Of a stretch of 64,000 bases of DNA, positions 1 to 64,000 are shown in pieces. Every line of letters starts with the position of its first letter. Position 1 is the first letter of the stretch. The DNA lies in the NCBI RefSeq assembly GCF_014075995.1, contig NZ_CP055153.1, forward strand, positions 744,001 through 808,000, read 5' to 3'. The position numbers and the translations under genes are program-made. The stretch comes from Adhaeribacter radiodurans (GTDB taxonomy: Bacteria > Bacteroidota > Bacteroidia > Cytophagales > Hymenobacteraceae). The notes below the pieces were generated by a model, which saw nothing but the letters and a program-made list of their open reading frames with translations, searched no databases and was not told the DNA's origin.

Positions 1-11
1 ATATTGAATAA

Positions 12-46
12 AACCTGCCCCTTGTAACCTGTAATCCTCAACTAAT
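12..46. repeat. Heptamer-like tract downstream of moaE
   Basis: Units of seven read AACCTGC, CCCTTGT, AACCTGT, AATCCTC, AACTAAT. It begins near the window edge, and only the AACCTGC/AACCTGT pair is convincing. Confidence 0.4.
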
Positions 47-456
47 TAAGGATGGGCGGCTACCCAGACTTCGCCATCTTCAAAAATTTCCTTCTTCCAG
101 ATAGGCACAATTTCTTTTAAAGTATCTATGATAAACTCGCATGCCTCAAAAGATGCTTTGCGGTGCGGCGTAGAAACGGCAATCACTACGGCTGCTTCGC
201 CAATAGGCAATAAGCCGGTACGATGCACAATAGCTACTTTTTGCACCGGCCAGCGTTCAGAAGCCAAATCTGCCAGTTCCTGCATTTTCTTTAAGGCCAT
301 GGATTCGTAAGCCTCAAATTCTAACCGCACTACTGTTTTTTTCTGGGTATTATTCCGGACGGTGCCAATGAATACATTGATTGCTCCGGCACCATCCGAT
401 TGTACGGTCGCAATTATTTCTTCTGTATTAATGGGTTGATCGGTTAAAGCAATCAT
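46..456 (-). CDS. moaE: Molybdopterin synthase catalytic subunit MoaE
   Basis: This 136-residue protein is the large subunit of molybdopterin synthase, which inserts two sulfurs into cyclic pyranopterin monophosphate. The family's catalytic features are visible: Arg34 in GTVR, the PHR motif at 97-99, and the lysine-rich PIWKKEIF segment at 118-125 that holds the active lysine. The length is normal for the family. It lies downstream of moaD on the same strand, separated by about 150 bases that carry a heptamer-type repeat. The start is the ATG at 456. Neither moaC nor moaB is in the window. Confidence 0.95.
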   Translation of the reverse strand: MIALTDQPINTEEIIATVQSDGAGAINVFIGTVRNNTQKKTVVRLEFEAYESMALKKMQELADLASERWPVQKVAIVHRTGLLPIGEAAVVIAVSTPHRKASFEACEFIIDTLKEIVPIWKKEIFEDGEVWVAAHP

Positions 457-460
457 GATA

Positions 461-606
461 GTACCAGGTATTAAGTATTAAGTAGCAGGATATTGAACGT
501 TAAAGGATAAGTAATAACTTCAAGTCCTAATTAGTCAAAGCAAATAGCAGTAGTAAGAATAAACAGGTAAACTAAATCTTAATACCTGAAACTTATTACC
601 TGCTAC
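461..606. repeat. Inverted heptamer tracts between moaE and moaD
   Basis: The first tract (461-495) reads GTACCAG, GTATTAA, GTATTAA, GTAGCAG, GATATTG. The second, read on the minus strand from 606 to 579, reads GTAGCAG, GTAATAA, GTTTCAG, GTATTAA. They are in opposite orientation, about 85 bases apart, and could pair imperfectly. They sit between the two minus-strand genes of a likely operon. Confidence 0.65.
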
Positions 607-608
607 TA

Positions 609-860
609 TCATCCGCCACTTACCGGTGGAATTAAAGCAATTTCGTCGTTGGGTTTTAAAGTTATTTCAGGTTTTGCGTATTCGTCGTTTACGGCTACTA
701 GAACTGAGTGTAGTTTTGTTAAACCCGGATAAGTAGTTTGTAAGTTATGAAGCAAATCCTGAACCTTAGAAGCTTCTGGAATGTCCAGTGATAACCAAGT
801 CTGACCAATAATGTCTTTTGTAATACCAAATAAGCGAATTTTTAATTGCATAGGTTTCAA
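609..860 (-). CDS. moaD: Molybdopterin synthase sulfur carrier subunit MoaD
   Basis: This 83-residue ubiquitin-like protein is the sulfur carrier of molybdopterin synthase. It ends in PPVSGG. The C-terminal double glycine is adenylated and thiocarboxylated before sulfur is passed to the pterin precursor in the MoaE active site. The ATG start at 860 follows a 98-base gap shared with the divergent moaA. It is the first gene of a moaD-moaE pair. Confidence 0.93.
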   Translation of the reverse strand: MKPMQLKIRLFGITKDIIGQTWLSLDIPEASKVQDLLHNLQTTYPGLTKLHSVLVAVNDEYAKPEITLKPNDEIALIPPVSGG

Positions 861-958
861 TAATAAATCCTTGTTAAAGTTAACTAATTTATAATAGAAT
901 TAGTTATCTATTTACAATCTCGAAATTTTCTCGTACTTTCGGTAGTAAGCACCAGATT

Positions 959-1966
959 ATGACTAAATCACGCCCGCAAATAGTAGATAATCACGGCCGT
1001 CCTTTAACGTACGTGCGATTGGCTGTTACCGATAGGTGCAATTTGCGTTGTTTTTATTGCATGCCCGCCGAAGGCATTGATTACCTTCCCAAAAAGCAAT
1101 TGCTTACCTACGAAGAAATGGAACGATTGCTGCAGGTGCTGGCTGGGTTAGGTATTAGTAAAGTACGTATTACAGGTGGCGAACCATTTCTGCGTAAAGA
1201 TTTAACTTACTTTCTGCGTCAGGTAAAAGCCATTCCGGGTATTGAAGAAATACATATTACGACTAACGGTGTACTTACCGAACAATATATTCCGGATTTA
1301 GTAAATTTAGGAATTAAGTCGGTTAATCTGAGCCTGGATACTTTAGACCGGGAGCGGTTCCATAAAATTACCCGTCGGGATGAATTTGAAAAAGTAATGC
1401 AAACGTATTATGCTTTGCTGGCTAATCAGATTTCAGTAAAAATCAACGCGGTAGTAATGGAAGGACAAAATATTGAAGATATTGTTCCTTTAGCTGCTTT
1501 AACCAAAGATCATCCGGTTTCGGTCAGGTTTATCGAAGAAATGCCCTTCAACGGTGAAGGCCAGCACTATCCGGTACTAACCTGGAATTACCGCAAGATA
1601 ATTACTGAATTACAAACTGCTTTTCCGGATTTATACAAAGTTTCAGATGATGTGCACTCTACGGCCAACCATTACGCTATTCCAGGATATAAAGGCAATA
1701 TTGGAGTGATTGCCGCCTTCTCCCGAACTTTTTGTGGCACCTGTAATCGTATTCGGGTAACTGCCCAAGGCGGATTAAAAACTTGTCTTTACGGGAATGA
1801 TGTGCTGAACGTAAAAAATATTCTACGGAGCGGGGCTTCTGATGCCGCCCTCACCGAAGAGCTACTGAAAGCCTTTGATAGTCGGGCTAAAGATGGGTAC
1901 GAAGCTGAAGCCCAACGACCTAAATTATTATCAGTTTTTGAATCTATGTCGATGATAGGAGGTTAA
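959..1966 (+). CDS. moaA: GTP 3',8-cyclase MoaA (radical SAM)
   Basis: MoaA is a radical SAM enzyme that converts GTP to 3',8-cyclo-GTP, the first step of molybdenum cofactor synthesis. The 335-residue protein has the SAM-cluster motif CNLRCFYC (Cys27, Cys31, Cys34) and the second cluster motif CGTC followed by a third cysteine 14 residues on (TFCGTCNRIRVTAQGGLKTC). The C-terminal double glycine, needed for activity in MoaA, is present as MIGG. It is transcribed away from moaD-moaE and ends at a strong hairpin. Confidence 0.96.
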   Translation: MTKSRPQIVDNHGRPLTYVRLAVTDRCNLRCFYCMPAEGIDYLPKKQLLTYEEMERLLQVLAGLGISKVRITGGEPFLRKDLTYFLRQVKAIPGIEEIHITTNGVLTEQYIPDLVNLGIKSVNLSLDTLDRERFHKITRRDEFEKVMQTYYALLANQISVKINAVVMEGQNIEDIVPLAALTKDHPVSVRFIEEMPFNGEGQHYPVLTWNYRKIITELQTAFPDLYKVSDDVHSTANHYAIPGYKGNIGVIAAFSRTFCGTCNRIRVTAQGGLKTCLYGNDVLNVKNILRSGASDAALTEELLKAFDSRAKDGYEAEAQRPKLLSVFESMSMIGG

Positions 1967-1981
1967 AGACCTCTACTAACT

Positions 1982-2035
1982 TTAATATAAAAGAAAAGCG
2001 GCTCTGTTACCAGAGCCGCTTTTCTTTTATATTAA
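1982..2035. terminator. Bidirectional terminator between moaA and nuoN
   Basis: A perfect 25-base stem (1982-2006 with 2011-2035) has the four-base loop TTAC. The GC core GCGGCTCTG is flanked by A-rich and T-rich arms, so both strands give a stem followed by a T run. It lies between the convergent ends of moaA (plus) and nuoN (minus) and can serve both. Confidence 0.93.
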
Positions 2036-2041
2036 GCTTTT

Positions 2042-3421
2042 TTACAATATATCGCTGAACAGTCCTGGAAAGATGCCTAATATTATGGTAAGCACCGCAA
2101 TAAAAATTAAGGTAAAAGTTGTAAAGGAATCTACCTCTAAACGTTCGCCACTAGGCTCGCGCATGTACATGGCAATTACTACCCGGAAGTAATAATAAAT
2201 ACCAACCATCGACATTAAAATTCCTATTACCACTAACCACAATAAATCTTTTTCCAGCACACTACCAAAAATGAAGAACTTACCAAAAAAACCACCTGTT
2301 AACGGAATTCCTGCCAGCGAAAGCATTGAAACTGTCATAACAAAAGCTAAGAGCGGATTAGTTCGGCCTAAACCATTAAAGCCAGCATAACTTTCGTCAC
2401 CATCGCGTTGGTCTGATACAATTTTTAAAATACCGAAAGCGGCTACGGTAGCTACGGAGTAAGCTAAGGAGTAAAAGAAAATTGCGTTCTCGGAACGACC
2501 GTTCAGGGCTAGCAGAGCTAACATTAAGTATCCAGCGTGAGAAATACTGGAATAAGCCATCATCCGCTTAAAGGAATCCTGAGCGGCAGCGCCAATATTA
2601 CCTATTACTAAGGTAATTACGGTCATGGCTACTAAAGTGGGGAACCAAAAAGAATAAGCTCCGGAAAAAGAAACGGAAAGTAATTTATAAAAAGCAGCAA
2701 ACCCCGCCGTTTTCACTACCGTCGACATAAAACCGGTAAACATAGCTGGAGTGCCTTCATACACATCGGGTGTCCAGAAGTGGAAAGGAGCCGCCGAAAC
2801 TTTAAACGAAATACCAACTAAAACCAACAACAATCCCATTCCTAACAACGGCGACATTCCTTCGGTATTGGAGTTAGCAGCAGAACTTATTTCGGTAATG
2901 TAGAAAGTACTGGTTGCACCGTAAATTAAAGCTATACCAAATAATAAAATTCCGGTAGCAAACGAACCCATTAAAAAATATTTCAGGGCGGCTTCGTTAG
3001 AACGCAAGCTTCGCTTTTCACTTCCAGCCAGAACATACATGCTGATAGATAATATTTCTATTCCGATAAATAGCATCAGGATATTTTCGTAGGCAACCAT
3101 CATAATAGCGCCAACAAGGGAGAATAAAAGCAAGGCAAAGTACTCCGGTAAATTGTCATCATTTATCCGGATATAACGAGCAGAAAAAGGTAAAATAAGG
3201 AGAGTGGTTAATACTACTATACTGGTGAAAGCTACCGCAAAATTATCAACGGTGAGCATATTGTTGAAATAACTTTCGGTTTGGTTCCAATCGGCCAGAT
3301 TTGCTCCAAATACGATTACTAGGAACAATAAAACCAGCGGCAGCAGAATCCGGTTAGATTTCAGGAAGCCTAAAAATAGGTTTATAATACCGAAAGTAGT
3401 GAGTAAAATAATTGATACCAT
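2042..3421 (-). CDS. nuoN: NADH-quinone oxidoreductase subunit N
   Basis: NuoN is one of the three antiporter-like proton-pumping membrane subunits of complex I. The protein is strongly hydrophobic with about 13-14 predicted membrane segments and carries the family pattern MAYSSISHAGY in the middle. The open frame extends to an ATG at 3448, but that codon lies inside a 33-base inverted repeat. I prefer the ATG at 3421 (MVSIILL), which gives 459 residues and a hydrophobic N-terminus. It is the last gene of the nuo cluster and ends at the terminator shared with moaA. Confidence 0.93.
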   Translation of the reverse strand: MVSIILLTTFGIINLFLGFLKSNRILLPLVLLFLVIVFGANLADWNQTESYFNNMLTVDNFAVAFTSIVVLTTLLILPFSARYIRINDDNLPEYFALLLFSLVGAIMMVAYENILMLFIGIEILSISMYVLAGSEKRSLRSNEAALKYFLMGSFATGILLFGIALIYGATSTFYITEISSAANSNTEGMSPLLGMGLLLVLVGISFKVSAAPFHFWTPDVYEGTPAMFTGFMSTVVKTAGFAAFYKLLSVSFSGAYSFWFPTLVAMTVITLVIGNIGAAAQDSFKRMMAYSSISHAGYLMLALLALNGRSENAIFFYSLAYSVATVAAFGILKIVSDQRDGDESYAGFNGLGRTNPLLAFVMTVSMLSLAGIPLTGGFFGKFFIFGSVLEKDLLWLVVIGILMSMVGIYYYFRVVIAMYMREPSGERLEVDSFTTFTLIFIAVLTIILGIFPGLFSDIL

Positions 3422-3438
3422 ATTACAGTTGTTCTTAA

Positions 3439-3524
3439 CATTTACCATTTACCAACTACCATTTACCAATTTTTATTTTTTATTTTTTAATAATTGGTAA
3501 ATGGTAGTTGGTAAATGGTAAATG
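3439..3524. repeat. Perfect 33-base inverted repeat made of TTTACCA heptamers
   Basis: Arm one (3439-3471) and arm two (3492-3524) are exact reverse complements with a 20-base T-rich spacer. Each arm is a tandem of seven-base units: TTTACCA, TTTACCA, ACTACCA, TTTACCA. It lies between nuoM and nuoN, just before the preferred nuoN start. The mRNA would form a long stable stem there. It lacks the GC core of a normal terminator. Confidence 0.9.
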
Positions 3525-3529
3525 AATAA

Positions 3530-4978
3530 CTATCTATTTATAATATTTAATAACTGATTTATTGATGGTTCTGAAATACTTAAGAATGTGTTGGGATGTA
3601 AACCAATCCAGAATACCATTACCACCAGCGGAATTAAAACCGCTTTTTCTATTTTGGTTAAATCTTTGAAATTAGCTGTTGCCGGGTTTTGTTCACCAAA
3701 CATAACACGCTGGAACATCCGCAGCATATAAACGGCTCCCAGTATTATAGTTAAGCCAGCCACTGCACCTAACCAGCCATTGTACTTATAAACACCCATT
3801 AACAATAAAAACTCGCCCACAAACCCGTTAGTGAGAGGTAAGGCTACGGCACCCAGTAGCAAAATCATGAAGTAGATGGATAAAGCTGGCGTACTTTGCG
3901 TAATACCACCTAAACTCTCTATATCGCGGGTATGGGTACGGCGGTAAATAATATCAACAATGAAGAATAAACCCGTTACGTTAATCCCGTGGCTTAACAT
4001 CTGAATCATTCCGCCTTGTAGGCCTTGCTCATTTAAAGTAAAAATACCAGCGGCAATTAAGCCTACGTGCGCAATAGAAGAGTAAGCTAACAAGCGTTTC
4101 AAATCGCGCTGGCGAATAGCAATAATAGAACCGTAGATTATACCAATAACCGAAAGTATCAAAACCAACTCATCCCATTGACTTACGCCTAATGGAACTA
4201 CTGGCAGTAACCAGCGGATAACTCCATAGATACCCATTTTCAGCATAATACCGGAAAGTAACATAGTGGCTGGTGCCGGAGATTCGGTGTAAGTATCGGG
4301 TTGCCAGGTATGAAAAGGGAATACTGGCATTTTAATGGCAAAAGCCAGAAACAAGAACCAGAATATCCAGCTTTGGCTGCTAGCATCTAAGGTTAACTGG
4401 TAAAAAGCGTTAATATCTGAAGAGTGATTGCCTGGCGTTTGGAAATACAGGTAGATAAACCCTACCAGCATAAACAACGAGCCAATAATGGTATACAAGA
4501 AAAACTTAAACGTAATGGCAATTCTTCGTTCACCACCCCAAACGGCCGCAATAAAGTAAATCGGAATTAAAGCTACCTCCCAGAAAAAGTAAAATAAGAA
4601 AGCATCAAAAGAAACAAACACGCCAATCAAACCAGTTTGCATGAGTAGAATAAGCGCGTAAAAAGCCGATGGATTCTTATACGAATGCGGAAAGGAAGCT
4701 AAGATAATTAACGGTACCAGAAAGGTCGTCAGGAAAACCATAAGCAAACTAATGCCATCCATGCCGATGCTAAACGTAATACCCGCAGAAGAAATCCAGT
4801 CTTTTACTAAAGTAAATTGGGGAGCCACGGAAGGTTCAAACTGCAGCATGGCGTATATAGCCAACAAAAACTCCAGAATGGCAGCCCCGAAAGCAAATTT
4901 TTTGGCGGTGTTACCTTTTAAAAGCAGAACCAATAAGGCCGCCGCCGCGGGCCAGAAAAGTAATAAAGCTGTTATCAT
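3530..4978 (-). CDS. nuoM: NADH-quinone oxidoreductase subunit M
   Basis: NuoM (482 residues) is an antiporter-like proton-translocating subunit in the membrane arm of complex I. It has about 14 hydrophobic segments. The family signatures are FFFWEVALIPIYF, with the conserved glutamate of the pumping channel in an early helix, and LLAYSSIAHVGL in a central helix. The ATG start at 4978 is 10 bases downstream of the nuoL stop, so the two are translated from one message. The gap to nuoN holds the large inverted repeat. Confidence 0.95.
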   Translation of the reverse strand: MITALLLFWPAAAALLVLLLKGNTAKKFAFGAAILEFLLAIYAMLQFEPSVAPQFTLVKDWISSAGITFSIGMDGISLLMVFLTTFLVPLIILASFPHSYKNPSAFYALILLMQTGLIGVFVSFDAFLFYFFWEVALIPIYFIAAVWGGERRIAITFKFFLYTIIGSLFMLVGFIYLYFQTPGNHSSDINAFYQLTLDASSQSWIFWFLFLAFAIKMPVFPFHTWQPDTYTESPAPATMLLSGIMLKMGIYGVIRWLLPVVPLGVSQWDELVLILSVIGIIYGSIIAIRQRDLKRLLAYSSIAHVGLIAAGIFTLNEQGLQGGMIQMLSHGINVTGLFFIVDIIYRRTHTRDIESLGGITQSTPALSIYFMILLLGAVALPLTNGFVGEFLLLMGVYKYNGWLGAVAGLTIILGAVYMLRMFQRVMFGEQNPATANFKDLTKIEKAVLIPLVVMVFWIGLHPNTFLSISEPSINQLLNIINR

Positions 4979-4988
4979 CTTTTTCTTG

Positions 4989-6941
4989 CTACCAGAATCT
5001 AAAGTTTAATAGTATAATAAGGGCAATGCTCAGAACCATGGCAAAAATATAGAAGCCAATATCTCCAGTTTGTAGTAAGCGCAAGGAACGGCCGCCACCG
5101 AGAACAGTTTTTCCAAAGCCATTTACTACTGGGTCAATAATACTTTGCTCAACAAACCGGTACACATTGGTCGAGAGCCACATTATTGGTCGTACAATTA
5201 GAGCATTATAAATCTCGTCGATGTAATATTTGTGGTAAATCAAATTGTGCAAAGGAGAGAGGCGGGTATCTTCATCAGCAGGTACGGTACGTTTTTTAAC
5301 GTAAGTAACATAAGCGACAATAATGGCTAATACTGCTACACCTACCGAAATGGCCATGAGAATGTATTCTGTTGAGTGGGATAACTCTGCCGCTTCGAAC
5401 ATGCTTGGATTCGCTATTCGGGCATTATTAAATACCGGAGAGAGAAAATCTGCCAGATAATGATGGGCACCAAATACTGCCGGAATACCCATAAAGCCAC
5501 CAATCGTAGATAATATTGCCAGAATAATAAGCGGTAAGGTCATGCTGGCTGGTGACTCATGCAAATGGTGGCGTTGTTCTTCGGTGCCCCGGAAAGAACC
5601 AAAAAAGGTTAAATACAACAACCGGAACATGTAAAAAGCGGTCATGAATGAAGCAAATACCCCAAAGGCCCACATGATTTTACTGTGCTCCCACACGTGC
5701 GCCAACAATTCATCTTTCGAGAAGAAACCGGCAAACGGTGGAATTCCTGAAATAGCTAATGTTCCAATTAAGAAGGTTAAAAATGTTATTGGTAATTTCT
5801 TGCGCAAACCACCCATCATCCGAATATCCTGTTCGCCGCTCATAGCGTGAATAACACTACCCGCACCCAGGAACAATAATGCTTTAAAAAAGGCATGAGT
5901 AAGTACGTGGAACATGGAAGAAGTATAAGCGGTAACGCCTAAAGCTAAAAACATATATCCTAACTGACTAACAGTAGAGTAAGCGAGTACTTTTTTAATA
6001 TCGTTCTGAGCTAAACCAATGGTTGCCGCAAATACTGCGGTTATTAACCCAATAATTGCAATTACGTGCAGCGTATCTGGGGCAAGGCTATACAACACGT
6101 TGGAGCGCAATACCATGTAAATACCTGCCGTAACCATGGTAGCCGCGTGAATAAGCGCAGAAACTGGGGTAGGTCCAGCCATCGCATCGGGTAACCAGGT
6201 ATAAAGGGGTAATTGCGCGCTTTTACCCATTGCGCCAACAAATAATAATAAGGTAATAGTAACTATAACGGGTGCATTTAGTAAGTTGGGCATTTGCGTG
6301 GCTTTACTAAATACCTCCGCGTAGGAAACACTTTCGAAAGTGTTAAATATTAAGAAAATACCTAACAAAAAGCCCAAATCACCAATACGGTTCATGATAA
6401 AAGCTTTCTTAGCGGCATTGTTGTAGTTCTGGTTTTTATTCCAGAAGCCAATTAACAAGTAAGAGCATAAACCAACCCCTTCCCAACCAAAAAACATTAA
6501 AACGTAGTTAGAGCCCATTACCAGCAGCAGCATCGAAAAAATAAACAAATTCAGGAAAGCGAAGAACTTTCCGAAATTCTCATCGTGGTGCATGTAGCCA
6601 ACGGAATATACGTGAATGACAAATCCAACGCCCGTAACCAGCAGCAGCATAATCAGCGATAACTGGTCGATTTGGAAGGAGATTGGAATTTGCAGATTCC
6701 CGACTGACACCCAATTAAAGATATCAGTTAAATAAGGCTGACCATTAAAACTAAAGAATAGATAAAGGGATAAGAGAAAAGAGGTAAAAACGGTTGCCGA
6801 ACCAATAAACCCGGCTAAACCAACGGGTAATTTACGGTTGCCTAAGCCGTTAATAAGAAATCCGATAAATGGCAGCAAAGGTATTAATAAGCAAATTAGC
6901 GCCATCTCCGGATTATTTGCAGGCATTGCGACTTCTTGCAT
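4989..6941 (-). CDS. nuoL: NADH-quinone oxidoreductase subunit L
   Basis: NuoL (650 residues) is the distal proton-pumping subunit of complex I. Its C-terminal extension, the long amphipathic lateral helix along the membrane arm, is visible as a charged region from about residue 550 followed by a final membrane helix. Signatures include FFGWEGVGLCSYLLIGFW near residue 150 and KVLAYSTVSQLGYM near 320. The start at 6941 (MQEVAM) is used here. ATGs at 6926 and 6905 are possible alternatives and only trim a polar tail. Confidence 0.95.
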   Translation of the reverse strand: MQEVAMPANNPEMALICLLIPLLPFIGFLINGLGNRKLPVGLAGFIGSATVFTSFLLSLYLFFSFNGQPYLTDIFNWVSVGNLQIPISFQIDQLSLIMLLLVTGVGFVIHVYSVGYMHHDENFGKFFAFLNLFIFSMLLLVMGSNYVLMFFGWEGVGLCSYLLIGFWNKNQNYNNAAKKAFIMNRIGDLGFLLGIFLIFNTFESVSYAEVFSKATQMPNLLNAPVIVTITLLLFVGAMGKSAQLPLYTWLPDAMAGPTPVSALIHAATMVTAGIYMVLRSNVLYSLAPDTLHVIAIIGLITAVFAATIGLAQNDIKKVLAYSTVSQLGYMFLALGVTAYTSSMFHVLTHAFFKALLFLGAGSVIHAMSGEQDIRMMGGLRKKLPITFLTFLIGTLAISGIPPFAGFFSKDELLAHVWEHSKIMWAFGVFASFMTAFYMFRLLYLTFFGSFRGTEEQRHHLHESPASMTLPLIILAILSTIGGFMGIPAVFGAHHYLADFLSPVFNNARIANPSMFEAAELSHSTEYILMAISVGVAVLAIIVAYVTYVKKRTVPADEDTRLSPLHNLIYHKYYIDEIYNALIVRPIMWLSTNVYRFVEQSIIDPVVNGFGKTVLGGGRSLRLLQTGDIGFYIFAMVLSIALIILLNFRFW

Positions 6942-7023
6942 CTACAATCTAGGTTTGTGGGAATCTTTCTATGGTAAAAAACTTAAAAATTTTAGTTAGT
7001 TGGTTAAACTGAAATTTAAGGAA

Positions 7024-7359
7024 CTACCATTTTAAATTATTTAAGATATTAATATCTGTAGACCGGATGTTCCGGTAAATCATAACAATAATTGCCAAAC
7101 CAACGCAAACTTCGGCGGCAGCCACAGCCATTATAAAAAATACAAAAACTTGAGCATTGGCATCGGAACGATAAGCCGAAAAGGCAGTAAGCAATAAGTT
7201 TACTGCGTTTAACATAAGCTCAATGCACATAAAGATAACAATGGCATTACGCCGGGTTAAAACCCCGGTTACACCAATAACAAAAAGTGCAGTACTAAAA
7301 AACAGATAATAATTTAAGGGTATTGTCCGGATTACCTCAGGTATTTGATCCATGGGCAA
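7024..7359 (-). CDS. nuoK: NADH-quinone oxidoreductase subunit K
   Basis: NuoK (111 residues) is a small three-helix membrane subunit of complex I. The conserved membrane glutamate is seen in [12 protein letters not shown], and a second acidic residue in [13 protein letters not shown]. The length matches the family. It is separated from nuoJ by 303 bases that include a terminator-like stem and a possible promoter element. NuoK to NuoN may therefore be partly an independent transcription unit. Confidence 0.95.
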
Positions 7360-7404
7360 ATGATAGAAGCGTTAGCTATAAGGTTTACTTTCTCCACGAA
7401 GCCG

Positions 7405-7412
7405 CAAAGTTA
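7405..7412 (-). promoter_or_regulatory. Candidate -7 element upstream of nuoK
   Basis: Read on the minus strand this is TAACTTTG, an exact match to the Bacteroidota -7 pattern TAnnTTTG. It lies 46 bases before the nuoK start and downstream of the nuoJ terminator-like stem. I see no TTG at the usual spacing upstream, so the promoter call is tentative. Confidence 0.35.
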
Positions 7413-7595
7413 CGTCATTTTTAATAAAAGCATAATTTATCTCCTATCTTCTTTTGTAAAAGCTTTGCGGTAGTAAATCTACTTTTAATGGCAGTGTTTC
7501 TGATTGTAATTTTATTAATGTATAAAATCCCTCCATATAATTAATGAAAAGACGTTGAATTGAAGAGGTTAGTTAAAGGTATATAATAAGATTTA

Positions 7596-7640
7596 AGAAA
7601 AATAAAAGGGATTGTGCTCTACAATCCCTTTTATTTTTCT
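7596..7640 (-). terminator. Terminator-like stem between nuoJ and nuoK
   Basis: A perfect 20-base stem (7596-7615 with 7621-7640) has a five-base loop. Reading in the nuo direction, the 3' arm runs from CAATCCC into TTTTATTTTTCTT, the shape of an intrinsic terminator. The stem is symmetric and would also look like a terminator on the plus strand. Its place inside the complex I cluster is unexpected. Confidence 0.75.
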
Positions 7641-7662
7641 ATTGAATCAATCTATAATCAAT

Positions 7663-8175
7663 TTAAAAATGACGTTCCCCAATTTCCTTTTTTCCTAACA
7701 TTACGGCGCCTACCATAGCTACCAAAAATAATACGGATGCTAATTCAAATGGTAACAGGTAATTCTTAAATAAGACCTTACCTAAATTTTCTACCATGCC
7801 AATTTGGGAGTTAAAAGTATCCGGATTGTAGCTTCCAGTAGGAGCATCTTTTAAAGCGGCCACCATCACTACTAATAACATACCCCCAGAAATTACCCCT
7901 GCCACTTTTACTAAAGCAGATTTATGCCGTTCTGTTTCCTTGTTCAGGTTTAAGAACATAATCACAAACAAGAACAAAACCATAATGGCACCGGCATAAA
8001 CAATAATATTTACTGCCGCTAAAAACTGTGCATTTAGTAAAATATAATGCCCGGATAGAGAAAAAAAAGTAAGAATCAGGAACAATACACTGTAAACAGG
8101 ATTCCGGGAAAATACCACTCCTAATGCAGCAATGAGAGTTAGAAAAGTTAAGAAATAAAAAAGGCTACCAGTCAT
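7663..8175 (-). CDS. nuoJ: NADH-quinone oxidoreductase subunit J
   Basis: NuoJ (170 residues) is a five-helix membrane subunit of complex I next to NuoK and NuoA. The conserved third helix is seen in NIIVYAGAIMVLFLFVIMFL at about residue 55-75, with the typical YAGAIMVL motif. The C-terminal helix is LASVLFLVAMVGAVML. The length is normal. The gene is followed by a strong hairpin, so some transcription may stop here. Confidence 0.95.
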   Translation of the reverse strand: MTGSLFYFLTFLTLIAALGVVFSRNPVYSVLFLILTFFSLSGHYILLNAQFLAAVNIIVYAGAIMVLFLFVIMFLNLNKETERHKSALVKVAGVISGGMLLVVMVAALKDAPTGSYNPDTFNSQIGMVENLGKVLFKNYLLPFELASVLFLVAMVGAVMLGKKEIGERHF

Positions 8176-8186
8176 AATTTATTTTA

Positions 8187-8278
8187 TAGTTTGTAGTTGA
8201 TTGTCTAGGGTTAATAGACTATCAACTATAAAAATTTAGAAAACTGTGGACTTTGGACTATCGTCTATGGTCTACTAA
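8187..8278. repeat. Heptamer-periodic tract with hairpin, nuoJ-nuoI gap
   Basis: The first half forms a 14-base stem with one mismatch (8194-8207 with 8215-8228) and a seven-base loop. It reads as units TAGTTTG, TAGTTGA, TTGTCTA, GGGTTAA, TAGACTA, TCAACTA. The second half (8244-8278) is a clear seven-base series: CTGTGGA, CTTTGGA, CTATCGT, CTATGGT, CTACTAA. It runs into the nuoI stop codon. Confidence 0.65.
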
Positions 8279-8805
8279 TAACGATATTTAATGTTTTCTT
8301 TAGAATTACCCGCATCCAATGGTTCCAGTAAGCGGTCTTTACCATAAATAAACTCGTCACGCTCGTAACGGGGAGGAGCCATTTTATTGTTCTGTAAAAA
8401 CACCGCTTCCTTCGGGCATGCTTCTTCGCATAGACCGCAGAAAATGCAACGTAACATATTTATTTCGTAGGTTACCGCATACTTTTCTTCGCGATATAAA
8501 TGTTCTTCGCCTTTTTTGCGTTCGCCGGCTACCATGGTAATAGCTTCGGCCGGACAAGCAACCGCACATAAACCACAGGCAGTGCAACGTTCCCGATTTT
8601 TTTCATCGCGGCGCAAAACGTGCAAACCCCGAAACTCTTTACCAATAGGGCGCTGTTGTTCCGGATATTGTATTGTTGCTTTCTTTTTAAAGAAGTGGCG
8701 CATGGTAATAGAAAGCCCTTGGAAAACAGCCGGCAAATACATTTTTTCGGCTATTGTCATTGGCTTTTTCTCTACCAATTTTGCTCTATTTGATAAGGGT
8801 TGCAT
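8275..8805 (-). CDS. nuoI: NADH-quinone oxidoreductase subunit I
   Basis: NuoI (176 residues) carries the two [4Fe-4S] clusters N6a and N6b that link the peripheral arm to cluster N2. Both ferredoxin motifs are complete: CTACGLCAVACPAEA and CIFCGLCEEACPKEA. The N-terminal segment (LPAVFQGLSITMRHFF) is the amphipathic region that contacts the membrane arm. The ATG at 8805 is used; an internal ATG at residue 16 is possible. Confidence 0.95.
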   Translation of the reverse strand: MQPLSNRAKLVEKKPMTIAEKMYLPAVFQGLSITMRHFFKKKATIQYPEQQRPIGKEFRGLHVLRRDEKNRERCTACGLCAVACPAEAITMVAGERKKGEEHLYREEKYAVTYEINMLRCIFCGLCEEACPKEAVFLQNNKMAPPRYERDEFIYGKDRLLEPLDAGNSKENIKYRY

Positions 8806-8891
8806 AAAATTTTATAACAATTTAGATGCTGATGTCTGAAATAATATAACAGACGGTATTGAGTAATCTGTTTTAGCAACGGAGCGGAAAA

Positions 8892-9950
8892 TTACCAGCC
8901 CAATTTCTCGCCTAGCAAAATACCTCCACCTGTTAAAACAATATTTAAAATAGCAAGCGGGATTAAAACTTTCCATCCCAGGTTCATCAACTGGTCGTAG
9001 CGGAAACGCGGTAAAGTCCAACGTACCCACATAAAGAAGAAGATAAAAAAGAAAATCTTCGCAAATAAAACTACTGTTCCTAAAATAGTAACAATGTTAT
9101 GCGCTAATTGTGGGTCTTTGGAAATATTAGCTTCCAGCCAATCCATACCCGGAAAATTAAAACCACCAAAGTACAAAGTGCTCATTACCGCAGAGGCTAC
9201 AAAAATGTTAATGTACTCCGCGAATAAATAAAGACCCAGTTTCATGGAAGAATATTCGGTATGGTAGCCACCAATTAATTCGGTTTCGCATTCCGGTAAG
9301 TCAAAGGGGGTACGGTTAGTTTCGGCAAATGCACAGACCAGGAAAATAATAAATCCTAACGGCTGGTACCAAATATTCCAATTAAAACCGTGTTGCTGCA
9401 ATGAAATCTCGCGTAACGATAAGGTGCCAGTCATCATTAAAATAGCAATAATGGAAAGACCCATCGCCAATTCGTACGAAATGTTCTGGGAGGCAGCCCG
9501 AACAGCGCCTAATAACGAAAATTTGTTATTAGATGCCCAACCACCAATCATAACGCCGTAAACTCCTAAAGAAACTACTCCGAAGATATAAAGCATTCCT
9601 ATGTTTACTTCAATAGCCTGTAACCGGATTTCGGGCAAACCCTCAAAACGAAGCGTATTGCCAAATGGAATAACCGCGCTGCTCATGCAAGCGGTAAGCA
9701 TAGCCAGCGATGGTCCGGCAATAAACAACCACTTGTTTGATTTGGCAGGAATAAATTCTTCTTTGAAAAACATTTTTACCGCGTCAGCAAGTGGCTGAGC
9801 TAAGCCAAACGGACCTGCCCGGTTGGGGCCAATCCGGTCCTGCAAAAAAGCAGCAACCTTACGTTCCGCATAAGTAGAGTAAGTGGCAATTAATAAGGTA
9901 ATACCAAAAATGGTAATAATGATAATCGCCTGAATGGCTAAAATAGGCAT
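8892..9950 (-). CDS. nuoH: NADH-quinone oxidoreductase subunit H
   Basis: NuoH (352 residues) forms much of the quinone-binding site where the two arms of complex I meet. Signatures visible are AAFLQDRIGPNRAGPFGLAQPLAD near residue 33-56 (stated here only as a region), the acidic loop AETNRTPFDLPECETELIGG near 210-230, and the final RYDQLMNLGWK. About eight to nine hydrophobic segments are present. It starts six bases after the nuoG stop. Confidence 0.95.
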   Translation of the reverse strand: MPILAIQAIIIITIFGITLLIATYSTYAERKVAAFLQDRIGPNRAGPFGLAQPLADAVKMFFKEEFIPAKSNKWLFIAGPSLAMLTACMSSAVIPFGNTLRFEGLPEIRLQAIEVNIGMLYIFGVVSLGVYGVMIGGWASNNKFSLLGAVRAASQNISYELAMGLSIIAILMMTGTLSLREISLQQHGFNWNIWYQPLGFIIFLVCAFAETNRTPFDLPECETELIGGYHTEYSSMKLGLYLFAEYINIFVASAVMSTLYFGGFNFPGMDWLEANISKDPQLAHNIVTILGTVVLFAKIFFFIFFFMWVRWTLPRFRYDQLMNLGWKVLIPLAILNIVLTGGGILLGEKLGW

Positions 9951-9956
9951 GTTATT

Positions 9957-10955
9957 TTATGGTATAAATGGTCTTGGAAAATTATTTAATTCATCAACCG
10001 TACTCTGCGGCAAATCAGGAACTAACTGCGGATTAATTACCGGAAGTTCATAATGATTGGCCGAAATAACCGAAGCGCGAGCAATGTGCCGCGGGCCATC
10101 CACTGTCCAGTCGCTCATTTCTTTTTTCTCGAAGCGACACTCGTTACAGATAAAATCTACTACTTCGCCGTACTCATTTTTGCGGGCCGTTACACGTAAA
10201 ACATCGTTGCCTCTATTCCAGAGTACTACTTTACCCGTACATTTCGGACAATCGCGATGAGCATCTAAAGGCTTGGTAAACCAAACCCGGTTTTTAAACC
10301 GGAAAGTTTTATCGGTTAAAGCTCCCACTGGGCATACGTCAATAACGTTGCCGGAGAAATCGTTATCAATTACATTTTCGATGTAAGTGCCAATTTCAGA
10401 AGCATCTCCGCGACCTAATACTCCGTGTACCCGCTTATCCGTAATCTGGTCGGCGGTATAAACACAACGGTAGCACAAAATACAGCGGTTCATGTGCAAC
10501 TGAATTAACGGACCAATATCTTGCCGCTCAAAAGTACGACGATCTTCCTCGTAACGGGTGGCGGAGGTGCCGTGTTCGTACGAAAAATTCTGTAAATCAC
10601 ATTCACCAGCCTGGTCACACACCGGGCAATCCAGCGGATGATTAATTAATAGCATTTCCACTACACCCTTCCGTGCTTCCAGCACTTGAGGAGAAAGGGT
10701 GTTTTCTACTACCATACCATCTTGCACCGGTGTTACGCACGAAGCTACCAATTTTGGCATGGGCCGAGGGTCTTTAGCGGAGCCAGCAGTTACTTTTACT
10801 AAGCAGGCGCGGCATTTACCACCGCTACCTTTTAAAGGCGTATAGTAACACATGGCGGGAGGTACTATATCGCCTCCTATTTTGCGGGCTGCATTTAATA
10901 TAGAGGTACCATCTGGCACTTCTACTTCAATACCGTCGAAAGTTATTTTTGCCAT
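9957..10955 (-). CDS. nuoG: NADH-quinone oxidoreductase subunit G, short form
   Basis: NuoG carries iron-sulfur clusters in the peripheral arm. The 332-residue protein has the [2Fe-2S] N1b ligands Cys36, Cys48, Cys51 and Cys73. It has the His106-Cys110-Cys113-Cys119 set (HPLDCPVCDQAGEC), and the ferredoxin-like set Cys158, Cys161, Cys164 and Cys208. A further four cysteines, CPKC at 236-239 and CNEC at 270-273, sit where the molybdopterin-type Fe4S4 domain begins in longer NuoG proteins. The protein then ends. The large molybdopterin-fold domain of the E. coli form (about 900 residues) is absent. I read this as a lineage form, not a broken gene, because the C-terminus is clean and no related frame follows. 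Confidence 0.9.
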   Translation of the reverse strand: MAKITFDGIEVEVPDGTSILNAARKIGGDIVPPAMCYYTPLKGSGGKCRACLVKVTAGSAKDPRPMPKLVASCVTPVQDGMVVENTLSPQVLEARKGVVEMLLINHPLDCPVCDQAGECDLQNFSYEHGTSATRYEEDRRTFERQDIGPLIQLHMNRCILCYRCVYTADQITDKRVHGVLGRGDASEIGTYIENVIDNDFSGNVIDVCPVGALTDKTFRFKNRVWFTKPLDAHRDCPKCTGKVVLWNRGNDVLRVTARKNEYGEVVDFICNECRFEKKEMSDWTVDGPRHIARASVISANHYELPVINPQLVPDLPQSTVDELNNFPRPFIP

Positions 10956-11269
10956 TTATATCTAGTTGTCAGTTGTTGGTTATTAAGGGTATGTCAATAT
11001 CTACCATTCACCAACTTGTTATTTTTTAATCAAACTCCCTGATTTAGATTAAGAGTAGGTAAAACTTAAACTTGATTAAACCTTTGCTTATTCTATAAAA
11101 GAGAAAATTTAAAAATTAGTAGTATCTACTATTAAATTTTAGAAAGAAATTTACTTTTTCTGTCAAACCTTACCGGAAATTTCCTGGTAAAAGCTTATGG
11201 TTGCCAACCTTATATTTTACTAGTATGTAGTTACTATAATGTTGGTAGTTTGTTATTTTATAATTCAGC
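10956..11269. other. 314-base gap between nuoG and nuoF
   Basis: No coding frame is visible here. The part nearest nuoG (10963-11018) is a seven-base periodic tract. The rest is AT-rich with no promoter match that I would trust. A missing NuoG domain is not encoded here. Confidence 0.7.
10963..11018. repeat. Heptamer-periodic tract, nuoG-nuoF gap
   Basis: Units of seven read TAGTTGT, CAGTTGT, TGGTTAT, TAAGGGT, ATGTCAA, TATCTAC, CATTCAC, CAACTTG. The second half resembles the reverse complement of the first (AGTTGTTGG against CCAACTTG). The stretch CTACCATTCACCAACT also resembles the nuoM-nuoN repeat. Confidence 0.5.
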
Positions 11270-12616
11270 TTAAACTAAGGATGCTACTTCGGCACCGCGG
11301 TAAACAGCACCAGGCTGCGTAGCCGCTTCCGGATGTTTCACATGCCATTCAAACTCTTCCCGGAAATGACGCACCGCACTCGCCACTGGCCAGGCAGCAG
11401 CATCGCCTAATGGGCAAATAGTATTTCCTTCGATTTGCTTGGAAACATTTACCAGTAAATCAATGTCGTGCATGTGGCCGTGACCATGTTCAATGCGGTG
11501 CAGGATTTTTTCCATCCAACCGGTACCTTCGCGGCAAGGGCTACACTGACCGCACGATTCATGATGATAGAAACGGGAGAAGTTCCAGGTATTGCGAACA
11601 ATACAAGTAGTATCATCCATTACAATAAATCCACCTGAACCTAACATTGTACCGCTCACAAATCCCCCTTCAGACAATGATTCATAGGTCATTACTCGTG
11701 GCGTACCTTCGGCAGTTTTTAAGAACAATTGAGCTGGTAAAATAGGAACGGACGAACCTCCTGCTACTATAGCTTTAAACTGACGACCTTTCCAGATACC
11801 ACCGCAATATTCATCCGAAAATAAAAATTCTTCAACCGGTAAGCCTAATTCAATTTCATAAACCCCAGGCTTATTAATATGACCACCCGCTGAAATTAGC
11901 TTGGTACCCGTACTGCGACCAACCCCAATTTTGGCGTATTCTTCTCCAGTATTATTTACAATCCAAGGTACAGAAGCAATAGATTCTACGTTGTTTACTA
12001 CAGTAGGGCAAGCATATAAGCCTTGCACCGCCGGGAATGGCGGTTTGTTGCGGGGGTTCCCACGTTTACCTTCTAAAGATTCCAGTAAAGCCGTTTCTTC
12101 GCCGCAAATATAGGCTCCACCTCCAGGGTGTACGTGTAAATCCAAAGAATAACCCGAACCCAAAATGTTTTCCCCTAAAAGACCAGATGCGTAGGCTTCG
12201 GCAATTGCTTTTTCTAAAATTCGGAGCACAAACATAAGTTCGCCGCGAATGTAAATGTATGAGGTACGGGCTCCCAAGGCATAGCTAGAGGTAATCATAC
12301 CTTCTATCAAAGCATGTGGGATTTTTTCCATTAATACCCGGTCTTTGAAGGTGCCTGGCTCCGACTCGTCGGCATTACAAACCAAGTAACGTGGTTTACC
12401 TTCCGGTTTCGCCAAAAAGCTCCACTTCATTCCGGTAGGGAATCCGGCACCCCCCCGACCCCGTAAGCCTGATTTTTTCACTTCTTCCACCACTTCTTCC
12501 GGAGTCATGGTTTTAAGTGCTTTTTCCACGGAGCGGTAACCACCCATTTTGCGGTAAACCTCCAAGGTATTAATGCCGGGTACGTTAATATGTTCAGTTA
12601 ATATTTTTCTTCCCAT
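11270..12616 (-). CDS. nuoF: NADH-quinone oxidoreductase subunit F
   Basis: NuoF (448 residues) binds NADH, FMN and the [4Fe-4S] cluster N3 and is the entry point for electrons. The glycine-rich FMN/NADH region reads GLRGRGGAGFPTGMKW near residue 50-66. Residues of the nucleotide site are also seen in CNADESEPGTFKDR. The N3 ligands are ESCGQCSPCREGTGW plus the later NTICPLGDAAAWP. The length is normal. It follows nuoE with a 134-base gap that carries paired repeats. Confidence 0.96.
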   Translation of the reverse strand: MGRKILTEHINVPGINTLEVYRKMGGYRSVEKALKTMTPEEVVEEVKKSGLRGRGGAGFPTGMKWSFLAKPEGKPRYLVCNADESEPGTFKDRVLMEKIPHALIEGMITSSYALGARTSYIYIRGELMFVLRILEKAIAEAYASGLLGENILGSGYSLDLHVHPGGGAYICGEETALLESLEGKRGNPRNKPPFPAVQGLYACPTVVNNVESIASVPWIVNNTGEEYAKIGVGRSTGTKLISAGGHINKPGVYEIELGLPVEEFLFSDEYCGGIWKGRQFKAIVAGGSSVPILPAQLFLKTAEGTPRVMTYESLSEGGFVSGTMLGSGGFIVMDDTTCIVRNTWNFSRFYHHESCGQCSPCREGTGWMEKILHRIEHGHGHMHDIDLLVNVSKQIEGNTICPLGDAAAWPVASAVRHFREEFEWHVKHPEAATQPGAVYRGAEVASLV

Positions 12617-12630
12617 TTTTTCTTAGATTC

Positions 12631-12753
12631 AAGTATCAGGACACAAGTACCAAGACTATCAAATTCACTTTTTTATTATTCAGACTTCTGTTTCAGGTTT
12701 AAAAATTTTGTTATAAATCTTACTGCCTGATCCATCCTGCCTGATACTATTTA
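12631..12753. repeat. Paired inverted heptamer tracts, nuoF-nuoE gap
   Basis: The first tract (12631-12658) reads AAGTATC, AGGACAC, AAGTACC, AAGACTA. The second (12719-12753) reads CTTACTG, CCTGATC, CATCCTG, CCTGATA, CTATTTA and ends at the nuoE stop. They are in inverted orientation, with AGTATCAGG and CCTGATACT exactly complementary. The first tract closely resembles the reverse complement of a tract at 36151-36192. Confidence 0.6.
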
Positions 12754-13260
12754 CTCATTTCTCATATCGTCCAGCAGTTTATCGGTGCTGTCCGGGTCTA
12801 GATTTTCGTAGTATGTTTCCCGGATTTGCAGCATAGGACCCATACCACAAGCCGCAAGGCATTCTACCGTTTTTAAAGTAAACATACCATCCGCGGATGT
12901 TTCCCCCACTTTGCATCCTAGCCGGTGCTCCAGGTGTTCAATCAACTGATCGGCACCCCGTAACATACAAGGACCTGTCCGACAAACTTCCAACACATGC
13001 TTACCCACTGGTTTTAAATTAAACATGGTGTAAAAAGTAGCTACTTCGTACACTTCAATGGGGGCAATACCTAAAATTTCAGCTACTTTATCTTGCACCT
13101 GAGAGCTTACCCAACCTCCAAATTCAGCCTGCGCAATGTGTAACACCGGTAAAATGGCTGATTTCTTCCGATCCGGTGGATAATGAGAAATGTAACGCTG
13201 AATTTCGGCCATTGCTGCATCCGAAAATTGAATGTCGTTGATTGTTGTTGTATTGTCCAT
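12751..13260 (-). CDS. nuoE: NADH-quinone oxidoreductase subunit E
   Basis: NuoE (169 residues) has a thioredoxin-like fold and binds the [2Fe-2S] cluster N1a near the FMN of NuoF. The four ligands are seen in CRTGPC and in CLAACGMGP, about 35 residues apart as in the family. The VYEVATFYTMF segment is also characteristic. The ATG start at 13260 gives a normal length. Confidence 0.95.
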   Translation of the reverse strand: MDNTTTINDIQFSDAAMAEIQRYISHYPPDRKKSAILPVLHIAQAEFGGWVSSQVQDKVAEILGIAPIEVYEVATFYTMFNLKPVGKHVLEVCRTGPCMLRGADQLIEHLEHRLGCKVGETSADGMFTLKTVECLAACGMGPMLQIRETYYENLDPDSTDKLLDDMRNE

Positions 13261-13392
13261 TTTAAAGTTAGCGGCGATAAACTGCTAAGTTTTCAGCACT
13301 CCGCTTTACCTAGCATTTTAATTTATCTGCTTTTCTATAGCTAATTTATTTTAAGATTATCTTTCCGGCTATCAGGCCTTTATTGCAAATTA

Positions 13393-14646
13393 CTAGGCAT
13401 CCAGCTCCCCGGCAATCACATTCATGCTACTCAGAATAATAATGGCATCGGAGAGCGACGTGCCTACTACCATTTCCGGGTAAGCCTGGTAATAAATAAA
13501 GCAAGGCCGCCGGAAATGCAACCGGTAAGGAGCCCGACCACCATCACTAATCAGATAAAAACCTAATTCGCCATTTGCACCTTCTACGGAGTGGTAAACT
13601 TCACCAACCGGAGCATCAATTTCTCCCATTATAATTTTGAAATGGTAAATCAAGGCTTCCATGTTGCGGTATACTTCCTGCTTAGGTGGCAGGTAATATT
13701 CTGGAGCATCGGCGTGATAAGGGCCTTCCGGTAAGTTTTCTAAAGCTTGCTCGATAATGCGTAAACTTTGCCAGATTTCTTCGTTCCGTACCAAAAAGCG
13801 ATCGTAAGTATCGCCTTTAGTACCTACCGGAATTTCAAAATCAAAATCTTCGTAAGAAGAGTATGGATTCATTATACGTACATCATAATCCACTCCGGCA
13901 GCACGCAGGTTTGGTCCGGTAAAACCGTAATTCAAGGCTTTTTCGGCGGTAATTGGTCCTACATCTACGGTGCGGTCCATAAAAATACGGTTACGGTTAA
14001 ACAGCGATTCAAACTCACGCATTACCGGCGGAAATTCCTTTATCCATTTGCGCAACTTTGCTAAAGCAGTAGGAGAGAAGTCCCTTTCCATGCCGCCGAT
14101 CCGGCCCATGTTAGTAGTTAGGCGAGCGCCGCAGATTTCTTCATAAATTTCGTATACTTTTTCCCGCTCCTGAAATACATACAAGAAGCCCGTAAAAGCA
14201 CCGGTATCCACACCTAAAATAGAATTACAAATAAGATGGTCGGTAATCCGGGCCAGTTCCATTACAATTACGCGCATGTAATCGGCCCTTTTAGGGATTT
14301 TTACCCCAAGTAATTTCTCCACCGTCATCCACCATCCCATATTATTTATAGGAGAGGAACAGTAATTTAACCGGTCGGTAAGGGGAGTTATTTGGTAAAA
14401 CGGACGGCGTTCGGCAATTTTTTCGAAGGCCCGGTGAATGTAACCAATCGTGGGTACCCCCGAAATAATTCTCTCACCGTCCATTTGTAATATATTCTGG
14501 AAAACACCGTGTGTTGCCGGGTGAGTAGGTCCCAGGTTAAGCGTAGTTAACTCCCGTTCAAAATCTCCAACGTTTTGCACGGCGCCAGAGGAATTCCCAG
14601 GCATTATGCCGGTATTTGAAGGAGTACCGTTCTTAATATCTGCCAT
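13393..14646 (-). CDS. nuoD: NADH-quinone oxidoreductase subunit D
   Basis: NuoD (417 residues) is the 49 kDa-type subunit that lines the quinone pocket and is related to hydrogenase large subunits. Visible features are LGPTHPATHGV near residue 37-47, which holds the quinone-site histidines, and GRIGGMERDFSP near 180. The usual C-terminal end with the IILSSMN and GELD pattern is also present. It has no NuoC domain fused, and nuoC is a separate gene upstream. Confidence 0.96.
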   Translation of the reverse strand: MADIKNGTPSNTGIMPGNSSGAVQNVGDFERELTTLNLGPTHPATHGVFQNILQMDGERIISGVPTIGYIHRAFEKIAERRPFYQITPLTDRLNYCSSPINNMGWWMTVEKLLGVKIPKRADYMRVIVMELARITDHLICNSILGVDTGAFTGFLYVFQEREKVYEIYEEICGARLTTNMGRIGGMERDFSPTALAKLRKWIKEFPPVMREFESLFNRNRIFMDRTVDVGPITAEKALNYGFTGPNLRAAGVDYDVRIMNPYSSYEDFDFEIPVGTKGDTYDRFLVRNEEIWQSLRIIEQALENLPEGPYHADAPEYYLPPKQEVYRNMEALIYHFKIIMGEIDAPVGEVYHSVEGANGELGFYLISDGGRAPYRLHFRRPCFIYYQAYPEMVVGTSLSDAIIILSSMNVIAGELDA

Positions 14647-14783
14647 ATATTGGTCCAGTATTCAAATTGTTATTTGCTGATTTTATTAGTAAAACAGAAT
14701 CAATAAATAACTTTATATAATCAATTATTACTTAAAATATACGTTAGCCGGAAGTATTTCTCCTTTATGGCTAACTACAGCGC

Positions 14784-15290
14784 TTATCTGCCGAAGAAAG
14801 TATCTACCTTGTCTTCACGCGTTCCATCCTCTAATGCATACTGCTTACGTAAAGGGTGGTAAGTCATGTCTTCTACATTTAAAATCCGAATCAGATTAGG
14901 ATGTCCTACGAAGATAACCCCAAAGAAATCATAAGCTTCCCGCTCCATCCAGTTAGCGGTTTCATACAGGTTGGTTAAGGTAGGCATATTCGGGTCTTCA
15001 ATCGGGAAGAAAATCTTAATCCGGAGGCGTACATTGTGCACTAAACTGTGTACATGGTACACCATTCCTAATTCGGCTCCTTGCTTTTCCGGGTAATGAA
15101 CGCCGCACATAGTAGTGAGGAAATTCATTTGCAGATACTCATGGTAATACAAGTATTCCATGATCGGAAGCAAATTTTCGCGAGATGTAGTAAGAGTTAA
15201 CAAACCATAAGGCTCCCAAATATCAAAAAGGGCGTCGCCGAATTTTTTAGTTAAATGTTCGAGAAGGATCTGGTTATTAAGCGGCTCCAT
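14784..15290 (-). CDS. nuoC: NADH-quinone oxidoreductase subunit C
   Basis: NuoC (168 residues) is the 30 kDa-type structural subunit of the peripheral arm. The family signature appears as ANWMEREAYDFFGVIFVGHP near residue 110-130, followed by LRKQYALEDGTREDK. The start at 15290 is four bases after the nuoB stop, so the two genes are closely coupled. The length is typical for an unfused NuoC. Confidence 0.95.
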   Translation of the reverse strand: MEPLNNQILLEHLTKKFGDALFDIWEPYGLLTLTTSRENLLPIMEYLYYHEYLQMNFLTTMCGVHYPEKQGAELGMVYHVHSLVHNVRLRIKIFFPIEDPNMPTLTNLYETANWMEREAYDFFGVIFVGHPNLIRILNVEDMTYHPLRKQYALEDGTREDKVDTFFGR

Positions 15291-15293
15291 GCG

Positions 15294-15836
15294 TTATTTA
15301 ATGTTATAGGAAGCTAATAAAGCTTGATACTCCGGAGAATTCCGGCGACGCAGGGATTCATTTTTTACCAGGTCCTGAATGCGCATTAATCCATCTAATA
15401 CCTGTTCGGGCCGCGGCGGACAACCTGCTACGTACACATCAACCGGAATTATCCGGTCAATACCTTGTAATACGCTGTACGTATCAAAAATACCACCGCT
15501 AGTAGCGCAAGCTCCCATAGCTAATACCCAACGCGGCTCCGCCATTTGCTCGTAAACCTGTTTTACAATGGGCGCCATTTTCTTGGCAATAGTACCCATC
15601 ACCATTAATAAGTCTGCCTGACGCGGCGAAAAGCTTGGGCGTTCAGAACCAAAACGGGCTATATCGTAATGTGCCCCCATTGTTGCCATAAATTCGATAC
15701 CACAGCAAGAGGTAGCAAATGGCAAAGGCCACAAAGAGTGGCTGCGGGCTAATCCAACTACTTTTTCTAAGGAAGTGGCAAAAAAACCGGCGCCTTCAAA
15801 GCCATCCGGTGCATCTACCATTTTTATATCTGCCAT
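15294..15836 (-). CDS. nuoB: NADH-quinone oxidoreductase subunit B
   Basis: NuoB (180 residues) holds cluster N2, the last iron-sulfur cluster before quinone. The ligands are in the consecutive pair [11 protein letters not shown] near residue 40, in [11 protein letters not shown] near 105, and in [10 protein letters not shown] near 140. All four cysteines are present. It precedes nuoC with a three-base gap. Confidence 0.96.
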
Positions 15837-15929
15837 ACAATCTATGTTCTTGATTTAGATAATTAAAACGAATGAACGTTCTAAAATCCAACATCTATTA
15901 GCTTATAAAAGTTTTACTATTTTGGTGGG

Positions 15930-16310
15930 TTACTCCCATTTCAGGATGCCCTTCTTGATAACGTAAAAGAAACCAATTAATAATAACGCCATAAAGACCA
16001 GCATTTGTATAAATCCGTCGAAACCAAATTCCCTGAAATTTACCGCCCAAGGATAAAGAAATATGATTTCTACGTCAAATAATACAAATAATATAGCCGT
16101 CATGAAGTACTTGTAAGAAATGGGGGTACGGGCATTCCCAACTGACTCAAGACCACTTTCCCAGGCAGCGTCTTTTACCTTACTGTGCCGTTTGGGGCCA
16201 ATAAGGTGGGTAACCACCATAGAAAAAATTACAAAGCCTAAAGCGGCCGCAAATTGAATTAATATGGGTAAGTAGTCCGATGGTAATTGATTTACGGGCG
16301 CTGTTTCCAT
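15930..16310 (-). CDS. nuoA: NADH-quinone oxidoreductase subunit A
   Basis: NuoA (126 residues) is a three-helix membrane subunit by the quinone channel. The conserved loop is seen as YESGLESVG-like AWESGLESVGNAR near residue 50, and the acidic second helix as FVLFDVEIIFLYPWA. It is the first gene of the nuo cluster. A good promoter lies about 30-60 bases upstream. Confidence 0.95.
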   Translation of the reverse strand: METAPVNQLPSDYLPILIQFAAALGFVIFSMVVTHLIGPKRHSKVKDAAWESGLESVGNARTPISYKYFMTAILFVLFDVEIIFLYPWAVNFREFGFDGFIQMLVFMALLLIGFFYVIKKGILKWE

Positions 16311-16340
16311 TCTTTAGGGTTCCGTTTGTGAAATTTGGAG

Positions 16341-16371
16341 CAAAAGTACGCATTAATCATAAAGATTCAAA
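16341..16371 (-). promoter_or_regulatory. Promoter of the nuo operon
   Basis: On the minus strand this reads TTTG, 19 bases, then TACTTTTG, an exact fit to the Bacteroidota sigma-A pattern (TTTG-N19-TAnnTTTG). The -7 element at 16348-16341 lies 31 bases before the nuoA ATG, leaving a short leader. Confidence 0.8.
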
Positions 16372-16503
16372 CAAAGCAGCATTTGTTAAGGACACACCTT
16401 TCAGAAAGTTTAAGAATCAAAATGACTTATTTTGGTAAATAGTAAAAATAGCCGGCAAGCAGAAACCTATATAAGTAAAGCTATTGTTGATAGCTGGATT
16501 ATT

Positions 16504-17448
16504 TTATTTACTAACTGGAGCGGTATTTTTAAGTAAATTACTCGCTACCATCCAATTTATAAAGCGCTCGAACCAATCATCCGGCGTAGTAGGATTTTTC
16601 AGACCAAAACCGTGACCACCTTTTGGATAAATATGCAGTTCGGTATTTATACCAAGCTTATGTAAAGCCTGGTAAAACAAGATACTATTGTCTGGCGGTA
16701 CTACTTTATCGTCAGAAGCATGAATTAAAAAGGTAGGAGGAGTTTGAGCTGTAATTTGTTGCTCGTTGGAGTATTCTTTTAATTTTTCCGGAGAAGCATT
16801 TTTGCCCAACAAATTATCAAATGAACCCTGATGAATTACCCCAGGCTGGCTGCTAATAACCGGGTAAACTAAAACCATAAAATCTGGGCGTACCGAAATG
16901 TTATCGGGGTTTGGAGTAACTGCTTTTTGAAAATGCGTGCCCGCGGTAGAGGCCAGGTGACCACCGGCCGAAAATCCCATAATACCTATCCGCTTAGGGT
17001 CTACCTGCCATTCAGTAGCCCGTTTGCGCACTACCCGGATGGCTTGCTGTGCATCTTGTAAAGGCGCTATTTCGGGGTTAGTAGAAGTTTTAGAGCTGGG
17101 CAAGCGGTATTTTACCACGAAAGCAGCAATTCCTTTTTCATTCAATCTCCGGGCAACATCTACCCCTTCGTGACCAGCCGCTATAATTCCGTAGCCGCCT
17201 CCCGGGCAAATAACTACAGCCGCGCCGGTAGCTTTGTCTTTTGAAGGTAAATAAGCTGTAAGCGTAGGATTACGAACCAGGCTGATGCGCAAAATACCAT
17301 CTGTTTCTGTTTTTTCTTCGTTAGGGCCAGGTTTGGCATTAGGGATATTGCCTTCGTACAAGGGAAGTTCCATAGGTTTGGTTTGGGCAAAGGCCGGACT
17401 TAAATTCAGGCTAAAAAGTGTAAACAGGAGAATAGCTACTTTTTTCAT
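16504..17448 (-). CDS. Exported alpha/beta hydrolase, acetylxylan-esterase-like
   Basis: This 314-residue protein looks like a secreted esterase of the alpha/beta hydrolase fold, close to the feruloyl/acetylxylan esterase-like group often found in Bacteroidota. A signal peptide ends near FAQT at about residue 22. The oxyanion-type motif VICPGGGYG, the nucleophile in GFSAGGHLAS, an aspartate in SDDKVVPP and the final histidine in GGHGFG are all present. I chose the ATG at 17448, because extending the frame to 17454 needs a TTG start and adds only two residues. The natural substrate is not clear from sequence. Confidence 0.8.
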   Translation of the reverse strand: MKKVAILLFTLFSLNLSPAFAQTKPMELPLYEGNIPNAKPGPNEEKTETDGILRISLVRNPTLTAYLPSKDKATGAAVVICPGGGYGIIAAGHEGVDVARRLNEKGIAAFVVKYRLPSSKTSTNPEIAPLQDAQQAIRVVRKRATEWQVDPKRIGIMGFSAGGHLASTAGTHFQKAVTPNPDNISVRPDFMVLVYPVISSQPGVIHQGSFDNLLGKNASPEKLKEYSNEQQITAQTPPTFLIHASDDKVVPPDNSILFYQALHKLGINTELHIYPKGGHGFGLKNPTTPDDWFERFINWMVASNLLKNTAPVSK

Positions 17449-17465
17449 GGGCAACTAGCAGAACA

Positions 17466-17496
17466 CAAAGTTAAGTTTTCGTTAAAGCTACAGCAA
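17466..17496 (-). promoter_or_regulatory. Candidate promoter of the esterase gene
   Basis: On the minus strand TTG (17496-17494), a 20-base spacer and TAACTTTG (17473-17466) fit the Bacteroidota promoter pattern with one extra spacer base. The -7 element is 18 bases from the ATG. Confidence 0.5.
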
Positions 17497-17636
17497 TTTA
17501 TTTTCTTATTGTAATAATCACTACAAGTATTATAAAGATGACTATCCGGATTTTATATAAGCAATTAAAATATTTAGAGCTTTAAATTTTAATACTATTC
17601 TTGATTTTAAAATTTGAATTTAATTAAAAACAAGAA

Positions 17637-17662
17637 GCCCCGGTAGTAGAAACAACCGGGGC
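17637..17662 (-). terminator. Terminator after pruA
   Basis: An eight-base GC-rich stem (17637-17644 with 17655-17662, GCCCCGGT/ACCGGGGC) is followed on the minus strand by CTTCTTGTTTTTAATT. It begins 13 bases past the pruA stop, the usual place for an intrinsic terminator. Confidence 0.85.
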
Positions 17663-17674
17663 GGATATTGCTAA

Positions 17675-19303
17675 TTATTCTGGTTGCAAAAACGGATACT
17701 GGTAATCAACTGCGGGCACAAAAGTTTCTTTTATAGTGCGGGTAGAAGTCCAGCGGATAAGGTTAAATACAGAACCCGCCTTATCGTTGGTGCCGGAAGC
17801 CCGAGCACCGCCAAAAGGCTGTTGACCTACAACAGCGCCGGTTGGCTTGTCGTTGATATAAAAATTACCGGCAGCGTGCAGTAATTTATTTGTCGCCAGG
17901 TCAATAGCGTAACGGTCACGGGCAAATATAGAACCCGTTAACGCATAAGGCGAGGTAGTATTTACTATTTCCAGTATTTCTTCAAATTCAGCTTCCTGGT
18001 ACACGTAAATAGTAATAACCGGACCAAATATTTCTTCGCACATGGTTACATAAGCCGGGTCTTTTACCAACAACACCGTAGGCTCAATAAAATAACCTAC
18101 CGATTTATCGAAATTACCACCGGCAATAACTTCTACTTCCGGGTCATTTTTAGCGGCTTCAATGTATTTGGTAATTTTATTAAATGATTTTTCATCAATA
18201 ACAGCATTTATAAAATTACTAAAATCTTCCGGCGAACCCATTTTAAAGGATTTCAAATCTTCGATTACAGATTGCTTTACTTCTTGCCAAAGATTTGCCG
18301 GAATATAAGCCCGGGAAGCGGCTGAGCATTTCTGGCCCTGGAACTCAAAAGCCCCGCGCGAAATTCCTACCGCTACTTCTTTGGCATCGGCAGAAGGGTG
18401 CGCCACAATAAAATCTTTACCACCAGTTTCGCCGACAATGCGCGGGTAGCCGCGGTACAAATGCAGGTTGTTGCCAATGGTTTTCCAGATATTATTAAAA
18501 ACGGCAGTTGAACCGGTAAAATGAATACCCGCAAAATGGCGATGACTGAAAATTACCTCGCCGGCAACCGGACCATCAACGTAGATTAGATTAATAACGC
18601 CATCGGGTAAGCCGGCGGCCTGGAATAAGCGCATCAAAAACTGAGCGGCGTAAATTTGGGTGTAAGCGGGCTTCCAAACCACAACGTTACCCATCATGGC
18701 AGGAGAAGCCAGTAAATTGCCGGAGATTGCCGTAAAATTAAAGGGAGTTAAAGCAAACACGAAACCTTCCAATGGGCGGTGTTCTAGGCGGTTCCAAACT
18801 CCTGGGCTGGATTCGGGTTGCTGCGCGTAAATCTCCGTCATAAACTTTGCATTAAACCGCAGAAAATCGATCATTTCGCAGGCAGAATCAATTTCGGCTT
18901 GGTAGGCATTTTTAGATTGTCCTATCATAGTAGCCGCATTTAAACGTGCCCGCCAAGGTCCGGCGAGTAATTCGGCCGCTTTTAAAAATATGGCCGCCCG
19001 GCTTTGCCAGGGAGTATTTGCCCATTGTTCCCGGGCAGCTAAAGCAGCCTCAATGGCTTGGGTAACGTGGCTGGCATCACCTTCGTGAAAATAACCTAAA
19101 ACGTGCTGGTGATCATGAGGCATGGTAAGTGGTTGTTTGTTACCGCTCCGCACTTCCTGATTACCAATGTACATAGGTATATCTAATTGCTGTTCTTTCA
19201 GCTCTATATACGTTTGTTGAAGTTCTTTTCTTTCCGGCGAACCTGGTGCATAACTTTTAACGGGTTCGTTTACCGGCAGAGGTACTTTATAAAATCCAGA
19301 CAT
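17675..19303 (-). CDS. pruA: L-glutamate gamma-semialdehyde dehydrogenase
   Basis: PruA oxidises glutamate-5-semialdehyde (in equilibrium with pyrroline-5-carboxylate) to glutamate with NAD, the second step of proline breakdown. The 542-residue length and the N-terminal extension match the single-function dehydrogenase group. The catalytic cysteine is in FEFQGQKCSAASRAY, the general-base glutamate in IVGETGGKDF, and the coenzyme site in FTGSTAVFNNIW. No proline dehydrogenase gene is adjacent. A -7-like TAACTTTG occurs upstream at 19354-19347 without a clear -33 partner. Confidence 0.95.
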   Translation of the reverse strand: MSGFYKVPLPVNEPVKSYAPGSPERKELQQTYIELKEQQLDIPMYIGNQEVRSGNKQPLTMPHDHQHVLGYFHEGDASHVTQAIEAALAAREQWANTPWQSRAAIFLKAAELLAGPWRARLNAATMIGQSKNAYQAEIDSACEMIDFLRFNAKFMTEIYAQQPESSPGVWNRLEHRPLEGFVFALTPFNFTAISGNLLASPAMMGNVVVWKPAYTQIYAAQFLMRLFQAAGLPDGVINLIYVDGPVAGEVIFSHRHFAGIHFTGSTAVFNNIWKTIGNNLHLYRGYPRIVGETGGKDFIVAHPSADAKEVAVGISRGAFEFQGQKCSAASRAYIPANLWQEVKQSVIEDLKSFKMGSPEDFSNFINAVIDEKSFNKITKYIEAAKNDPEVEVIAGGNFDKSVGYFIEPTVLLVKDPAYVTMCEEIFGPVITIYVYQEAEFEEILEIVNTTSPYALTGSIFARDRYAIDLATNKLLHAAGNFYINDKPTGAVVGQQPFGGARASGTNDKAGSVFNLIRWTSTRTIKETFVPAVDYQYPFLQPE

Positions 19304-19541
19304 GGTCTTTTAGTTTTTTAGTTGCAGGTTATCGATTGGAAAGCTGCAAAGTTAAATTGTTGAACTATTAAATTGTTGAATTAATAGATAGATTATGTAC
19401 TAACGCGAAGATCTGGCCTGTTGTTTACTATTCAGCGAGTTTCTTCCCAGACCAAATGATAAGCAAAAGAAACAAGCTACCCGTATCAGATAACCTTACA
19501 ACCTTATAACTTTTAAAATTAATGACCTTTCAACCTACCAC

Positions 19542-20252
19542 TCACAGCACCCGCATCAGTTCGCTGAGGCAGCTGATTTCGTAAGTTACTTTTTGGTAAT
19601 GGCGTTTTTTTGCCGGGTTAAAGTATATCTGATCAATGCCCGCGTTTTTGGCCCCTAGTATATCCGCTTCCAGGCTATCCCCAATCATAAGGCTATCGAC
19701 TGCTTTTACATTCGCCCGGTTAAGCGCGTGTTCAAATATTTTCCGGTCGGGTTTGCTACAGTTAATACACTCCGAGGTAATAACTTCGGTGAAATACCCG
19801 TGCAGATCCGAAGATGCCATTTTTATTTTTTGCACATCTTTAAACCCATTGGTAATAATATGCAGCGTATATTTTTTTTGCAGATAGTTCAGAACCTGGT
19901 ACGTGTACGGGAAAACGGCCGTTTTTTGAGGACAAAGCGTAGTAAAAGCTTCGGGTAAACCAACCGGAATTTGCTCCGGAGTTAGGCCGAGTTTTAGTAA
20001 AGTTTGTTCAAAACGGTTTACGCGTAGTTCTTGCTGGGTAATTTTACCTTCGTGGTATTGTCGCCACATGCGGTGATTGATATAACTGTATTTTTTGTAA
20101 AAGTCAGTAGAAGAAAACTGGCCGAACTTAGCCAACTCAAACTGGTTGTACAGTACCAGAATAGTTTCTTCAGCATTTTTCTCGAAATCCCAGAGCGTAT
20201 GGTCCAGGTCGAAAAAGAGGTGTTTGTAGGTTTTTAATGGAAAGAATTTCAC
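19542..20252 (-). CDS. YjjG-type HAD nucleotidase
   Basis: This 236-residue protein belongs to the HAD phosphatase superfamily, closest to YjjG-type noncanonical pyrimidine nucleotidases. HAD motif I is HLFFDLDHTLWDFEKNAEET near the N-terminus, with both aspartates present. Motif II/III residues follow at IITNG and CSKPDRKIF, and motif IV reads MIGDSLEADILGAKNAG. The start is a GTG at 20252, chosen because the preceding frame has no ATG and motif I begins right after it. The likely role is house-cleaning of modified nucleoside monophosphates, by family. Confidence 0.85.
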   Translation of the reverse strand: MKFFPLKTYKHLFFDLDHTLWDFEKNAEETILVLYNQFELAKFGQFSSTDFYKKYSYINHRMWRQYHEGKITQQELRVNRFEQTLLKLGLTPEQIPVGLPEAFTTLCPQKTAVFPYTYQVLNYLQKKYTLHIITNGFKDVQKIKMASSDLHGYFTEVITSECINCSKPDRKIFEHALNRANVKAVDSLMIGDSLEADILGAKNAGIDQIYFNPAKKRHYQKVTYEISCLSELMRVL

Positions 20253-20306
20253 AAAAATACTTTAATAGAGTTGGTAAGCAACCGACTGGATTTTATTTGC
20301 ATCTGT

Positions 20307-20693
20307 TTACTGAGGCATCCACTTACGATTGTGTAATTTATTTACGGCTAATTCGCGGTTTGAGTATAGAACGCGGTAAGTTTCCTGGTCTTTTAGTAAC
20401 AATTCGTCTTTTTCCAGGTAATTAAAAATAGTGTGCAATAAGTCGGCGGTTTCGTCGCGCAGGTAATAATATACCCAATTGTCGATCCGCTTGAAGGCTA
20501 CTAAACCCGAAAGTTTTAAATAAGACAAATGACGGGAAGTTTTGGTTTGCGTAAAATCTAAAACCTGCTCAATGTCTGAAATACACATTTCGGAGTTTTT
20601 AAAAATTAGATATAAAATTCGCAGCCGCGACTCGTCGCCAAGCGCTTTAAATACTTGTTCGCCGAAGCTTACGTTAAAATGTTTCAGCCGCAT
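20307..20693 (-). CDS. ArsR-family transcriptional regulator
   Basis: This 128-residue protein has the winged helix-turn-helix of the ArsR/SmtB family. The recognition segment is CISDIEQVLDFTQTKTSRHL followed by SYLKLSGLVAFKR and the wing VYYYL. I see none of the usual paired-cysteine metal motif (CVC), so metal sensing cannot be assumed. It lies 54 bases upstream of the HAD gene on the same strand. The target is unknown. Confidence 0.85.
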   Translation of the reverse strand: MRLKHFNVSFGEQVFKALGDESRLRILYLIFKNSEMCISDIEQVLDFTQTKTSRHLSYLKLSGLVAFKRIDNWVYYYLRDETADLLHTIFNYLEKDELLLKDQETYRVLYSNRELAVNKLHNRKWMPQ

Positions 20694-20896
20694 TTGCGTT
20701 AATATGAGATTATGGATGTGGTAAAATGTAAAAAATAAAAAATAATTTTGTTTTAAATATCAATTGCAGTACAACAAAAATAAGTGGCAGATTGATTTTA
20801 AATGAATCAGTAAAGCCTTAAAAATTTTAAAATTTACTATCTATAAATGTAGGGTATTATCTGATTACCGACAGAAAAATAGTATACTTGTAAAGA

Positions 20897-21607
20897 ATGA
20901 ACGTAGATATGTTACCTTATTACCTCTTTAGAACTCGTTTTTTAAGTTGCTCTTTAAAACTTTTATTTTTTTGCTTACTGGGTGGTTTAGGATTATTTAC
21001 TCCAGAAAAAGCGGCGGCACAAGGCAAATCTGTGGTTGTGCAATTATCGGGTATTGTGGCTAGCGGCGATAGTTTATATGGTGTGCCGGGAGTTACTGTT
21101 TATGTGCCCAAAGCCGGCCGGGGTACCGTTACCAACGATTACGGTTATTTTTCGATGCCGGTATTAGCCGGCGATAGCGTGGTAGTGCGAGCCCTAGGTT
21201 ACAAACATCTAACGGTAATCATTCCGCGCAATTACAATAAGCAAAGTTACTCAGTAGTGTTGGAGTTAAAAGAAGATGCTACGTTATTGCCCGAAGTACG
21301 CGTTTTCCCATATCCTACCGAAGAATTATTTAAAAAAGCTTTTCTGGCTTTACGCGTGCCCGATGAGCAAAAAACAGCGGCCGAAAAGAACCTGAATGAA
21401 CAATTAATGGCCCGCATATTTGATAATACGGCTATTGGGCCATCGGCTAATTTTCGGCACACCATGGATATGCAGAACATGTATTTAAATAAGCAATCCA
21501 TGCCGAATCAATATAATAACAACCCGCTCCTCAATCCATTTGCCTGGGGGCAACTTATTCAGCAAATTAAAAAGGGCGATTTAAAACGCAAGTATAAAGA
21601 TGATTGA
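20897..21607 (+). CDS. Exported protein with carboxypeptidase-regulatory-like domain
   Basis: This 236-residue protein has a signal peptide ending near KAAAQGKS (residue 43 or so). It is followed by a beta-sandwich carboxypeptidase-D regulatory-like domain: GIVASGDSLYGVPGVTVYVP, then GTVTNDYGYFSMPV and VVRALGYK. This domain is typical of the N-terminus of TonB-dependent receptors, but here no barrel follows. The C-terminal half is charged and asparagine-rich with no family I recognise. It is probably a periplasmic or surface protein of unknown role. Confidence 0.75.
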   Translation: MNVDMLPYYLFRTRFLSCSLKLLFFCLLGGLGLFTPEKAAAQGKSVVVQLSGIVASGDSLYGVPGVTVYVPKAGRGTVTNDYGYFSMPVLAGDSVVVRALGYKHLTVIIPRNYNKQSYSVVLELKEDATLLPEVRVFPYPTEELFKKAFLALRVPDEQKTAAEKNLNEQLMARIFDNTAIGPSANFRHTMDMQNMYLNKQSMPNQYNNNPLLNPFAWGQLIQQIKKGDLKRKYKDD

Positions 21608-21697
21608 GAGGTTAGTTAATTCTTAGTTTTTATCTTTAGTAAAGTTTTATTTGAACTTATATCATCTTTTGTTTATCTCTTCGCCAAAATAATATTT

Positions 21698-22843
21698 ATG
21701 TCGGCTCACGAACACGCTCCTATTAAACCTAAAGTAACACCTATTTATCAAACTTCGGTTTTTACTTTCAACGATTTAAATGAATTAGAAGCCTATTATG
21801 ATCAGCCGGGGCAACATTACATGTACAGCCGGTTTGGCAATCCAAATTCGGATGAACTGGCTGCCGAGGTAAATAAACTGGAAAAAGGCGATGGGGCAGT
21901 GGTAACTTCTTCGGGCATGTCGGCTATTTTAACAGCCATACTTACTTTTTGCCAGGCCGGCGACCACGTACTTTGTGCCGAAGAAATTTACGGTGGTTCA
22001 GCTACCTTATTAGCGCAGGAATTAAAACGCTTGGGCATTACGGTGACTTTTGTGCCTACCGAGCAAACCTACGAGTTAAGCTCCTTCGTGCAGGAGAACA
22101 CAAAAGCTTTGCTCGCCGAAACCATTAGCAATCCTCTTTTAACGGTATTAGATATTGCCCGAATGGCAGCTCTTTGCCGGGAACATCAGCTAAAATTAAT
22201 AATTGATAATACATTTGCGTCACCGGTAATTACGCGCCCTCTGGAGTTAGGCGCTGATTTAGTAATGCACAGTGTTACCAAGTATTTAGCCGGCCACAGC
22301 GATGTAACGGCCGGTGTAATAGTAGCTAAAGGGGAGGAGAACACGAAACGTATCCGGCAAATTGTAATGTATTACGGCTTAAATCTTAGCCCTTTTGATT
22401 CGTGGTTGGCCGCTCGGGGATTAAAAACCTTAAGACTTCGGATTAAGCAACATAATTCCAATGCTTTGAAAATTGCCCGGTTCTTAAGTCAACACCCTAA
22501 GGTGCGGCGCATTTATTACCCGGGCCTCGAAAATCATCCGCAGCATGCGTTAGCCCAACAGCAGGGGAATGGCTTATTCGGAGGAATGTTATCTTTTCAG
22601 ATAAGTGATGAACTGGAAAAAGTAAATGCTTTTATGCAAGCATTACCTAATATTCCGTTTGCTCCTTCATTAGCGGGAGTTACTACGTCTATCTCGCACC
22701 CACTCAAAACTTCTCACCGTTCTTTTAGCCCGGAACAACAGGAAAAATTAGGTATTACCTTGGGTCTTATTCGTTTGTCGGTAGGAATAGAAGAAGCCGA
22801 AGATTTAATTCAGGAGTTAGACACGGCTTTAGCAGTTATTTAA
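21698..22843 (+). CDS. PLP-dependent trans-sulfuration enzyme
   Basis: This 381-residue protein belongs to the Cys/Met metabolism PLP-dependent family (cystathionine gamma-synthase, gamma-lyase and methionine gamma-lyase). The PLP lysine is in MHSVTKYLAGHSDVTAGVI. The cofactor-binding region also shows VVTSSGMSAI and YSRFGNPNSDELA. The start is the ATG at 21698 (MSAHEHAP), which gives a typical length. Which reaction it performs cannot be decided from motifs alone; a gamma-lyase or synthase is most likely. Confidence 0.88.
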   Translation: MSAHEHAPIKPKVTPIYQTSVFTFNDLNELEAYYDQPGQHYMYSRFGNPNSDELAAEVNKLEKGDGAVVTSSGMSAILTAILTFCQAGDHVLCAEEIYGGSATLLAQELKRLGITVTFVPTEQTYELSSFVQENTKALLAETISNPLLTVLDIARMAALCREHQLKLIIDNTFASPVITRPLELGADLVMHSVTKYLAGHSDVTAGVIVAKGEENTKRIRQIVMYYGLNLSPFDSWLAARGLKTLRLRIKQHNSNALKIARFLSQHPKVRRIYYPGLENHPQHALAQQQGNGLFGGMLSFQISDELEKVNAFMQALPNIPFAPSLAGVTTSISHPLKTSHRSFSPEQQEKLGITLGLIRLSVGIEEAEDLIQELDTALAVI

Positions 22844-22913
22844 ATTTCTTGTTTTAAAGAAGTATCAGGTTGTAACGGAAAATCAGATTTAGTAAATAAG
22901 CTTAGCGATTTTA

Positions 22914-24458
22914 CTATTTTACGCCAAATTTTTGCTTTTCTGCGGTAATTTCGGCATTCCAGCTTTGGAGAATTGTAGCATTTGGCTGGCGTAAAATACT
23001 TACATGAGTATTGTTTTCGCGATACAAAGGATTATTTAAACGGCCAATTATCTGAACAGATTTAAAATGAGCTTGTAACTCGGTAGGGGCATTCTCACTT
23101 ACTAAAATCAATATTTTCGGATTTACCAACGGGGGAAACCAAAGCGCATAGCTGGCACTAGTGCTGTGAGCCCGTGGCAAGTTATAAGGCAAATTATAAA
23201 AATTTACTGCCCCAGCTTCGCCGTAATTATCGCACCAAATAATTGTTTCAGCCCGTTCCGCCATTGGAATGGTAGTGTAAGCTTTTCGCACTAATCTGGC
23301 CATTTCCGACCAGCCGAGCATATCGGCATAATCCTGAGGCAATAAATGATCCTGACCATCTTCCCAGCGTAAAATACCAGTAGCTTTAAACTTTTGACAA
23401 TATTGGGCAGTAGCCTTAGGCGATAAAATAGGAAGGAGTAAAGGCACCAAAGGAGCCACTAAAATCAGAGGTAAAAGTAAAAGAACGGGCTTTAACTGCC
23501 TTTGCCATTTTTGCGTTAAAAGTTGTTCCCAAGCTACCCCGCCAAAAGCTAATAAAATAGGATACAACCCCAGAGCATAGTAGCTTTTGCCGTGTAACAA
23601 GAGAAAAATAGCGATCACGCTTAAGTAGATCCACCCAATTAAACGGTAAGGACGAGCCCATTTAGTAAAAAATAAAGCTAGTAAACCGGCTAACCAGATA
23701 AACAAGGCCGGAAAATTCATTAGTAATTGATCCAGCAGGAAATCTTTGGGTTTTACCAGATCTAATTGCGTTTTCTTTAATTCTTGCATGTGCTGCCAAA
23801 AGGGGATATTATGCTGCACTTGCCAGATTAAATTTGGTAATAATATTATTACAGCAATAAGAAGGGCTCCGTAGAAATGCTTTTGCCGGAATATAGTTCG
23901 TTGGGGCGAAAGCAGCAGCGCTAGACAAGTACCCGCTAAGAAGAAGATAACGGAATATTTATTGAGCAAACCTAACCCAATAGCTACTCCTAGAAGGTAC
24001 AGATAAGAAGCTTTAGGTTGCTGAATATAGCAGATTAACAAGTAAAGATAAACGGACCAAAACAAAAACTCAAGCGCGTTCGGCTGAAATAAAATATTAA
24101 TTCGTAAATAGGCCGAAGCTAAAAAGCCAATTCCAACCAATGCCAAGGCAAAACTACTGCCGCCTAGCCGCTTTACCGTTAAGCCAATTACCCACATAGT
24201 TATAGCCCCAAACAAAGCGGGCCAGAACCTAACCAGAAACCAATAATTGCCGAGGGCTTTTGTAATCCAAGCTTGTACGGCCAAGGCGGGTGGTACTTCC
24301 ACAAATCCCCATGCCAGGTGGTTTGCTTCATCTAAATACAAATACTCGTCGCGTTGTAATTGGTAAGCCGGATGTACCGAAAAAAAAGCTAACGTAAATT
24401 TAAAAATTACCAGAAACAGGAGGATAGGCCGGAAAAGTTGGTCGGTTTTCGTAAACAT
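22914..24458 (-). CDS. Membrane glycosyltransferase, GT39-like
   Basis: This 514-residue integral membrane protein has about ten to twelve hydrophobic segments and resembles the ArnT/PMT glycosyltransferase family. These enzymes move a sugar from a lipid-linked donor on the outer face of the membrane. The acidic N-terminal loop QLQRDEYLYLDEANHLAWG matches the position of the family's catalytic acidic residues. The soluble C-terminal region (about 350-514) contains no domain I can name. The acceptor is unknown. Confidence 0.78.
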   Translation of the reverse strand: MFTKTDQLFRPILLFLVIFKFTLAFFSVHPAYQLQRDEYLYLDEANHLAWGFVEVPPALAVQAWITKALGNYWFLVRFWPALFGAITMWVIGLTVKRLGGSSFALALVGIGFLASAYLRINILFQPNALEFLFWSVYLYLLICYIQQPKASYLYLLGVAIGLGLLNKYSVIFFLAGTCLALLLSPQRTIFRQKHFYGALLIAVIILLPNLIWQVQHNIPFWQHMQELKKTQLDLVKPKDFLLDQLLMNFPALFIWLAGLLALFFTKWARPYRLIGWIYLSVIAIFLLLHGKSYYALGLYPILLAFGGVAWEQLLTQKWQRQLKPVLLLLPLILVAPLVPLLLPILSPKATAQYCQKFKATGILRWEDGQDHLLPQDYADMLGWSEMARLVRKAYTTIPMAERAETIIWCDNYGEAGAVNFYNLPYNLPRAHSTSASYALWFPPLVNPKILILVSENAPTELQAHFKSVQIIGRLNNPLYRENNTHVSILRQPNATILQSWNAEITAEKQKFGVK

Positions 24459-24590
24459 AGGGCAGGCCGTAGGTTGTTTACTAATATCTAAAATTTACTT
24501 TAAAAAGTAACACAAATAGTGGTGGCTACCTAAAACGGAGTAGTCCCATTTAAATTTTTGTAATTTGGCAGTCTAATAAAATTTCTGTTG

Positions 24591-25403
24591 ATGATTGTTT
24601 TCCCGAACGCTAAAATAAATATAGGTTTGCACGTAGTCAGTCGCCGACCCGATGGTTTCCGGAACCTGGAATCGTGTTTTTATCCGGTTAATTGGTGCGA
24701 TGCTTTAGAAATAGTGCCAGCCGATGAAACACGTTTTACTTCTTCCGGCCTTTCTATTCCGGGCGAAGCAAATAAAAATCTGTGCCTGAAAGCGTACGAA
24801 TTGCTACGTCAGGATTTTACTTTGCCCTCGGTACATATCCATTTACACAAAAATATACCTATTGGTGCTGGCATGGGAGGGGGCTCTGCCGATGCAGCTT
24901 TTACTTTAAAATTAATAAATGATTTATTTACGCTGAAAATAGCCGTATCCGATTTAGAGAACTACGCGCGTTCTTTAGGAAGCGACTGCGCTTTTTTTAT
25001 TCAGAATAAACCAATTTTTGCTGTAGAAAAAGGCGATATTTTTGAACCGCTCGATTTAAATTTAAGTGGCTATCAAATAGTACTTATTTATCCGGATTTA
25101 CATATTACCACGGCCGAAGCTTACCAAAAAGTAATACCGCAAATTCCAGTAGAAGACCTGCGAAGCGTACTACAACAACCTGTTTCTTCGTGGAAAAACC
25201 GGGTAAAAAATGATTTTGAGCAAGCCTTGTTTCCAAGCTATCCGGTTTTGCCACAGTTAAAAAGTTATTTATACCAAAAAGGTGCGCTATATGCCAGCAT
25301 GACAGGTTCAGGTTCAGCTGTATTTGGTATTTTTTCGCCGGATTTCTCTCAAAAGTTAACTATGCCCGGCACCACCTATCCCATTTGGCAAGGCACTTTG
25401 TAG
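24591..25403 (+). CDS. ispE: 4-diphosphocytidyl-2-C-methyl-D-erythritol kinase
   Basis: IspE phosphorylates CDP-ME in the non-mevalonate isoprenoid pathway. The 270-residue protein is a GHMP kinase: FPNAKINIGLHV at the N-terminus, the ATP loop IPIGAGMGGGSADAAF near residue 90, and the C-terminal MTGSGSAVFGIF. I chose the ATG at 24591; a TTG three bases upstream is possible but unnecessary. Its last 48 bases overlap the 3' end of the convergent transporter gene. Confidence 0.93.
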   Translation: MIVFPNAKINIGLHVVSRRPDGFRNLESCFYPVNWCDALEIVPADETRFTSSGLSIPGEANKNLCLKAYELLRQDFTLPSVHIHLHKNIPIGAGMGGGSADAAFTLKLINDLFTLKIAVSDLENYARSLGSDCAFFIQNKPIFAVEKGDIFEPLDLNLSGYQIVLIYPDLHITTAEAYQKVIPQIPVEDLRSVLQQPVSSWKNRVKNDFEQALFPSYPVLPQLKSYLYQKGALYASMTGSGSAVFGIFSPDFSQKLTMPGTTYPIWQGTL

Positions 25404-26291
25404 TTGCCGGCTTTCGTATCGCCTGTCCAGAATGGGGTGTACAAACACGCTGAACAAAATAATAAGAGCGCCTAAGTAAAAACCACCGGACATGTGTTCG
25501 CTTTCGCCGAAAATAAAATAGGCAAATACAATTCCGTAAACTGGTTCCAGGTTAATACTTAGGTTCATATTAAAAATAGGAATTTGTTGCATTAACCGTA
25601 CAGAGCCGGTAAACGGATAAACGGTACATACCAAGGCCAGCGTTAACAAGTAAACCCAATCCAGCAAGGTTAAAGTAAAATGTACGGCATGATCCGGACT
25701 AAGAAAAAGTTGGTAAATGGGTATAAATAAAGCGGTTCCTAAACAGGCACCAGCCATTTCGTAACACGTAATATTAAGAGGCGAATATTTACGCGTTAAC
25801 CGGCTATTTATAATGGAAAATGTTGCCCCTAACATTGCCGAGCCTACTCCCATTAAAATACCCAAAGCATGATCAAACTCAAACTGAAAAATTAGGTACA
25901 AGCCTATAAAGATGAGTAAGGCTAAACCAATTTCGTGCGGTTTAATTTTTTTACGGTAAAATATTGGTTCTAAAATAGCCGTCCATAGACTACTGGTTGC
26001 CATACCGGCTAAGCAAATAGAAACCGAAGCTACCCGCGCCGAAGCAAAAAAGAGCATCCAATGACCAGAAATGAGCATTCCTACGCCAATAATTTTTATC
26101 ATTGGCCCCCGGCCAATCCGGAACGATTTACCCGTAAATTTTATAATTAAAGCTAGGGCCACTGTAGCAATAAAAGTGCGGAGAAAAACCAGTTCTACAG
26201 CAGGAATAGAAATTAATTTACCTAAAATAGCAGTGAAGCCCCACACGAAAACGATGAAGTGCAGCTCTAAATAATGCTTAAACGAAGCCAT
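25356..26291 (-). CDS. EamA-family (DMT) membrane transporter
   Basis: This 311-residue protein has ten predicted membrane helices arranged as two EamA repeats, with start motifs FIVFVWGFTAILGKLIS and, in the second half, LGATFSIINSRL. Members of the drug/metabolite transporter superfamily export or import small metabolites, and the substrate cannot be told here. Its C-terminal coding end overlaps the 3' end of ispE on the other strand. Confidence 0.85.
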   Translation of the reverse strand: MASFKHYLELHFIVFVWGFTAILGKLISIPAVELVFLRTFIATVALALIIKFTGKSFRIGRGPMIKIIGVGMLISGHWMLFFASARVASVSICLAGMATSSLWTAILEPIFYRKKIKPHEIGLALLIFIGLYLIFQFEFDHALGILMGVGSAMLGATFSIINSRLTRKYSPLNITCYEMAGACLGTALFIPIYQLFLSPDHAVHFTLTLLDWVYLLTLALVCTVYPFTGSVRLMQQIPIFNMNLSINLEPVYGIVFAYFIFGESEHMSGGFYLGALIILFSVFVHPILDRRYESRQLQSALPNGIGGAGHS

Positions 26292-26295
26292 AAAT

Positions 26296-26330
26296 TAGTC
26301 TATAGTCCACGGTCCATAGACCACAGATGG
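26296..26330. repeat. Heptamer-periodic tract upstream of the EamA gene
   Basis: Five clean units of seven bases are seen: TAGTCTA, TAGTCCA, CGGTCCA, TAGACCA, CAGATGG. The tract begins five bases outside the transporter start codon. Its words match those at 28838-28872 and 8244-8278. Confidence 0.7.
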
Positions 26331-26412
26331 ATATTATTTGGTGGTTGGATTATTAGAATTCTTTGTAATGGTTCGAGTTTGTAATTAAAGATCAGGTGGT
26401 TGAATGTAGTGT

Positions 26413-26440
26413 CTTTAACTTGAAACCTGCAACTATTAGC
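26413..26440. repeat. Short heptamer tract at the lptF/G stop
   Basis: Four units of seven read CTTTAAC, TTGAAAC, CTGCAAC, TATTAGC. The tract overlaps the stop codon of the permease gene. It is short and could be chance, but the word CTGCAAC is the complement of the GTTGCAG-type words in other tracts. Confidence 0.4.
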
Positions 26441-27512
26441 GGGGTACGGTTTTGTATAAGATAATGCCGATGAAGGTAAAAATGATAGAAGGAATCCAGG
26501 AAGCCAACATAGGACTGACATCTCCCACTTGGGCAAAACTTCGGCTCATAATAACAAAAATAATAAAGATAAAGGCCAACGTAAAGCCCAGTGCTACCTG
26601 CAGACCAATACCACCACGCCTTTTCCGGGAGCTTAGAATTACCCCAATTGTTGTTAAAATAATAATGGCGAATGGATAACTAAACCGTTCATATTTTTCA
26701 ATCAGGTAAATTTCCGTATCATCGGCACCCCGCATCTTTTTTTGATTGATGAACTTGTTTAATTCAGGTAAAGTTAGTGTTTCGGCCAGGCGGTAGGTAC
26801 TGGCAAAATCTTTGGGTAACAAGTTTAGCGTGGTATCTATTGGTCCATATTGTTTAGTAATTTCCCTATCGCCCTCAAACTTACGGAGTACATAATTATC
26901 TAAATGCCATTTGTTTTTTTTCTCGTCCCAGGTAATGGCATCAGAAGTTAGTTTAGCCAGCAACTCATTGCCTTTAATGGTTTCAAGCGTAAATTTATAG
27001 CCAATGTTTGCCGTGTTATTATAACTTTCGATGTAAGCATACGATTCGGGATTGAGTTTGAAATGAATGTTGCGGCCTTCGAAAGTGTACGGTTTTTTAA
27101 TGTATTTCACTTCAAAAGCTACCCGCGTTTTGTTGGAATTAGGGATAACCCACCCGATCATAGCAAAGGTAAAAGCTCCGATTACAATAGCTCCCATTAC
27201 GTAAGGCCATAACATGCGCCGGAAACTTACGCCGCTGCTTAAAATAGCCACAATCTCGGTACGACCAGCCAACTTAGCCGTTACAAAAACGGTGGCAATA
27301 AACACCGTAATCGGGCTAAGCATGTTAGAATAAAAAGGAATAAGGTTGAGGTAGTAATCAAAAATAATAGATTTAAACGGCGGATTAGTTTCTAAAAAAT
27401 CGTCATTTTTTTCCGTAAAGTCAATCACGCAGATAATTACAACCAATATCAGCACCACAAAAACAAAGGTGCTCAGGTATTTTTTAAGAATATATTTATC
27501 TAATAATTTCAT
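26436..27512 (-). CDS. LptF/LptG family permease
   Basis: This 358-residue protein is a YjgP/YjgQ-type permease of the lipopolysaccharide transport system. With LptB it pulls LPS out of the inner membrane toward the LptC-LptA bridge. The layout fits: MKLLDKYILKKYLSTF at the N-terminus, three membrane helices near the start, a periplasmic beta domain at about 130-260, and three helices at the end. The segment LAGRTEIVAILSSGVSFRRM is the family's coupling region. I cannot tell LptF from LptG. Confidence 0.87.
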   Translation of the reverse strand: MKLLDKYILKKYLSTFVFVVLILVVIICVIDFTEKNDDFLETNPPFKSIIFDYYLNLIPFYSNMLSPITVFIATVFVTAKLAGRTEIVAILSSGVSFRRMLWPYVMGAIVIGAFTFAMIGWVIPNSNKTRVAFEVKYIKKPYTFEGRNIHFKLNPESYAYIESYNNTANIGYKFTLETIKGNELLAKLTSDAITWDEKKNKWHLDNYVLRKFEGDREITKQYGPIDTTLNLLPKDFASTYRLAETLTLPELNKFINQKKMRGADDTEIYLIEKYERFSYPFAIIILTTIGVILSSRKRRGGIGLQVALGFTLAFIFIIFVIMSRSFAQVGDVSPMLASWIPSIIFTFIGIILYKTVPR

Positions 27513-27519
27513 ATGTTAG

Positions 27520-27554
27520 TTGCAAGTTACGGGTTGCAAGTTGCAAGTTTTTAG
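27520..27554. repeat. Heptamer-periodic tract (TTGCAAG) upstream of lptF/G
   Basis: Units of seven read TTGCAAG, TTACGGG, TTGCAAG, TTGCAAG, TTTTTAG. The tract starts eight bases upstream of the permease start codon. Beyond it, at 27577-27570, is a minus-strand TAACTTTG -7-like element. If that is used, the repeat would lie in the 5' untranslated leader. Confidence 0.75.
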
Positions 27555-27698
27555 AAAGTTAGAAAATTGCAAAGTTAGAGATATAACGAACTACGTTCCA
27601 CGATTAATATGAAACCTGCCAAGCCTAAAAACAATTCCACCATTCAGCAATCAAACAACGTTCACCTTTGGCCTATTTAATGTATACCGTAGACCACT

Positions 27699-28829
27699 CT
27701 ACAACCGCACCATTAAATCTTTTACCATTTTATTTTTCCAGGCCCGGAAAGTTCCGGCCAGGATCTGTTCGCGGGCTTGTTTAACCAGCCAAAGGTAAAA
27801 AGTTAAATTATGGACGCTGGAAATCTGAGCGCCCAGCATTTCGCCGCTATGTACCAAGTGCCGTAAATACGCTTTGGTGTAAAATGTGCTGGCGTAGCCT
27901 CCAAGTGTTTCATCAATCGGGGAGAAATCGTTTTTCCATTTTTCGTTCCGAATGTTAATAATACCTTGAGTGGTAAATAACATGCCATTACGAGCGTTAC
28001 GGGTAGGTAGTACGCAATCGAACATATCTACACCTAGGGCAATATTTTCCAGTATATTAGCTGGCGTGCCTACGCCCATGAGGTATCGAGGCTTGTCCGC
28101 GGGTAAAATGTCACAAACCAACTCCGTCATTTCGTACATCATTTCGGCTGGTTCACCCACCGATAAGCCACCAATGGCATTGCCCGCCCGATTAAAGGAA
28201 GCAATTGTTTCGGCCGATTTCTGACGCAGATCTTTATAGGTGCTGCCCTGTACAATTGGGAAAAGGTTTTGCTCGTAACCGTATTTACCTTCGGTAGCAT
28301 CGAAGCGTTCGCAGCAGCGTTGCAGCCAACGGTGGGTCATGTCCATGGATTTACGGGCATAGTTGTACTCGCAAGGGTAAGGGGTACACTCATCAAACGC
28401 CATAATAATATCGGCGCCGATGGTACGCTGGATATCCATCACGTTTTCTGGCGAAAAGAAATGGGTGGAGCCGTCGATGTGGGATTTAAATTTTACTCCT
28501 TCTTCTACAATTTTGCGTGTACCCGAAAGCGAATAAACCTGGTAACCGCCGCTATCCGTTAAAATGGGTTTGTCCCAGCCGTTAAATTTATGTAATCCAC
28601 CGGCTTGCTCTAAAGTATTTAGCCCAGGACGTAAATACAAATGGTAGGTATTCCCTAGAATAATTTGGGCTTGAATATCTTCTTTTATTTCGCGCTGGTG
28701 CACCGCTTTTACCGTACCAGCGGTACCAACCGGCATAAATATTGGCGTTTGAATAACGCCATGATCCGTAGTAAGCGTGCCCGCCCGGGCTTTGGTTTCT
28801 TTATCGTGAGCAGTTAAAGTAAATGTCAT
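27699..28829 (-). CDS. tgt: Queuine tRNA-ribosyltransferase
   Basis: Tgt exchanges guanine 34 for preQ1 in GUN anticodon tRNAs. The 376-residue barrel has the active-site regions TDSGGYQVYSLS, the aspartate-containing MAFDECTPYP, GGLSVGEP and MFDCVLPTRNARNG. The usual zinc site (CxCxxC plus His) is not intact. Where the cysteines should be, around residues 303-317, the sequence is SPIDETLGGYASTFY, although the later HNLTFYLWLV remains. I chose the ATG at 28829 (MTFTLTAHDKE), because the longer frame starts inside a repeat tract. Confidence 0.93.
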   Translation of the reverse strand: MTFTLTAHDKETKARAGTLTTDHGVIQTPIFMPVGTAGTVKAVHQREIKEDIQAQIILGNTYHLYLRPGLNTLEQAGGLHKFNGWDKPILTDSGGYQVYSLSGTRKIVEEGVKFKSHIDGSTHFFSPENVMDIQRTIGADIIMAFDECTPYPCEYNYARKSMDMTHRWLQRCCERFDATEGKYGYEQNLFPIVQGSTYKDLRQKSAETIASFNRAGNAIGGLSVGEPAEMMYEMTELVCDILPADKPRYLMGVGTPANILENIALGVDMFDCVLPTRNARNGMLFTTQGIINIRNEKWKNDFSPIDETLGGYASTFYTKAYLRHLVHSGEMLGAQISSVHNLTFYLWLVKQAREQILAGTFRAWKNKMVKDLMVRL

Positions 28830-28837
28830 TGTTTTAG

Positions 28838-28872
28838 TAGATGGTCCACAGTCCATAGACGATAGACCAATG
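28838..28872. repeat. Heptamer-periodic tract upstream of tgt
   Basis: Five units of seven read TAGATGG, TCCACAG, TCCATAG, ACGATAG, ACCAATG. The tract is nine bases upstream of the tgt start. It shares words with the tracts at 26296-26330 and 8244-8278. Confidence 0.7.
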
Positions 28873-28889
28873 TTTAAATAAAATTAATT

Positions 28890-28909
28890 CCTCCATTTAA
28901 AGATGGAGG
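28890..28909 (-). terminator. Possible weak terminator between rdgB and tgt
   Basis: A seven-base stem CCTCCAT/ATGGAGG (28890-28896 with 28903-28909) is followed on the minus strand by AATTAATTTTATTT. It lies about 130 bases past the rdgB stop, so the assignment is uncertain. Confidence 0.35.
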
Positions 28910-29038
28910 CAAATTACTAAATGGGTTAATTAATGGAGCAATGCCGGAAGGGACAGGTTTAAAAGCAGATTTATTTAAAAAAGATTCTCCTCCATTCCGC
29001 TAGTTTCAGCTAGTGGAAAACTTTCTAACCTTTCAACT

Positions 29039-29650
29039 TTATGGTCTTTCGCCTAATGGCTTAGGATTGGTTAATGCTGCCTGTAAATATTCTGCCAGTT
29101 GCTGTACTGCCCGGCCCCGGTGGCTAATGCGGTTTTTTTCAGCAGAATCCATTTCGGCAAAGGTTTGGGAGTAGCCCTCCGGAATAAATACCGGGTCGTA
29201 ACCAAAACCTTGACTTCCTCTGGGTTCTTCTGTTATATGACCTTGTACTACACCATCAAACTGAAACAAATTATTATCTAAAATTAAAGTAATAGAAGTC
29301 CGGAATTGGGCTGACCGGTTTTCTTTACCCGCCAGATTTTGTAAAAGTAATTGAATATTATCCTGGCTGCTCCGCTGCGGCCCAGCATAACGCGCCGAAT
29401 ACACTCCAGGCTCCATATTAAGGGCCAGCACTTCCAGACCAGTATCGTCAGCAAAGCAGTTAACGTTGTAATTTTGCCATACATATTCTGCTTTTTGCTG
29501 GGAGTTGCCTTCTAAAGTGGTTTGTTCTTCGGGGAGTTCTTCGCGGCAGCCAATATCTTCTAAACTTTTAATATCAAACTGTTCGCCCAAAATTTCTCTG
29601 ATTTCAGCGAGCTTATGTGCGTTGTTGCTGGCAAAACAAATAGTGAGCAT
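29039..29650 (-). CDS. rdgB: XTP/dITP diphosphatase (RdgB/HAM1 family)
   Basis: This 203-residue enzyme removes noncanonical purine nucleotides (XTP, dITP) from the pool. Family motifs are complete: CFASNNAHKLAEIREIL at the N-terminus, CFADDTGLEVLAL with the metal-binding acids, GYDPVFIPEGYSQTFAEM, and SHRGRAVQQL near the C-terminus. The ATG start at 29650 gives the normal length. It is the downstream gene of a three-gene minus-strand run with a hydrolase and a phosphoribosyltransferase. Confidence 0.94.
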   Translation of the reverse strand: MLTICFASNNAHKLAEIREILGEQFDIKSLEDIGCREELPEEQTTLEGNSQQKAEYVWQNYNVNCFADDTGLEVLALNMEPGVYSARYAGPQRSSQDNIQLLLQNLAGKENRSAQFRTSITLILDNNLFQFDGVVQGHITEEPRGSQGFGYDPVFIPEGYSQTFAEMDSAEKNRISHRGRAVQQLAEYLQAALTNPKPLGERP

Positions 29651-29681
29651 AATGGAGGCTAGTTTTAGTTAGTGAATCGAC

Positions 29682-30356
29682 TTAATAAAAAATTTGATTT
29701 GCTTTTTGAGTGATAAACAAACTTAGTTCATTTGTCGCACTAAAGATAATTAAATGAGTACCCGGGTAAACTACCGGCTCTTTAATGTAAGCTAACGGAA
29801 ATATTTTGTCCTGATCACCGTGCAGATGAACCAGATTAGTAATTCGGGTTTGATTTTGCCAGTTTGCAATAGCAGTAAACGCCCATTTCACAAACGAAAT
29901 ATCCGTATCTTGAATAATTTGATTAAGAAGCTTTTTCTCCCTTATGGTTTTTGCACCGAATACCCAGTTATAAAACCAAGGCAGCTTTTTCGCCCAATGC
30001 AATGGTAAGTATTTATGTATTTCCAGTTGGCCAAAGAATCGTAAGTAAAAAGGTAATTCGGTGTGAGTTTTAATACTCGAAATTAAAATTACATGCGCTG
30101 TAGAAAAAAATTTACTTATTTCCACTGCTATCATACCGCCAAACGAAACTCCTACTAATATAATTGGTTGGGTATTAACTTTTATTTGAGCAGCCATGCG
30201 CGACGCATACATAGCTAAGGGCTCGTTTGTGTAAGGGGATAGCCATTCCAGAATTACTATTTTAAACTTCTCGGCATCTAGTTGCAAAAACTGAAACATG
30301 CGGGCATCTGCCCCTAAGCCGGGGATAAGATAAATTTGGGGCTGTTCTTTTTGCAA
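29682..30356 (-). CDS. Alpha/beta hydrolase, substrate unknown
   Basis: This 224-residue protein has the alpha/beta hydrolase pattern: IYLIPGLGADARMF, the nucleophile in VGVSFGGMIAVE, a charge-relay region at HGDQDKIFP, and a late histidine in PGTHLIIFS. The start is a TTG at 30356 (Gln-Lys-Glu-Gln follow). No ATG is available before the first motif, so a non-ATG start is likely. It begins nine bases after the phosphoribosyltransferase stop, which suggests co-translation. The function is not inferable beyond a hydrolase. Confidence 0.75.
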   Translation of the reverse strand: MQKEQPQIYLIPGLGADARMFQFLQLDAEKFKIVILEWLSPYTNEPLAMYASRMAAQIKVNTQPIILVGVSFGGMIAVEISKFFSTAHVILISSIKTHTELPFYLRFFGQLEIHKYLPLHWAKKLPWFYNWVFGAKTIREKKLLNQIIQDTDISFVKWAFTAIANWQNQTRITNLVHLHGDQDKIFPLAYIKEPVVYPGTHLIIFSATNELSLFITQKANQIFY

Positions 30357-30365
30357 CGTGTAAGA

Positions 30366-30878
30366 CTAAATCAAATAAGCACCGTAGGACTCGTCGTCTG
30401 TTAAAACTACCCGAATATGTTCCAGTAAAGTAGTAGCCAAGGATAAGCCTGTGTAAGTAACCGTTATTGGGTACAAAGTATTATTCCGGTTAATGAGCGT
30501 GGCTGTTTCTACTTTCTTGACCTCGGTTTTTAAAAACAGTTGGAAGCTATAAGCCATGGTTTTCCCGGAGTTGAGCACATCGTCTACTAAAATAACAACT
30601 TGTCCTTCCAGGTGAGGATTAGCAGGGTCTAGTACAATAGGCTGACTCAATGGATGAATTTTGTCTAAAGTAATACCCAACAACTGAATAGTAAGCGGAG
30701 AAATCCGGCCTAATTCTGCAGCTAGCAGTTCGGCCAGTTTATAGCCGTTTTCGTGGATGCCAGCTAAATAAAGCGATGATTCTTCAAAGTTTTTCTCGTA
30801 AATCTCAAAAGCCATGCGTTTAATTTTTTGCATAATCTCCTGACGCGTTAAAATGCGGGAACTAGGACTAAAACTCAT
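30366..30878 (-). CDS. Phosphoribosyltransferase family protein (PyrR-like)
   Basis: This 170-residue protein has the type I phosphoribosyltransferase fold. The PRPP-binding motif is VVILVDDVLNSGKTMAYSF. The overall size and the N-terminal LTRQEIMQKIKRMAFEIYE resemble the PyrR/Hpt-like group. PyrR proteins act as pyrimidine regulators or uracil phosphoribosyltransferases; that role is a guess here because no pyr genes are near. The start is the ATG at 30878. Confidence 0.8.
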   Translation of the reverse strand: MSFSPSSRILTRQEIMQKIKRMAFEIYEKNFEESSLYLAGIHENGYKLAELLAAELGRISPLTIQLLGITLDKIHPLSQPIVLDPANPHLEGQVVILVDDVLNSGKTMAYSFQLFLKTEVKKVETATLINRNNTLYPITVTYTGLSLATTLLEHIRVVLTDDESYGAYLI

Positions 30879-31015
30879 AGCTTTGTTACTTGGGTATTTT
30901 GTTTTAATAAATAATATAATGCGAAAGTACGCAAGGAACTACTTTAGAACACTAAGAAATATACTAATTATAAAAATTTAGTTGGAAAATTACCAAGAAA
31001 TATGCAAAAGTTTTG

Positions 31016-31023
31016 TACTTTTG
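31016..31023 (+). promoter_or_regulatory. -7 element candidate for rpmE2
   Basis: TACTTTTG matches the Bacteroidota -7 pattern and lies 46 bases before the rpmE2 ATG. A TTG occurs upstream only at a longer distance than normal, so the full promoter is uncertain. Confidence 0.4.
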
Positions 31024-31069
31024 CATCCTGTTTTTTGAAAGAACTTGTTTTATAAATATATAATTACCA

Positions 31070-31315
31070 ATGAAAAAAGATATTCATCCCACATACAGAG
31101 AGGTAGTGTTTCAGGATACATCCAGCGATTTTAAATTTATTACCCGCTCTACCATGACCTCCAACGAAACTATTACCATGGAAGATGGTAAAAGCTACCC
31201 GGTAATTAAAGTAGAGGTATCTTCGGCATCGCACCCATTTTATACTGGTAAAAACATTTTTGTGGATACTGCCGGTCGGGTGGAGAAATTCCAGAAACGT
31301 TACGCCAAGAGATAA
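31070..31315 (+). CDS. rpmE2: 50S ribosomal protein L31 type B
   Basis: This 81-residue protein is ribosomal protein L31. The start [19 protein letters not shown] and the ending [20 protein letters not shown] are diagnostic. It has no cysteines, so it is the zinc-independent (type B, C-minus) form. A strong terminator follows 25 bases later, making it a single-gene unit. Confidence 0.97.
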
Positions 31316-31340
31316 GGAATTTTTGGCTTTTTATTTGTTA

Positions 31341-31368
31341 AAGTCTTCCTGAAACCTCAGGAAGACTT
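31341..31368 (+). terminator. Terminator of rpmE2
   Basis: A perfect 12-base stem (31341-31352 with 31357-31368, AAGTCTTCCTGA/TCAGGAAGACTT) with a four-base loop is followed by TTTTATTTTT. The T run also contains TATTTTTG (31372-31379), a -7-like sequence only four bases before the next ATG. Confidence 0.92.
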
Positions 31369-31383
31369 TTTTATTTTTGCCCT

Positions 31384-32592
31384 ATGAACATTATTCTTTT
31401 CGACGATAAGAACATTCGTCCGAACTTGTTGCCACTTACTTTTACCCGTCCCGTAGCTGAAATACGCGTTGGAATTTTAACTATCGCCGAAAAATGGCAG
31501 AAGTTCACCGGTCAACCTGTTTCGTACTTAACGCAACCGTATCTGCAAAAAAAGTACTCGTGCAATGCCGAACTCACCGCTAATATTTACATTAACGGCG
31601 CTGTTTGTCCAAACGCCGATTTGCTTAAATCGCTTAAAAAGCTGAAACCCGGTAAAGCGTTATTTAAAAACAACGTTTTATTAGCTTTTCACGGCAACGA
31701 ACAGGTGTTTGAAACTTTAGCTGATTTTTATAATTTCAGCAATGCAGTACCTAAAACTTTTGAAGAAGAAGTAACCATTATTCAGGAAGTTTGGGAAATA
31801 TTTACCCGGAATGGCCAACAAATAAAAGCTGATTTTAATTTAATTACGAAAGGCCGGCAAAGTTGCCCTGTAACAGATCCGCATACGGTGGTATATGCGC
31901 CCGAAAATATTTTTTTAGAAGAAGGAGTAAAGTTACGGTCAGTGGTATTAAATGCAGAAAGCGGGCCCATTTATTTAGGTAAGAATTGCGAAGTGCAGGA
32001 AGGTGCTGTAATACGGGGTGCTTTTGCTTTGGGTGAAGGTAGTATGTTAAATATGGGGGCCAGAATGCGGGGCGATATTACCATTGGACCTTTTTGCAAA
32101 GTAGGCGGCGAAATTAGTAATTCAGTTATTTTTGGCAACTCCAATAAAAGCCACGATGGGTTTTTAGGTAATTCGGTACTTGGTGAATGGGTTAATTTAG
32201 GGGCCGATACCAATACTTCTAACATGAAAAATAACTACGCCGATGTAAAGCTCTGGAATTACGCTAAAGGCGGTATGAAAAATACGGGTCTTCAGTTTTG
32301 CGGAACTATTATGGGCGACCATACCAAATGTGGTATTAATACCATGCTTAATACGGGTACTGTAACAGGGGTAAGTGCGAATGTATTTGGGGCAGGTTAT
32401 CCGCGCAATTTTATTCCTTCGTTTACTTGGGGTGGTGCTCCTGGTATGGAAACGTACCAGCTACCCAAATTTTTTGAATCTGCGGCACGTGCTTTGGAAC
32501 GGCGTCAGCGCGTACTCGACGAAGTTGAAAAAAGTATTTTAAGCAACGTATACGAACAAACAAAAGAATACCGTACCTGGGAAAAAGCTTAA
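31384..32592 (+). CDS. GlmU-family sugar nucleotidyltransferase-like protein
   Basis: This 402-residue protein resembles the putative sugar nucleotidyltransferase (GlmU-like) family of Bacteroidota. The N-terminus MNIILFDDKNIRPNLLPLTF followed by TRPVAEIRVGILTIAEKW is characteristic. The second half is a left-handed beta-helix of hexapeptide repeats (for example PNADLL, VNLGADTNTSNMKNNY, ADVKLWNYAKGG). It lacks the classic G-x-G-T-R-M pyrophosphorylase loop of GlmU, so it may not do the GlmU reaction. It likely acts on a sugar-1-phosphate in envelope synthesis, but that is inference. Confidence 0.82.
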   Translation: MNIILFDDKNIRPNLLPLTFTRPVAEIRVGILTIAEKWQKFTGQPVSYLTQPYLQKKYSCNAELTANIYINGAVCPNADLLKSLKKLKPGKALFKNNVLLAFHGNEQVFETLADFYNFSNAVPKTFEEEVTIIQEVWEIFTRNGQQIKADFNLITKGRQSCPVTDPHTVVYAPENIFLEEGVKLRSVVLNAESGPIYLGKNCEVQEGAVIRGAFALGEGSMLNMGARMRGDITIGPFCKVGGEISNSVIFGNSNKSHDGFLGNSVLGEWVNLGADTNTSNMKNNYADVKLWNYAKGGMKNTGLQFCGTIMGDHTKCGINTMLNTGTVTGVSANVFGAGYPRNFIPSFTWGGAPGMETYQLPKFFESAARALERRQRVLDEVEKSILSNVYEQTKEYRTWEKA

Positions 32593-32762
32593 CTTTAAAG
32601 CTTGTAGCTTATCACCATAAATGGCTAATTAGCAGTATTTAACAGATTAAATAAATTCTTTATTCTCCTTAACCGACGAAAGTAATGCAATGAGCAAGCC
32701 CCTGATTCGTTTACTAATACTTGTTCATTTATAAATAATTTTACTGTTAAAAATAGAAAAGT

Positions 32763-33086
32763 ATGCAAGCTCATGGTATTATTTTAATGGTAATATTTAG
32801 TTTCTGCGGCATACTGTTGTGGCTGGTAGGCCAGCATATCAAAAAAAAGCAGACAGTAGAATCCATATCTTTACCCGGTTTAGTATTAAGAAATGTGAAA
32901 GATAAAAAAGGCCTGGCTACTTTTGTGGGAAATAACTTAAGAAGTATGGGCTTAATCAGCTTACTTATTGGAGCAAGTATTTTTTTGATGCCGCCAGTAA
33001 AAACACTGGTGTTAGCCATGTTTCTGATTGCCTTAATTGCTGTTTGTTTGAGGCTGATTTTAGGATTAAGAAGATTTAATAAGTAA
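32763..33086 (+). CDS. Small membrane protein of unknown function
   Basis: I do not recognise this 107-residue protein. It has a hydrophobic N-terminal helix (about 5-23), a short basic stretch with KKKQTVES, then two close hydrophobic helices from about 60 to 100. It carries no motif or signal I can name. It sits alone between the GlmU-like gene and holB with about 170 bases on one side and 116 on the other. It is likely a real gene: the ATG start, length and composition are consistent, and no larger frame competes. Confidence 0.6.
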   Translation: MQAHGIILMVIFSFCGILLWLVGQHIKKKQTVESISLPGLVLRNVKDKKGLATFVGNNLRSMGLISLLIGASIFLMPPVKTLVLAMFLIALIAVCLRLILGLRRFNK

Positions 33087-33159
33087 ATCCGCAGGTTACA
33101 GTTGATGAATCATCCATTTCTGGTGTACTTTTGCTAGTGAAGTATAGTTAACTTGTTTT

Positions 33160-33201
33160 CTATAACTGTGGGCTATGATCTATAGTCAAATAACTAAATA
33201 G
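33160..33201. repeat. Heptamer-periodic tract upstream of holB
   Basis: Six units of seven read CTATAAC, TGTGGGC, TATGATC, TATAGTC, AAATAAC, TAAATAG. The tract ends one base before the holB ATG. The words overlap those of the tracts at 8244 and 26296. Confidence 0.55.
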
Positions 33202-33202
33202 C

Positions 33203-34330
33203 ATGTTTTTTTCTGAGATAGAAGGGCACGACGAAACAAAGCAATTACTGGTAAATTCGGTGCAAAACCAACACGTGGCACATGCCCAATTGTTTGTGGG
33301 GCCGGGAGGCAGTGCTAGTTTGGCTTTAGCTTTGGCTTATGCGACCTACCTGAATTGCGAAAACAAACAACCCACCGATGCTTGTGGTACTTGCGCCAGT
33401 TGCAGTAAAATAAATAAGCTAATTCACCCGGATGTTAATTTTGTAATGCCGGTAACTACTACCAAATCGCAGCCAAAAGATGTTTTAAGTCAAAAATTTT
33501 TAACCGAATGGCGGGAGTTTGTATTAACCAATCCGTACCAAACGCTAAATGATTGGATGCAGTTTATTGGTGCCGAGAACAAGCAAGGAAATATTTCGAA
33601 AGACGAGAGCCGGCAATTAGTAAAATTTGCTTCTTTGAAGGCCTTTGAAGCCACCTTTAAAATCATTTTGATTTGGCTACCCGAATTAATGCACCCGGCC
33701 GCAGCTAACGCTTTGTTAAAGCTCCTGGAAGAACCACCAGCTAACACTATTTTTTTGCTGGTAGCCAACAGTGCAGATAAACTCCTCGCCACTATTTTAT
33801 CCCGAACCCAAATGGTAAAAGTACGCGCTTTTACCGACGAAGAAATTATTACTTATCTTACCCGGAAGGGTTTAGCAGATGAATCAAAGGCGCAACAAAT
33901 TACGTTGTTGGCCGAGGGCAATTTACAGGTAGCTATGCAGCTTAGCACCGAAATGACGAACGATTACTTCGATTTTTTTGTAAAATGGATGCGTCATTGT
34001 TACGCCAATAAATTTGGTGATGTAGTAGAGTTAAGCGAAGATTTTCAGAAGATGGGCCGCGAAAACCAGAAAAACTTTTTGCATTATGCTTTAAGTAGCC
34101 TACGTAAAGTACTGCTCTACGGCATTAATCCGGAGTTGATTTCTTTTATTCCGCCAACCGAAAGTGATTTTATTCAAAGATTTTCGAAAATTGTGCGCGA
34201 AGCAAATGCGCCGCTTTTAACCGAAGAGTTAAACCAGGCGCATTACCACATTGAGCGGAATGCTAACCCCAAAATGGTTTTCATTGATTCTTCCATTCAA
34301 ATTGCCCGTTATTTAAAATTACAGAATTAA
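33203..34330 (+). CDS. holB: DNA polymerase III subunit delta'
   Basis: This 375-residue protein is the delta-prime subunit of the clamp loader. It has the zinc module CENKQPTDACGTCASC near residue 52-67 and an ATPase-like fold. The phosphate loop is degenerate (GPGGSASLALAL), as is usual in delta-prime. The segment LMHPAAANALLKLLEEPP matches the DnaX/HolB core. Sensor-type residues appear at ILSRTQMVKV. The ATG start at 33203 is just after a repeat tract. Confidence 0.9.
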   Translation: MFFSEIEGHDETKQLLVNSVQNQHVAHAQLFVGPGGSASLALALAYATYLNCENKQPTDACGTCASCSKINKLIHPDVNFVMPVTTTKSQPKDVLSQKFLTEWREFVLTNPYQTLNDWMQFIGAENKQGNISKDESRQLVKFASLKAFEATFKIILIWLPELMHPAAANALLKLLEEPPANTIFLLVANSADKLLATILSRTQMVKVRAFTDEEIITYLTRKGLADESKAQQITLLAEGNLQVAMQLSTEMTNDYFDFFVKWMRHCYANKFGDVVELSEDFQKMGRENQKNFLHYALSSLRKVLLYGINPELISFIPPTESDFIQRFSKIVREANAPLLTEELNQAHYHIERNANPKMVFIDSSIQIARYLKLQN

Positions 34331-34342
34331 ACGATTTATAGA

Positions 34343-35284
34343 ATGCCCGAACCGGCTGAAAATACAATTCGCATTGCCACGCGTGGTAGCCGCCTGGCAC
34401 TTTGGCAAACCCACCACGTAGCCGAAAAACTCCGGGCTGCGCATTATAACGTGGAGATAGAAATAATCCAGACGAAAGGAGATTTAGTACTCGATCGATC
34501 TTTAGATAAAATTGGCGCCAAAGGAGTATTTACAGAAGAATTAGAAGAAAGCTTGCGCAACGGAACCGTAGATATTGCCGTGCACAGTGCCAAAGATTTA
34601 CAATCTACGTTACCTGACGATTTAGAAATTGTGGCTTTTATGGAGCGCGAGAAGGTAAACGATGTGGTTATTTCTTTTGATTCAACCTTTACTTTAGACC
34701 GGGAACAAATAGTAATTGGCACATCGTCTACGCGCCGGCGGGCCTTGTTAAAACGCTACTATCCGGATGTAATTACCGCTGAATGCCGGGGTAATTTGCA
34801 AACGCGCCTGCAAAAATTAAAAGACGGGCAGTACGATGCTATTTTACTCGCCTACGCCGGGGTTTACCGGATGCAATACAGCCATTTAATTACCGAAATT
34901 TTACCCGAAGATAAATTTGTACCGGCCGCCGGACAAGGTAGTATTGCCATTGAGTGCGCCAAAAATTTACCCTTAGCTAAAAAGCTGGCCATCCGCAATT
35001 GTTTAGATCACGAACCAACCCATATTTGCTTAACCGCAGAACGCGCTTTTCTGCGCACCATGGAAGGAGGTTGTAGTATACCGTCGTTTGCACTGGCCAC
35101 TTTACACGGAGCACACGTCGAAATTACGGGTGGCATTGTGAGTTTAGACGGGCAGCAAATGATAACCGATACCTTACAAGCACCTCCGCACGAAGCAGAT
35201 GCTTTAGGCGTGCGACTGGCACAAAATATATTAACTATGGGCGGCGATCAGATTCTGGCTTCCATAAAGAAAGAACGTTCTTAG
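34343..35284 (+). CDS. hemC: Hydroxymethylbilane synthase (porphobilinogen deaminase)
   Basis: HemC joins four porphobilinogens into hydroxymethylbilane for heme synthesis. The 313-residue protein shows IRIATRGSRLALWQTHHVA at the start, DIAVHSAKDLQSTLP with the catalytic aspartate, IGTSSTRRRA, and the dipyrromethane-cofactor cysteine in MEGGCSIPSFALA. It begins 12 bases after holB, so the two are probably cotranscribed. Other hem genes are not in the window. Confidence 0.96.
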   Translation: MPEPAENTIRIATRGSRLALWQTHHVAEKLRAAHYNVEIEIIQTKGDLVLDRSLDKIGAKGVFTEELEESLRNGTVDIAVHSAKDLQSTLPDDLEIVAFMEREKVNDVVISFDSTFTLDREQIVIGTSSTRRRALLKRYYPDVITAECRGNLQTRLQKLKDGQYDAILLAYAGVYRMQYSHLITEILPEDKFVPAAGQGSIAIECAKNLPLAKKLAIRNCLDHEPTHICLTAERAFLRTMEGGCSIPSFALATLHGAHVEITGGIVSLDGQQMITDTLQAPPHEADALGVRLAQNILTMGGDQILASIKKERS

Positions 35285-35304
35285 ATATTAAAACTAGTAT
35301 TTTC

Positions 35305-35967
35305 ATGACTCTCTTACATTTTAACTTTTTTAAAAGATTTTTCAGTAATAAGAGTGTATTAGTGCTTTTGCTGTTAGGCTTAAGCTTTACTCAAAGTTTA
35401 GCAAAAGGTAAATCTAAAAAAGATGAGATTGTTACTATTACCACGCAGTTCGGTGATATGGTAATAATTCTTTACGAGGAAACACCCCAACACAAGGCAA
35501 ATTTTTTAAAGCTGGCGAAAGAAGGGTTTTACAATAACACTACTTTTCATCGGATAATTGATGATTTTATGATTCAAGGCGGTGATAAAAACTCAAAAGA
35601 TGAAGATAAAACCAATGATGGTGCCGGCGATGTGGGCTATCAGATTCCGGCTGAGTTCAATGCAAAGTTTAAGCACGTACGCGGAGCTGTAGCTGCTGCC
35701 CGGCAAGGAGACTTTGTAAACCCGAAGCGGGAGTCAAGCGGGTCGCAATTTTATATTGTAGAAAACCACGTGGGCACGCCGCATCTGGATAATCAGTACA
35801 CTGTTTTTGGCCAGGTAATTAGTGGCTTAGACGTAATTGATAAAATTGCGGAACAACCTAAAGGACCTCGCGATCTTCCTTTATCGGATATCCGGATAAC
35901 AATGAAAGTAGAAAAACTTAAAAAGAAGAAAATTACGAAACGGTACGGCTATTCGTATTCCGCTTGA
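35305..35967 (+). CDS. Exported cyclophilin-type peptidyl-prolyl isomerase
   Basis: This 220-residue protein has a signal peptide (about 1-33, ending near SLAKG) and one cyclophilin domain. Core motifs are FHRIIDDFMIQGGD (with the catalytic arginine), SGSQFYIV and TVFGQVISGLDVIDKI. It would catalyse cis-trans proline isomerisation in the periplasm. It starts 20 bases after hemC and is likely the last gene of the holB-hemC run. Confidence 0.92.
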   Translation: MTLLHFNFFKRFFSNKSVLVLLLLGLSFTQSLAKGKSKKDEIVTITTQFGDMVIILYEETPQHKANFLKLAKEGFYNNTTFHRIIDDFMIQGGDKNSKDEDKTNDGAGDVGYQIPAEFNAKFKHVRGAVAAARQGDFVNPKRESSGSQFYIVENHVGTPHLDNQYTVFGQVISGLDVIDKIAEQPKGPRDLPLSDIRITMKVEKLKKKKITKRYGYSYSA

Positions 35968-36150
35968 ATAATTTAGTAAATTTTCTTTTTGGTTTTAATA
36001 AATACCTAACTCTCTAAGACTAATACAGTGCTTGGGGAGTTTTTTTATTTCTATTAAGTAATTGGGAGTAATTAATTTACTATACTAGAGGTCGAGATTG
36101 TTGTAGTATTTTATTGGTGGCCATATATTTAGCAACACAAAAGTCTAGTG

Positions 36151-36192
36151 TTTAATATCTTGATACTTGTGTCTCTTTACCTATACTTAGCT
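36151..36192. repeat. Heptamer-periodic tract downstream of the Rieske gene
   Basis: Units of seven read TTTAATA, TCTTGAT, ACTTGTG, TCTCTTT, ACCTATA, CTTAGCT. Its reverse complement (AGACACAAGTATCAAGA region) matches the tract at 12631-12658 at most positions. It lies just past the stop of the minus-strand Rieske gene. Confidence 0.5.
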
Positions 36193-36199
36193 CATTCAA

Positions 36200-36544
36200 T
36201 TATAAAGTTAAGTAAATTCCATCTGGCTGTATTTCTACTAAAAAGGTTTTCAAATAAGAAGTACGGTTATCACACTCCTGACCATTAAATAAAGAAAAGC
36301 GGTAACTATGCCAGGGGCATACTACTTCGTTTAAATAATTGGTGGTTCCTTTACTTAATGATTCCCCAAGGTGCGGACAAACATCGGATACAGCGAAAAT
36401 ACCTTTACGCGTCCGCACCAGGCAAATAGCTTCTTTTTGACCTGATACCCATAATTTTTGAGGTTTACCTAATGGTAATGCTTGTTCGGCGGCAGTTACA
36501 GAATCAAATATTTTGTGTTGTTGAGTAGGAGGAAGATCGGCCAT
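36200..36544 (-). CDS. Rieske [2Fe-2S] ferredoxin-like protein
   Basis: This 114-residue soluble protein carries a Rieske cluster. The ligands are CPHLGESLSKG (Cys-x-His) and, about 16 residues later, CPWHSYRFSLFNG (Cys-x2-His). There is no membrane anchor and no catalytic partner domain, so it is likely an electron-transfer ferredoxin of the NirD/assimilatory type. I chose the ATG at 36544 over a TTG at 36556. Its redox partner is unknown. Confidence 0.88.
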   Translation of the reverse strand: MADLPPTQQHKIFDSVTAAEQALPLGKPQKLWVSGQKEAICLVRTRKGIFAVSDVCPHLGESLSKGTTNYLNEVVCPWHSYRFSLFNGQECDNRTSYLKTFLVEIQPDGIYLTL

Positions 36545-36949
36545 ACAGTAAATCAAATTAACAAAAAGGATTGCTTTATATTATTAGTTTTTAGGATTGT
36601 TGAGTTATACAATCGTTTAATTTAACAACCGAACAAAGCAATCTTAATAGTATAAATCACATACGGAGCAATTAAGCGTGGTATATAAGATTTACCGGAA
36701 AGAGTTTCTATAAAAAGAATAAAGCAATTCTCAGCAAGAAAAAAAATAAGCTATAGAAAATAATTATTGTAATTGATCCCTATTCCAAAATTCAATTATG
36801 CAGGTTCTAAATTATCTTTCAACCTATTAAATAGAAATCTGTTTGCCACTATTTGGCATAGAACATCAATGTTCAACATTTACCTATTTACTACAAATGC
36901 AAAAGAGTAAAAGTTAGCAAGTATTTTAAAAATTAATGCAAGAAGAATA
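36545..36949. other. 405-base gap, no gene seen
   Basis: The region between the Rieske gene and the methyltransferase has no credible open frame. It has an imperfect inverted pair, AGGATTGCTTT (36567-36577) and AAAGCAATCTT (36635-36645), with one mismatch. A shorter pair GATTGT/ACAATC lies inside it. This could be a folded RNA leader or chance in AT-rich DNA. Confidence 0.6.
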
Positions 36950-37708
36950 TTATTTGTTTGGGACTTTTCTAAAAACAAGAATGTGTTGGAGAGGTAAAAT
37001 ATCCTGGTTCTCTACAAAATTTAGCCCAACACCTGTAGCTTCTTTTCTAGCTTGTTTCTCCGACATCCGGTGTAAAGCTTTAATAGGTACGTAAGGATCT
37101 TCGGCTTTATATTCTACTAAAACAAGGCGGCCATTGGGCTTTAAGGCTTTTTTTATTGCGAGCAACATTTCATGCGGATACGAAAATTCGTGGTACGAAT
37201 CTACCAATAGGGCTACATCTACACTTTGATTTGGTAAATTAGGGTTTTGCAAGGAGCCTAAAATAGGTTCTACGTTAAAAGCATTTTTTAAAATGCGATT
37301 ATCGAGCAGCATATTTAAAAATTCCTGCTGTACATCAACTGCCAGTACTTTGCCCTGCGGGACTAACGGACTAATGCGAAAAGTCATATACCCGCTTCCA
37401 GCCCCAATATCGGCTACTACATCCGTGGGGCGCAGTTTTAAAGCTTGTAATAGTAAATCGGTGCGTTCTTCTTTTTCACGTTCAGAGCGTTCGAGCCAAC
37501 TAGCTTCAGAATGGCCCATGGTATAGGCAATCTGTCGGCCCCGGTAGTACTTACCAATTCCGTTAGGGTCGATGGGCGATTTATACACGTACAGCGAATC
37601 AGATGGTATACTAGATGTAGTAGCCTGACTATCGTAGTTACAACCTATTAGCCTGCTAATAATCGCAAAAACTAAAATAAACCCGCTAAATTTTAAAAAT
37701 ATTGGCAT
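36950..37708 (-). CDS. SAM methyltransferase-like protein with lipoprotein signal
   Basis: This 252-residue protein has a class I methyltransferase core: VVADIGAGSGYMTFRIS (SAM-binding loop), VLAVDVQQEFLNMLL and VALLVDSYHEFSYP. Before it is a hydrophobic N-terminus with a clear lipobox LIGCNYDSQ at about residue 19-27 (ATG start at 37708), then a serine/threonine-rich linker. That predicts export and lipidation, an odd place for a SAM enzyme. I chose the ATG at 37708 rather than a TTG at 37711. The substrate is unknown. Confidence 0.82.
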   Translation of the reverse strand: MPIFLKFSGFILVFAIISRLIGCNYDSQATTSSIPSDSLYVYKSPIDPNGIGKYYRGRQIAYTMGHSEASWLERSEREKEERTDLLLQALKLRPTDVVADIGAGSGYMTFRISPLVPQGKVLAVDVQQEFLNMLLDNRILKNAFNVEPILGSLQNPNLPNQSVDVALLVDSYHEFSYPHEMLLAIKKALKPNGRLVLVEYKAEDPYVPIKALHRMSEKQARKEATGVGLNFVENQDILPLQHILVFRKVPNK

Positions 37709-37856
37709 CAACTTCTCCTGCGCAAACGTTGCTTTTATTTATAACGCAGTAAAGTACAGCAAAAATATAAAAGTGGTGGTTATAGATTCTGAAAATCAGA
37801 CGTTTTACCAGGATTGGAGCAGAAAGAATAACAGGTTAAGTAGCGAACGCCAGTTT

Positions 37857-38921
37857 TTAGTTGTAACCCAAACCTATACCCGCCGAAACTGTGGGATATT
37901 TAGCTAATGTTCCTTCGGCATTAATACTAAAAATTGATAATTTTAATCGGAACCCACCGGTTAGTCCGAGCTGATTGTATTCAGTTGGAATATCTACCGG
38001 GTCAATTATATTTTGAATTTCTCGGGTGTAGGGCGGCTGCTCCCGTAAAACGGTTACTGGGTAGTTACCTGACATGGCGGTTGTAGTATTGCTTTTGCTG
38101 TAACTTACCCCGGCGTACCCGGTTATAACCGATATGGTTTTAGAGGCTACTAGTTGTGCAGTAATGGCTTTGGTATTAAAAATAACCTTCTGATTGGTGT
38201 AATCTAGAGGGTTTGGGTTAGCAATCCCATTTTGGGGCCTTAACTGTAAACCATAATTCGACCGAAAAGAAGAAAAAGCAGCAACTGCCGTAATATCAAA
38301 TGGCAAAGTAGTTAAACCAGGAAGCCATTTTGCAATATTATTTTTCAGGCCGATTCCCCATAAGTTAAGATTTAAATCACCTGCTTTACTTTTTGGAAGA
38401 AGCCGAAACATTAATTCAGTTTCTTTCACTACCCCAATGGTTAATTGTACCATTGGAATGGGAGCTATGTTGGTACCAATTCCTTCGGGAGTGTTAAAAG
38501 AGGCTACTTGTTCTTCTTGTTTTGTATCGGGGCGGGTGGCGTAAACGTTCAATAATGGACCGGGAGAATCTTCTCCGAAAACAGTAGGAGCAATGGTGCC
38601 GCTACCAGGAGCAATCCGCACGTTGGAGTTTAAGCCAATAGAACTAACATCAAAGGTGCGGTCTTTTTGGGGTACAAAAGTGGCATTGGCAAATACCCGA
38701 ATTTCGAAACGGCCCGGTTTAAAAGCTTTACCGGTGGTTATCCAACCCGTATTTAAATCTGCACCGAACGCCTTACTTAAAGGAGTGCCGTAAGCTTTTG
38801 CTAAAAGTTCAGCATTTACTATTCCACTTTTTATTAATTCGGCCGTTTCGGATTGGGCTGAAGCAGAATTTTTTATGAACAACAAACCAATAGTTAAAAT
38901 AAGAAGAAGAATTTTTCTCAT
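37857..38921 (-). CDS. Exported DUF6588-like protein
   Basis: This 354-residue protein has a signal peptide (MRKILLLILTIGLLFIKNSA). The mature part is rich in beta-type alternation, ending in IGLGYN, as in outer-membrane beta-barrel proteins. It resembles proteins annotated DUF6588 in Cytophagales; that match is from memory. No catalytic motif is visible. I chose the ATG at 38921 so the signal peptide starts cleanly, instead of the upstream codon at 38945. Confidence 0.65.
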   Translation of the reverse strand: MRKILLLILTIGLLFIKNSASAQSETAELIKSGIVNAELLAKAYGTPLSKAFGADLNTGWITTGKAFKPGRFEIRVFANATFVPQKDRTFDVSSIGLNSNVRIAPGSGTIAPTVFGEDSPGPLLNVYATRPDTKQEEQVASFNTPEGIGTNIAPIPMVQLTIGVVKETELMFRLLPKSKAGDLNLNLWGIGLKNNIAKWLPGLTTLPFDITAVAAFSSFRSNYGLQLRPQNGIANPNPLDYTNQKVIFNTKAITAQLVASKTISVITGYAGVSYSKSNTTTAMSGNYPVTVLREQPPYTREIQNIIDPVDIPTEYNQLGLTGGFRLKLSIFSINAEGTLAKYPTVSAGIGLGYN

Positions 38922-39082
38922 TTTTAGTAGATAAGTAAAGTGCAAAAATAAATTACTTCTAAATCAGGTAAAAAAGGCGCTCTAAATGAGCGTAATATTT
39001 GTTTTTTGCTTACGTAATTTCTAACTTAAGTTGCAAAATTTAAATTTTTAAAGTTGCCTGCTTCAAAATAGTAATTTAACCT

Positions 39083-41611
39083 TTACACTGGATCTACATC
39101 TACTACCACCCGAATATTGCGAAAATCTTTATTTAATTTCAACTGGTTAATAGCTTCTGCTATAAGCAGTTTGGCCGTTTTTAGGCTGGTATGTTCCCGG
39201 TCGAGTTTAATGTGAATTTCGCTCAGATAATAATTGCGGATTTTAAAAATATAAGGCACTTCCGGACCGAGTACCTGATTTTTAGGCAAACGATCGGTAA
39301 ACTCTTTGGCAAGAACCGCTGCCGCTTGTTCGTTAATTTTCTCGTCGATGTGTTTAACCGTAATTTTAATAACGCGCATAAATGGCGGGAAATTAAATTT
39401 ACGGCGTTCCTGAATTTCAAATTCGTATAAGGCCTGGTAATCGTTTGCGATTACTTTCTGAAAAATTCCCTGCGAGGGATTACCCGTTTGAATAATTACT
39501 AAGCCTTTTTTGCCTTTACGGCCGGCCCGGCCACTTACCTGCACAAACATCTGGTATGCCCGCTCATGTGCGCGATAATCAGGATAATTTATAATACTAT
39601 CGGCGTTGATAATGCCCACCAAACTTACATTTTCGAAGTCTAACCCCTTGGTTACCATTTGCGTGCCCACTAAAACATTCGTGTTATTGGCTTCAAAATC
39701 AGCAATTATTTGCTGGTAGCTATTTTTACTGCGCGTAGTATCTAAATCCATCCGCTGAATGTTCGCTTCCGGTAATAGTAACTTTAATTCATCTTCAATT
39801 TTTTCGGTACCAAAGCCAACGGTTTTAATCATGGTGGAACCACAGGCCGGGCAATCATGGGGCATAGACTCGTGGTAACCGCAATAATGGCAGCGCAATT
39901 CACGGTTATATTTATGGTAGGAGAGGCTTACGGCGCAATTTTTACACTTCGGAATCCAATCGCAATCGTGGCAATTAATGTAAGGAGCGTAACCCCGGCG
40001 GTTTTGAAATAAAATTACTTGTTCTTGTTTCTGTAATTTTTGTTCGATTTGTGCCAGTAATTTTTGCGAAAAATGACTGTGCATTGTTTTCTTCTGGCTT
40101 TCGCGGCGGGTATCCACCAGTTCAATTTCAGGTAAACCGGCTTCTCCGAATCTTTTATTCATGGTTACTAAACCCCAGCGGCCGGTTTTGGCATTGTAAT
40201 ACGTTTCAACGGCGGGGGTAGCCGAGCCTAACAAAGTTTTGCATTTATGGTAAGTTGCCAGCATAAGCGCTACTTCGCGCGCGTTATAACGAGGAGCCGG
40301 TTCGTATTGCTTGTAAGACGATTCGTGTTCTTCGTCCACAATAATCAATGACAAGTTATGGAAAGGTAAAAAAATTGCCGAGCGCACCCCAATTACCACC
40401 GAAAAACGCCCCGATAAAACACCGTTCCAGACTTCTACCCGTTCATTATCGGAGAATTTAGAATGATAAACTCCTAAACGACTGCCGAATACTTTAATAA
40501 GCCGCGTAACAATCTGAGCTGTAAGAGCAATTTCGGGTAATAAATACAATACCTGACCACCACCTTCCAGTGCTTTTTTTATTAAATCGATGTATACTTC
40601 GGTTTTACCGCTACCGGTAATGCCGTGTAACAACACAATATCTTTGCTGTCGAATAAATCTAATATTTCATCCCGAGCCGTTATTTGATGCCCGGATAAG
40701 TTAAAAGCTGGCTGGGGTTTATTCTCATCCACCGGGAACCGGGAAACAATGGTTTCAAATTGCTCCAGAATACCTTTTTTTATTAAAGCATTAATTGAGG
40801 ATAGTGAAAGGTGCGGATTAGAAGTTAAAATATTTTTCTCAATGCCTTTTTCGTTTAAGTGTACATTCTGGTGAACGGGTACTTTTTGCAGATAATGGAG
40901 TACCACATCGAGTTGTTTGGGGCGAACCGCTAATTGACTCATGAGTTCTTCCAGCATTTCGGCTTCATGGATAAAATACGGCGACAAGCGGAGTTTTTTT
41001 ACCACTTTAGGCGTGTACTTATCGGCTATTTCCTCGAAAATAATTATAATCTCTTTTTGAATAAGCGATTTTATTATTTTATGAAAATGGCTGATTTGTA
41101 ATAAATTACCAACTTCCGTGAAAGTGAGTGTTTGATTCTGGCCTAAAGCAAAAACGATCTTTTCTTCGGGCGCCGATAAGGGATAGTTAGAATATTCCAA
41201 ATTATACTGCGGATGCAACTGTATCCGCGATTCGCTGCTTAATTTTAGCGCCGACGGTAAAGCCGCGTTAATTACTTCCCCAATGGTGCACATGTAGTAC
41301 TCCGCTATCCAATTAAAAATTTTAAGCTGGGGCGTTGTTACTACGGGAGTTTCATCGATAATTTCCAGAATGTATTTTGCCTGGTATCCTACCGGTGGCT
41401 TTTCGTGCACATCGGCTACAATGCAACTTAATATTTTCTTTGCCCCAAACTGAACAATAACCCGGGTGCCTACAAAAATATCGTCGTTCATGTCGTAAGG
41501 AACCCGATACGTGTAAAGCTTGGGCAAAGGTAAAGGCAAGATAACGTCGGCAAATAAAGTTATCCGCTCCGTAGCTTGTTCCGACGACTGAAATAATAAT
41601 GGCTGGCTCAA
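39083..41611 (-). CDS. priA: Primosomal protein N' (PriA helicase)
   Basis: PriA restarts collapsed replication forks. The 842-residue protein has the Walker A motif LLHGITGSGKTEVY, the DEEH box in IIVDEEHESSYK, and LLGSATPAVETYY. The zinc-binding region is CHDCDWIPKCKNC, then CHYCGY and CPACGS, with all eight cysteines. The C-terminal helicase motifs include LVGTQMVTKGLDFENV and QVSGRAGRKGKKG. The longest frame begins with a TTG at 41611, right after an in-frame stop; no earlier ATG exists and the conserved domain starts soon after, so TTG is plausible. Confidence 0.94.
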   Translation of the reverse strand: MSQPLLFQSSEQATERITLFADVILPLPLPKLYTYRVPYDMNDDIFVGTRVIVQFGAKKILSCIVADVHEKPPVGYQAKYILEIIDETPVVTTPQLKIFNWIAEYYMCTIGEVINAALPSALKLSSESRIQLHPQYNLEYSNYPLSAPEEKIVFALGQNQTLTFTEVGNLLQISHFHKIIKSLIQKEIIIIFEEIADKYTPKVVKKLRLSPYFIHEAEMLEELMSQLAVRPKQLDVVLHYLQKVPVHQNVHLNEKGIEKNILTSNPHLSLSSINALIKKGILEQFETIVSRFPVDENKPQPAFNLSGHQITARDEILDLFDSKDIVLLHGITGSGKTEVYIDLIKKALEGGGQVLYLLPEIALTAQIVTRLIKVFGSRLGVYHSKFSDNERVEVWNGVLSGRFSVVIGVRSAIFLPFHNLSLIIVDEEHESSYKQYEPAPRYNAREVALMLATYHKCKTLLGSATPAVETYYNAKTGRWGLVTMNKRFGEAGLPEIELVDTRRESQKKTMHSHFSQKLLAQIEQKLQKQEQVILFQNRRGYAPYINCHDCDWIPKCKNCAVSLSYHKYNRELRCHYCGYHESMPHDCPACGSTMIKTVGFGTEKIEDELKLLLPEANIQRMDLDTTRSKNSYQQIIADFEANNTNVLVGTQMVTKGLDFENVSLVGIINADSIINYPDYRAHERAYQMFVQVSGRAGRKGKKGLVIIQTGNPSQGIFQKVIANDYQALYEFEIQERRKFNFPPFMRVIKITVKHIDEKINEQAAAVLAKEFTDRLPKNQVLGPEVPYIFKIRNYYLSEIHIKLDREHTSLKTAKLLIAEAINQLKLNKDFRNIRVVVDVDPV

Positions 41612-41709
41612 CAGTACTCCAATTTTTTACCGCTGAAGAGTTTTCAGCTCTAACAAAGGTCGCAAGAACCGCAATCTTTCCCAAATAGTTGTGAGTAGTT
41701 GCCGTTAGT

Positions 41710-41743
41710 AACAGGTAACAGGTTACAGGTTATAACCTGTAAC
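41710..41743. repeat. Heptamer tract with 22-base perfect palindrome
   Basis: Units of seven read AACAGGT, AACAGGT, TACAGGT, and the series turns into its own complement, so 41722-41743 is a perfect 22-base palindrome. It lies between priA and the DUF255 gene, five bases beyond the DUF255 stop codon. Confidence 0.75.
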
Positions 41744-41747
41744 TTAC

Positions 41748-43775
41748 TTAATCAATCTTATCTAACTGTTCGAGTGCTTCGGTTATGGTATGTACCGGTA
41801 ATTGGCAGGTTTTATTGAAGCACACGTAAATGGTAGTTTCTTCCCCAATGGCTAAACGATCCGTGAGTAAAGGCAAATTGCTCTCCGTTTCGGTACCAGC
41901 GAAAATGGCGTTGGGCAGGTAAAAATCAGCAAAGGAATTCCGGAAGCTTTGAGCTTCTGATCCTAGAATAGCAATTTCGGCGGTGGGTTTTAGTTTGGCG
42001 TAGTAAACAGTAGCCCAATTTGCTAAATGAGCAGGTTGTTTTACTAACAGTTCTTTCACCTGACTTAACATAGCATCCGATATTTCTGCATATTTAGGCT
42101 TATCGAAATACAAGCTCAAAAAATGCAGATTGTTGGCCATTACCGAATTAGAAGCCGGAATAACGTTGTCGGAAATTTCTTTTTTGCGGGCGATTAATTT
42201 TTCACCTTCCTTATCAGTATAAAAAAATAAGTTCTCGCTTTCGTCGTAAAAATTGCTCAGGGTATATTTTGTTAGCCGATGGGCTTCATTTAACCAATTT
42301 TCGTTGAAGGTAATTTCATAAAGCCGGATGAAAGCTTGAATGAGCAAAGCATAATCTTCTAAAAAAGCATGAATAGTGGCCTTCCCGTTTTTATAGTTAC
42401 GAAACAATTTTGCTCCATTTTTCATATTGTTTAGCAGAAAACTTGCATTTTTTAGAGCTAATTCCCGGAATTTTTCTTCTTGAAAAACATAGTAAGCATC
42501 TGCTAGCCCCTTCAGCATTAATGCATTCCAGGCGGTTAGTATTTTATCATCAAGTCTGGGCCGAATTCGTTTTGACCTAGCTCGTAGTATTTTTTCTTTC
42601 CAGTCTTTTACTAATTCTTTCAAAATGGGTACCTCTAGCTGATGTTCAGCAGCAAAAGCCTCATCGGTTTGCTGGCGATGCAGAATGTTTTGATGGTGCT
42701 CCCAGTTTCCTTCGGCGCGAACGTTGTAATAAGCAGAAAACAAAGGCTCTTCGGTCCCAATAATTTCTTGTATTTCTTCTTTTGTAAATACATAAAACTT
42801 GCCTTCTTCGCCCTCACTATCGGCATCCAGCGAGGAATAAAAACCGCCTTCCAAACTCATCAGCTCGCGCTCCACAAAAGCAATGGTTTCATAAACTACC
42901 TCTTTGTACAATGGATTTTTTGTTACCTGGTAAGCCTCGGCATATAAGCTAATTAGCTGGCCATTGTCGAACAGCATTTTCTCAAAATGAGGTACCAGCC
43001 ATTCGTTATCCACCGAATACCGGGCAAAACCGCCACCCGCTTGATCGTAAATTCCCCCGAATGCCATTTCGCGAAGGGTTAAATTTACGTGTTCCAGAGC
43101 GGCCGGGTGGTTCGCATATTGATAATAGCGCAACAAGAATAAATAATTTACTGGCATTGGAAACTTCGGCGCTTGACTCGTGCCACCGCGTTCTTTCTCA
43201 AAACGCAGACTAAAGTTGTGATAAAGCAGCCGGAAATCTTGATCTGTAAACTCAGAATTTACTTGCTGAATGCCGTATTTTTGTAAATCTGAAATGTTTA
43301 AATGTTGCGCAAATTGTTCCGCCGATTGGTCTAATTCTTCCTGGTTTTCGGCGTAAGCCTTGGCTATATTTTGTAATAATTGCGACCAGTGCTGGGGTGG
43401 GAAATAAGTACCGCCATAAAATGGTTTCGCTTCTGCATTTAGAAATACATTTAAAGGCCACCCTCCTTGTACACCCATCGCGTGTAGGGCATCCATGTAA
43501 ATCTGGTCTACATCTGGTCGCTCCTCCCGGTCTACTTTTATGCAAACAAAATGTTGGTTCATTAATTGGGCAATGCCCTCGTGCTCGAACGATTGATGTT
43601 CCATTACGTGGCACCAATGGCAAGCAGCGTAGCCAATACTTACAATAATGGGTTTTTGTTCCTGCCGGGCTTTTTGTAAAGCTTCTTCGCCCCACGGAAA
43701 CCAATCAACGGGATTATAGGCGTGTTGCAGCAAATAAGGACTAGACTCTTTAAGTAATCGATTGGCTTTTTTCAT
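41748..43775 (-). CDS. DUF255 thioredoxin-domain protein (YyaL/SSP411-like)
   Basis: This 675-residue protein has an N-terminal thioredoxin-like DUF255 domain, seen as [20 protein letters not shown] and then [17 protein letters not shown] with a CHWC active-site-like motif. The rest resembles an (alpha/alpha)6 glycosidase-type barrel: [20 protein letters not shown] and [18 protein letters not shown]. Members occur across bacteria and animals (spermatogenesis-associated protein 20). The biochemical function is not established. The start is an ATG at 43775. Confidence 0.9.
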
Positions 43776-43843
43776 AGCTAAAAAATTTTACCGGCCAAAA
43801 TGGTGGTGCATTGCCATTAAGGTGCATACGTAAAATATGGGCG

Positions 43844-44830
43844 TCATTTAGTAATTAATTGAGTTTTTAAAGTTGAAATTTCAGCCTGGCAATCAACTTG
43901 TGCTTGGAGTTCTTCTAATTGTTGTAATATTTTTTTTAAAAATTGCTGATGACTCGTTGATGCTGGCTGGAATGGTTTGTGCGCGAAAGCTTGCCTGATT
44001 TTATCCCATTTTCCGGTAAAGTGTTGAAAATCTTCGCTGAAATAAGCCGCCTTGAATTTTTCCCAGATGTAATCTTCCGCTACTCCTGTTGGGTGAAGCA
44101 TATCCGGTTTATAAAATCTGTAATCCCGTAAATCATCTAATAACAGCTCGTAAGCCGGGAAATAATCTACTGCGGCAAATTGGTTTTTGAGCTCGTGGCA
44201 AACTACACGTAAAATAGATTTACTAAGGCTGTTACCTTCTAATGTTTCTTTCAGGTGACGAACTGGACTCACAGTTAAAATAATCCGGATGTTTGGATTG
44301 AATTGTTGTAAAACCTTATAAAAACTAGTGAATGCCGAAATAATATCCGGAATAGATAACAAATGCTTAGTAAACTGAGATTGCGGTATTTTATGGCAAT
44401 TGGCTACCAGTTTATTACTTTCCCGGTGAATGTAGCCTATTGCTGTTCCAAAGGTTAAAACAATAGTATCTGCATTCTGTAAGAAATTCTTGCTTTTTGT
44501 TAATGCTTTCTGGATTTGTGTTAAAAGTTCAGGACGAGATGGAGCCGAGAAGGAAGAATGAAAATCATAAGCTAACCAAATGTCGTCGCGTTGTATTAAC
44601 TCGCCGGTAAACTCTGGTGGTAGCTCCAGCGAAGCTTGCAATAAAGTAAAAAGAGAAATTGGATTGAAGATAGTACCATACGGATTAACCAAAACAGGTA
44701 CTTTATACTGCTGCATTTTAGTACCTATAACCTCAGCAAAGCAAGAACCAGCGGTAAATATAGGTGTCTGCAAAGAAAGCCTTTGGGTTTGAGGCGAAAT
44801 AAGAAGCTCGGTACGAAAAGCAGTAGACAT
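43844..44830 (-). CDS. GSCFA domain protein
   Basis: This 328-residue protein belongs to the GSCFA family, recognised by the N-terminal motif seen here as TAGSCFAEVIGTKM. A serine hydrolase (SGNH-like) fold is suggested by that motif plus TIVLTFGTAIGYIH, ILTVSPVRHLKET and the late DMLHPTGVAEDYIWEKF with an Asp-His pair. The longest frame uses a TTG at 44881; I prefer the ATG at 44830 (MSTAFRTELL). It is a putative esterase or acyltransferase of envelope glycans, but the role is unknown. Confidence 0.82.
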   Translation of the reverse strand: MSTAFRTELLISPQTQRLSLQTPIFTAGSCFAEVIGTKMQQYKVPVLVNPYGTIFNPISLFTLLQASLELPPEFTGELIQRDDIWLAYDFHSSFSAPSRPELLTQIQKALTKSKNFLQNADTIVLTFGTAIGYIHRESNKLVANCHKIPQSQFTKHLLSIPDIISAFTSFYKVLQQFNPNIRIILTVSPVRHLKETLEGNSLSKSILRVVCHELKNQFAAVDYFPAYELLLDDLRDYRFYKPDMLHPTGVAEDYIWEKFKAAYFSEDFQHFTGKWDKIRQAFAHKPFQPASTSHQQFLKKILQQLEELQAQVDCQAEISTLKTQLITK

Positions 44831-44971
44831 ATTTAATACTTTATTTTCAGTTGTAGTTTTTTGAAAATTATGTTTGTACAAGGATTACCCTTAACCTGAA
44901 GAAAATAAAATCTTAACTTCTTTTACGTTTGTAGCACAACAAAATATTTATTAAACTTTTAGTAAATAAAA

Positions 44972-45000
44972 AAGTCCTGCCGAATTAATCAGCAGGACTT
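44972..45000 (-). terminator. Terminator of the rpsF-rpsR-rplI operon
   Basis: A nine-base stem AAGTCCTGC/GCAGGACTT (44972-44980 with 44992-45000) is followed on the minus strand by TTTTTTATTT. It starts 24 bases past the rplI stop. Confidence 0.9.
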
Positions 45001-45023
45001 ATAAAATAAGATAGTAGGTTAAT

Positions 45024-45467
45024 TTATTCTGCTACTACATTAAAGCGTACTGTGTGTTTTACTTCTTTGTGCAAAGCAATAGAAGCCGTATACTCACCGG
45101 CTGATTTTACATCCTGGTCAAAAGAAATTTTCTTACGGTCTACTTCAATGCCTTTAGCGCGTAAAGCTTCCGATAACTGAGTAGTAGTAACTGCACCAAA
45201 AATTTTACCGCTTTCTCCAACTTTAGCACGTAACTCGAAAGCCTGGTCACCAATTTGGTCGGCAATTGCTTGTGCATCTAATTTTACTTTTTCTGCTTTG
45301 TGCGATGCCTGACGAATATTTTCGGCTACAATTTTTTTGTTTGTTTTATCAGCCATTATCGCAATTCCTTGTGGAATTAAGTAATTACGGCCGTAACCTG
45401 GTTTTACTTCTACAATATCGTTTTTAAAGCCTAAGCCTTTTACGTCGTCTTTTAATATAACTTCCAT
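45024..45467 (-). CDS. rplI: 50S ribosomal protein L9
   Basis: RplI (147 residues) binds 23S rRNA. The N-terminal domain MEVILKDDVKGLGFKNDIVE and GYGRNYLIPQGIA are diagnostic, followed by the long connecting helix and the C-terminal domain with GKIFGAVTTTQLSEAL. It is the last gene of the rpsF-rpsR-rplI operon, with 15 bases to rpsR. Confidence 0.97.
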   Translation of the reverse strand: MEVILKDDVKGLGFKNDIVEVKPGYGRNYLIPQGIAIMADKTNKKIVAENIRQASHKAEKVKLDAQAIADQIGDQAFELRAKVGESGKIFGAVTTTQLSEALRAKGIEVDRKKISFDQDVKSAGEYTASIALHKEVKHTVRFNVVAE

Positions 45468-45482
45468 TTCTCTAAGGCCTCC

Positions 45483-45734
45483 TTATTTTAACGAGTCGGT
45501 TACGTAAGGTAAAATTGCTAAGTGACGGGCACGAGCTACCGCTTGGGCTACCCGGCGCTGAAACTTAAGGCTAGTACCAGTAATACGGCGTGGTAATACT
45601 TTACCTTGCTCGTTCACAAATTTTAATAAAAAGTTGCCGTCTTTATAGTCAATGTATTGGATACCGTTTTTCTTGAACCGGCAATATTTTTTGCGGGTAT
45701 CCTGCTTGTGGATTTTTTCGTTAACTAAACTCAT
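45483..45734 (-). CDS. rpsR: 30S ribosomal protein S18
   Basis: RpsR (83 residues) pairs with S6 on the platform of the small subunit. The motif YKDGNFLLKFVNEQGKVLPR and the end RQVAQAVARARHLAILPY-type (here RVAQAVARARHLAILPYV) are diagnostic. Its start overlaps the rpsF stop by four bases, indicating translational coupling. All cysteine ligands of the zinc form are not present; one Cys is seen near the N-terminus. Confidence 0.97.
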   Translation of the reverse strand: MSLVNEKIHKQDTRKKYCRFKKNGIQYIDYKDGNFLLKFVNEQGKVLPRRITGTSLKFQRRVAQAVARARHLAILPYVTDSLK

Positions 45735-46111
45735 GATGCTTGGGTCTCCTTCTCTCTTTTAGCAGCTTTCTGCTGATTCATTTCTCCGTTACGACGACGC
45801 TCATTATAAGAGATAGCGTGTTTATCTAAAACTGTAGTTAAAAACCGAACCACTTTTTCGTCCCGGCGGTAAGCAATCTCTAACGGATCTACAATTGTAG
45901 ATGGACCACTAAACTCAATCAGGATGTAAAAACCAGTTGATTTTTTCTGAATCGGATAGGCTAATTTACGTAACCCCCAGTTTTCTTCATGAATAATATC
46001 GGCGCTATTTTCCTTAAGCACCTGTCTGAACTTCTCGACCGTTTCTTGCACCTGCGCTTCGTTGAGCAACGGAGTCAGGATAAAGACCGTTTCGTAATTT
46101 TTTAATACCAT
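45731..46111 (-). CDS. rpsF: 30S ribosomal protein S6
   Basis: RpsF (126 residues) is the platform protein S6. The core NYETVFILTPLLNEAQVQE and WGLRKLAYPIQKKSTGFYIL match the family. The C-terminal tail, ending in RNGEMNQQKAAKREKETQAS, is charged and probably disordered. It is the first gene of the operon, with a well-matched promoter upstream. Confidence 0.97.
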   Translation of the reverse strand: MVLKNYETVFILTPLLNEAQVQETVEKFRQVLKENSADIIHEENWGLRKLAYPIQKKSTGFYILIEFSGPSTIVDPLEIAYRRDEKVVRFLTTVLDKHAISYNERRRNGEMNQQKAAKREKETQAS

Positions 46112-46145
46112 TTGGCTTAAAATTTTAAAATTTTGTTTGAGGGCG

Positions 46146-46175
46146 CAAATATAAGAATAAATCTTTTATTAACAA
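46146..46175 (-). promoter_or_regulatory. Promoter of the rpsF operon
   Basis: On the minus strand TTG (46175-46173), a 19-base spacer and TATATTTG (46153-46146) fit the Bacteroidota pattern exactly. The -7 element is 35 bases before the rpsF ATG. Confidence 0.8.
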
Positions 46176-46836
46176 GCAGATACCTTTTGTAAAATTACAA
46201 ATTTACATGTTCTGCTAAAGGTAAAATTGTAAATAACAATCAAATATAAGGAGTAACGGTTTACTCATATTTGTAGAATTATTTTATAAGTAGGTACTGG
46301 AGTATAATGGGTAGGAGATAAATCACTATTAAAAGTAGAAGCATCCGGAATAGATAGTCAATAAAAATTTAGCAATTCAGAGGTGACTTTATTTATAATA
46401 ATAAACCCTCTGCTAAAAAATCAGTAATACATTAATTATAGAAGATCAAAGAATGAACTAAGTTTAGGTTGGAAAAGCGTAATTAGGTTTGTTGCTAATA
46501 ATTACAGTATTTTGCTAATGTAATTAATAAGATAAATGCATAATAGGCTAAGATAGAACAGAATAATGCTAAAGAATATGGTAAAGAAGTAGACAAAAAC
46601 ATTAAATAGCTTAAGAAAAACAATGTTTAAATCTTAAATATATTGTTTTTATTTTCCCTGACTCTCCTGCAAATGGCTAAATATTTTTAAAGTAAAATCT
46701 GTTATTTATGCATATTTTATAATTTAAAAATATTCTAAATTATGTAGTTAATTAGTCTTTATTTATTGGTAATCAATTGTTTAAATAACTACAAATGGCG
46801 TAGTGCTAAGAAGGGCCAAAAATCTAGATTATTATG

Positions 46837-46867
46837 TTTGAATAATAGAATTCGCATAGTAGATTTG
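46837..46867 (+). promoter_or_regulatory. Promoter of the act-cox operon
   Basis: TTTG (46837-46840), a 19-base spacer and TAGATTTG (46860-46867) match the Bacteroidota sigma-A pattern exactly. The -7 element is 45 bases before the actA ATG. Confidence 0.8.
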
Positions 46868-46911
46868 TGCCCGTAATGTAGTTTCACCTTACTAAAAAAG
46901 CGATCCTGGCT

Positions 46912-48219
46912 ATGATTAGCTGTAAAATCAAATCAACATATTCGTTCTTTTTATCTCTACTATTTTTTCTTTTAACTGTATTTTCTTCTTTTGCTCAAGG
47001 TGAACAGGCTTCTGTGAGCCAAGATGGCCTAACGGCAGGTACAGCCTCCGGCGACGATGCTGTTGCAGCTGCCGGCGAAACACTCTTTAAAAATAACTGC
47101 GCCTCTTGCCACGCCATCGGCGAAAAAGTAGTAGGCCCGGCTTTAAGAGATGTTCACAAAAAACATAAGCTGCCCTGGCTAAAAAGCTGGATTCGCAACT
47201 CAAGCCAAATGGTGCAGAGCGGGGATAAGGAAGCCGTTGCTTTATTTAATGAGTACGATAAGCAACAGATGCCCAGCTTTGCTTTCTCCGATGACCAGCT
47301 TACTGCTGTTATTAAGTACATAGAAAAGGCAAGCGCGGCGCCTGCTGCTTTGCCTGCTGATCCGGGTACTGGAGGTTCTGGTGTAGCAGAAGGAGGAACC
47401 GATGGGCCGGGGGGAGGTGCTGCCGCCGCGGGTGCAGCTGGTAAATACCTGGATTATGTATTAATAGCTCTTATTGTTATTTTAATTGTAATGGTTATTA
47501 CCTTATTAATCATCGCTAATATTTTAGGCGATTATTTAAGAGGTAAAAAAGACTTAGACGGCAGAGACTTAGAATTAGTAAATCAGCGGTTCGATTTTTC
47601 AAAAATTTATAAGTCCAGAGCCGTTCAGGTAATTGTAGGGTTAATTTTCGCCGTAGTAATTTTAGATGCTTTAATAGAAGAAACCTACGGTGTGGGTATT
47701 CAACAAGGATACCAGCCTACTCAGCCTATCGCCTTCTCGCACGCTTTGCACGCTGGCCAATACGAAATTAACTGTAACTATTGCCACACTTCCGTTTACA
47801 AAAGCAAGAATGCAAATATTCCATCGGCAAATATTTGTATGAATTGCCATAGTCAGATTAAAAAGGAATCACCAGAGATTCAAAAAATTTATCGGGCTAT
47901 TGAAAATAACAAACCAATCGAATGGGTGCGTATTCATAACTTGCCGGATTTGGCTTACTTTAATCACTCTCAACATACTCAAGTAGGTAAGATAGAATGC
48001 CAGACTTGCCACGGTCAAATTCAGAACATGCAGGTAGTGTATCAGTATTCGCCTCTTACTATGGGTTGGTGTATTAACTGCCACCGCGAAACGCCGCTGA
48101 ATACACAAGGCAATAAATACTACGATAATCTGGTGAAACTGCACGATGAAGCTAATAAAGGAATGGCGTTTACAGTATCCTCTAACGGTGGTACTGAATG
48201 TTCCAAATGCCATTACTAA
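46912..48219 (+). CDS. actA: Alternative complex III ActA, six-heme form
   Basis: ActA is the multiheme c-type cytochrome of alternative complex III, which passes electrons from menaquinol oxidation to the oxidase. The 435-residue protein has a signal peptide (about 1-29), then a class I-like monoheme domain with CASCH at 63-67. A glycine/alanine-rich linker and two membrane helices (about 180-210 and 240-257) follow. The C-terminal cytochrome c3-like domain has five more motifs: CNYCH, CMNCH, CQTCH, CINCH, CSKCH. Six CxxCH sites in all; the family is usually described as pentaheme, so the N-terminal domain is an addition. Confidence 0.9.
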   Translation: MISCKIKSTYSFFLSLLFFLLTVFSSFAQGEQASVSQDGLTAGTASGDDAVAAAGETLFKNNCASCHAIGEKVVGPALRDVHKKHKLPWLKSWIRNSSQMVQSGDKEAVALFNEYDKQQMPSFAFSDDQLTAVIKYIEKASAAPAALPADPGTGGSGVAEGGTDGPGGGAAAAGAAGKYLDYVLIALIVILIVMVITLLIIANILGDYLRGKKDLDGRDLELVNQRFDFSKIYKSRAVQVIVGLIFAVVILDALIEETYGVGIQQGYQPTQPIAFSHALHAGQYEINCNYCHTSVYKSKNANIPSANICMNCHSQIKKESPEIQKIYRAIENNKPIEWVRIHNLPDLAYFNHSQHTQVGKIECQTCHGQIQNMQVVYQYSPLTMGWCINCHRETPLNTQGNKYYDNLVKLHDEANKGMAFTVSSNGGTECSKCHY

Positions 48220-48266
48220 TCCTGGTTTAAGTTAGAATTAGAATCTGAGTTTTCTCATTTATATAT

Positions 48267-51266
48267 ATGCAAGAAACAATTAAGTACTGGAAAGGGCTGG
48301 AAGAGCTCGAAAACACTCCTGAATTCAACAAGAATAAACACAATGAATTTGATGCATTTCTTCCGGTAAAAGAAACTTATGGTACAAAAGATAAAGAAGT
48401 TGCTCCTCGGCGCGACTTCTTAAAATTGCTGGGGTTTGGTTTTGCGGCTGCTACTCTTGCTTCCTGCGAAGCTCCGGTTAGAAAAGCTATTCCTTATTTA
48501 AATAAACCAGAAGAAGTAGATCCGGGTATTGCTAACTGGTATGCCTCTACCTACTTTGTTGGAAACGATTATAATAGTGTTCTGGTAAAAACCCGCGAAG
48601 GACGGCCGATAAAGCTGGAAGGAAATCCTTTATCGCCTATTACCAAAGGTGGGTTAAGTGCCCGGGCACAAGCATCGGTGTTAAGTTTATATGATACTAC
48701 CCGGTTACGCCAGCCAATGGCGAATAAAAAAGAAACTACCTGGGAAGCCATAGATCAGGAAATTGCTGGTAAACTTAGAGGCGCGCGCGGCAAAGTAGCG
48801 ATTATTTCCCCTACCATTATCAGCCCAACTACTAAAAAAGCCATTGCTGAATTTGGATCTAAATTTACTTCCTTTGAGCATGTAATGTACGATGCTAATT
48901 CAGCGAATGGATTACTAAAAGCAAATGGTGGCGTAATACCGGGGTATGACTTTAGCAAAGCAAATGTAATTGTAAGTATTGGGGCTGATTTTTTAGGAAC
49001 CTGGCTTTCTCCGGTTGAATACGCCAAACAATATATTAGCACCCGTAAAGTAGGCAAAGATAAGCCTACTATGTCCAGACATTACCAGTTCGAGTCTGCT
49101 TTTACGCTTACAGGCGCAAACGCTGATGTACGGGTACCGGTAAAACCATCTGAACAAGGTCAGGTAGTGGCTGCTCTCTATAATAGAATTACTGGTGGAA
49201 ACGCTGGTGGTGGTTATAGTAATGCCAGATTAGATGCAGCAGCTAAAGAATTATTAGCAAACCGGGGAGCCGCTTTAGTAGTAGCAGGTTCGAACGATGT
49301 AGCTGTACAAACTTTAGTAGCCGAAATCAACCGTACTTTAGGTGCTCAGGGAGCAACTATTTCTAATACTCCTTCTCTTATTCGTCAGGGAGATGATGCA
49401 GCCATGATACGGCTGGTAAATGAAATGAATAATGGTTCAGTTGGAGCCGTAATTTTCTATAATGCCAACCCTATTTATGATCATCCTCTTTCAACTAAAC
49501 TTGCCAGTGGCTTAGAAAAAGTTGGAGTTAAAATCTCATTTGCGGATCGGTTAGACGAAACAGCTAATTTAGTAAATTACGTTTGCCCGGATAATAATTA
49601 CTTGGAATCCTGGAATGATTACGAACCAAAAAGTGGCCAATTTTCACTAGCACAACCGGCAATTACCCCTATTTTTACTACACGCCAAGCGCAGGAATCT
49701 CTGTTAAGATGGGCTGGCAATAATACTTCTTACTACGATTATCTGCAGGCAAACTGGCGTGGAACTCTCGGTTCTCAGGCAGCTTGGGATAAAGCAGTTC
49801 ACGATGGAGTGTTTACTGGTACTTCTTCTTCCTCCACTACAACATCCGCACCGGCCTTAACCCCAGCAGCAGCTTTAACTCAAATTACTTCCGGAAAACA
49901 AGGCGGAGGAATTGAAGCCGTTATTTACGAAACGGTAGCTATAGGCACGGGCCAGGAAGCAAATAACCCTTGGTTGCAAGAATTGCCTGATCCAATTACT
50001 AAGGCTACTTGGGATAATTACGTTACTATTCCGCGGGATTATGCTGTACAGGAAAAAATAGAACAAGGTGATATTTTGAAGGTGACAGCCAGTGGGGTTA
50101 GTATTGAATTACCTGCTTTAGTTCAGCCGGGTCAAGCAAAAGGTTCAGTTGGAATTGCTTTAGGTTATGGTCGTACCAATGCAGGGCCAGTTGCTAATGG
50201 CGTTGGTGCAAATGCATTTAAATTAGTTTCTTTAACCAATAATAGTTTAACCTATTATACCCCGGTAACTATAGAAAAAACCAGGGCACAAAAAGAAATT
50301 GCTCAGACCCAAACGCACCATACTATTATGGACCGTCTGGTAGTGCAAGAGGCTACCCTCAGCAATTACCAGAAAGATAGAAAAGTAACGGAGTACGTTA
50401 AAATTGCTACTCCGGACGGACCTCAGACTCCTAGTAAAGTATCATTATGGCAAGACTATGAGTACAAAAATCACCATTGGGGAATGGTGATAGACTTAAA
50501 TTCTTGTATTGGGTGCGGCTCGTGCGTAATTGGCTGTAATGTTGAGAATAACGTAGCGGTAGTAGGAAAGCAAGAAGTTTTAAATCGCCGTGAAATGCAC
50601 TGGATGCGTATTGACCGGTATTATAGCAGCGATGCTCACAAATCGGATAAAGATAAAGGAACCATTGACCGGTATCAGGCAATGGAAGACCCTTCTGAAA
50701 ATCCGCAGGTAATCTTTCAGCCAATGCTATGCCAGCACTGTAATCACGCTCCTTGCGAAACAGTATGTCCGGTAGCAGCCACTACTCACAGCACCGAAGG
50801 TATCAATCAAATGGTGTATAATCGTTGTGTAGGTACCCGTTATTGCGCCAATAACTGCCCATATAAAGTTCGCCGGTTTAACTGGTTTGCTTATTATGAT
50901 AATGAAAAATTCAGAGAGCAAAACCCACAAATGAACACCGACTTAGGTCGTATGGTGTTAAATCCAGATGTTACCGTTCGGGCTCGTGGTGTAATGGAAA
51001 AATGTACTTTCTGTGTGCAGCGGATTCAATTAGGTAAGTTAGAAGCCAAAAAGCAGAATAGACGTCCGAAAGACGGAGAAATTATAACCGCTTGTGCGCA
51101 GTCTTGTCCTACTAATGCTATCATTTTCGGGGATATGAAAGATCCTAATAGCCAAGTATCGCAAATAATACGCGAACAAGAAGGCGAAAGAGCTTTCCAT
51201 GTATTAGAAGAAATTAATACACAACCGAATGTTACTTATTTAACTAAAATAAGAAACATAGTTTAA
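48267..51266 (+). CDS. actB: Alternative complex III iron-sulfur subunit ActB
   Basis: ActB (999 residues) fuses a molybdopterin-oxidoreductase-like domain, thought not to bind molybdenum in this complex, to a four-cluster ferredoxin-like domain. A twin-arginine signal RRDFLKLLGFG at 48-58 leads to LASC at 64-67, a possible lipobox. Cluster ligands are CIGCGSCVIGC (about 747), CQHCNHAPCETVC (about 821), CVGTRYCANNC (about 853), and CTFC (about 912) with CAQSC (about 942). A serine/threonine/alanine-rich stretch near 520 (GTSSSSTTTSAPALTP) looks like a flexible linker. It likely accepts electrons from quinol via ActC and passes them to ActA. Confidence 0.92.
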   Translation: MQETIKYWKGLEELENTPEFNKNKHNEFDAFLPVKETYGTKDKEVAPRRDFLKLLGFGFAAATLASCEAPVRKAIPYLNKPEEVDPGIANWYASTYFVGNDYNSVLVKTREGRPIKLEGNPLSPITKGGLSARAQASVLSLYDTTRLRQPMANKKETTWEAIDQEIAGKLRGARGKVAIISPTIISPTTKKAIAEFGSKFTSFEHVMYDANSANGLLKANGGVIPGYDFSKANVIVSIGADFLGTWLSPVEYAKQYISTRKVGKDKPTMSRHYQFESAFTLTGANADVRVPVKPSEQGQVVAALYNRITGGNAGGGYSNARLDAAAKELLANRGAALVVAGSNDVAVQTLVAEINRTLGAQGATISNTPSLIRQGDDAAMIRLVNEMNNGSVGAVIFYNANPIYDHPLSTKLASGLEKVGVKISFADRLDETANLVNYVCPDNNYLESWNDYEPKSGQFSLAQPAITPIFTTRQAQESLLRWAGNNTSYYDYLQANWRGTLGSQAAWDKAVHDGVFTGTSSSSTTTSAPALTPAAALTQITSGKQGGGIEAVIYETVAIGTGQEANNPWLQELPDPITKATWDNYVTIPRDYAVQEKIEQGDILKVTASGVSIELPALVQPGQAKGSVGIALGYGRTNAGPVANGVGANAFKLVSLTNNSLTYYTPVTIEKTRAQKEIAQTQTHHTIMDRLVVQEATLSNYQKDRKVTEYVKIATPDGPQTPSKVSLWQDYEYKNHHWGMVIDLNSCIGCGSCVIGCNVENNVAVVGKQEVLNRREMHWMRIDRYYSSDAHKSDKDKGTIDRYQAMEDPSENPQVIFQPMLCQHCNHAPCETVCPVAATTHSTEGINQMVYNRCVGTRYCANNCPYKVRRFNWFAYYDNEKFREQNPQMNTDLGRMVLNPDVTVRARGVMEKCTFCVQRIQLGKLEAKKQNRRPKDGEIITACAQSCPTNAIIFGDMKDPNSQVSQIIREQEGERAFHVLEEINTQPNVTYLTKIRNIV

Positions 51267-51355
51267 GTAGGAGGAGTACTTCTGATAAAAGCAGGGATAC
51301 TTAAAAAGATTAGTAAATCGGAATAAATATTTACCAGAAACAATCAATTAAACAT

Positions 51356-52783
51356 ATGCAGCATGTATCTCCGATAAGGGAACCTCTTGTAACAGGGGGG
51401 AAAACATATCATGACATCACCGAAGATATTAGTCGGCAGGTAGAGGCGAAACCTAATATTCGCTGGGCACTTGCATTGGCAGTATCCTTATTTTTCTTAG
51501 GGATTTTTATATATTCTGTATACCGTACTTTATGGTATGGAATAGGAGAGTGGGGTTTGAATAAAACTGTAGGATGGGCTTGGGATATTACCAACTTTGT
51601 GTGGTGGGTAGGTATTGGCCACGCTGGTACGCTTATTTCAGCTATTCTCTTACTATTCCGGCAAAAGTGGAGAAATTCCATTAACCGTGCAGCTGAGGCG
51701 ATGACCATTTTTGCAGTTATTTGTGCAGCTATGTTCCCAGTTTTACACATGGGGCGCCCTTGGTTAGCTTACTGGGTATTACCTCTACCCAATACCTTTG
51801 GTTCTTTGTGGGTAAACTTTAATTCTCCTTTGCTTTGGGACGTATTTGCGATTTCTACTTATTTTACGGTTTCCCTAGTATTCTGGTATTTAGGTTTAGT
51901 TCCAGATTTTGCTACTATTCGCGACCGGGCTACGGGTCCAATAGCTCGTCGCGCTTATGCTTTATTAAGCTTAGGCTGGACGGGTTCTGCTAAGCATTGG
52001 TCCCGTTACGAAACTGTATCGTTAATTTTGGCAGGGGTATCTACTCCACTCGTGCTTTCGGTACATACCATTGTATCCATGGACTTTGCAACTGCGGTAA
52101 TTCCAGGTTGGCATACTACCATCTTTCCGCCTTACTTTGTTGCGGGTGCTATTTTCTCAGGTTTTGCGATGGTATTAACTTTAATGATTATTACCCGCGA
52201 TGTATTTTTCTTAAAGGATTATATAACCCTGGAGCACATCGAATCCATGAATAAAATTATTATTCTAACGGGTTCTATTGTAGGTATAGCTTATATCACT
52301 GAGTTCTTTATAGCTTGGTATTCAGGGGTAGAATATGAACAATATGCCTTTATAAACCGGGCAACCGGACCGTACTGGTGGGCTTATTGGTCTATGATGA
52401 CCTGTAACGTAATTACACCACAACTTTTCTGGGTTCGCAAAATCAGAAGAAGCATTGTTGCCACTTTCATTATTACCATATTTGTTAATATAGGTATGTG
52501 GTTCGAGCGTTTCGTTATTATTGTTACTTCGTTGCACCGCGATTATTTGCCATCCAGCTGGGTAATGTTTTATCCTACTAAAATAGATGTGGGTATTTAC
52601 GTGGGTACCTTAGGCTTATTCTTTACCTTGTTCTTGTTATTTGCTAAGTACTTCCCGGTAATAAACATGTTCGAAGTAAAAACTATTTTAAAATCATCAT
52701 CTGGTGTGCCGCATACTTTAGAACCCGAAAAATCAATGCACGCTACTACACCTGTAACTCATCAAAACAGACATCATGACTAA
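51356..52783 (+). CDS. actC: Alternative complex III membrane subunit ActC
   Basis: ActC (475 residues) is an NrfD/PsrC-type integral membrane protein with about ten helices. It forms the quinol-binding site next to ActB. Conserved patterns include [37 protein letters not shown] and a buried arginine-rich loop. The C-terminal tail is polar and histidine-containing ([14 protein letters not shown]). The start is the ATG at 51356. It overlaps actD by eight bases. Confidence 0.92.
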
Positions 52784-53300
52784 TAAGAAGTTTATCTTAG
52801 GTGTTTTTGAAGAAGAAGAAGTCCTTCTTCAAGCTATAGAAAATATTAGGGCGGCGGGTACTAAAATTTATGAAGTATTTACCCCTTTTCCAATCCATGG
52901 TATTGATGATGTATTAGGCATAAAACGTTCGCGATTACCAATTGCAGCCTTTTTATATGGTTGTGCTGGTTTAGCGTTTGCTTTATGGATGCAGATTTAC
53001 ATGCTTGGCTTTGACTGGCCCATGATAATTGGCGGTAAGCCCCACGTTGCCCTGCCCGCATTTATTCCGGTAAGCTTTGAGTTAACAGTTTTTTGTACAG
53101 CTCATGGTATGGTACTCACATTTTTGATTATATGTGGCTTATATCCGCGGTTAAAGGTGCCGGTATTTGATGTGCGCTCCACAGACGATAAATTTGTGAT
53201 GGCCATAGAGGTAAAAGATGGTGTAACAGATGTTAACAAAGTAAATGACCTGCTTCGCTCCAACGGAGCCGTTGAAGTAAACGAGAAAGAGGTAGTATAA
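52776..53300 (+). CDS. actD: Alternative complex III subunit ActD
   Basis: ActD (174 residues) is the DUF3341-family membrane subunit. Two hydrophobic helices (about 60-80 and 100-125) follow a short ferredoxin-like N-terminal region with [15 protein letters not shown] conserved soluble C-terminal segment [19 protein letters not shown] follows. It starts within actC and ends two bases before actE, so it is tightly coupled to both. Confidence 0.9.
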
Positions 53301-53302
53301 AA

Positions 53303-53974
53303 ATGAAAAATAAACTAAAAGACGGTTTAAAAATATCGCTGCTAACTTTTACTGTAGTTTCAGTCGTTGCATGTAGTAAAGCTCCGAATGATCCCGGAAC
53401 ACAATATGCTCCTCAGATGTACGATGATCCATCTTATGAAGCTTTAAGGCAAGCAGATTATAACACAGTTAATCCGGGCCGTATGAATATGCGCGTACCA
53501 GCAAAAAATACTATTCCCCGGGGAAAGCTGGCCTACTTTAATCATATCCCAAAGAATGATAGCTTAAATCAGGCAAATGGTTTAAAAAATCCACTTGTGG
53601 CCAACGAACAAGTTTTAGAAGAAGGGCAGGTTTTGTATGAACGTTTTTGCCAACATTGCCATGGGGCCGAAGGGGAAGGAAACGGAAAAGTAGGTGCTGT
53701 GTTTAAAGGGGTTGCCAATCTGAAATCAGATGCTTTAAAAGTGGCAAGTATGGGGCATATTTATCACGTAATTACCAATGGTAAAGGACGTATGATGCCT
53801 CATGGCTCCCAACTAACACCCGATGAACGTTGGAAGATTACTCTATACGTAAAGAATACTTTACAAGGTGCCGGGGAGCAAGCAACAGAGGTAGATAGCG
53901 AGGCAGCAACGGAAGCTTCTTCCAGCGACGGTGATAATGTACAGCAAGCAACTGGACTTACTAATACTCAATAA
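53303..53974 (+). CDS. actE: Alternative complex III cytochrome c ActE
   Basis: ActE (223 residues) is a lipid-anchored monoheme cytochrome c. A signal with lipobox VVACSKAP (Cys24) anchors it. The heme site CQHCH is near residue 116, in ERFCQHCHGAEGEGNGKVG, with a likely methionine ligand in GRMMPHGSQL. A polar, acidic C-terminal tail (EATEASSSDGD) is probably disordered. It can accept electrons from ActA and pass them to the oxidase. Confidence 0.91.
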   Translation: MKNKLKDGLKISLLTFTVVSVVACSKAPNDPGTQYAPQMYDDPSYEALRQADYNTVNPGRMNMRVPAKNTIPRGKLAYFNHIPKNDSLNQANGLKNPLVANEQVLEEGQVLYERFCQHCHGAEGEGNGKVGAVFKGVANLKSDALKVASMGHIYHVITNGKGRMMPHGSQLTPDERWKITLYVKNTLQGAGEQATEVDSEAATEASSSDGDNVQQATGLTNTQ

Positions 53975-54021
53975 CTAACCTGGTTCTAATAGTTAATTAC
54001 AAGCGTAAAATTTTACAAATA

Positions 54022-55293
54022 ATGTTAGAAGAAAGACTAAGTATTTCTAGAAGAACAAATAACCAGTTCTATTTAATGATAGGAATAGGTTTGGTGCTAC
54101 TGGTATTGGGAATATTTTTGACCATGAATGGGGGAGGTTCGCACCATGGTTCTCCAGAGCACGAAACGGCCACAGCCGGAGGGCATCATGCTATAGATTG
54201 GAAGAATAGATTATTTGCTAACCTTTGGTTAAACAATGTTTATTTTACTGGTATAGCAGTAATTGGTTTATTTTTTACTGCAGTACAATATGTATCTTAT
54301 GCAGGATGGTCTGTTTTAATAAAACGGGTTTTAGAAGCATTTGGTTATTATTTACCCGTAGGAGCAATAGTTATGTTAGTCGTATTTTTGATAGGACAAC
54401 ACCAATTATTTCACTGGACGGACCATACTTTGTACGAAGAAGGTAATCCAAATTACGATCCTATTATTGCCGGGAAAGCTAGCTTCTTAAATATTCCATT
54501 CTATCTCATCCGGATGGTAGGTTATTTTGCTCTTTGGATTATATTTTTCATTTGGATGCGCAAGCAATCAGTAGCCGAAGATTTAGAAGGTGGGCTTGAT
54601 TATTACAACAAAAGCATCCGTATTGGAGCCATGTTCCTGGTGGTATTTGGAGTAACCTCTTCTCTTTCAGCCTGGGATTGGGTATTATCGATCGATACCC
54701 ATTGGTTCAGTACAATGTTTGGCTGGTATGTATTTGCTAGTTGGTTCGTATCTGGCTTGGCAGCTACTACATTAGCCGTTATTGTTTTAAAACAAAATGG
54801 TTATTTGCAAATGGTAAATGCTAACCATTTGCATGATTTAGGAAAATTTGTTTTTGCTTTTAGTATTTTCTGGACTTACGTTTGGTTTTCGCAATTTATG
54901 TTGATTTGGTACGCCAATATCCCAGAAGAATCAATCTACTTTATGGAAAGATTAGGGGGTTACAAAGACCATTATACCTGGATTTTCTTCGTTAACCTAA
55001 TTGTAAATTTTGTTTTTCCTTTCTTGGTGCTAATGACCAGAGATGCTAAAAGGCAAATAATTATGCTTAAATTGGTGTGTATAGCATTGTTATTCGGACA
55101 TTGGTTAGACTTTTATTTAATGATTATGCCAGGTACAATGCGGGGAGAAAGTGGATTCGGATTTATTGAGTTAGGGGCGGCTCTTCTTTTTCTGGGTATA
55201 TTTTTAGTAACCTTTACCCGGGGATTATCTAAAGCGTCGCTGGTACCAATTAATCACCCATTCTTAGAAGAAAGTATTCACCATACTGTTTAA
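54022..55293 (+). CDS. actF: Alternative complex III membrane subunit ActF
   Basis: ActF (423 residues) is an integral membrane subunit related to ActC, with about ten helices and no cofactor motif. It scaffolds the complex and may take part in proton transfer. Residues typical for the subunit are WDWVLSIDTHWFSTMFGWY and FVFAFSIFWTYVWFSQFML. The first periplasmic loop is glycine/histidine-rich (GGGSHHGSPEHETATAGGHH). Confidence 0.91.
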   Translation: MLEERLSISRRTNNQFYLMIGIGLVLLVLGIFLTMNGGGSHHGSPEHETATAGGHHAIDWKNRLFANLWLNNVYFTGIAVIGLFFTAVQYVSYAGWSVLIKRVLEAFGYYLPVGAIVMLVVFLIGQHQLFHWTDHTLYEEGNPNYDPIIAGKASFLNIPFYLIRMVGYFALWIIFFIWMRKQSVAEDLEGGLDYYNKSIRIGAMFLVVFGVTSSLSAWDWVLSIDTHWFSTMFGWYVFASWFVSGLAATTLAVIVLKQNGYLQMVNANHLHDLGKFVFAFSIFWTYVWFSQFMLIWYANIPEESIYFMERLGGYKDHYTWIFFVNLIVNFVFPFLVLMTRDAKRQIIMLKLVCIALLFGHWLDFYLMIMPGTMRGESGFGFIELGAALLFLGIFLVTFTRGLSKASLVPINHPFLEESIHHTV

Positions 55294-55319
55294 GTAGATA
55301 CCATTAAAAACATTCTGTA

Positions 55320-56366
55320 ATGATTACATTCGCTATAGTTTTATCAATAATTCTGATTGGAGTAATACTAGCTCTACTCTTTCGAATACAAATACTTTCC
55401 TCTATTTATAGCGGAAGTTTTCAAAAAAGAGCAAGTAAGAGTAATAAAATCAATGCAGTTCTTTTTTTGTTATTTTTAATAGTTGGTGGAGTTGCTTTTA
55501 TCTGGTCTTTCCAGAATGCAGAAGCACGCATTCATATTCCGGTGGGCTCCGTTCACGGAGTATGGATTGATGATATGTTCTGGTTAACAATGGTAATTAT
55601 AGGAATTGTGTTTGTAATAACTCAAATTCTACTTTTTTACTATTCTTATCGCTATCAGTACAAAGACGAAAAAAAAGCTTACTACTTCCCTCATAATAAT
55701 AAGCTGGAAATTATTTGGACAATGATTCCTGCTGTAGTAATGGCGCTATTAGTATTTAAAGGTTGGAAAACCTGGACAAAAATTACAGATCCGGCTCCTA
55801 GAGAGGCAATGGTGGTAGAAATAGTGGGTAAACAATTTAACTGGATTGCTCGCTATCCGGGTAATGATAATGCTTTAGGTACTGTAAGAACAAACCTGAT
55901 TGATGCAACTAATGAGTTGGGTATAGATTTTTCTGATCAAAGAAGTGCAGATGATATCTTACCTAGTGAGATTCATATCCCAAAAGGGCGCCCGGTGTTG
56001 TTTAAAATCCGGTCTCGGGATGTAATCCATAGTTTTTACCTGCCTCATTTCCGGGCACAAATGCATGCTGTACCAGGTATGCCTACCAAGTTTTGGTTTG
56101 TACCAACTAAAACAACTGCGGACATGGCCACGGAAACAGGTAACCCCGATTTTAAATACGAATTAGTTTGTAATCAAATTTGTGGGGCAAACCACTTTGC
56201 TATGCGGGCGGTGGTAATTGTGGATGAACCAGAAGAATATCAAAAATGGATGTCTGCGCAAAAAGCATTTGTGGCAGATAAACCAGAATTACTTAAAAAT
56301 ATAAAGACTCCTCAAGGAATCGTTTTAGATTCTAAAACAGAAGCCCCTGGTAAGGCTGCGCTATAA
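55320..56366 (+). CDS. coxB: Cytochrome c oxidase subunit II (CuA)
   Basis: CoxB (348 residues) holds the binuclear CuA centre that takes electrons from cytochrome c. The CuA loop is visible as CNQICGANHFAMRAVV near residue 282, with HSFYLPHFRAQMHAVPG earlier supplying a histidine ligand. Three hydrophobic segments precede the cupredoxin domain (about 5-20, 48-63, 90-110). It starts 26 bases after actF, which suggests that the complexes are made together. Confidence 0.95.
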   Translation: MITFAIVLSIILIGVILALLFRIQILSSIYSGSFQKRASKSNKINAVLFLLFLIVGGVAFIWSFQNAEARIHIPVGSVHGVWIDDMFWLTMVIIGIVFVITQILLFYYSYRYQYKDEKKAYYFPHNNKLEIIWTMIPAVVMALLVFKGWKTWTKITDPAPREAMVVEIVGKQFNWIARYPGNDNALGTVRTNLIDATNELGIDFSDQRSADDILPSEIHIPKGRPVLFKIRSRDVIHSFYLPHFRAQMHAVPGMPTKFWFVPTKTTADMATETGNPDFKYELVCNQICGANHFAMRAVVIVDEPEEYQKWMSAQKAFVADKPELLKNIKTPQGIVLDSKTEAPGKAAL

Positions 56367-56468
56367 TTATAAGCAAAGAACCAGATATATTATAGGCTTA
56401 GATGGTGTGTTTATTTACTAAATTAGACCTGATTAGCGCAAAAGTTTGTACACGAATAATAATTTAAT

Positions 56469-58304
56469 ATGGCAAGCACAGATATTTCTTTACACAATAA
56501 TGTGCCAGTAGCACACGAGGAGCATGACCACGATCACGACCATCATGATCAGCCGTTTATCTTTAAATATATTTTTAGCCAGGATCATAAAGTAATTGCC
56601 AAACAATTTTTGATCTCTGGTATCATTTGGGCTTTTATCGGGGGAGCTTTATCTAGTTTGTTCCGTTTACAATTAGGCTGGCCAAATGAAACAATGCCAT
56701 TTTTGGAGCCCATATTAGGAAAGTGGATAGAAGGCGGTAAGTTAAATCAGGAATTTTATCTTGCCTTGGTTACAATGCATGGTACCATAATGGTATTCTT
56801 TGTATTAACTGCCGGTCTAAGCGGAACCTTTAGTAATTTCTTAATACCGTTGCAGGTAGGTGCCCGAGATATGGCATCCGGATTTCTTAATATGTTATCC
56901 TACTGGTTTTTCTTTTTATCCAGTGTGGTAATGTTCGTATCCTTATTCTTGGAAACAGGACCTGCATCCGCCGGTTGGACTATTTATCCGCCTTTAAGTG
57001 CTTTGCCGCAGGCTATTCCTGGTTCTGGTACAGGTATGACAATGTGGTTAGTGGCCATGGTATTTTTTATTGTATCGCAGTTATTAGGTGGTATCAATTA
57101 CATATCAACCATTATTAACCTTCGTACCCAAGGAATGTCCATGACAAAGTTGCCATTAACAATCTGGGCGTTTTTCTTAACAGCGGTATTAGGTGTATTA
57201 TCTTTCCCGGTTCTGTTTTCAGCGGCATTGTTACTGGTATTTGACCGTTCTTTTGGTACTAGTTTTTATTTGTCTGATATCTATGTAGCTGGTCAGGCAT
57301 TAACTAACACCGGCGGTAGCCCTATTTTATTCCAGCATTTGTTCTGGTTCTTAGGTCACCCAGAAGTATATATAGTTATTTTACCAGGCTTTGGTATTGT
57401 ATCTGAAGTTATTGCTACCAATGCCCGTAAGCCAATTTTCGGCTACAGAGCAATGATTGGCTCCATGTTAGGTATTTCTACTTTGTCTTTCGTGGTTTGG
57501 GCGCACCATATGTTTGTCTCGGGTATGAATCCATTTTTAGGTTCGGTATTCATGTTCTTAACTTTAATTATTGCGGTACCATCGGCTGTAAAAGTGTTTA
57601 ACTGGTTAGCCACTTTATGGAGAGGGAACATCATTTTCACGCCTGCTATGCTTTTCTCCATAGGGTTTGTTTCTTTATTTATCTCCGGAGGTTTAACGGG
57701 TATCTTACTTGGTAACTCTGCTTTAGATATTCAGTTACATAATACCTATTTTGTTGTAGCTCACTTTCACTTGGTAATGGGATCTTCTGCTTTCTTTGGA
57801 ATGTTTGCCGGAGTTTATCATTGGTTCCCTAAGATGTTTGGTCGCATGATGGATGAAAAGTTAGGCTATGTTCATTTTTGGTTAACTTTTGTTGGAGTAT
57901 ACCTGGTGTTTATGCCAATGCACTACGTAGGTATTGCTGGTTTCCCTAGACGTTATTATTCCTGGACAGCCTTTGAAACTTTTAGCCAATTCGCTGATAT
58001 GAACATGTTTATTAGTGCTGCGGCTATAATTGCCTTCTTTGGCCAGTTTATCTTCCTGTTTAATTTCATATACAGTATTCTCCGTGGCAGACGCGCAGAT
58101 GAAAATCCGTGGAGGTCTAATACTCTGGAGTGGACTACTCCAGTTGTTCCAGGACATGGTAACTGGCCAGGAGCAATACCTGCTGTATACAGATGGCCAT
58201 ATGATTATTCTAAACCGGGAGCGGAAGAAGATTATATTCCGCAAACAGTTCCTTTTTCACAAACTAAATCATCTAACCTTCCGAATGAGAAGGAACTTGA
58301 ATAA
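56469..58304 (+). CDS. coxA: Cytochrome c oxidase subunit I
   Basis: CoxA (611 residues) is the catalytic subunit with heme a, heme a3 and CuB. The CuB histidine and cross-linked tyrosine are in FLGHPEVYIVILPGFG near residue 296. The heme ligands are in HNTYFVVAHFHLVMG near 424-438, with GTIMVFF-type MHGTIMVFFVL earlier. About 12 helices are present. The N-terminus is unusually acidic and histidine-rich (EEHDHDHDHHDQ). The start is the ATG at 56469. Confidence 0.96.
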   Translation: MASTDISLHNNVPVAHEEHDHDHDHHDQPFIFKYIFSQDHKVIAKQFLISGIIWAFIGGALSSLFRLQLGWPNETMPFLEPILGKWIEGGKLNQEFYLALVTMHGTIMVFFVLTAGLSGTFSNFLIPLQVGARDMASGFLNMLSYWFFFLSSVVMFVSLFLETGPASAGWTIYPPLSALPQAIPGSGTGMTMWLVAMVFFIVSQLLGGINYISTIINLRTQGMSMTKLPLTIWAFFLTAVLGVLSFPVLFSAALLLVFDRSFGTSFYLSDIYVAGQALTNTGGSPILFQHLFWFLGHPEVYIVILPGFGIVSEVIATNARKPIFGYRAMIGSMLGISTLSFVVWAHHMFVSGMNPFLGSVFMFLTLIIAVPSAVKVFNWLATLWRGNIIFTPAMLFSIGFVSLFISGGLTGILLGNSALDIQLHNTYFVVAHFHLVMGSSAFFGMFAGVYHWFPKMFGRMMDEKLGYVHFWLTFVGVYLVFMPMHYVGIAGFPRRYYSWTAFETFSQFADMNMFISAAAIIAFFGQFIFLFNFIYSILRGRRADENPWRSNTLEWTTPVVPGHGNWPGAIPAVYRWPYDYSKPGAEEDYIPQTVPFSQTKSSNLPNEKELE

Positions 58305-58312
58305 TACTAATA

Positions 58313-59386
58313 ATGACTAATGAATCTTTTAAGGCTAAAAGATTTAGAAATATAGGAGTTATTACTATTGCTTCGGTATATTTTTTAATCTTGGTAGGAG
58401 GAGTCGTAAGAAGCACTGGCTCAGGAATGGGTTGTCCGGACTGGCCAAAGTGTTTTGGAACCTGGGTTCCTCCTACCAATATAAACCAGTTACCTGATAA
58501 TTACCTTTCCGTTTATAAAAATAAACGGATTGAAAAAAACGAAAAGTTAGCTAACTATTTAAACCAATTTGGATTTCATCAACTAGCATCTGAAATTTTC
58601 TCACATCCTTCGCAATATATTGAAACAGAGTTTAATGTTACAAAAACTTGGATTGAGTATCTTAATAGGCTGGTAGGCGTTTTAATTGGTGTTTTTATTT
58701 TTCTTACACTGGTTTACTCTTTTCCATATATCAAGAAGGATATTTCTATTTTTTATTTATCCTTAATTAGTTTCATTCTGGTAGGTATACAAGGTTGGTT
58801 AGGTTCTTTGGTGGTTTCCACTAATTTGCTACCTATAATGGTTACAGTACATATGGCTCTGGCATTAGTTTTAGTGGCCATATTAATTTATGCTGTTGCC
58901 CGTTCACAAAATAGGTCTTTCACTCAACTTACTCAATCTGTCTCTTCCAAAACCTATATCTTTATTTATTTAGCTATTATTTTATCTTTTGTTCAAATTT
59001 TATTAGGTACTCAGGTAAGAGAATGGATTGATATTATTTCTTCTCAATTGGGCTACACTAACCGGGAGCAGTGGGTATCTAAAGTTGGTTCTTCTTTTTA
59101 CATTCATCGTTCTTTTTCCTTCGTATTATTTATTGTGAATGTATATTTGTGTCGGCAATTATATGCTTTACAAAATAAGCATTTAAATAAGCTCGCGAAC
59201 GGGTTGTTAGCTTTTATAGGTTTAGAGATTTTGGTAGGAGTGATTTTGGCTTATTTTGCCATTCCAGCCCTATTGCAACCTGTACATTTAGTGTTAGCAA
59301 CTTTAATGTTTGGGCTTCAGTTCTTTATATTTATTTTTTGTTATTATTCAACCCGTAACAGGGTTTTAAAGTTGGCTGTTCAATAA
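58313..59386 (+). CDS. ctaA: Heme A synthase
   Basis: CtaA (357 residues) oxidises the methyl of heme O to the formyl of heme A, needed by the oxidase. Eight hydrophobic segments are seen, with paired histidines in YIHRSFSFVLFIV and VTVHMALALVLVAILIY. The N-terminal loop VVRSTGSGMGCPDWPKCFG is diagnostic. It starts eight bases after coxA and its stop shares one base with the next gene. Confidence 0.93.
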   Translation: MTNESFKAKRFRNIGVITIASVYFLILVGGVVRSTGSGMGCPDWPKCFGTWVPPTNINQLPDNYLSVYKNKRIEKNEKLANYLNQFGFHQLASEIFSHPSQYIETEFNVTKTWIEYLNRLVGVLIGVFIFLTLVYSFPYIKKDISIFYLSLISFILVGIQGWLGSLVVSTNLLPIMVTVHMALALVLVAILIYAVARSQNRSFTQLTQSVSSKTYIFIYLAIILSFVQILLGTQVREWIDIISSQLGYTNREQWVSKVGSSFYIHRSFSFVLFIVNVYLCRQLYALQNKHLNKLANGLLAFIGLEILVGVILAYFAIPALLQPVHLVLATLMFGLQFFIFIFCYYSTRNRVLKLAVQ

Positions 59387-60282
59387 TGTTAGTTGATAAA
59401 ATAGAAAATGATCTGCCTACCTATTTAGTTATGACGAAAGTAAAGCATTACTTCCGGTTGCTAAAGTTTCGGTTATCCACTACCGTTGCTTTCTCAAGTG
59501 CGATCGGTTATATGCTGGGAGCAGGTCATCTGGAAATACAAAATATATTAATCATTATGTTAGGGGGGCTAATGGTAACAGGTTCGGCTAATATTATTAA
59601 TCAGATTCTAGAAAAAGATTTAGATAAATTAATGAAGCGTACGGCTAAAAGGCCGTTGCCAACCGGTGCTTTAACAATAACGGAAGCAGTCGTTTTTGGT
59701 ACTATAATAGGAATAGCTGGTTTAAGCATTTTAGCTTTATATTTTAATTTACTCACAGCGGTTCTAGCTTTAATGTCCTTGATTTTGTACGGATTTGTGT
59801 ACACCCCTTTAAAAAGGATTTCTCCTATTTGTGTATTAGTAGGAGCTATACCAGGCGGTTTGCCTCCATTATTAGGGTGGGTGGCTGCCACAGGAGTAGT
59901 AAGTATAGAAGCTTGGATATTATTTGGAATTCAGTTCGTATGGCAGTTCCCGCATTTTTGGGCAATAGCTTGGGTATTAGATGATGATTACAAATTAGCA
60001 GGATTTAAAATGCTGCCAATGGAAGGCGGAAAAAATCTGAAAACGGCATTTCAGATAATGACTTATACTTTATTACTAATTCCTTTAAGCATGTTACCCT
60101 TGCAATTTGGAATGACGGGAAAAACATCGGCCATTATAGCCGTTATGTGTGGTGTGTTATTTTTAGCCCAAACACTTTATTTAATGCAAACTTGCTCTAA
60201 AAAAGCAGCAATGAGTATTATGTTTGGTTCATTTCTGTACTTACCAATAGTGCAAATTGCGTTAGTACTAGATAAATTATAG
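59386..60282 (+). CDS. ctaB: Protoheme IX farnesyltransferase
   Basis: CtaB (298 residues) makes heme O from heme B and farnesyl diphosphate. The UbiA-family aspartate motifs are seen as INQILEKDLDKLMKRTAKRP (near 75-95) and in VLDDDYKLAGFKM. Eight or nine membrane helices are predicted. The ATG at 59386 shares its A with the ctaA stop codon; an internal ATG at 59434 (MTKVKHYFRL) is a possible shorter start. Confidence 0.94.
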   Translation: MLVDKIENDLPTYLVMTKVKHYFRLLKFRLSTTVAFSSAIGYMLGAGHLEIQNILIIMLGGLMVTGSANIINQILEKDLDKLMKRTAKRPLPTGALTITEAVVFGTIIGIAGLSILALYFNLLTAVLALMSLILYGFVYTPLKRISPICVLVGAIPGGLPPLLGWVAATGVVSIEAWILFGIQFVWQFPHFWAIAWVLDDDYKLAGFKMLPMEGGKNLKTAFQIMTYTLLLIPLSMLPLQFGMTGKTSAIIAVMCGVLFLAQTLYLMQTCSKKAAMSIMFGSFLYLPIVQIALVLDKL

Positions 60283-60292
60283 ATTGAATAAT

Positions 60293-60877
60293 ATGAATGC
60301 TAAAACAATAAATCCAATTAGAACCTCAACGGGGATTCATCCTCTGAAGTTTACCTTGTGGTTACTGATTATGAGTATAGTAATGATGTTTGCTGCTTTT
60401 ACTAGTGCTTACATTGTTAGAAGAGAAGAAGGAAACTGGTTAGAATTTAATTTACCGGGAGCCCTGTTAATTAATTCTATAATTATTGTTTTAAGCAGTG
60501 TGGCTATGCAATGGGCATACCTTGCGGCGAGAAAGGATAATCTGAATATCTTAAAAGTAGCTTTATTCCTTACCTTTATTTTAGGTACCGCTTTTTTGAT
60601 TGGCCAATGGAATGTGTGGGGTGATTTAGTAAAAAATAAAATATTCTTTGGTGGTCCAACAGCTAATCCTTCCGGTTCTTTCATGTATGTTCTAACAGGT
60701 GTGCATGGATTTCACTTAATTACCGGGCTAATATTTATACTAGTTGTATTATCTTCGGCTTTCCGTTATCGGGTACATGCCAAAAATTTGTTGCAAATTG
60801 AATTATGTACTACTTATTGGCACTTTTTAGGTGTCCTCTGGGTGTATCTTTACGTATTTTTAGCAGTATACCATTAA
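60293..60877 (+). CDS. Cytochrome c oxidase subunit III, first copy
   Basis: This 194-residue membrane protein is a heme-copper oxidase subunit III-like protein with five helices. Typical patterns are FTSAYIVRREEGNWLEF, GSFMYVLTGVHGFHLITGL and TYWHFLGVLWVYLYVFL. I chose the ATG at 60293. The frame can extend to a TTG at 60284, but that adds nothing conserved. A second subunit III gene follows immediately. Confidence 0.88.
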   Translation: MNAKTINPIRTSTGIHPLKFTLWLLIMSIVMMFAAFTSAYIVRREEGNWLEFNLPGALLINSIIIVLSSVAMQWAYLAARKDNLNILKVALFLTFILGTAFLIGQWNVWGDLVKNKIFFGGPTANPSGSFMYVLTGVHGFHLITGLIFILVVLSSAFRYRVHAKNLLQIELCTTYWHFLGVLWVYLYVFLAVYH

Positions 60878-60941
60878 AGAAAGTTTTCGGGTTACTTTTG
60901 CCTGATACATTACGCAAAAAACAAAAATTAACTACCAAACT

Positions 60942-61700
60942 ATGTCTAGCACAACATCTAGTACAACAACTCTGGAACGGCCTAAAACAGGTACCTGGGA
61001 TGGCGGGAACGAGCCGATGAAAGCCAGTTATGGAAAACTCATGATGTGGTTTTTCTTACTGTCGGATACGTTTACCTTTGCGGCGTTTTTAACTACGTAT
61101 GGTTTAATTCGGCACCGGCATCTTGCTTATATAGGCAGTCACGATAAATTTGTTTTCTCGCAAACTTATTGGCCTATACCTGATAAAGTTTTTAATGCAT
61201 TTCCTTTTTTCCATGGGGTAGATCTGCCGCTGGCTTTTGTGGCTTTAATGACCATGATTTTAATTCTTTCTTCTGTAACAATGGTATTAGCAGTAGAGGC
61301 TGGTCACCGGATGGATAAAAAAGACGTAGAAAAATGGTTGCTTTGGACTATCTTGTTTGGTTCTACTTTTGTTGGTTGCCAGGCTTGGGAGTGGAGCCAC
61401 TTTATTACTGGTTCTGAAAGTGGCTTAACGCTGGCAGATGGTTCTAAAATTTTTGGTGCTAATCTTACTGTTAATCAATACGGCCCACCTTTATTTGCTG
61501 ATTTATTTTTCTTTATTACCGGTTTCCATGGTACCCACGTATTTAGTGGTATTGTTTTACTCGTTATTATGTTTGTAATGACTGTAAATGGTACCTTTCA
61601 AAAACGTGGCCACTACGAAATGGTAGAAAAAATAGGCTTATATTGGCACTTTGTAGATTTAGTATGGGTATTTGTATTTACCTTCTTCTACCTGGTTTAA
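60942..61700 (+). CDS. Cytochrome c oxidase subunit III, second copy
   Basis: This 252-residue membrane protein is a second subunit III-like protein. Diagnostic patterns are FFLLSDTFTFAAFLTTYG, GSTFVGCQAWEWSHFI, ITGFHGTHVFSGIVLLVI and YWHFVDLVWVFVFTFFY. Its N-terminus is threonine/serine-rich. It is not a simple duplicate of the preceding gene: it is longer, and the loop between helices 3 and 4 carries an extra segment. Both are probably present in the oxidase complex. Confidence 0.88.
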   Translation: MSSTTSSTTTLERPKTGTWDGGNEPMKASYGKLMMWFFLLSDTFTFAAFLTTYGLIRHRHLAYIGSHDKFVFSQTYWPIPDKVFNAFPFFHGVDLPLAFVALMTMILILSSVTMVLAVEAGHRMDKKDVEKWLLWTILFGSTFVGCQAWEWSHFITGSESGLTLADGSKIFGANLTVNQYGPPLFADLFFFITGFHGTHVFSGIVLLVIMFVMTVNGTFQKRGHYEMVEKIGLYWHFVDLVWVFVFTFFYLV

Positions 61701-61795
61701 GTTTGATATAACAGAAATATTTAATTTAAATAAATTGTTCGGCAGCAAACAAAGTTGAACTGTTTATTCGTTTAACAATTAAACAGCATAAAAAT

Positions 61796-62143
61796 ATGGC
61801 TTCGCATTCACATCACACAAACGAAGAAGAATATACAGGTGAAATTGCACCAGCTCAAACCAAAGGAATCTGGAGAGTTTTCATAGTTCTTTGCGGATTA
61901 ACCGCTATTGAATTTGCCTTTGCCTTCTTAATGGATCCTAGTACGCTGCGTAACAGCATATTTATTATTCTTACACTATTTAAGGCTTTCTTTATTGTAG
62001 GTGAATTTATGCACCTCAAACACGAAACTAAATCGCTTATTTGGACGATTTTAATTCCGACTTCCTTACTAGTGTGGTTATTGATTGCCTTAATTACGGA
62101 AGGTACCTATTTTGGTGATTCTGTGTATAACTATTTAAAGTAA
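61796..62143 (+). CDS. Cytochrome c oxidase subunit IV family protein
   Basis: This 115-residue protein has three membrane helices and the pattern IILTLFKAFFIVGEFMHLKHE of the prokaryotic subunit IV (CtaF/CyoD-like) family. A histidine-containing N-terminal tail (MASHSHHTNEEEY) precedes the first helix. It probably stabilises the oxidase near CuB. It follows the second subunit III by 95 bases. Confidence 0.88.
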   Translation: MASHSHHTNEEEYTGEIAPAQTKGIWRVFIVLCGLTAIEFAFAFLMDPSTLRNSIFIILTLFKAFFIVGEFMHLKHETKSLIWTILIPTSLLVWLLIALITEGTYFGDSVYNYLK

Positions 62144-62153
62144 AGTATTTTAT

Positions 62154-62828
62154 ATGTCTCCGAAGAAGGTACTAATGCTAGGGATACTACTATTAGTACC
62201 TATTTTTTTGTTTTTGTTTTTAAAAGGTTTTGGAACCAACCATTATTCCTTACCTACCTACTATCCTACTATTAATGAAGATACAGAGCTGCCGGTAGTA
62301 AAAGATGGTGATACGGTATTCCAGAAAGTGCCGGATTTTAGATTTGTTTCGCAGGAAGGTAAATCAGTATCGCAAGCCGACCTGAATAATACAGTGTACG
62401 TTGCTAATTTCTTTTTTGCCTCTTGCCAGGATGTTTGTAAAAAAATGTCGGCGCAAATGGTACGGGTTAACGAAGCTTTTAAGAATAACCCACAGGTAAA
62501 ACTTATTTCCTATACCGTTGACCCGGAAAGAGATTCGGTAGCTGTTTTAAAACGATATGCCGAAATGTATCAGGCTAATCCAGCCAAATGGCTTTTTGTA
62601 ACGGGGCCAAAGACTGAATTGTACGCCTTAGCCCATAATGGTTATAAAGTGTCGGCTATGCAAGCTCCAGGCACTATTCCAGATTTCATTCATTCCGAAA
62701 AGTTAATTTTAGTAGATAAAGAAAAACACGTGCGCGGTATTTATGATGGTACTAACCCGCAGGATGTGGACCGCTTAATTACCGAAATAACCGTGCTACT
62801 GCACAGTTATCAGCAAGATGAAAAATAA
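62154..62828 (+). CDS. SCO1/SenC-type copper assembly protein
   Basis: SCO proteins deliver copper to the CuA centre of subunit II. The 224-residue protein has one N-terminal membrane anchor and a thioredoxin-like domain. The copper-binding CxxxC is in FASCQDVCKKMSAQM and the distal histidine in DFIHSEKLILV. It overlaps the next gene by 11 bases. It is placed to mature CoxB of the same operon. Confidence 0.93.
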   Translation: MSPKKVLMLGILLLVPIFLFLFLKGFGTNHYSLPTYYPTINEDTELPVVKDGDTVFQKVPDFRFVSQEGKSVSQADLNNTVYVANFFFASCQDVCKKMSAQMVRVNEAFKNNPQVKLISYTVDPERDSVAVLKRYAEMYQANPAKWLFVTGPKTELYALAHNGYKVSAMQAPGTIPDFIHSEKLILVDKEKHVRGIYDGTNPQDVDRLITEITVLLHSYQQDEK

Positions 62829-63345
62829 CGATCGTACATACCTTATAGTAATTGCCATACTTTCGGTGGCAGTTCCTGCTTTGGTAGCTTTTTTATTATT
62901 TATGCCGCAAACGGGTAAGTTAGGCAATGTTAATGTTACCTTTCTTCCTAAACTGCATGCACTGCTTAATTCTTTAACGGCAATAGCTTTAGTAACCGGT
63001 TATTCATTTGTAAAGCGTAAGAATATTCGTGGTCATCGGTTCGCTATGGTTACGGCATTTACTTTATCTGCCTTTTTTTTAATTTCGTATGTAACGTATC
63101 ATTACCAAGCGGAACCTACCCGTTATGGTGGCGAAGGAACCCTTAAAGCAATTTACTACGTAATATTATTAACGCATATTGTTTTAGCAGCAGTTATTGT
63201 TCCTTTAGTACTTTTATCTGTTTATTTTGCGGTGAGCGACCAAATTAATCGACATCGTAAAATTGCCCGTTGGACATTTCCTATTTGGTTATATGTAGCC
63301 ATTACGGGAGTAGTAGTTTATTTTATGATTGCGCCTTATTATTAA
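62818..63345 (+). CDS. DUF420 membrane protein
   Basis: This 175-residue protein has four to five helices and matches the DUF420 family commonly encoded with cytochrome oxidase genes. Conserved polar residues in the membrane are seen in LPKLHALLNSLTAIALVTGY, RGHRFAMVTAF, VTYHYQAEPTRYGG and LLTHIVLAAVIVPL. Histidines in these helices suggest a heme or copper role, but this is not proven. The ATG overlaps the SCO gene. Confidence 0.88.
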   Translation: MKNNDRTYLIVIAILSVAVPALVAFLLFMPQTGKLGNVNVTFLPKLHALLNSLTAIALVTGYSFVKRKNIRGHRFAMVTAFTLSAFFLISYVTYHYQAEPTRYGGEGTLKAIYYVILLTHIVLAAVIVPLVLLSVYFAVSDQINRHRKIARWTFPIWLYVAITGVVVYFMIAPYY

Positions 63346-63372
63346 GGTTAAATACTTAAGTGTACAAAAATT

Positions 63373-63615
63373 ATGAAACGGTTTTCAAAAGTATTTATAT
63401 TCATTTTTTCATTAGTAGTTCTGATGACATTTGCTGATGTTTCTGCATCGGCTCAATGCGTTTTATGTCGTTCATCCGTCGAGTCAAACCGGGCAGATGA
63501 TAAACTAAGCAAATTTGGCAATGGCTTAAATAAAGGTATTTTATTTTTAATGACAGTACCTTATTTATTAGTAGGAACAGTGGGCTTTCTGTGGTACCGG
63601 AATCGTAAAAAGTAA
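63373..63615 (+). CDS. Small membrane protein with CxxC at the end of the act-cox operon
   Basis: I do not recognise this 80-residue protein. It has an N-terminal signal or anchor (about 1-27), the motif QCVLCRSSVESN with two cysteines just after it, a short polar segment, and a second helix (about 55-75) ending in a basic tail WYRNRKK. The gap to the DUF420 gene is 27 bases on the same strand, so it is part of this operon. A role in assembly or as a small oxidase subunit is inference only. Confidence 0.7.
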   Translation: MKRFSKVFIFIFSLVVLMTFADVSASAQCVLCRSSVESNRADDKLSKFGNGLNKGILFLMTVPYLLVGTVGFLWYRNRKK

Positions 63616-64000
63616 TTCTGGGCTCCTCTGCCTTCCCTTATAAGTACTTTATTCATAAAGAATTTTCGAGCTATCACCTAAGTAATATGGCTCTTATTTC
63701 GGCTTGCATTTATATAAGTTAAATAAAATCGGATTGCTGCCCGCTATATCAACTTCACCAGGAAATTGGACTTGGCTTTAATTGATGAGTTGTACATTGG
63801 CTAGGGGCATTCTTTTGGATTAGTTTCCGCGGTTAAAGTATTACTGTACTATTTAGCCCGTAACACTTCTTAATAAGTTTATTTAGTAGTTAAGAGTATA
63901 TAAAAATTAGTATATTCTTAGCAGTTTCTAAATATCCTGAGAGCTACATTTATATTTATTTACTATTATTTCGTGTAGTCTGCGCTATAACGCATTAGCT
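63616..64000. other. 385-base 3' flank, nothing recognised
   Basis: After the last gene of the respiratory operon I see no credible coding frame, stem-loop terminator or repeat tract. If the operon terminates here, the signal is not an obvious intrinsic hairpin. Confidence 0.5.

What the first reader, a model, noticed from the sequence alone, without database searches (positions are those of the whole stretch)
12..41743. A family of seven-base-periodic intergenic tracts
At about a dozen gaps (12-46, 461-606, 3439-3524, 8187-8278, 10963-11018, 12631-12753, 26296-26330, 27520-27554, 28838-28872, 33160-33201, 36151-36192, 41710-41743) the sequence falls into tandem units of exactly seven bases. 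The unit differs from site to site (TTTACCA, TTGCAAG, AACAGGT, TAGTCCA, GTATTAA), but the period does not. Many tracts begin within a few bases of a start or stop codon, and several come as inverted arms that can fold. None was seen in coding DNA or in the 17 kb act-cox block. Heptanucleotide tandem repeats (STRRs) are known from filamentous cyanobacteria; I know of no equivalent description for this lineage. A changing unit with a fixed period suggests repeated copying or slippage at each site, not spread of one mobile sequence.
Basis: partly seen in the sequence, partly recalled or inferred. Interest (0 to 1): 0.75.

Follow-up and report, generated by a model that had tools for sequence, protein, structure and literature searches.

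The report
Seven-base repeats flanking bacterial genes
Some gaps between genes in this bacterium and its relatives carry short DNA arrays repeating every seven or eight bases that mostly point away from the neighbouring gene and sometimes form hairpins whose two sides evolve together; the pattern is real and wider than the window, but its cause and use are not settled.

Summary
The period is real. In 1.2 Mb of the genome (an Adhaeribacter relative), gap tracts number 40 at lag 7 against 2.7 in shuffles, 33 against 1.0 at lag 14, 17 against 0.7 at lag 21; lag 8 is also raised (10 against 2.3). New here: (1) Polarity. Edge tracts read outward from the gene (GTT/AGT/AAG/TAG) at starts and stops: 49 outward, 5 inward, 8 ties in two congeners; 53/14/1 in 76 named loci. 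(2) Some tracts are arms of gap-spanning hairpins. In one Spirosoma gap 20 of 30 loci have long stems, arms 97% matched within a locus but 70% alike between species; eight species pairs show 28 both-sided and 9 one-sided changes. This suggests copying between arms, but the G·U/A·C test meant to prove it lacks a positive control. In the window's own genus few tracts pair well. (3) One unit family gives 40-109 matches in four congeners, none in four others. Intergenic heptamer repeats are known, also in Bacteroidetes (PMC4679880). Verdict: new variant of a known kind; function inferred only.

The parts
461..606 (.). Gap 457-608 upstream of moaE: two inverted arms (468-484 and 572-602), unit RGTATTA/RGTATCA
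   Evidence: (p=0.003); in the G005 alignment both arms can be followed by eye with changed units, though no tract scored there; MoaE by Pfam
3435..3529 (.). Gap between two Proton_antipo_M genes: near-perfect hairpin of CATTTAC heptads flush with stop and start codon
   Evidence: lag-7 segment score 33 and fold -49.1 kcal/mol; Pfam; other units in the same slot of G006 and G008, none seen in G003 (by eye except G008)
8187..8278 (.). Gap between the Oxidored_q3 and Fer4 genes: TAGTCCA heptads (8243-8274) plus an inner hairpin
   Evidence: conserved in G005 at 83%
10963..11018 (.). Weak AGTTGTC-type tract at a start edge
   Evidence: p=0.025
12631..12753 (.). Gap between the Complex1_51K and 2Fe-2S_thioredx genes: RGTATCA-type inverted arms
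   Evidence: p=0.003, lag 14; G005 84%
26296..26330 (.). TAGTCCA-type tract at a start edge
   Evidence: 0 of 400 shuffles
27519..27579 (.). AGTTGCA heptads (27519-27549), then inward a 16-periodic stretch (27555-27579), upstream of the LptF/LptG gene
   Evidence: 7-outer/8-inner order also seen by eye in G006 gaps
28838..28872 (.). TAGTCCA-type tract around the called start of the TGT gene
   Evidence: 0 of 400 shuffles
41708..41732 (.). GTAACAG heptads at the stop edge of the Thioredox_DsbH (DUF255) gene; here they read inward, against the polarity rule
   Evidence: one search list (stop edge, distance 15)
12..46 (.). Weak AACCTGTAA tract at the stop edge of moaE
   Evidence: p=0.033
33160..33201 (.).
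   Evidence: p=0.32
36151..36192 (.).
   Evidence: p=0.35

Best explanation
These are edge arrays of intergenic foldback DNA. Short units of seven or eight bases multiply by copying errors (slippage) in the gaps; the array at each edge of a gap points outward from the gene, so two arrays in one gap form the arms of a palindrome. Where both arms exist, one arm is repeatedly copied from the other at DNA level (template switching within the palindrome), which keeps stems nearly perfect while the sequence, and even the period, changes between species. Shown: period, polarity, concerted change of arms in one well-sampled gap, clade-wise multiplication of unit families. Inferred: slippage, template switching, DNA rather than RNA level of upkeep, and the effect in the cell. 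Most likely effect where both neighbours run the same way: a long intercistronic RNA hairpin about 5 nt after the stop and 11 nt before the next start, damping or separating translation of the next gene. How a unit family reaches many gaps, and why unpaired edge arrays keep the polarity, is not explained.
For: Period 7 and 8 in arms: among arms of at least 22 nt with a best lag of 0.55 or more in same-direction gaps, 30 have lag 7 and 18 lag 8; shuffled arms 2 and 1. Concerted arms in one Spirosoma gap: 20 mismatches in 647 stem columns of 20 hairpins; 8 non-overlapping species pairs (chosen with arm identity of 0.7 or more) give 28 both-changed and 9 one-changed of 254 columns; arm identity 0.97 within a locus, 0.70 between species. 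Slot kept, unit changed: that gap has 17 stems of lag 8 and 3 of lag 7 at 0.5 or more; mreB|mreC has stems of several different units; the complex I gap of the window. Mismatches in 60 periodic hairpins of same-direction gaps: G·U 43, A·C 48 on the sense strand, so no wobble excess. Published: template switching can create and maintain perfect stems (PMC8794818, passages read).
Against: Most tracts in the window's own genus do not pair strongly with the other edge: 13 of 60 tract-bearing gaps in G000 (4.4% of cross-gap pairs reach the same score) and 2 of 29 in G005 (4.9% of cross-gap pairs), so pairing does not explain polarity. Concerted evolution was measured in Spirosoma only and rests on one gap. 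Spread of one unit family over dozens of places is not predicted by local slippage.
Confidence: 0.4

Rival explanations
1. RNA-level selection: the hairpins are intercistronic or 3'-end regulatory structures whose pairing is kept by selection on the transcript.
For: Periodic stems lie in 41 of 1034 same-direction and 7 of 218 convergent gaps but 1 of 188 divergent gaps; flush with stop and start; slot retained while the unit changes.
Against: No G·U excess on the sense strand, with the caveat that the test lacks a positive control; convergent gaps are nearly as rich as same-direction gaps; many tracts have no partner arm.
Confidence: 0.28
2. Mobile foldback- or MITE-like element whose terminal inverted repeats are arrays of tandem subrepeats and which inserts in gaps.
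For: Fixed polarity of arms; unit families with 40-109 matches in four congeners and none in four; two G006 gaps share 44 bases of array at 97.7% (L246/L250), as if copied.
Against: In the gaps recovered from 20 selected G006 regions the listed similarities (40 best shown) looked to lie in the arrays and I saw no shared interior; in unselected gaps of at least 140 bp the RGTTRCA family sits on one edge in 68 and on both in 3; Y1 transposase matches do not follow the family (G000 4, G003 3, G005 1, G006 3; G001 4, G002 10, G004 1, G007 1). Target duplications were not tested.
Confidence: 0.15
3. Independent polymerase slippage at each site with no further structure (the first reader's view; the cause proposed for heptamer repeats by Mrazek, as cited in PMC4679880 and PMC4692102).
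For: Period 7 and 8 excess, near-absence from coding DNA.
Against: Outward polarity, matched arms, the same unit at dozens of places.
Confidence: 0.1
4. Sense-strand signal at translation starts (binding site of an RNA-binding regulator), as proposed for TAACTGA repeats in Beggiatoaceae.
For: 28 of 46 edge tracts in G000 are at starts.
Against: The opposite sense orientation occurs at stop edges, also in convergent gaps (AGT 14: ACT 2 in G000+G005 convergent edge tracts).
Confidence: 0.05

Closest known systems
TAACTGA heptamer direct repeats of Beggiatoaceae, cyanobacteria and five Bacteroidetes (PMC4679880)
   Same: Intergenic, period 7, before start codons; in Flexibacter litoralis 12 of 14 sets forward at starts and one set reverse after a stop, which fits the outward polarity found here (TAACTGA read outward is TCAGTTA)
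   Different: One fixed unit there; here many units sharing polarity, period 8 as well, and paired arms. TAACTGA x2 is absent from the window and found in 3 of 293 loci
G-rich heptamer repeats GGGAATC / GGGGA(T/C)T of Xanthomonas and Nostoc (PMC4692102)
   Same: Intergenic heptamers with fixed and variable positions, length variation between species, some inverted (passages read)
   Different: G-quadruplex-forming unit; here mostly AT-rich units
STRR heptanucleotides of filamentous cyanobacteria (recalled; Calothrix case mentioned in PMC4692102)
   Same: Period 7, tandem
   Different: Not compared in sequence here
REP/BIME palindromes with RAYT transposases (recalled)
   Same: Short intergenic palindromes
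   Different: Conserved sequence there, changing sequence and 7/8 period here; no link to Y1 transposase counts
Foldback transposons of Drosophila (recalled)
   Same: Inverted repeats built of tandem subrepeats, unconserved middle
   Different: Eukaryotic; no mobility shown here
Template-switch maintained hairpins (PMC8794818)
   Same: Perfect stems kept by copying between arms
   Different: That work treats RNA genes; here periodic intergenic DNA

Membership tests
Intergenic heptanucleotide tandem repeats (LSSR/STRR type) | Excess of period 7 in gaps over shuffles and over other lags | tested here: met
   lag 8 also raised
Intergenic heptanucleotide tandem repeats (LSSR/STRR type) | Identical unit in tandem | tested here: inconclusive
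   Units within a tract usually vary at some positions
TAACTGA repeats (MacGregor 2015) | Unit TAACTGA | tested here: not met
   0 in window, 3 of 293 loci
REP/BIME | One conserved palindrome in many copies | tested here: not met
   Unit differs between sites and species
REP/BIME | Associated Y1 (RAYT) transposase | tested here: inconclusive
   Y1 matches in 18 of 19 genomes, not following the unit family
REP/BIME | GTAG or CGTC tag at one end | not tested
   -
Foldback/MITE element | Shared interior beyond the subrepeats | tested here: inconclusive
   none seen, but only selected G006 gaps and the 40 best similarities were looked at
Foldback/MITE element | Target-site duplication, filled/empty pairs | not tested
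   G000/G005 gaps differ in arrays but boundaries were not resolved
Known RNA family (Rfam 15) | Match at gathering score | tested here: not met
   0 matches in the window
Intrinsic terminator | Stem followed by a U run | not tested
   Only looked at by eye in folds

The most novel reading that the evidence does not exclude
Gene boundaries in these bacteria are written over by a dedicated process that adds 7- or 8-base units with a fixed polarity relative to the coding sequence, whichever end of the gene it is, for example a templated array-adding enzyme or a palindrome-copying pathway peculiar to some Bacteroidia, so that each lineage carries its own set of unit 'dialects'.
Probability: 0.1. 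Interest if true: 0.9.

Novelty: new variant of a known kind. Interest (0 to 1): 0.6.

Why it matters
It gives a sharp, testable rule (outward polarity at both ends of genes) and a natural series of orthologous gaps in which stems stay matched while their sequence turns over. That makes two open questions directly testable: why seven is the favoured repeat length in bacteria, and how far perfect hairpins are upkept by replication errors rather than by selection on RNA. If the DNA-level reading holds, it also warns that covariation in such stems is not by itself proof of a functional RNA.

Tried and rejected
Promoter-in-the-loop insulation: looked at by eye in the printed gaps; 12 of 41 periodic stems in same-direction gaps have loops of 16 nt or less, too short for a promoter, so dropped as a general model. 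Shine-Dalgarno avoidance: a mild bias exists at ordinary start edges of G000 (AGG 276: CCT 147 outward) but not at ordinary stop edges (211: 206), so it does not explain stop-edge polarity. Pairing of arms as the cause of all polarity: weakened. RAYT link: no correlation. G·U against A·C as proof of DNA-level upkeep: weakened, since non-periodic hairpins give the same answer.

Limits on counts. The polarity counts include 20 G006 regions chosen mainly because they carried opposed or repeated matches, so I do not rest the claim on them; the unselected repeat with single heptamers gives 62 outward, 25 inward, 2 ties. The polarity motif set was chosen after seeing G000; G005 (14/1/1) and the 76 named loci (53/14/1) are the independent tests; named stop edges are weaker (21/9/0) than named start edges (32/5/1). 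The reversed-pattern control for CATTTAC is uninformative because the unit read backwards is nearly itself. Of the 80 named loci, 4 short ones (L019, L049, L080, L089) were left out of the surveys. In one search, 10 of 30 Spirosoma loci without a long stem were left out of the arm statistics; the 30 are the matches given loci out of 34 strong matches in 36 genomes. The complex I gap was read in 5 of 12 loci (G000, G003, G005, G006, G008); for the others the script printed a different gap or none.
Full report
Where it lies. The window is G000:C2:744001-808000 of a 6.94-Mb genome. The best named relative of a window protein is Adhaeribacter aerolatus, 75% identical (records very near the window may be left out there); that species is Cytophagales, Hymenobacteraceae. 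Pfam puts several of the listed gaps between genes of complex I subunit families.

Observation. Tandem Repeats Finder and a lag analysis find period 7 in non-coding DNA of the window. In 400 kb around the window, gap tracts at lag 7 number 13 against 0.2 in shuffles and at lag 14 7 against 0.2; in 400 kb of the congener G005 they are 11 against 0.2 and 11 against 0.6, with lags 8 and 16 at 7 and 6. Over 1.2 Mb of G000 they are 40 against 2.7, 33 against 1.0 and, for lag 21, 17 against 0.7; lag 8 is 10 against 2.3. Coding DNA shows 3 lag-7 tracts in 965 kb.

Placement. At a score of 10 or more, 62 lag-7/14 tracts lie in 51 of 747 gaps (gaps under 30 bp not searched): 51 tracts in 507 same-direction gaps, 6 in 124 convergent, 5 in 116 divergent. 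Median distance to the nearest gene edge is 10.5 bp against 39 for random placement in the same gaps; 28 lie near starts, 18 near stops, 16 more than 40 bp inside.

Polarity. Read outward from the gene edge, G000 edge tracts carry AGT 65: ACT 2, GTT 84: AAC 8, AAG 39: CTT 1. Per tract, outward/inward/tie is 35/4/7 in G000, 14/1/1 in G005 and 53/14/1 in 76 named loci of Cytophagales and Sphingobacteria-type genera. With periods 8 and 16 included, convergent stop edges give 9/4/1 and divergent start edges 11/1/5 over the three sets; interior tracts are mixed, though same-direction start-side interiors of G000 are still 8/2/3. Ordinary stop edges show no such bias, ordinary start edges a mild one. 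One window tract (41708-41732) goes the other way.

Hairpins. Own-gap arm pairing reaches a score of 24 in 13 of 60 tract-bearing gaps of G000, where 4.4% of cross-gap pairs do; in G005 in 2 of 29 against 4.9%; 2.5% of 80 gaps without tracts reach it. So in the window's genus only a minority pair well; gap 3449-3529 is the best case in the window. In other genera some stems are striking. Among 1034 same-direction, 218 convergent and 188 divergent gaps of 40-330 bp (G000, G005, named loci), 41, 7 and 1 carry a periodic stem, and 65, 63 and 2 another strong stem; for the periodic ones in same-direction gaps the median distance is 5 nt from stop to stem and 11 nt from stem to start. Best lags of arms are 7 (30) and 8 (18) against 2 and 1 after shuffling (this count also includes the Spirosoma and mreB loci). 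The 5' arm of periodic stems in same-direction gaps is poor in C (0.08) against G (0.24 for period 7, 0.34 for period 8); non-periodic ones are balanced.

Evolution. In the gap between porV and an M16 peptidase gene (Pfam) of Spirosoma, 20 of 30 loci have long stems: 17 of lag 8 and 3 of lag 7 (L175, L176, L201) at 0.5 or more; the other 10 carry a short AAATGGCATTTC hairpin. Stem columns mismatch in 20 of 647; eight non-overlapping species pairs show 28 both-sided and 9 one-sided changes in 254 columns; arm identity is 0.97 within a locus and 0.70 between species at the best offset. Mismatches on the sense strand are G·U 43 and A·C 48 in 60 periodic stems of same-direction gaps; non-periodic stems give 25 and 44 in same-direction gaps and 8 and 19 in convergent ones, so the test has no positive control. 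At mreB|mreC (Pfam), 8 of 30 loci of the Larkinella family sample reach a stem score of 35 (10 reach 32; 4 of those 10 are not periodic), against 3 of 60 other same-direction gaps of the same loci at 35; the periodic ones use different units. In the complex I gap of the window G000 and G005 have CATTTAC, G006 a TCGAATA-like unit, G008 an 8-base TTCGAATG-like unit, G003 no stem seen (5 of 12 loci read, by eye except the lag-8 score of G008's locus). Between G000 and G005, of 48 orthologous gaps of at least 30 bp, 7 have tracts in both, 7 only in G005, 1 only in G000, 33 in neither.

Families of units. AGTTGCAR x3, up to 2 mismatches, overlapping matches counted: 40, 66, 54, 109 in G000, G003, G005, G006; 0 in G001, G002, G004, G007 (G007 is 78% complete); 1 in all in the 11 other genomes; reversed control 0. 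The 54 of G005 fall in 35 places. CATTTAC x3: 43, 2, 21, 7 in the same four, 1 in G014, none in the others. In selected G006 gaps 7-base units lie outside and 8-base units inside, by eye, and two gaps share 44 bases of array at 97.7%. Lack of one family is not lack of tracts: A. aerolatus L013, whose contig has the length of G001:C1, has lag-7 tracts, while 40 kb of G001 overlapping and beyond it has none at that score. In 22 stretches from 19 genomes of other families of the class, lag 7 counts 6 and lag 14 7 against 0 in one shuffle, lag 7 in 4 of the 19 genomes: patchy, not universal. Among 76 named loci lag 7 counts 60, lag 14 58, lag 8 17, lag 16 13, lag 18 11, the others 0-7.

Literature. 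PMC4679880 (abstract, introduction, Bacteroidetes section, passages) and PMC4692102 (passages) show that heptamer repeats in gaps are known and that polymerase slippage was proposed; PMC8794818 (passages) shows template switching can keep stems perfect; PMC4060949 and PMC13155455 (passages) do not describe these tracts in the passages seen. The nine searches listed no account of the polarity rule or of concerted periodic arms; for most hits only the listing was seen, and most subscription journals are not held.

Reading. Slippage explains the period but not polarity, matched arms or shared units. Copying between arms explains concerted stems where they exist. Spread of unit families and polarity at unpaired edges remain unexplained; remnants of older palindromes are my guess.

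Noticed in passing
G000:C2:465481, 1758995, 4327262, 4455795: Four MreB-like matches in the window's genome (64-81% identical to the Larkinella query).
   Followed up: no
L026, L027, L032, L037, L045, L075 (Hymenobacter): Several gaps carry long hairpins of a recurrent GTCATGCTGAGC...GAAGCATCTC type between genes; a dispersed repeat unlike the periodic tracts.
   Followed up: no
L135, L167, L171 (G000): Recurrent non-periodic hairpin GGCGCGGAAGTTACTTCC in G000 gaps, REP-like; G000 also has 4 weak Y1 transposase matches.
   Followed up: no
L180, L181, L190, L191, L193-L195, L197, L198, L200: Spirosoma loci without the long stem share a short AAATGGCATTTC hairpin in the same gap, as if the two alternate.
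   Followed up: partly
L246 and L250 (G006): Two different gaps share 44 bases of mixed 7/8-base array at 97.7% identity, as if one was copied from the other.
   Followed up: no
   Followed up: partly
G000:C2 about 594.8-595.0 kb and G005:C1:6222834-6223008: A TAGTCCA-type tract and the TACCTTTG stretch next to the start codon are nearly identical in both species while the rest of the gap is not.
   Followed up: no
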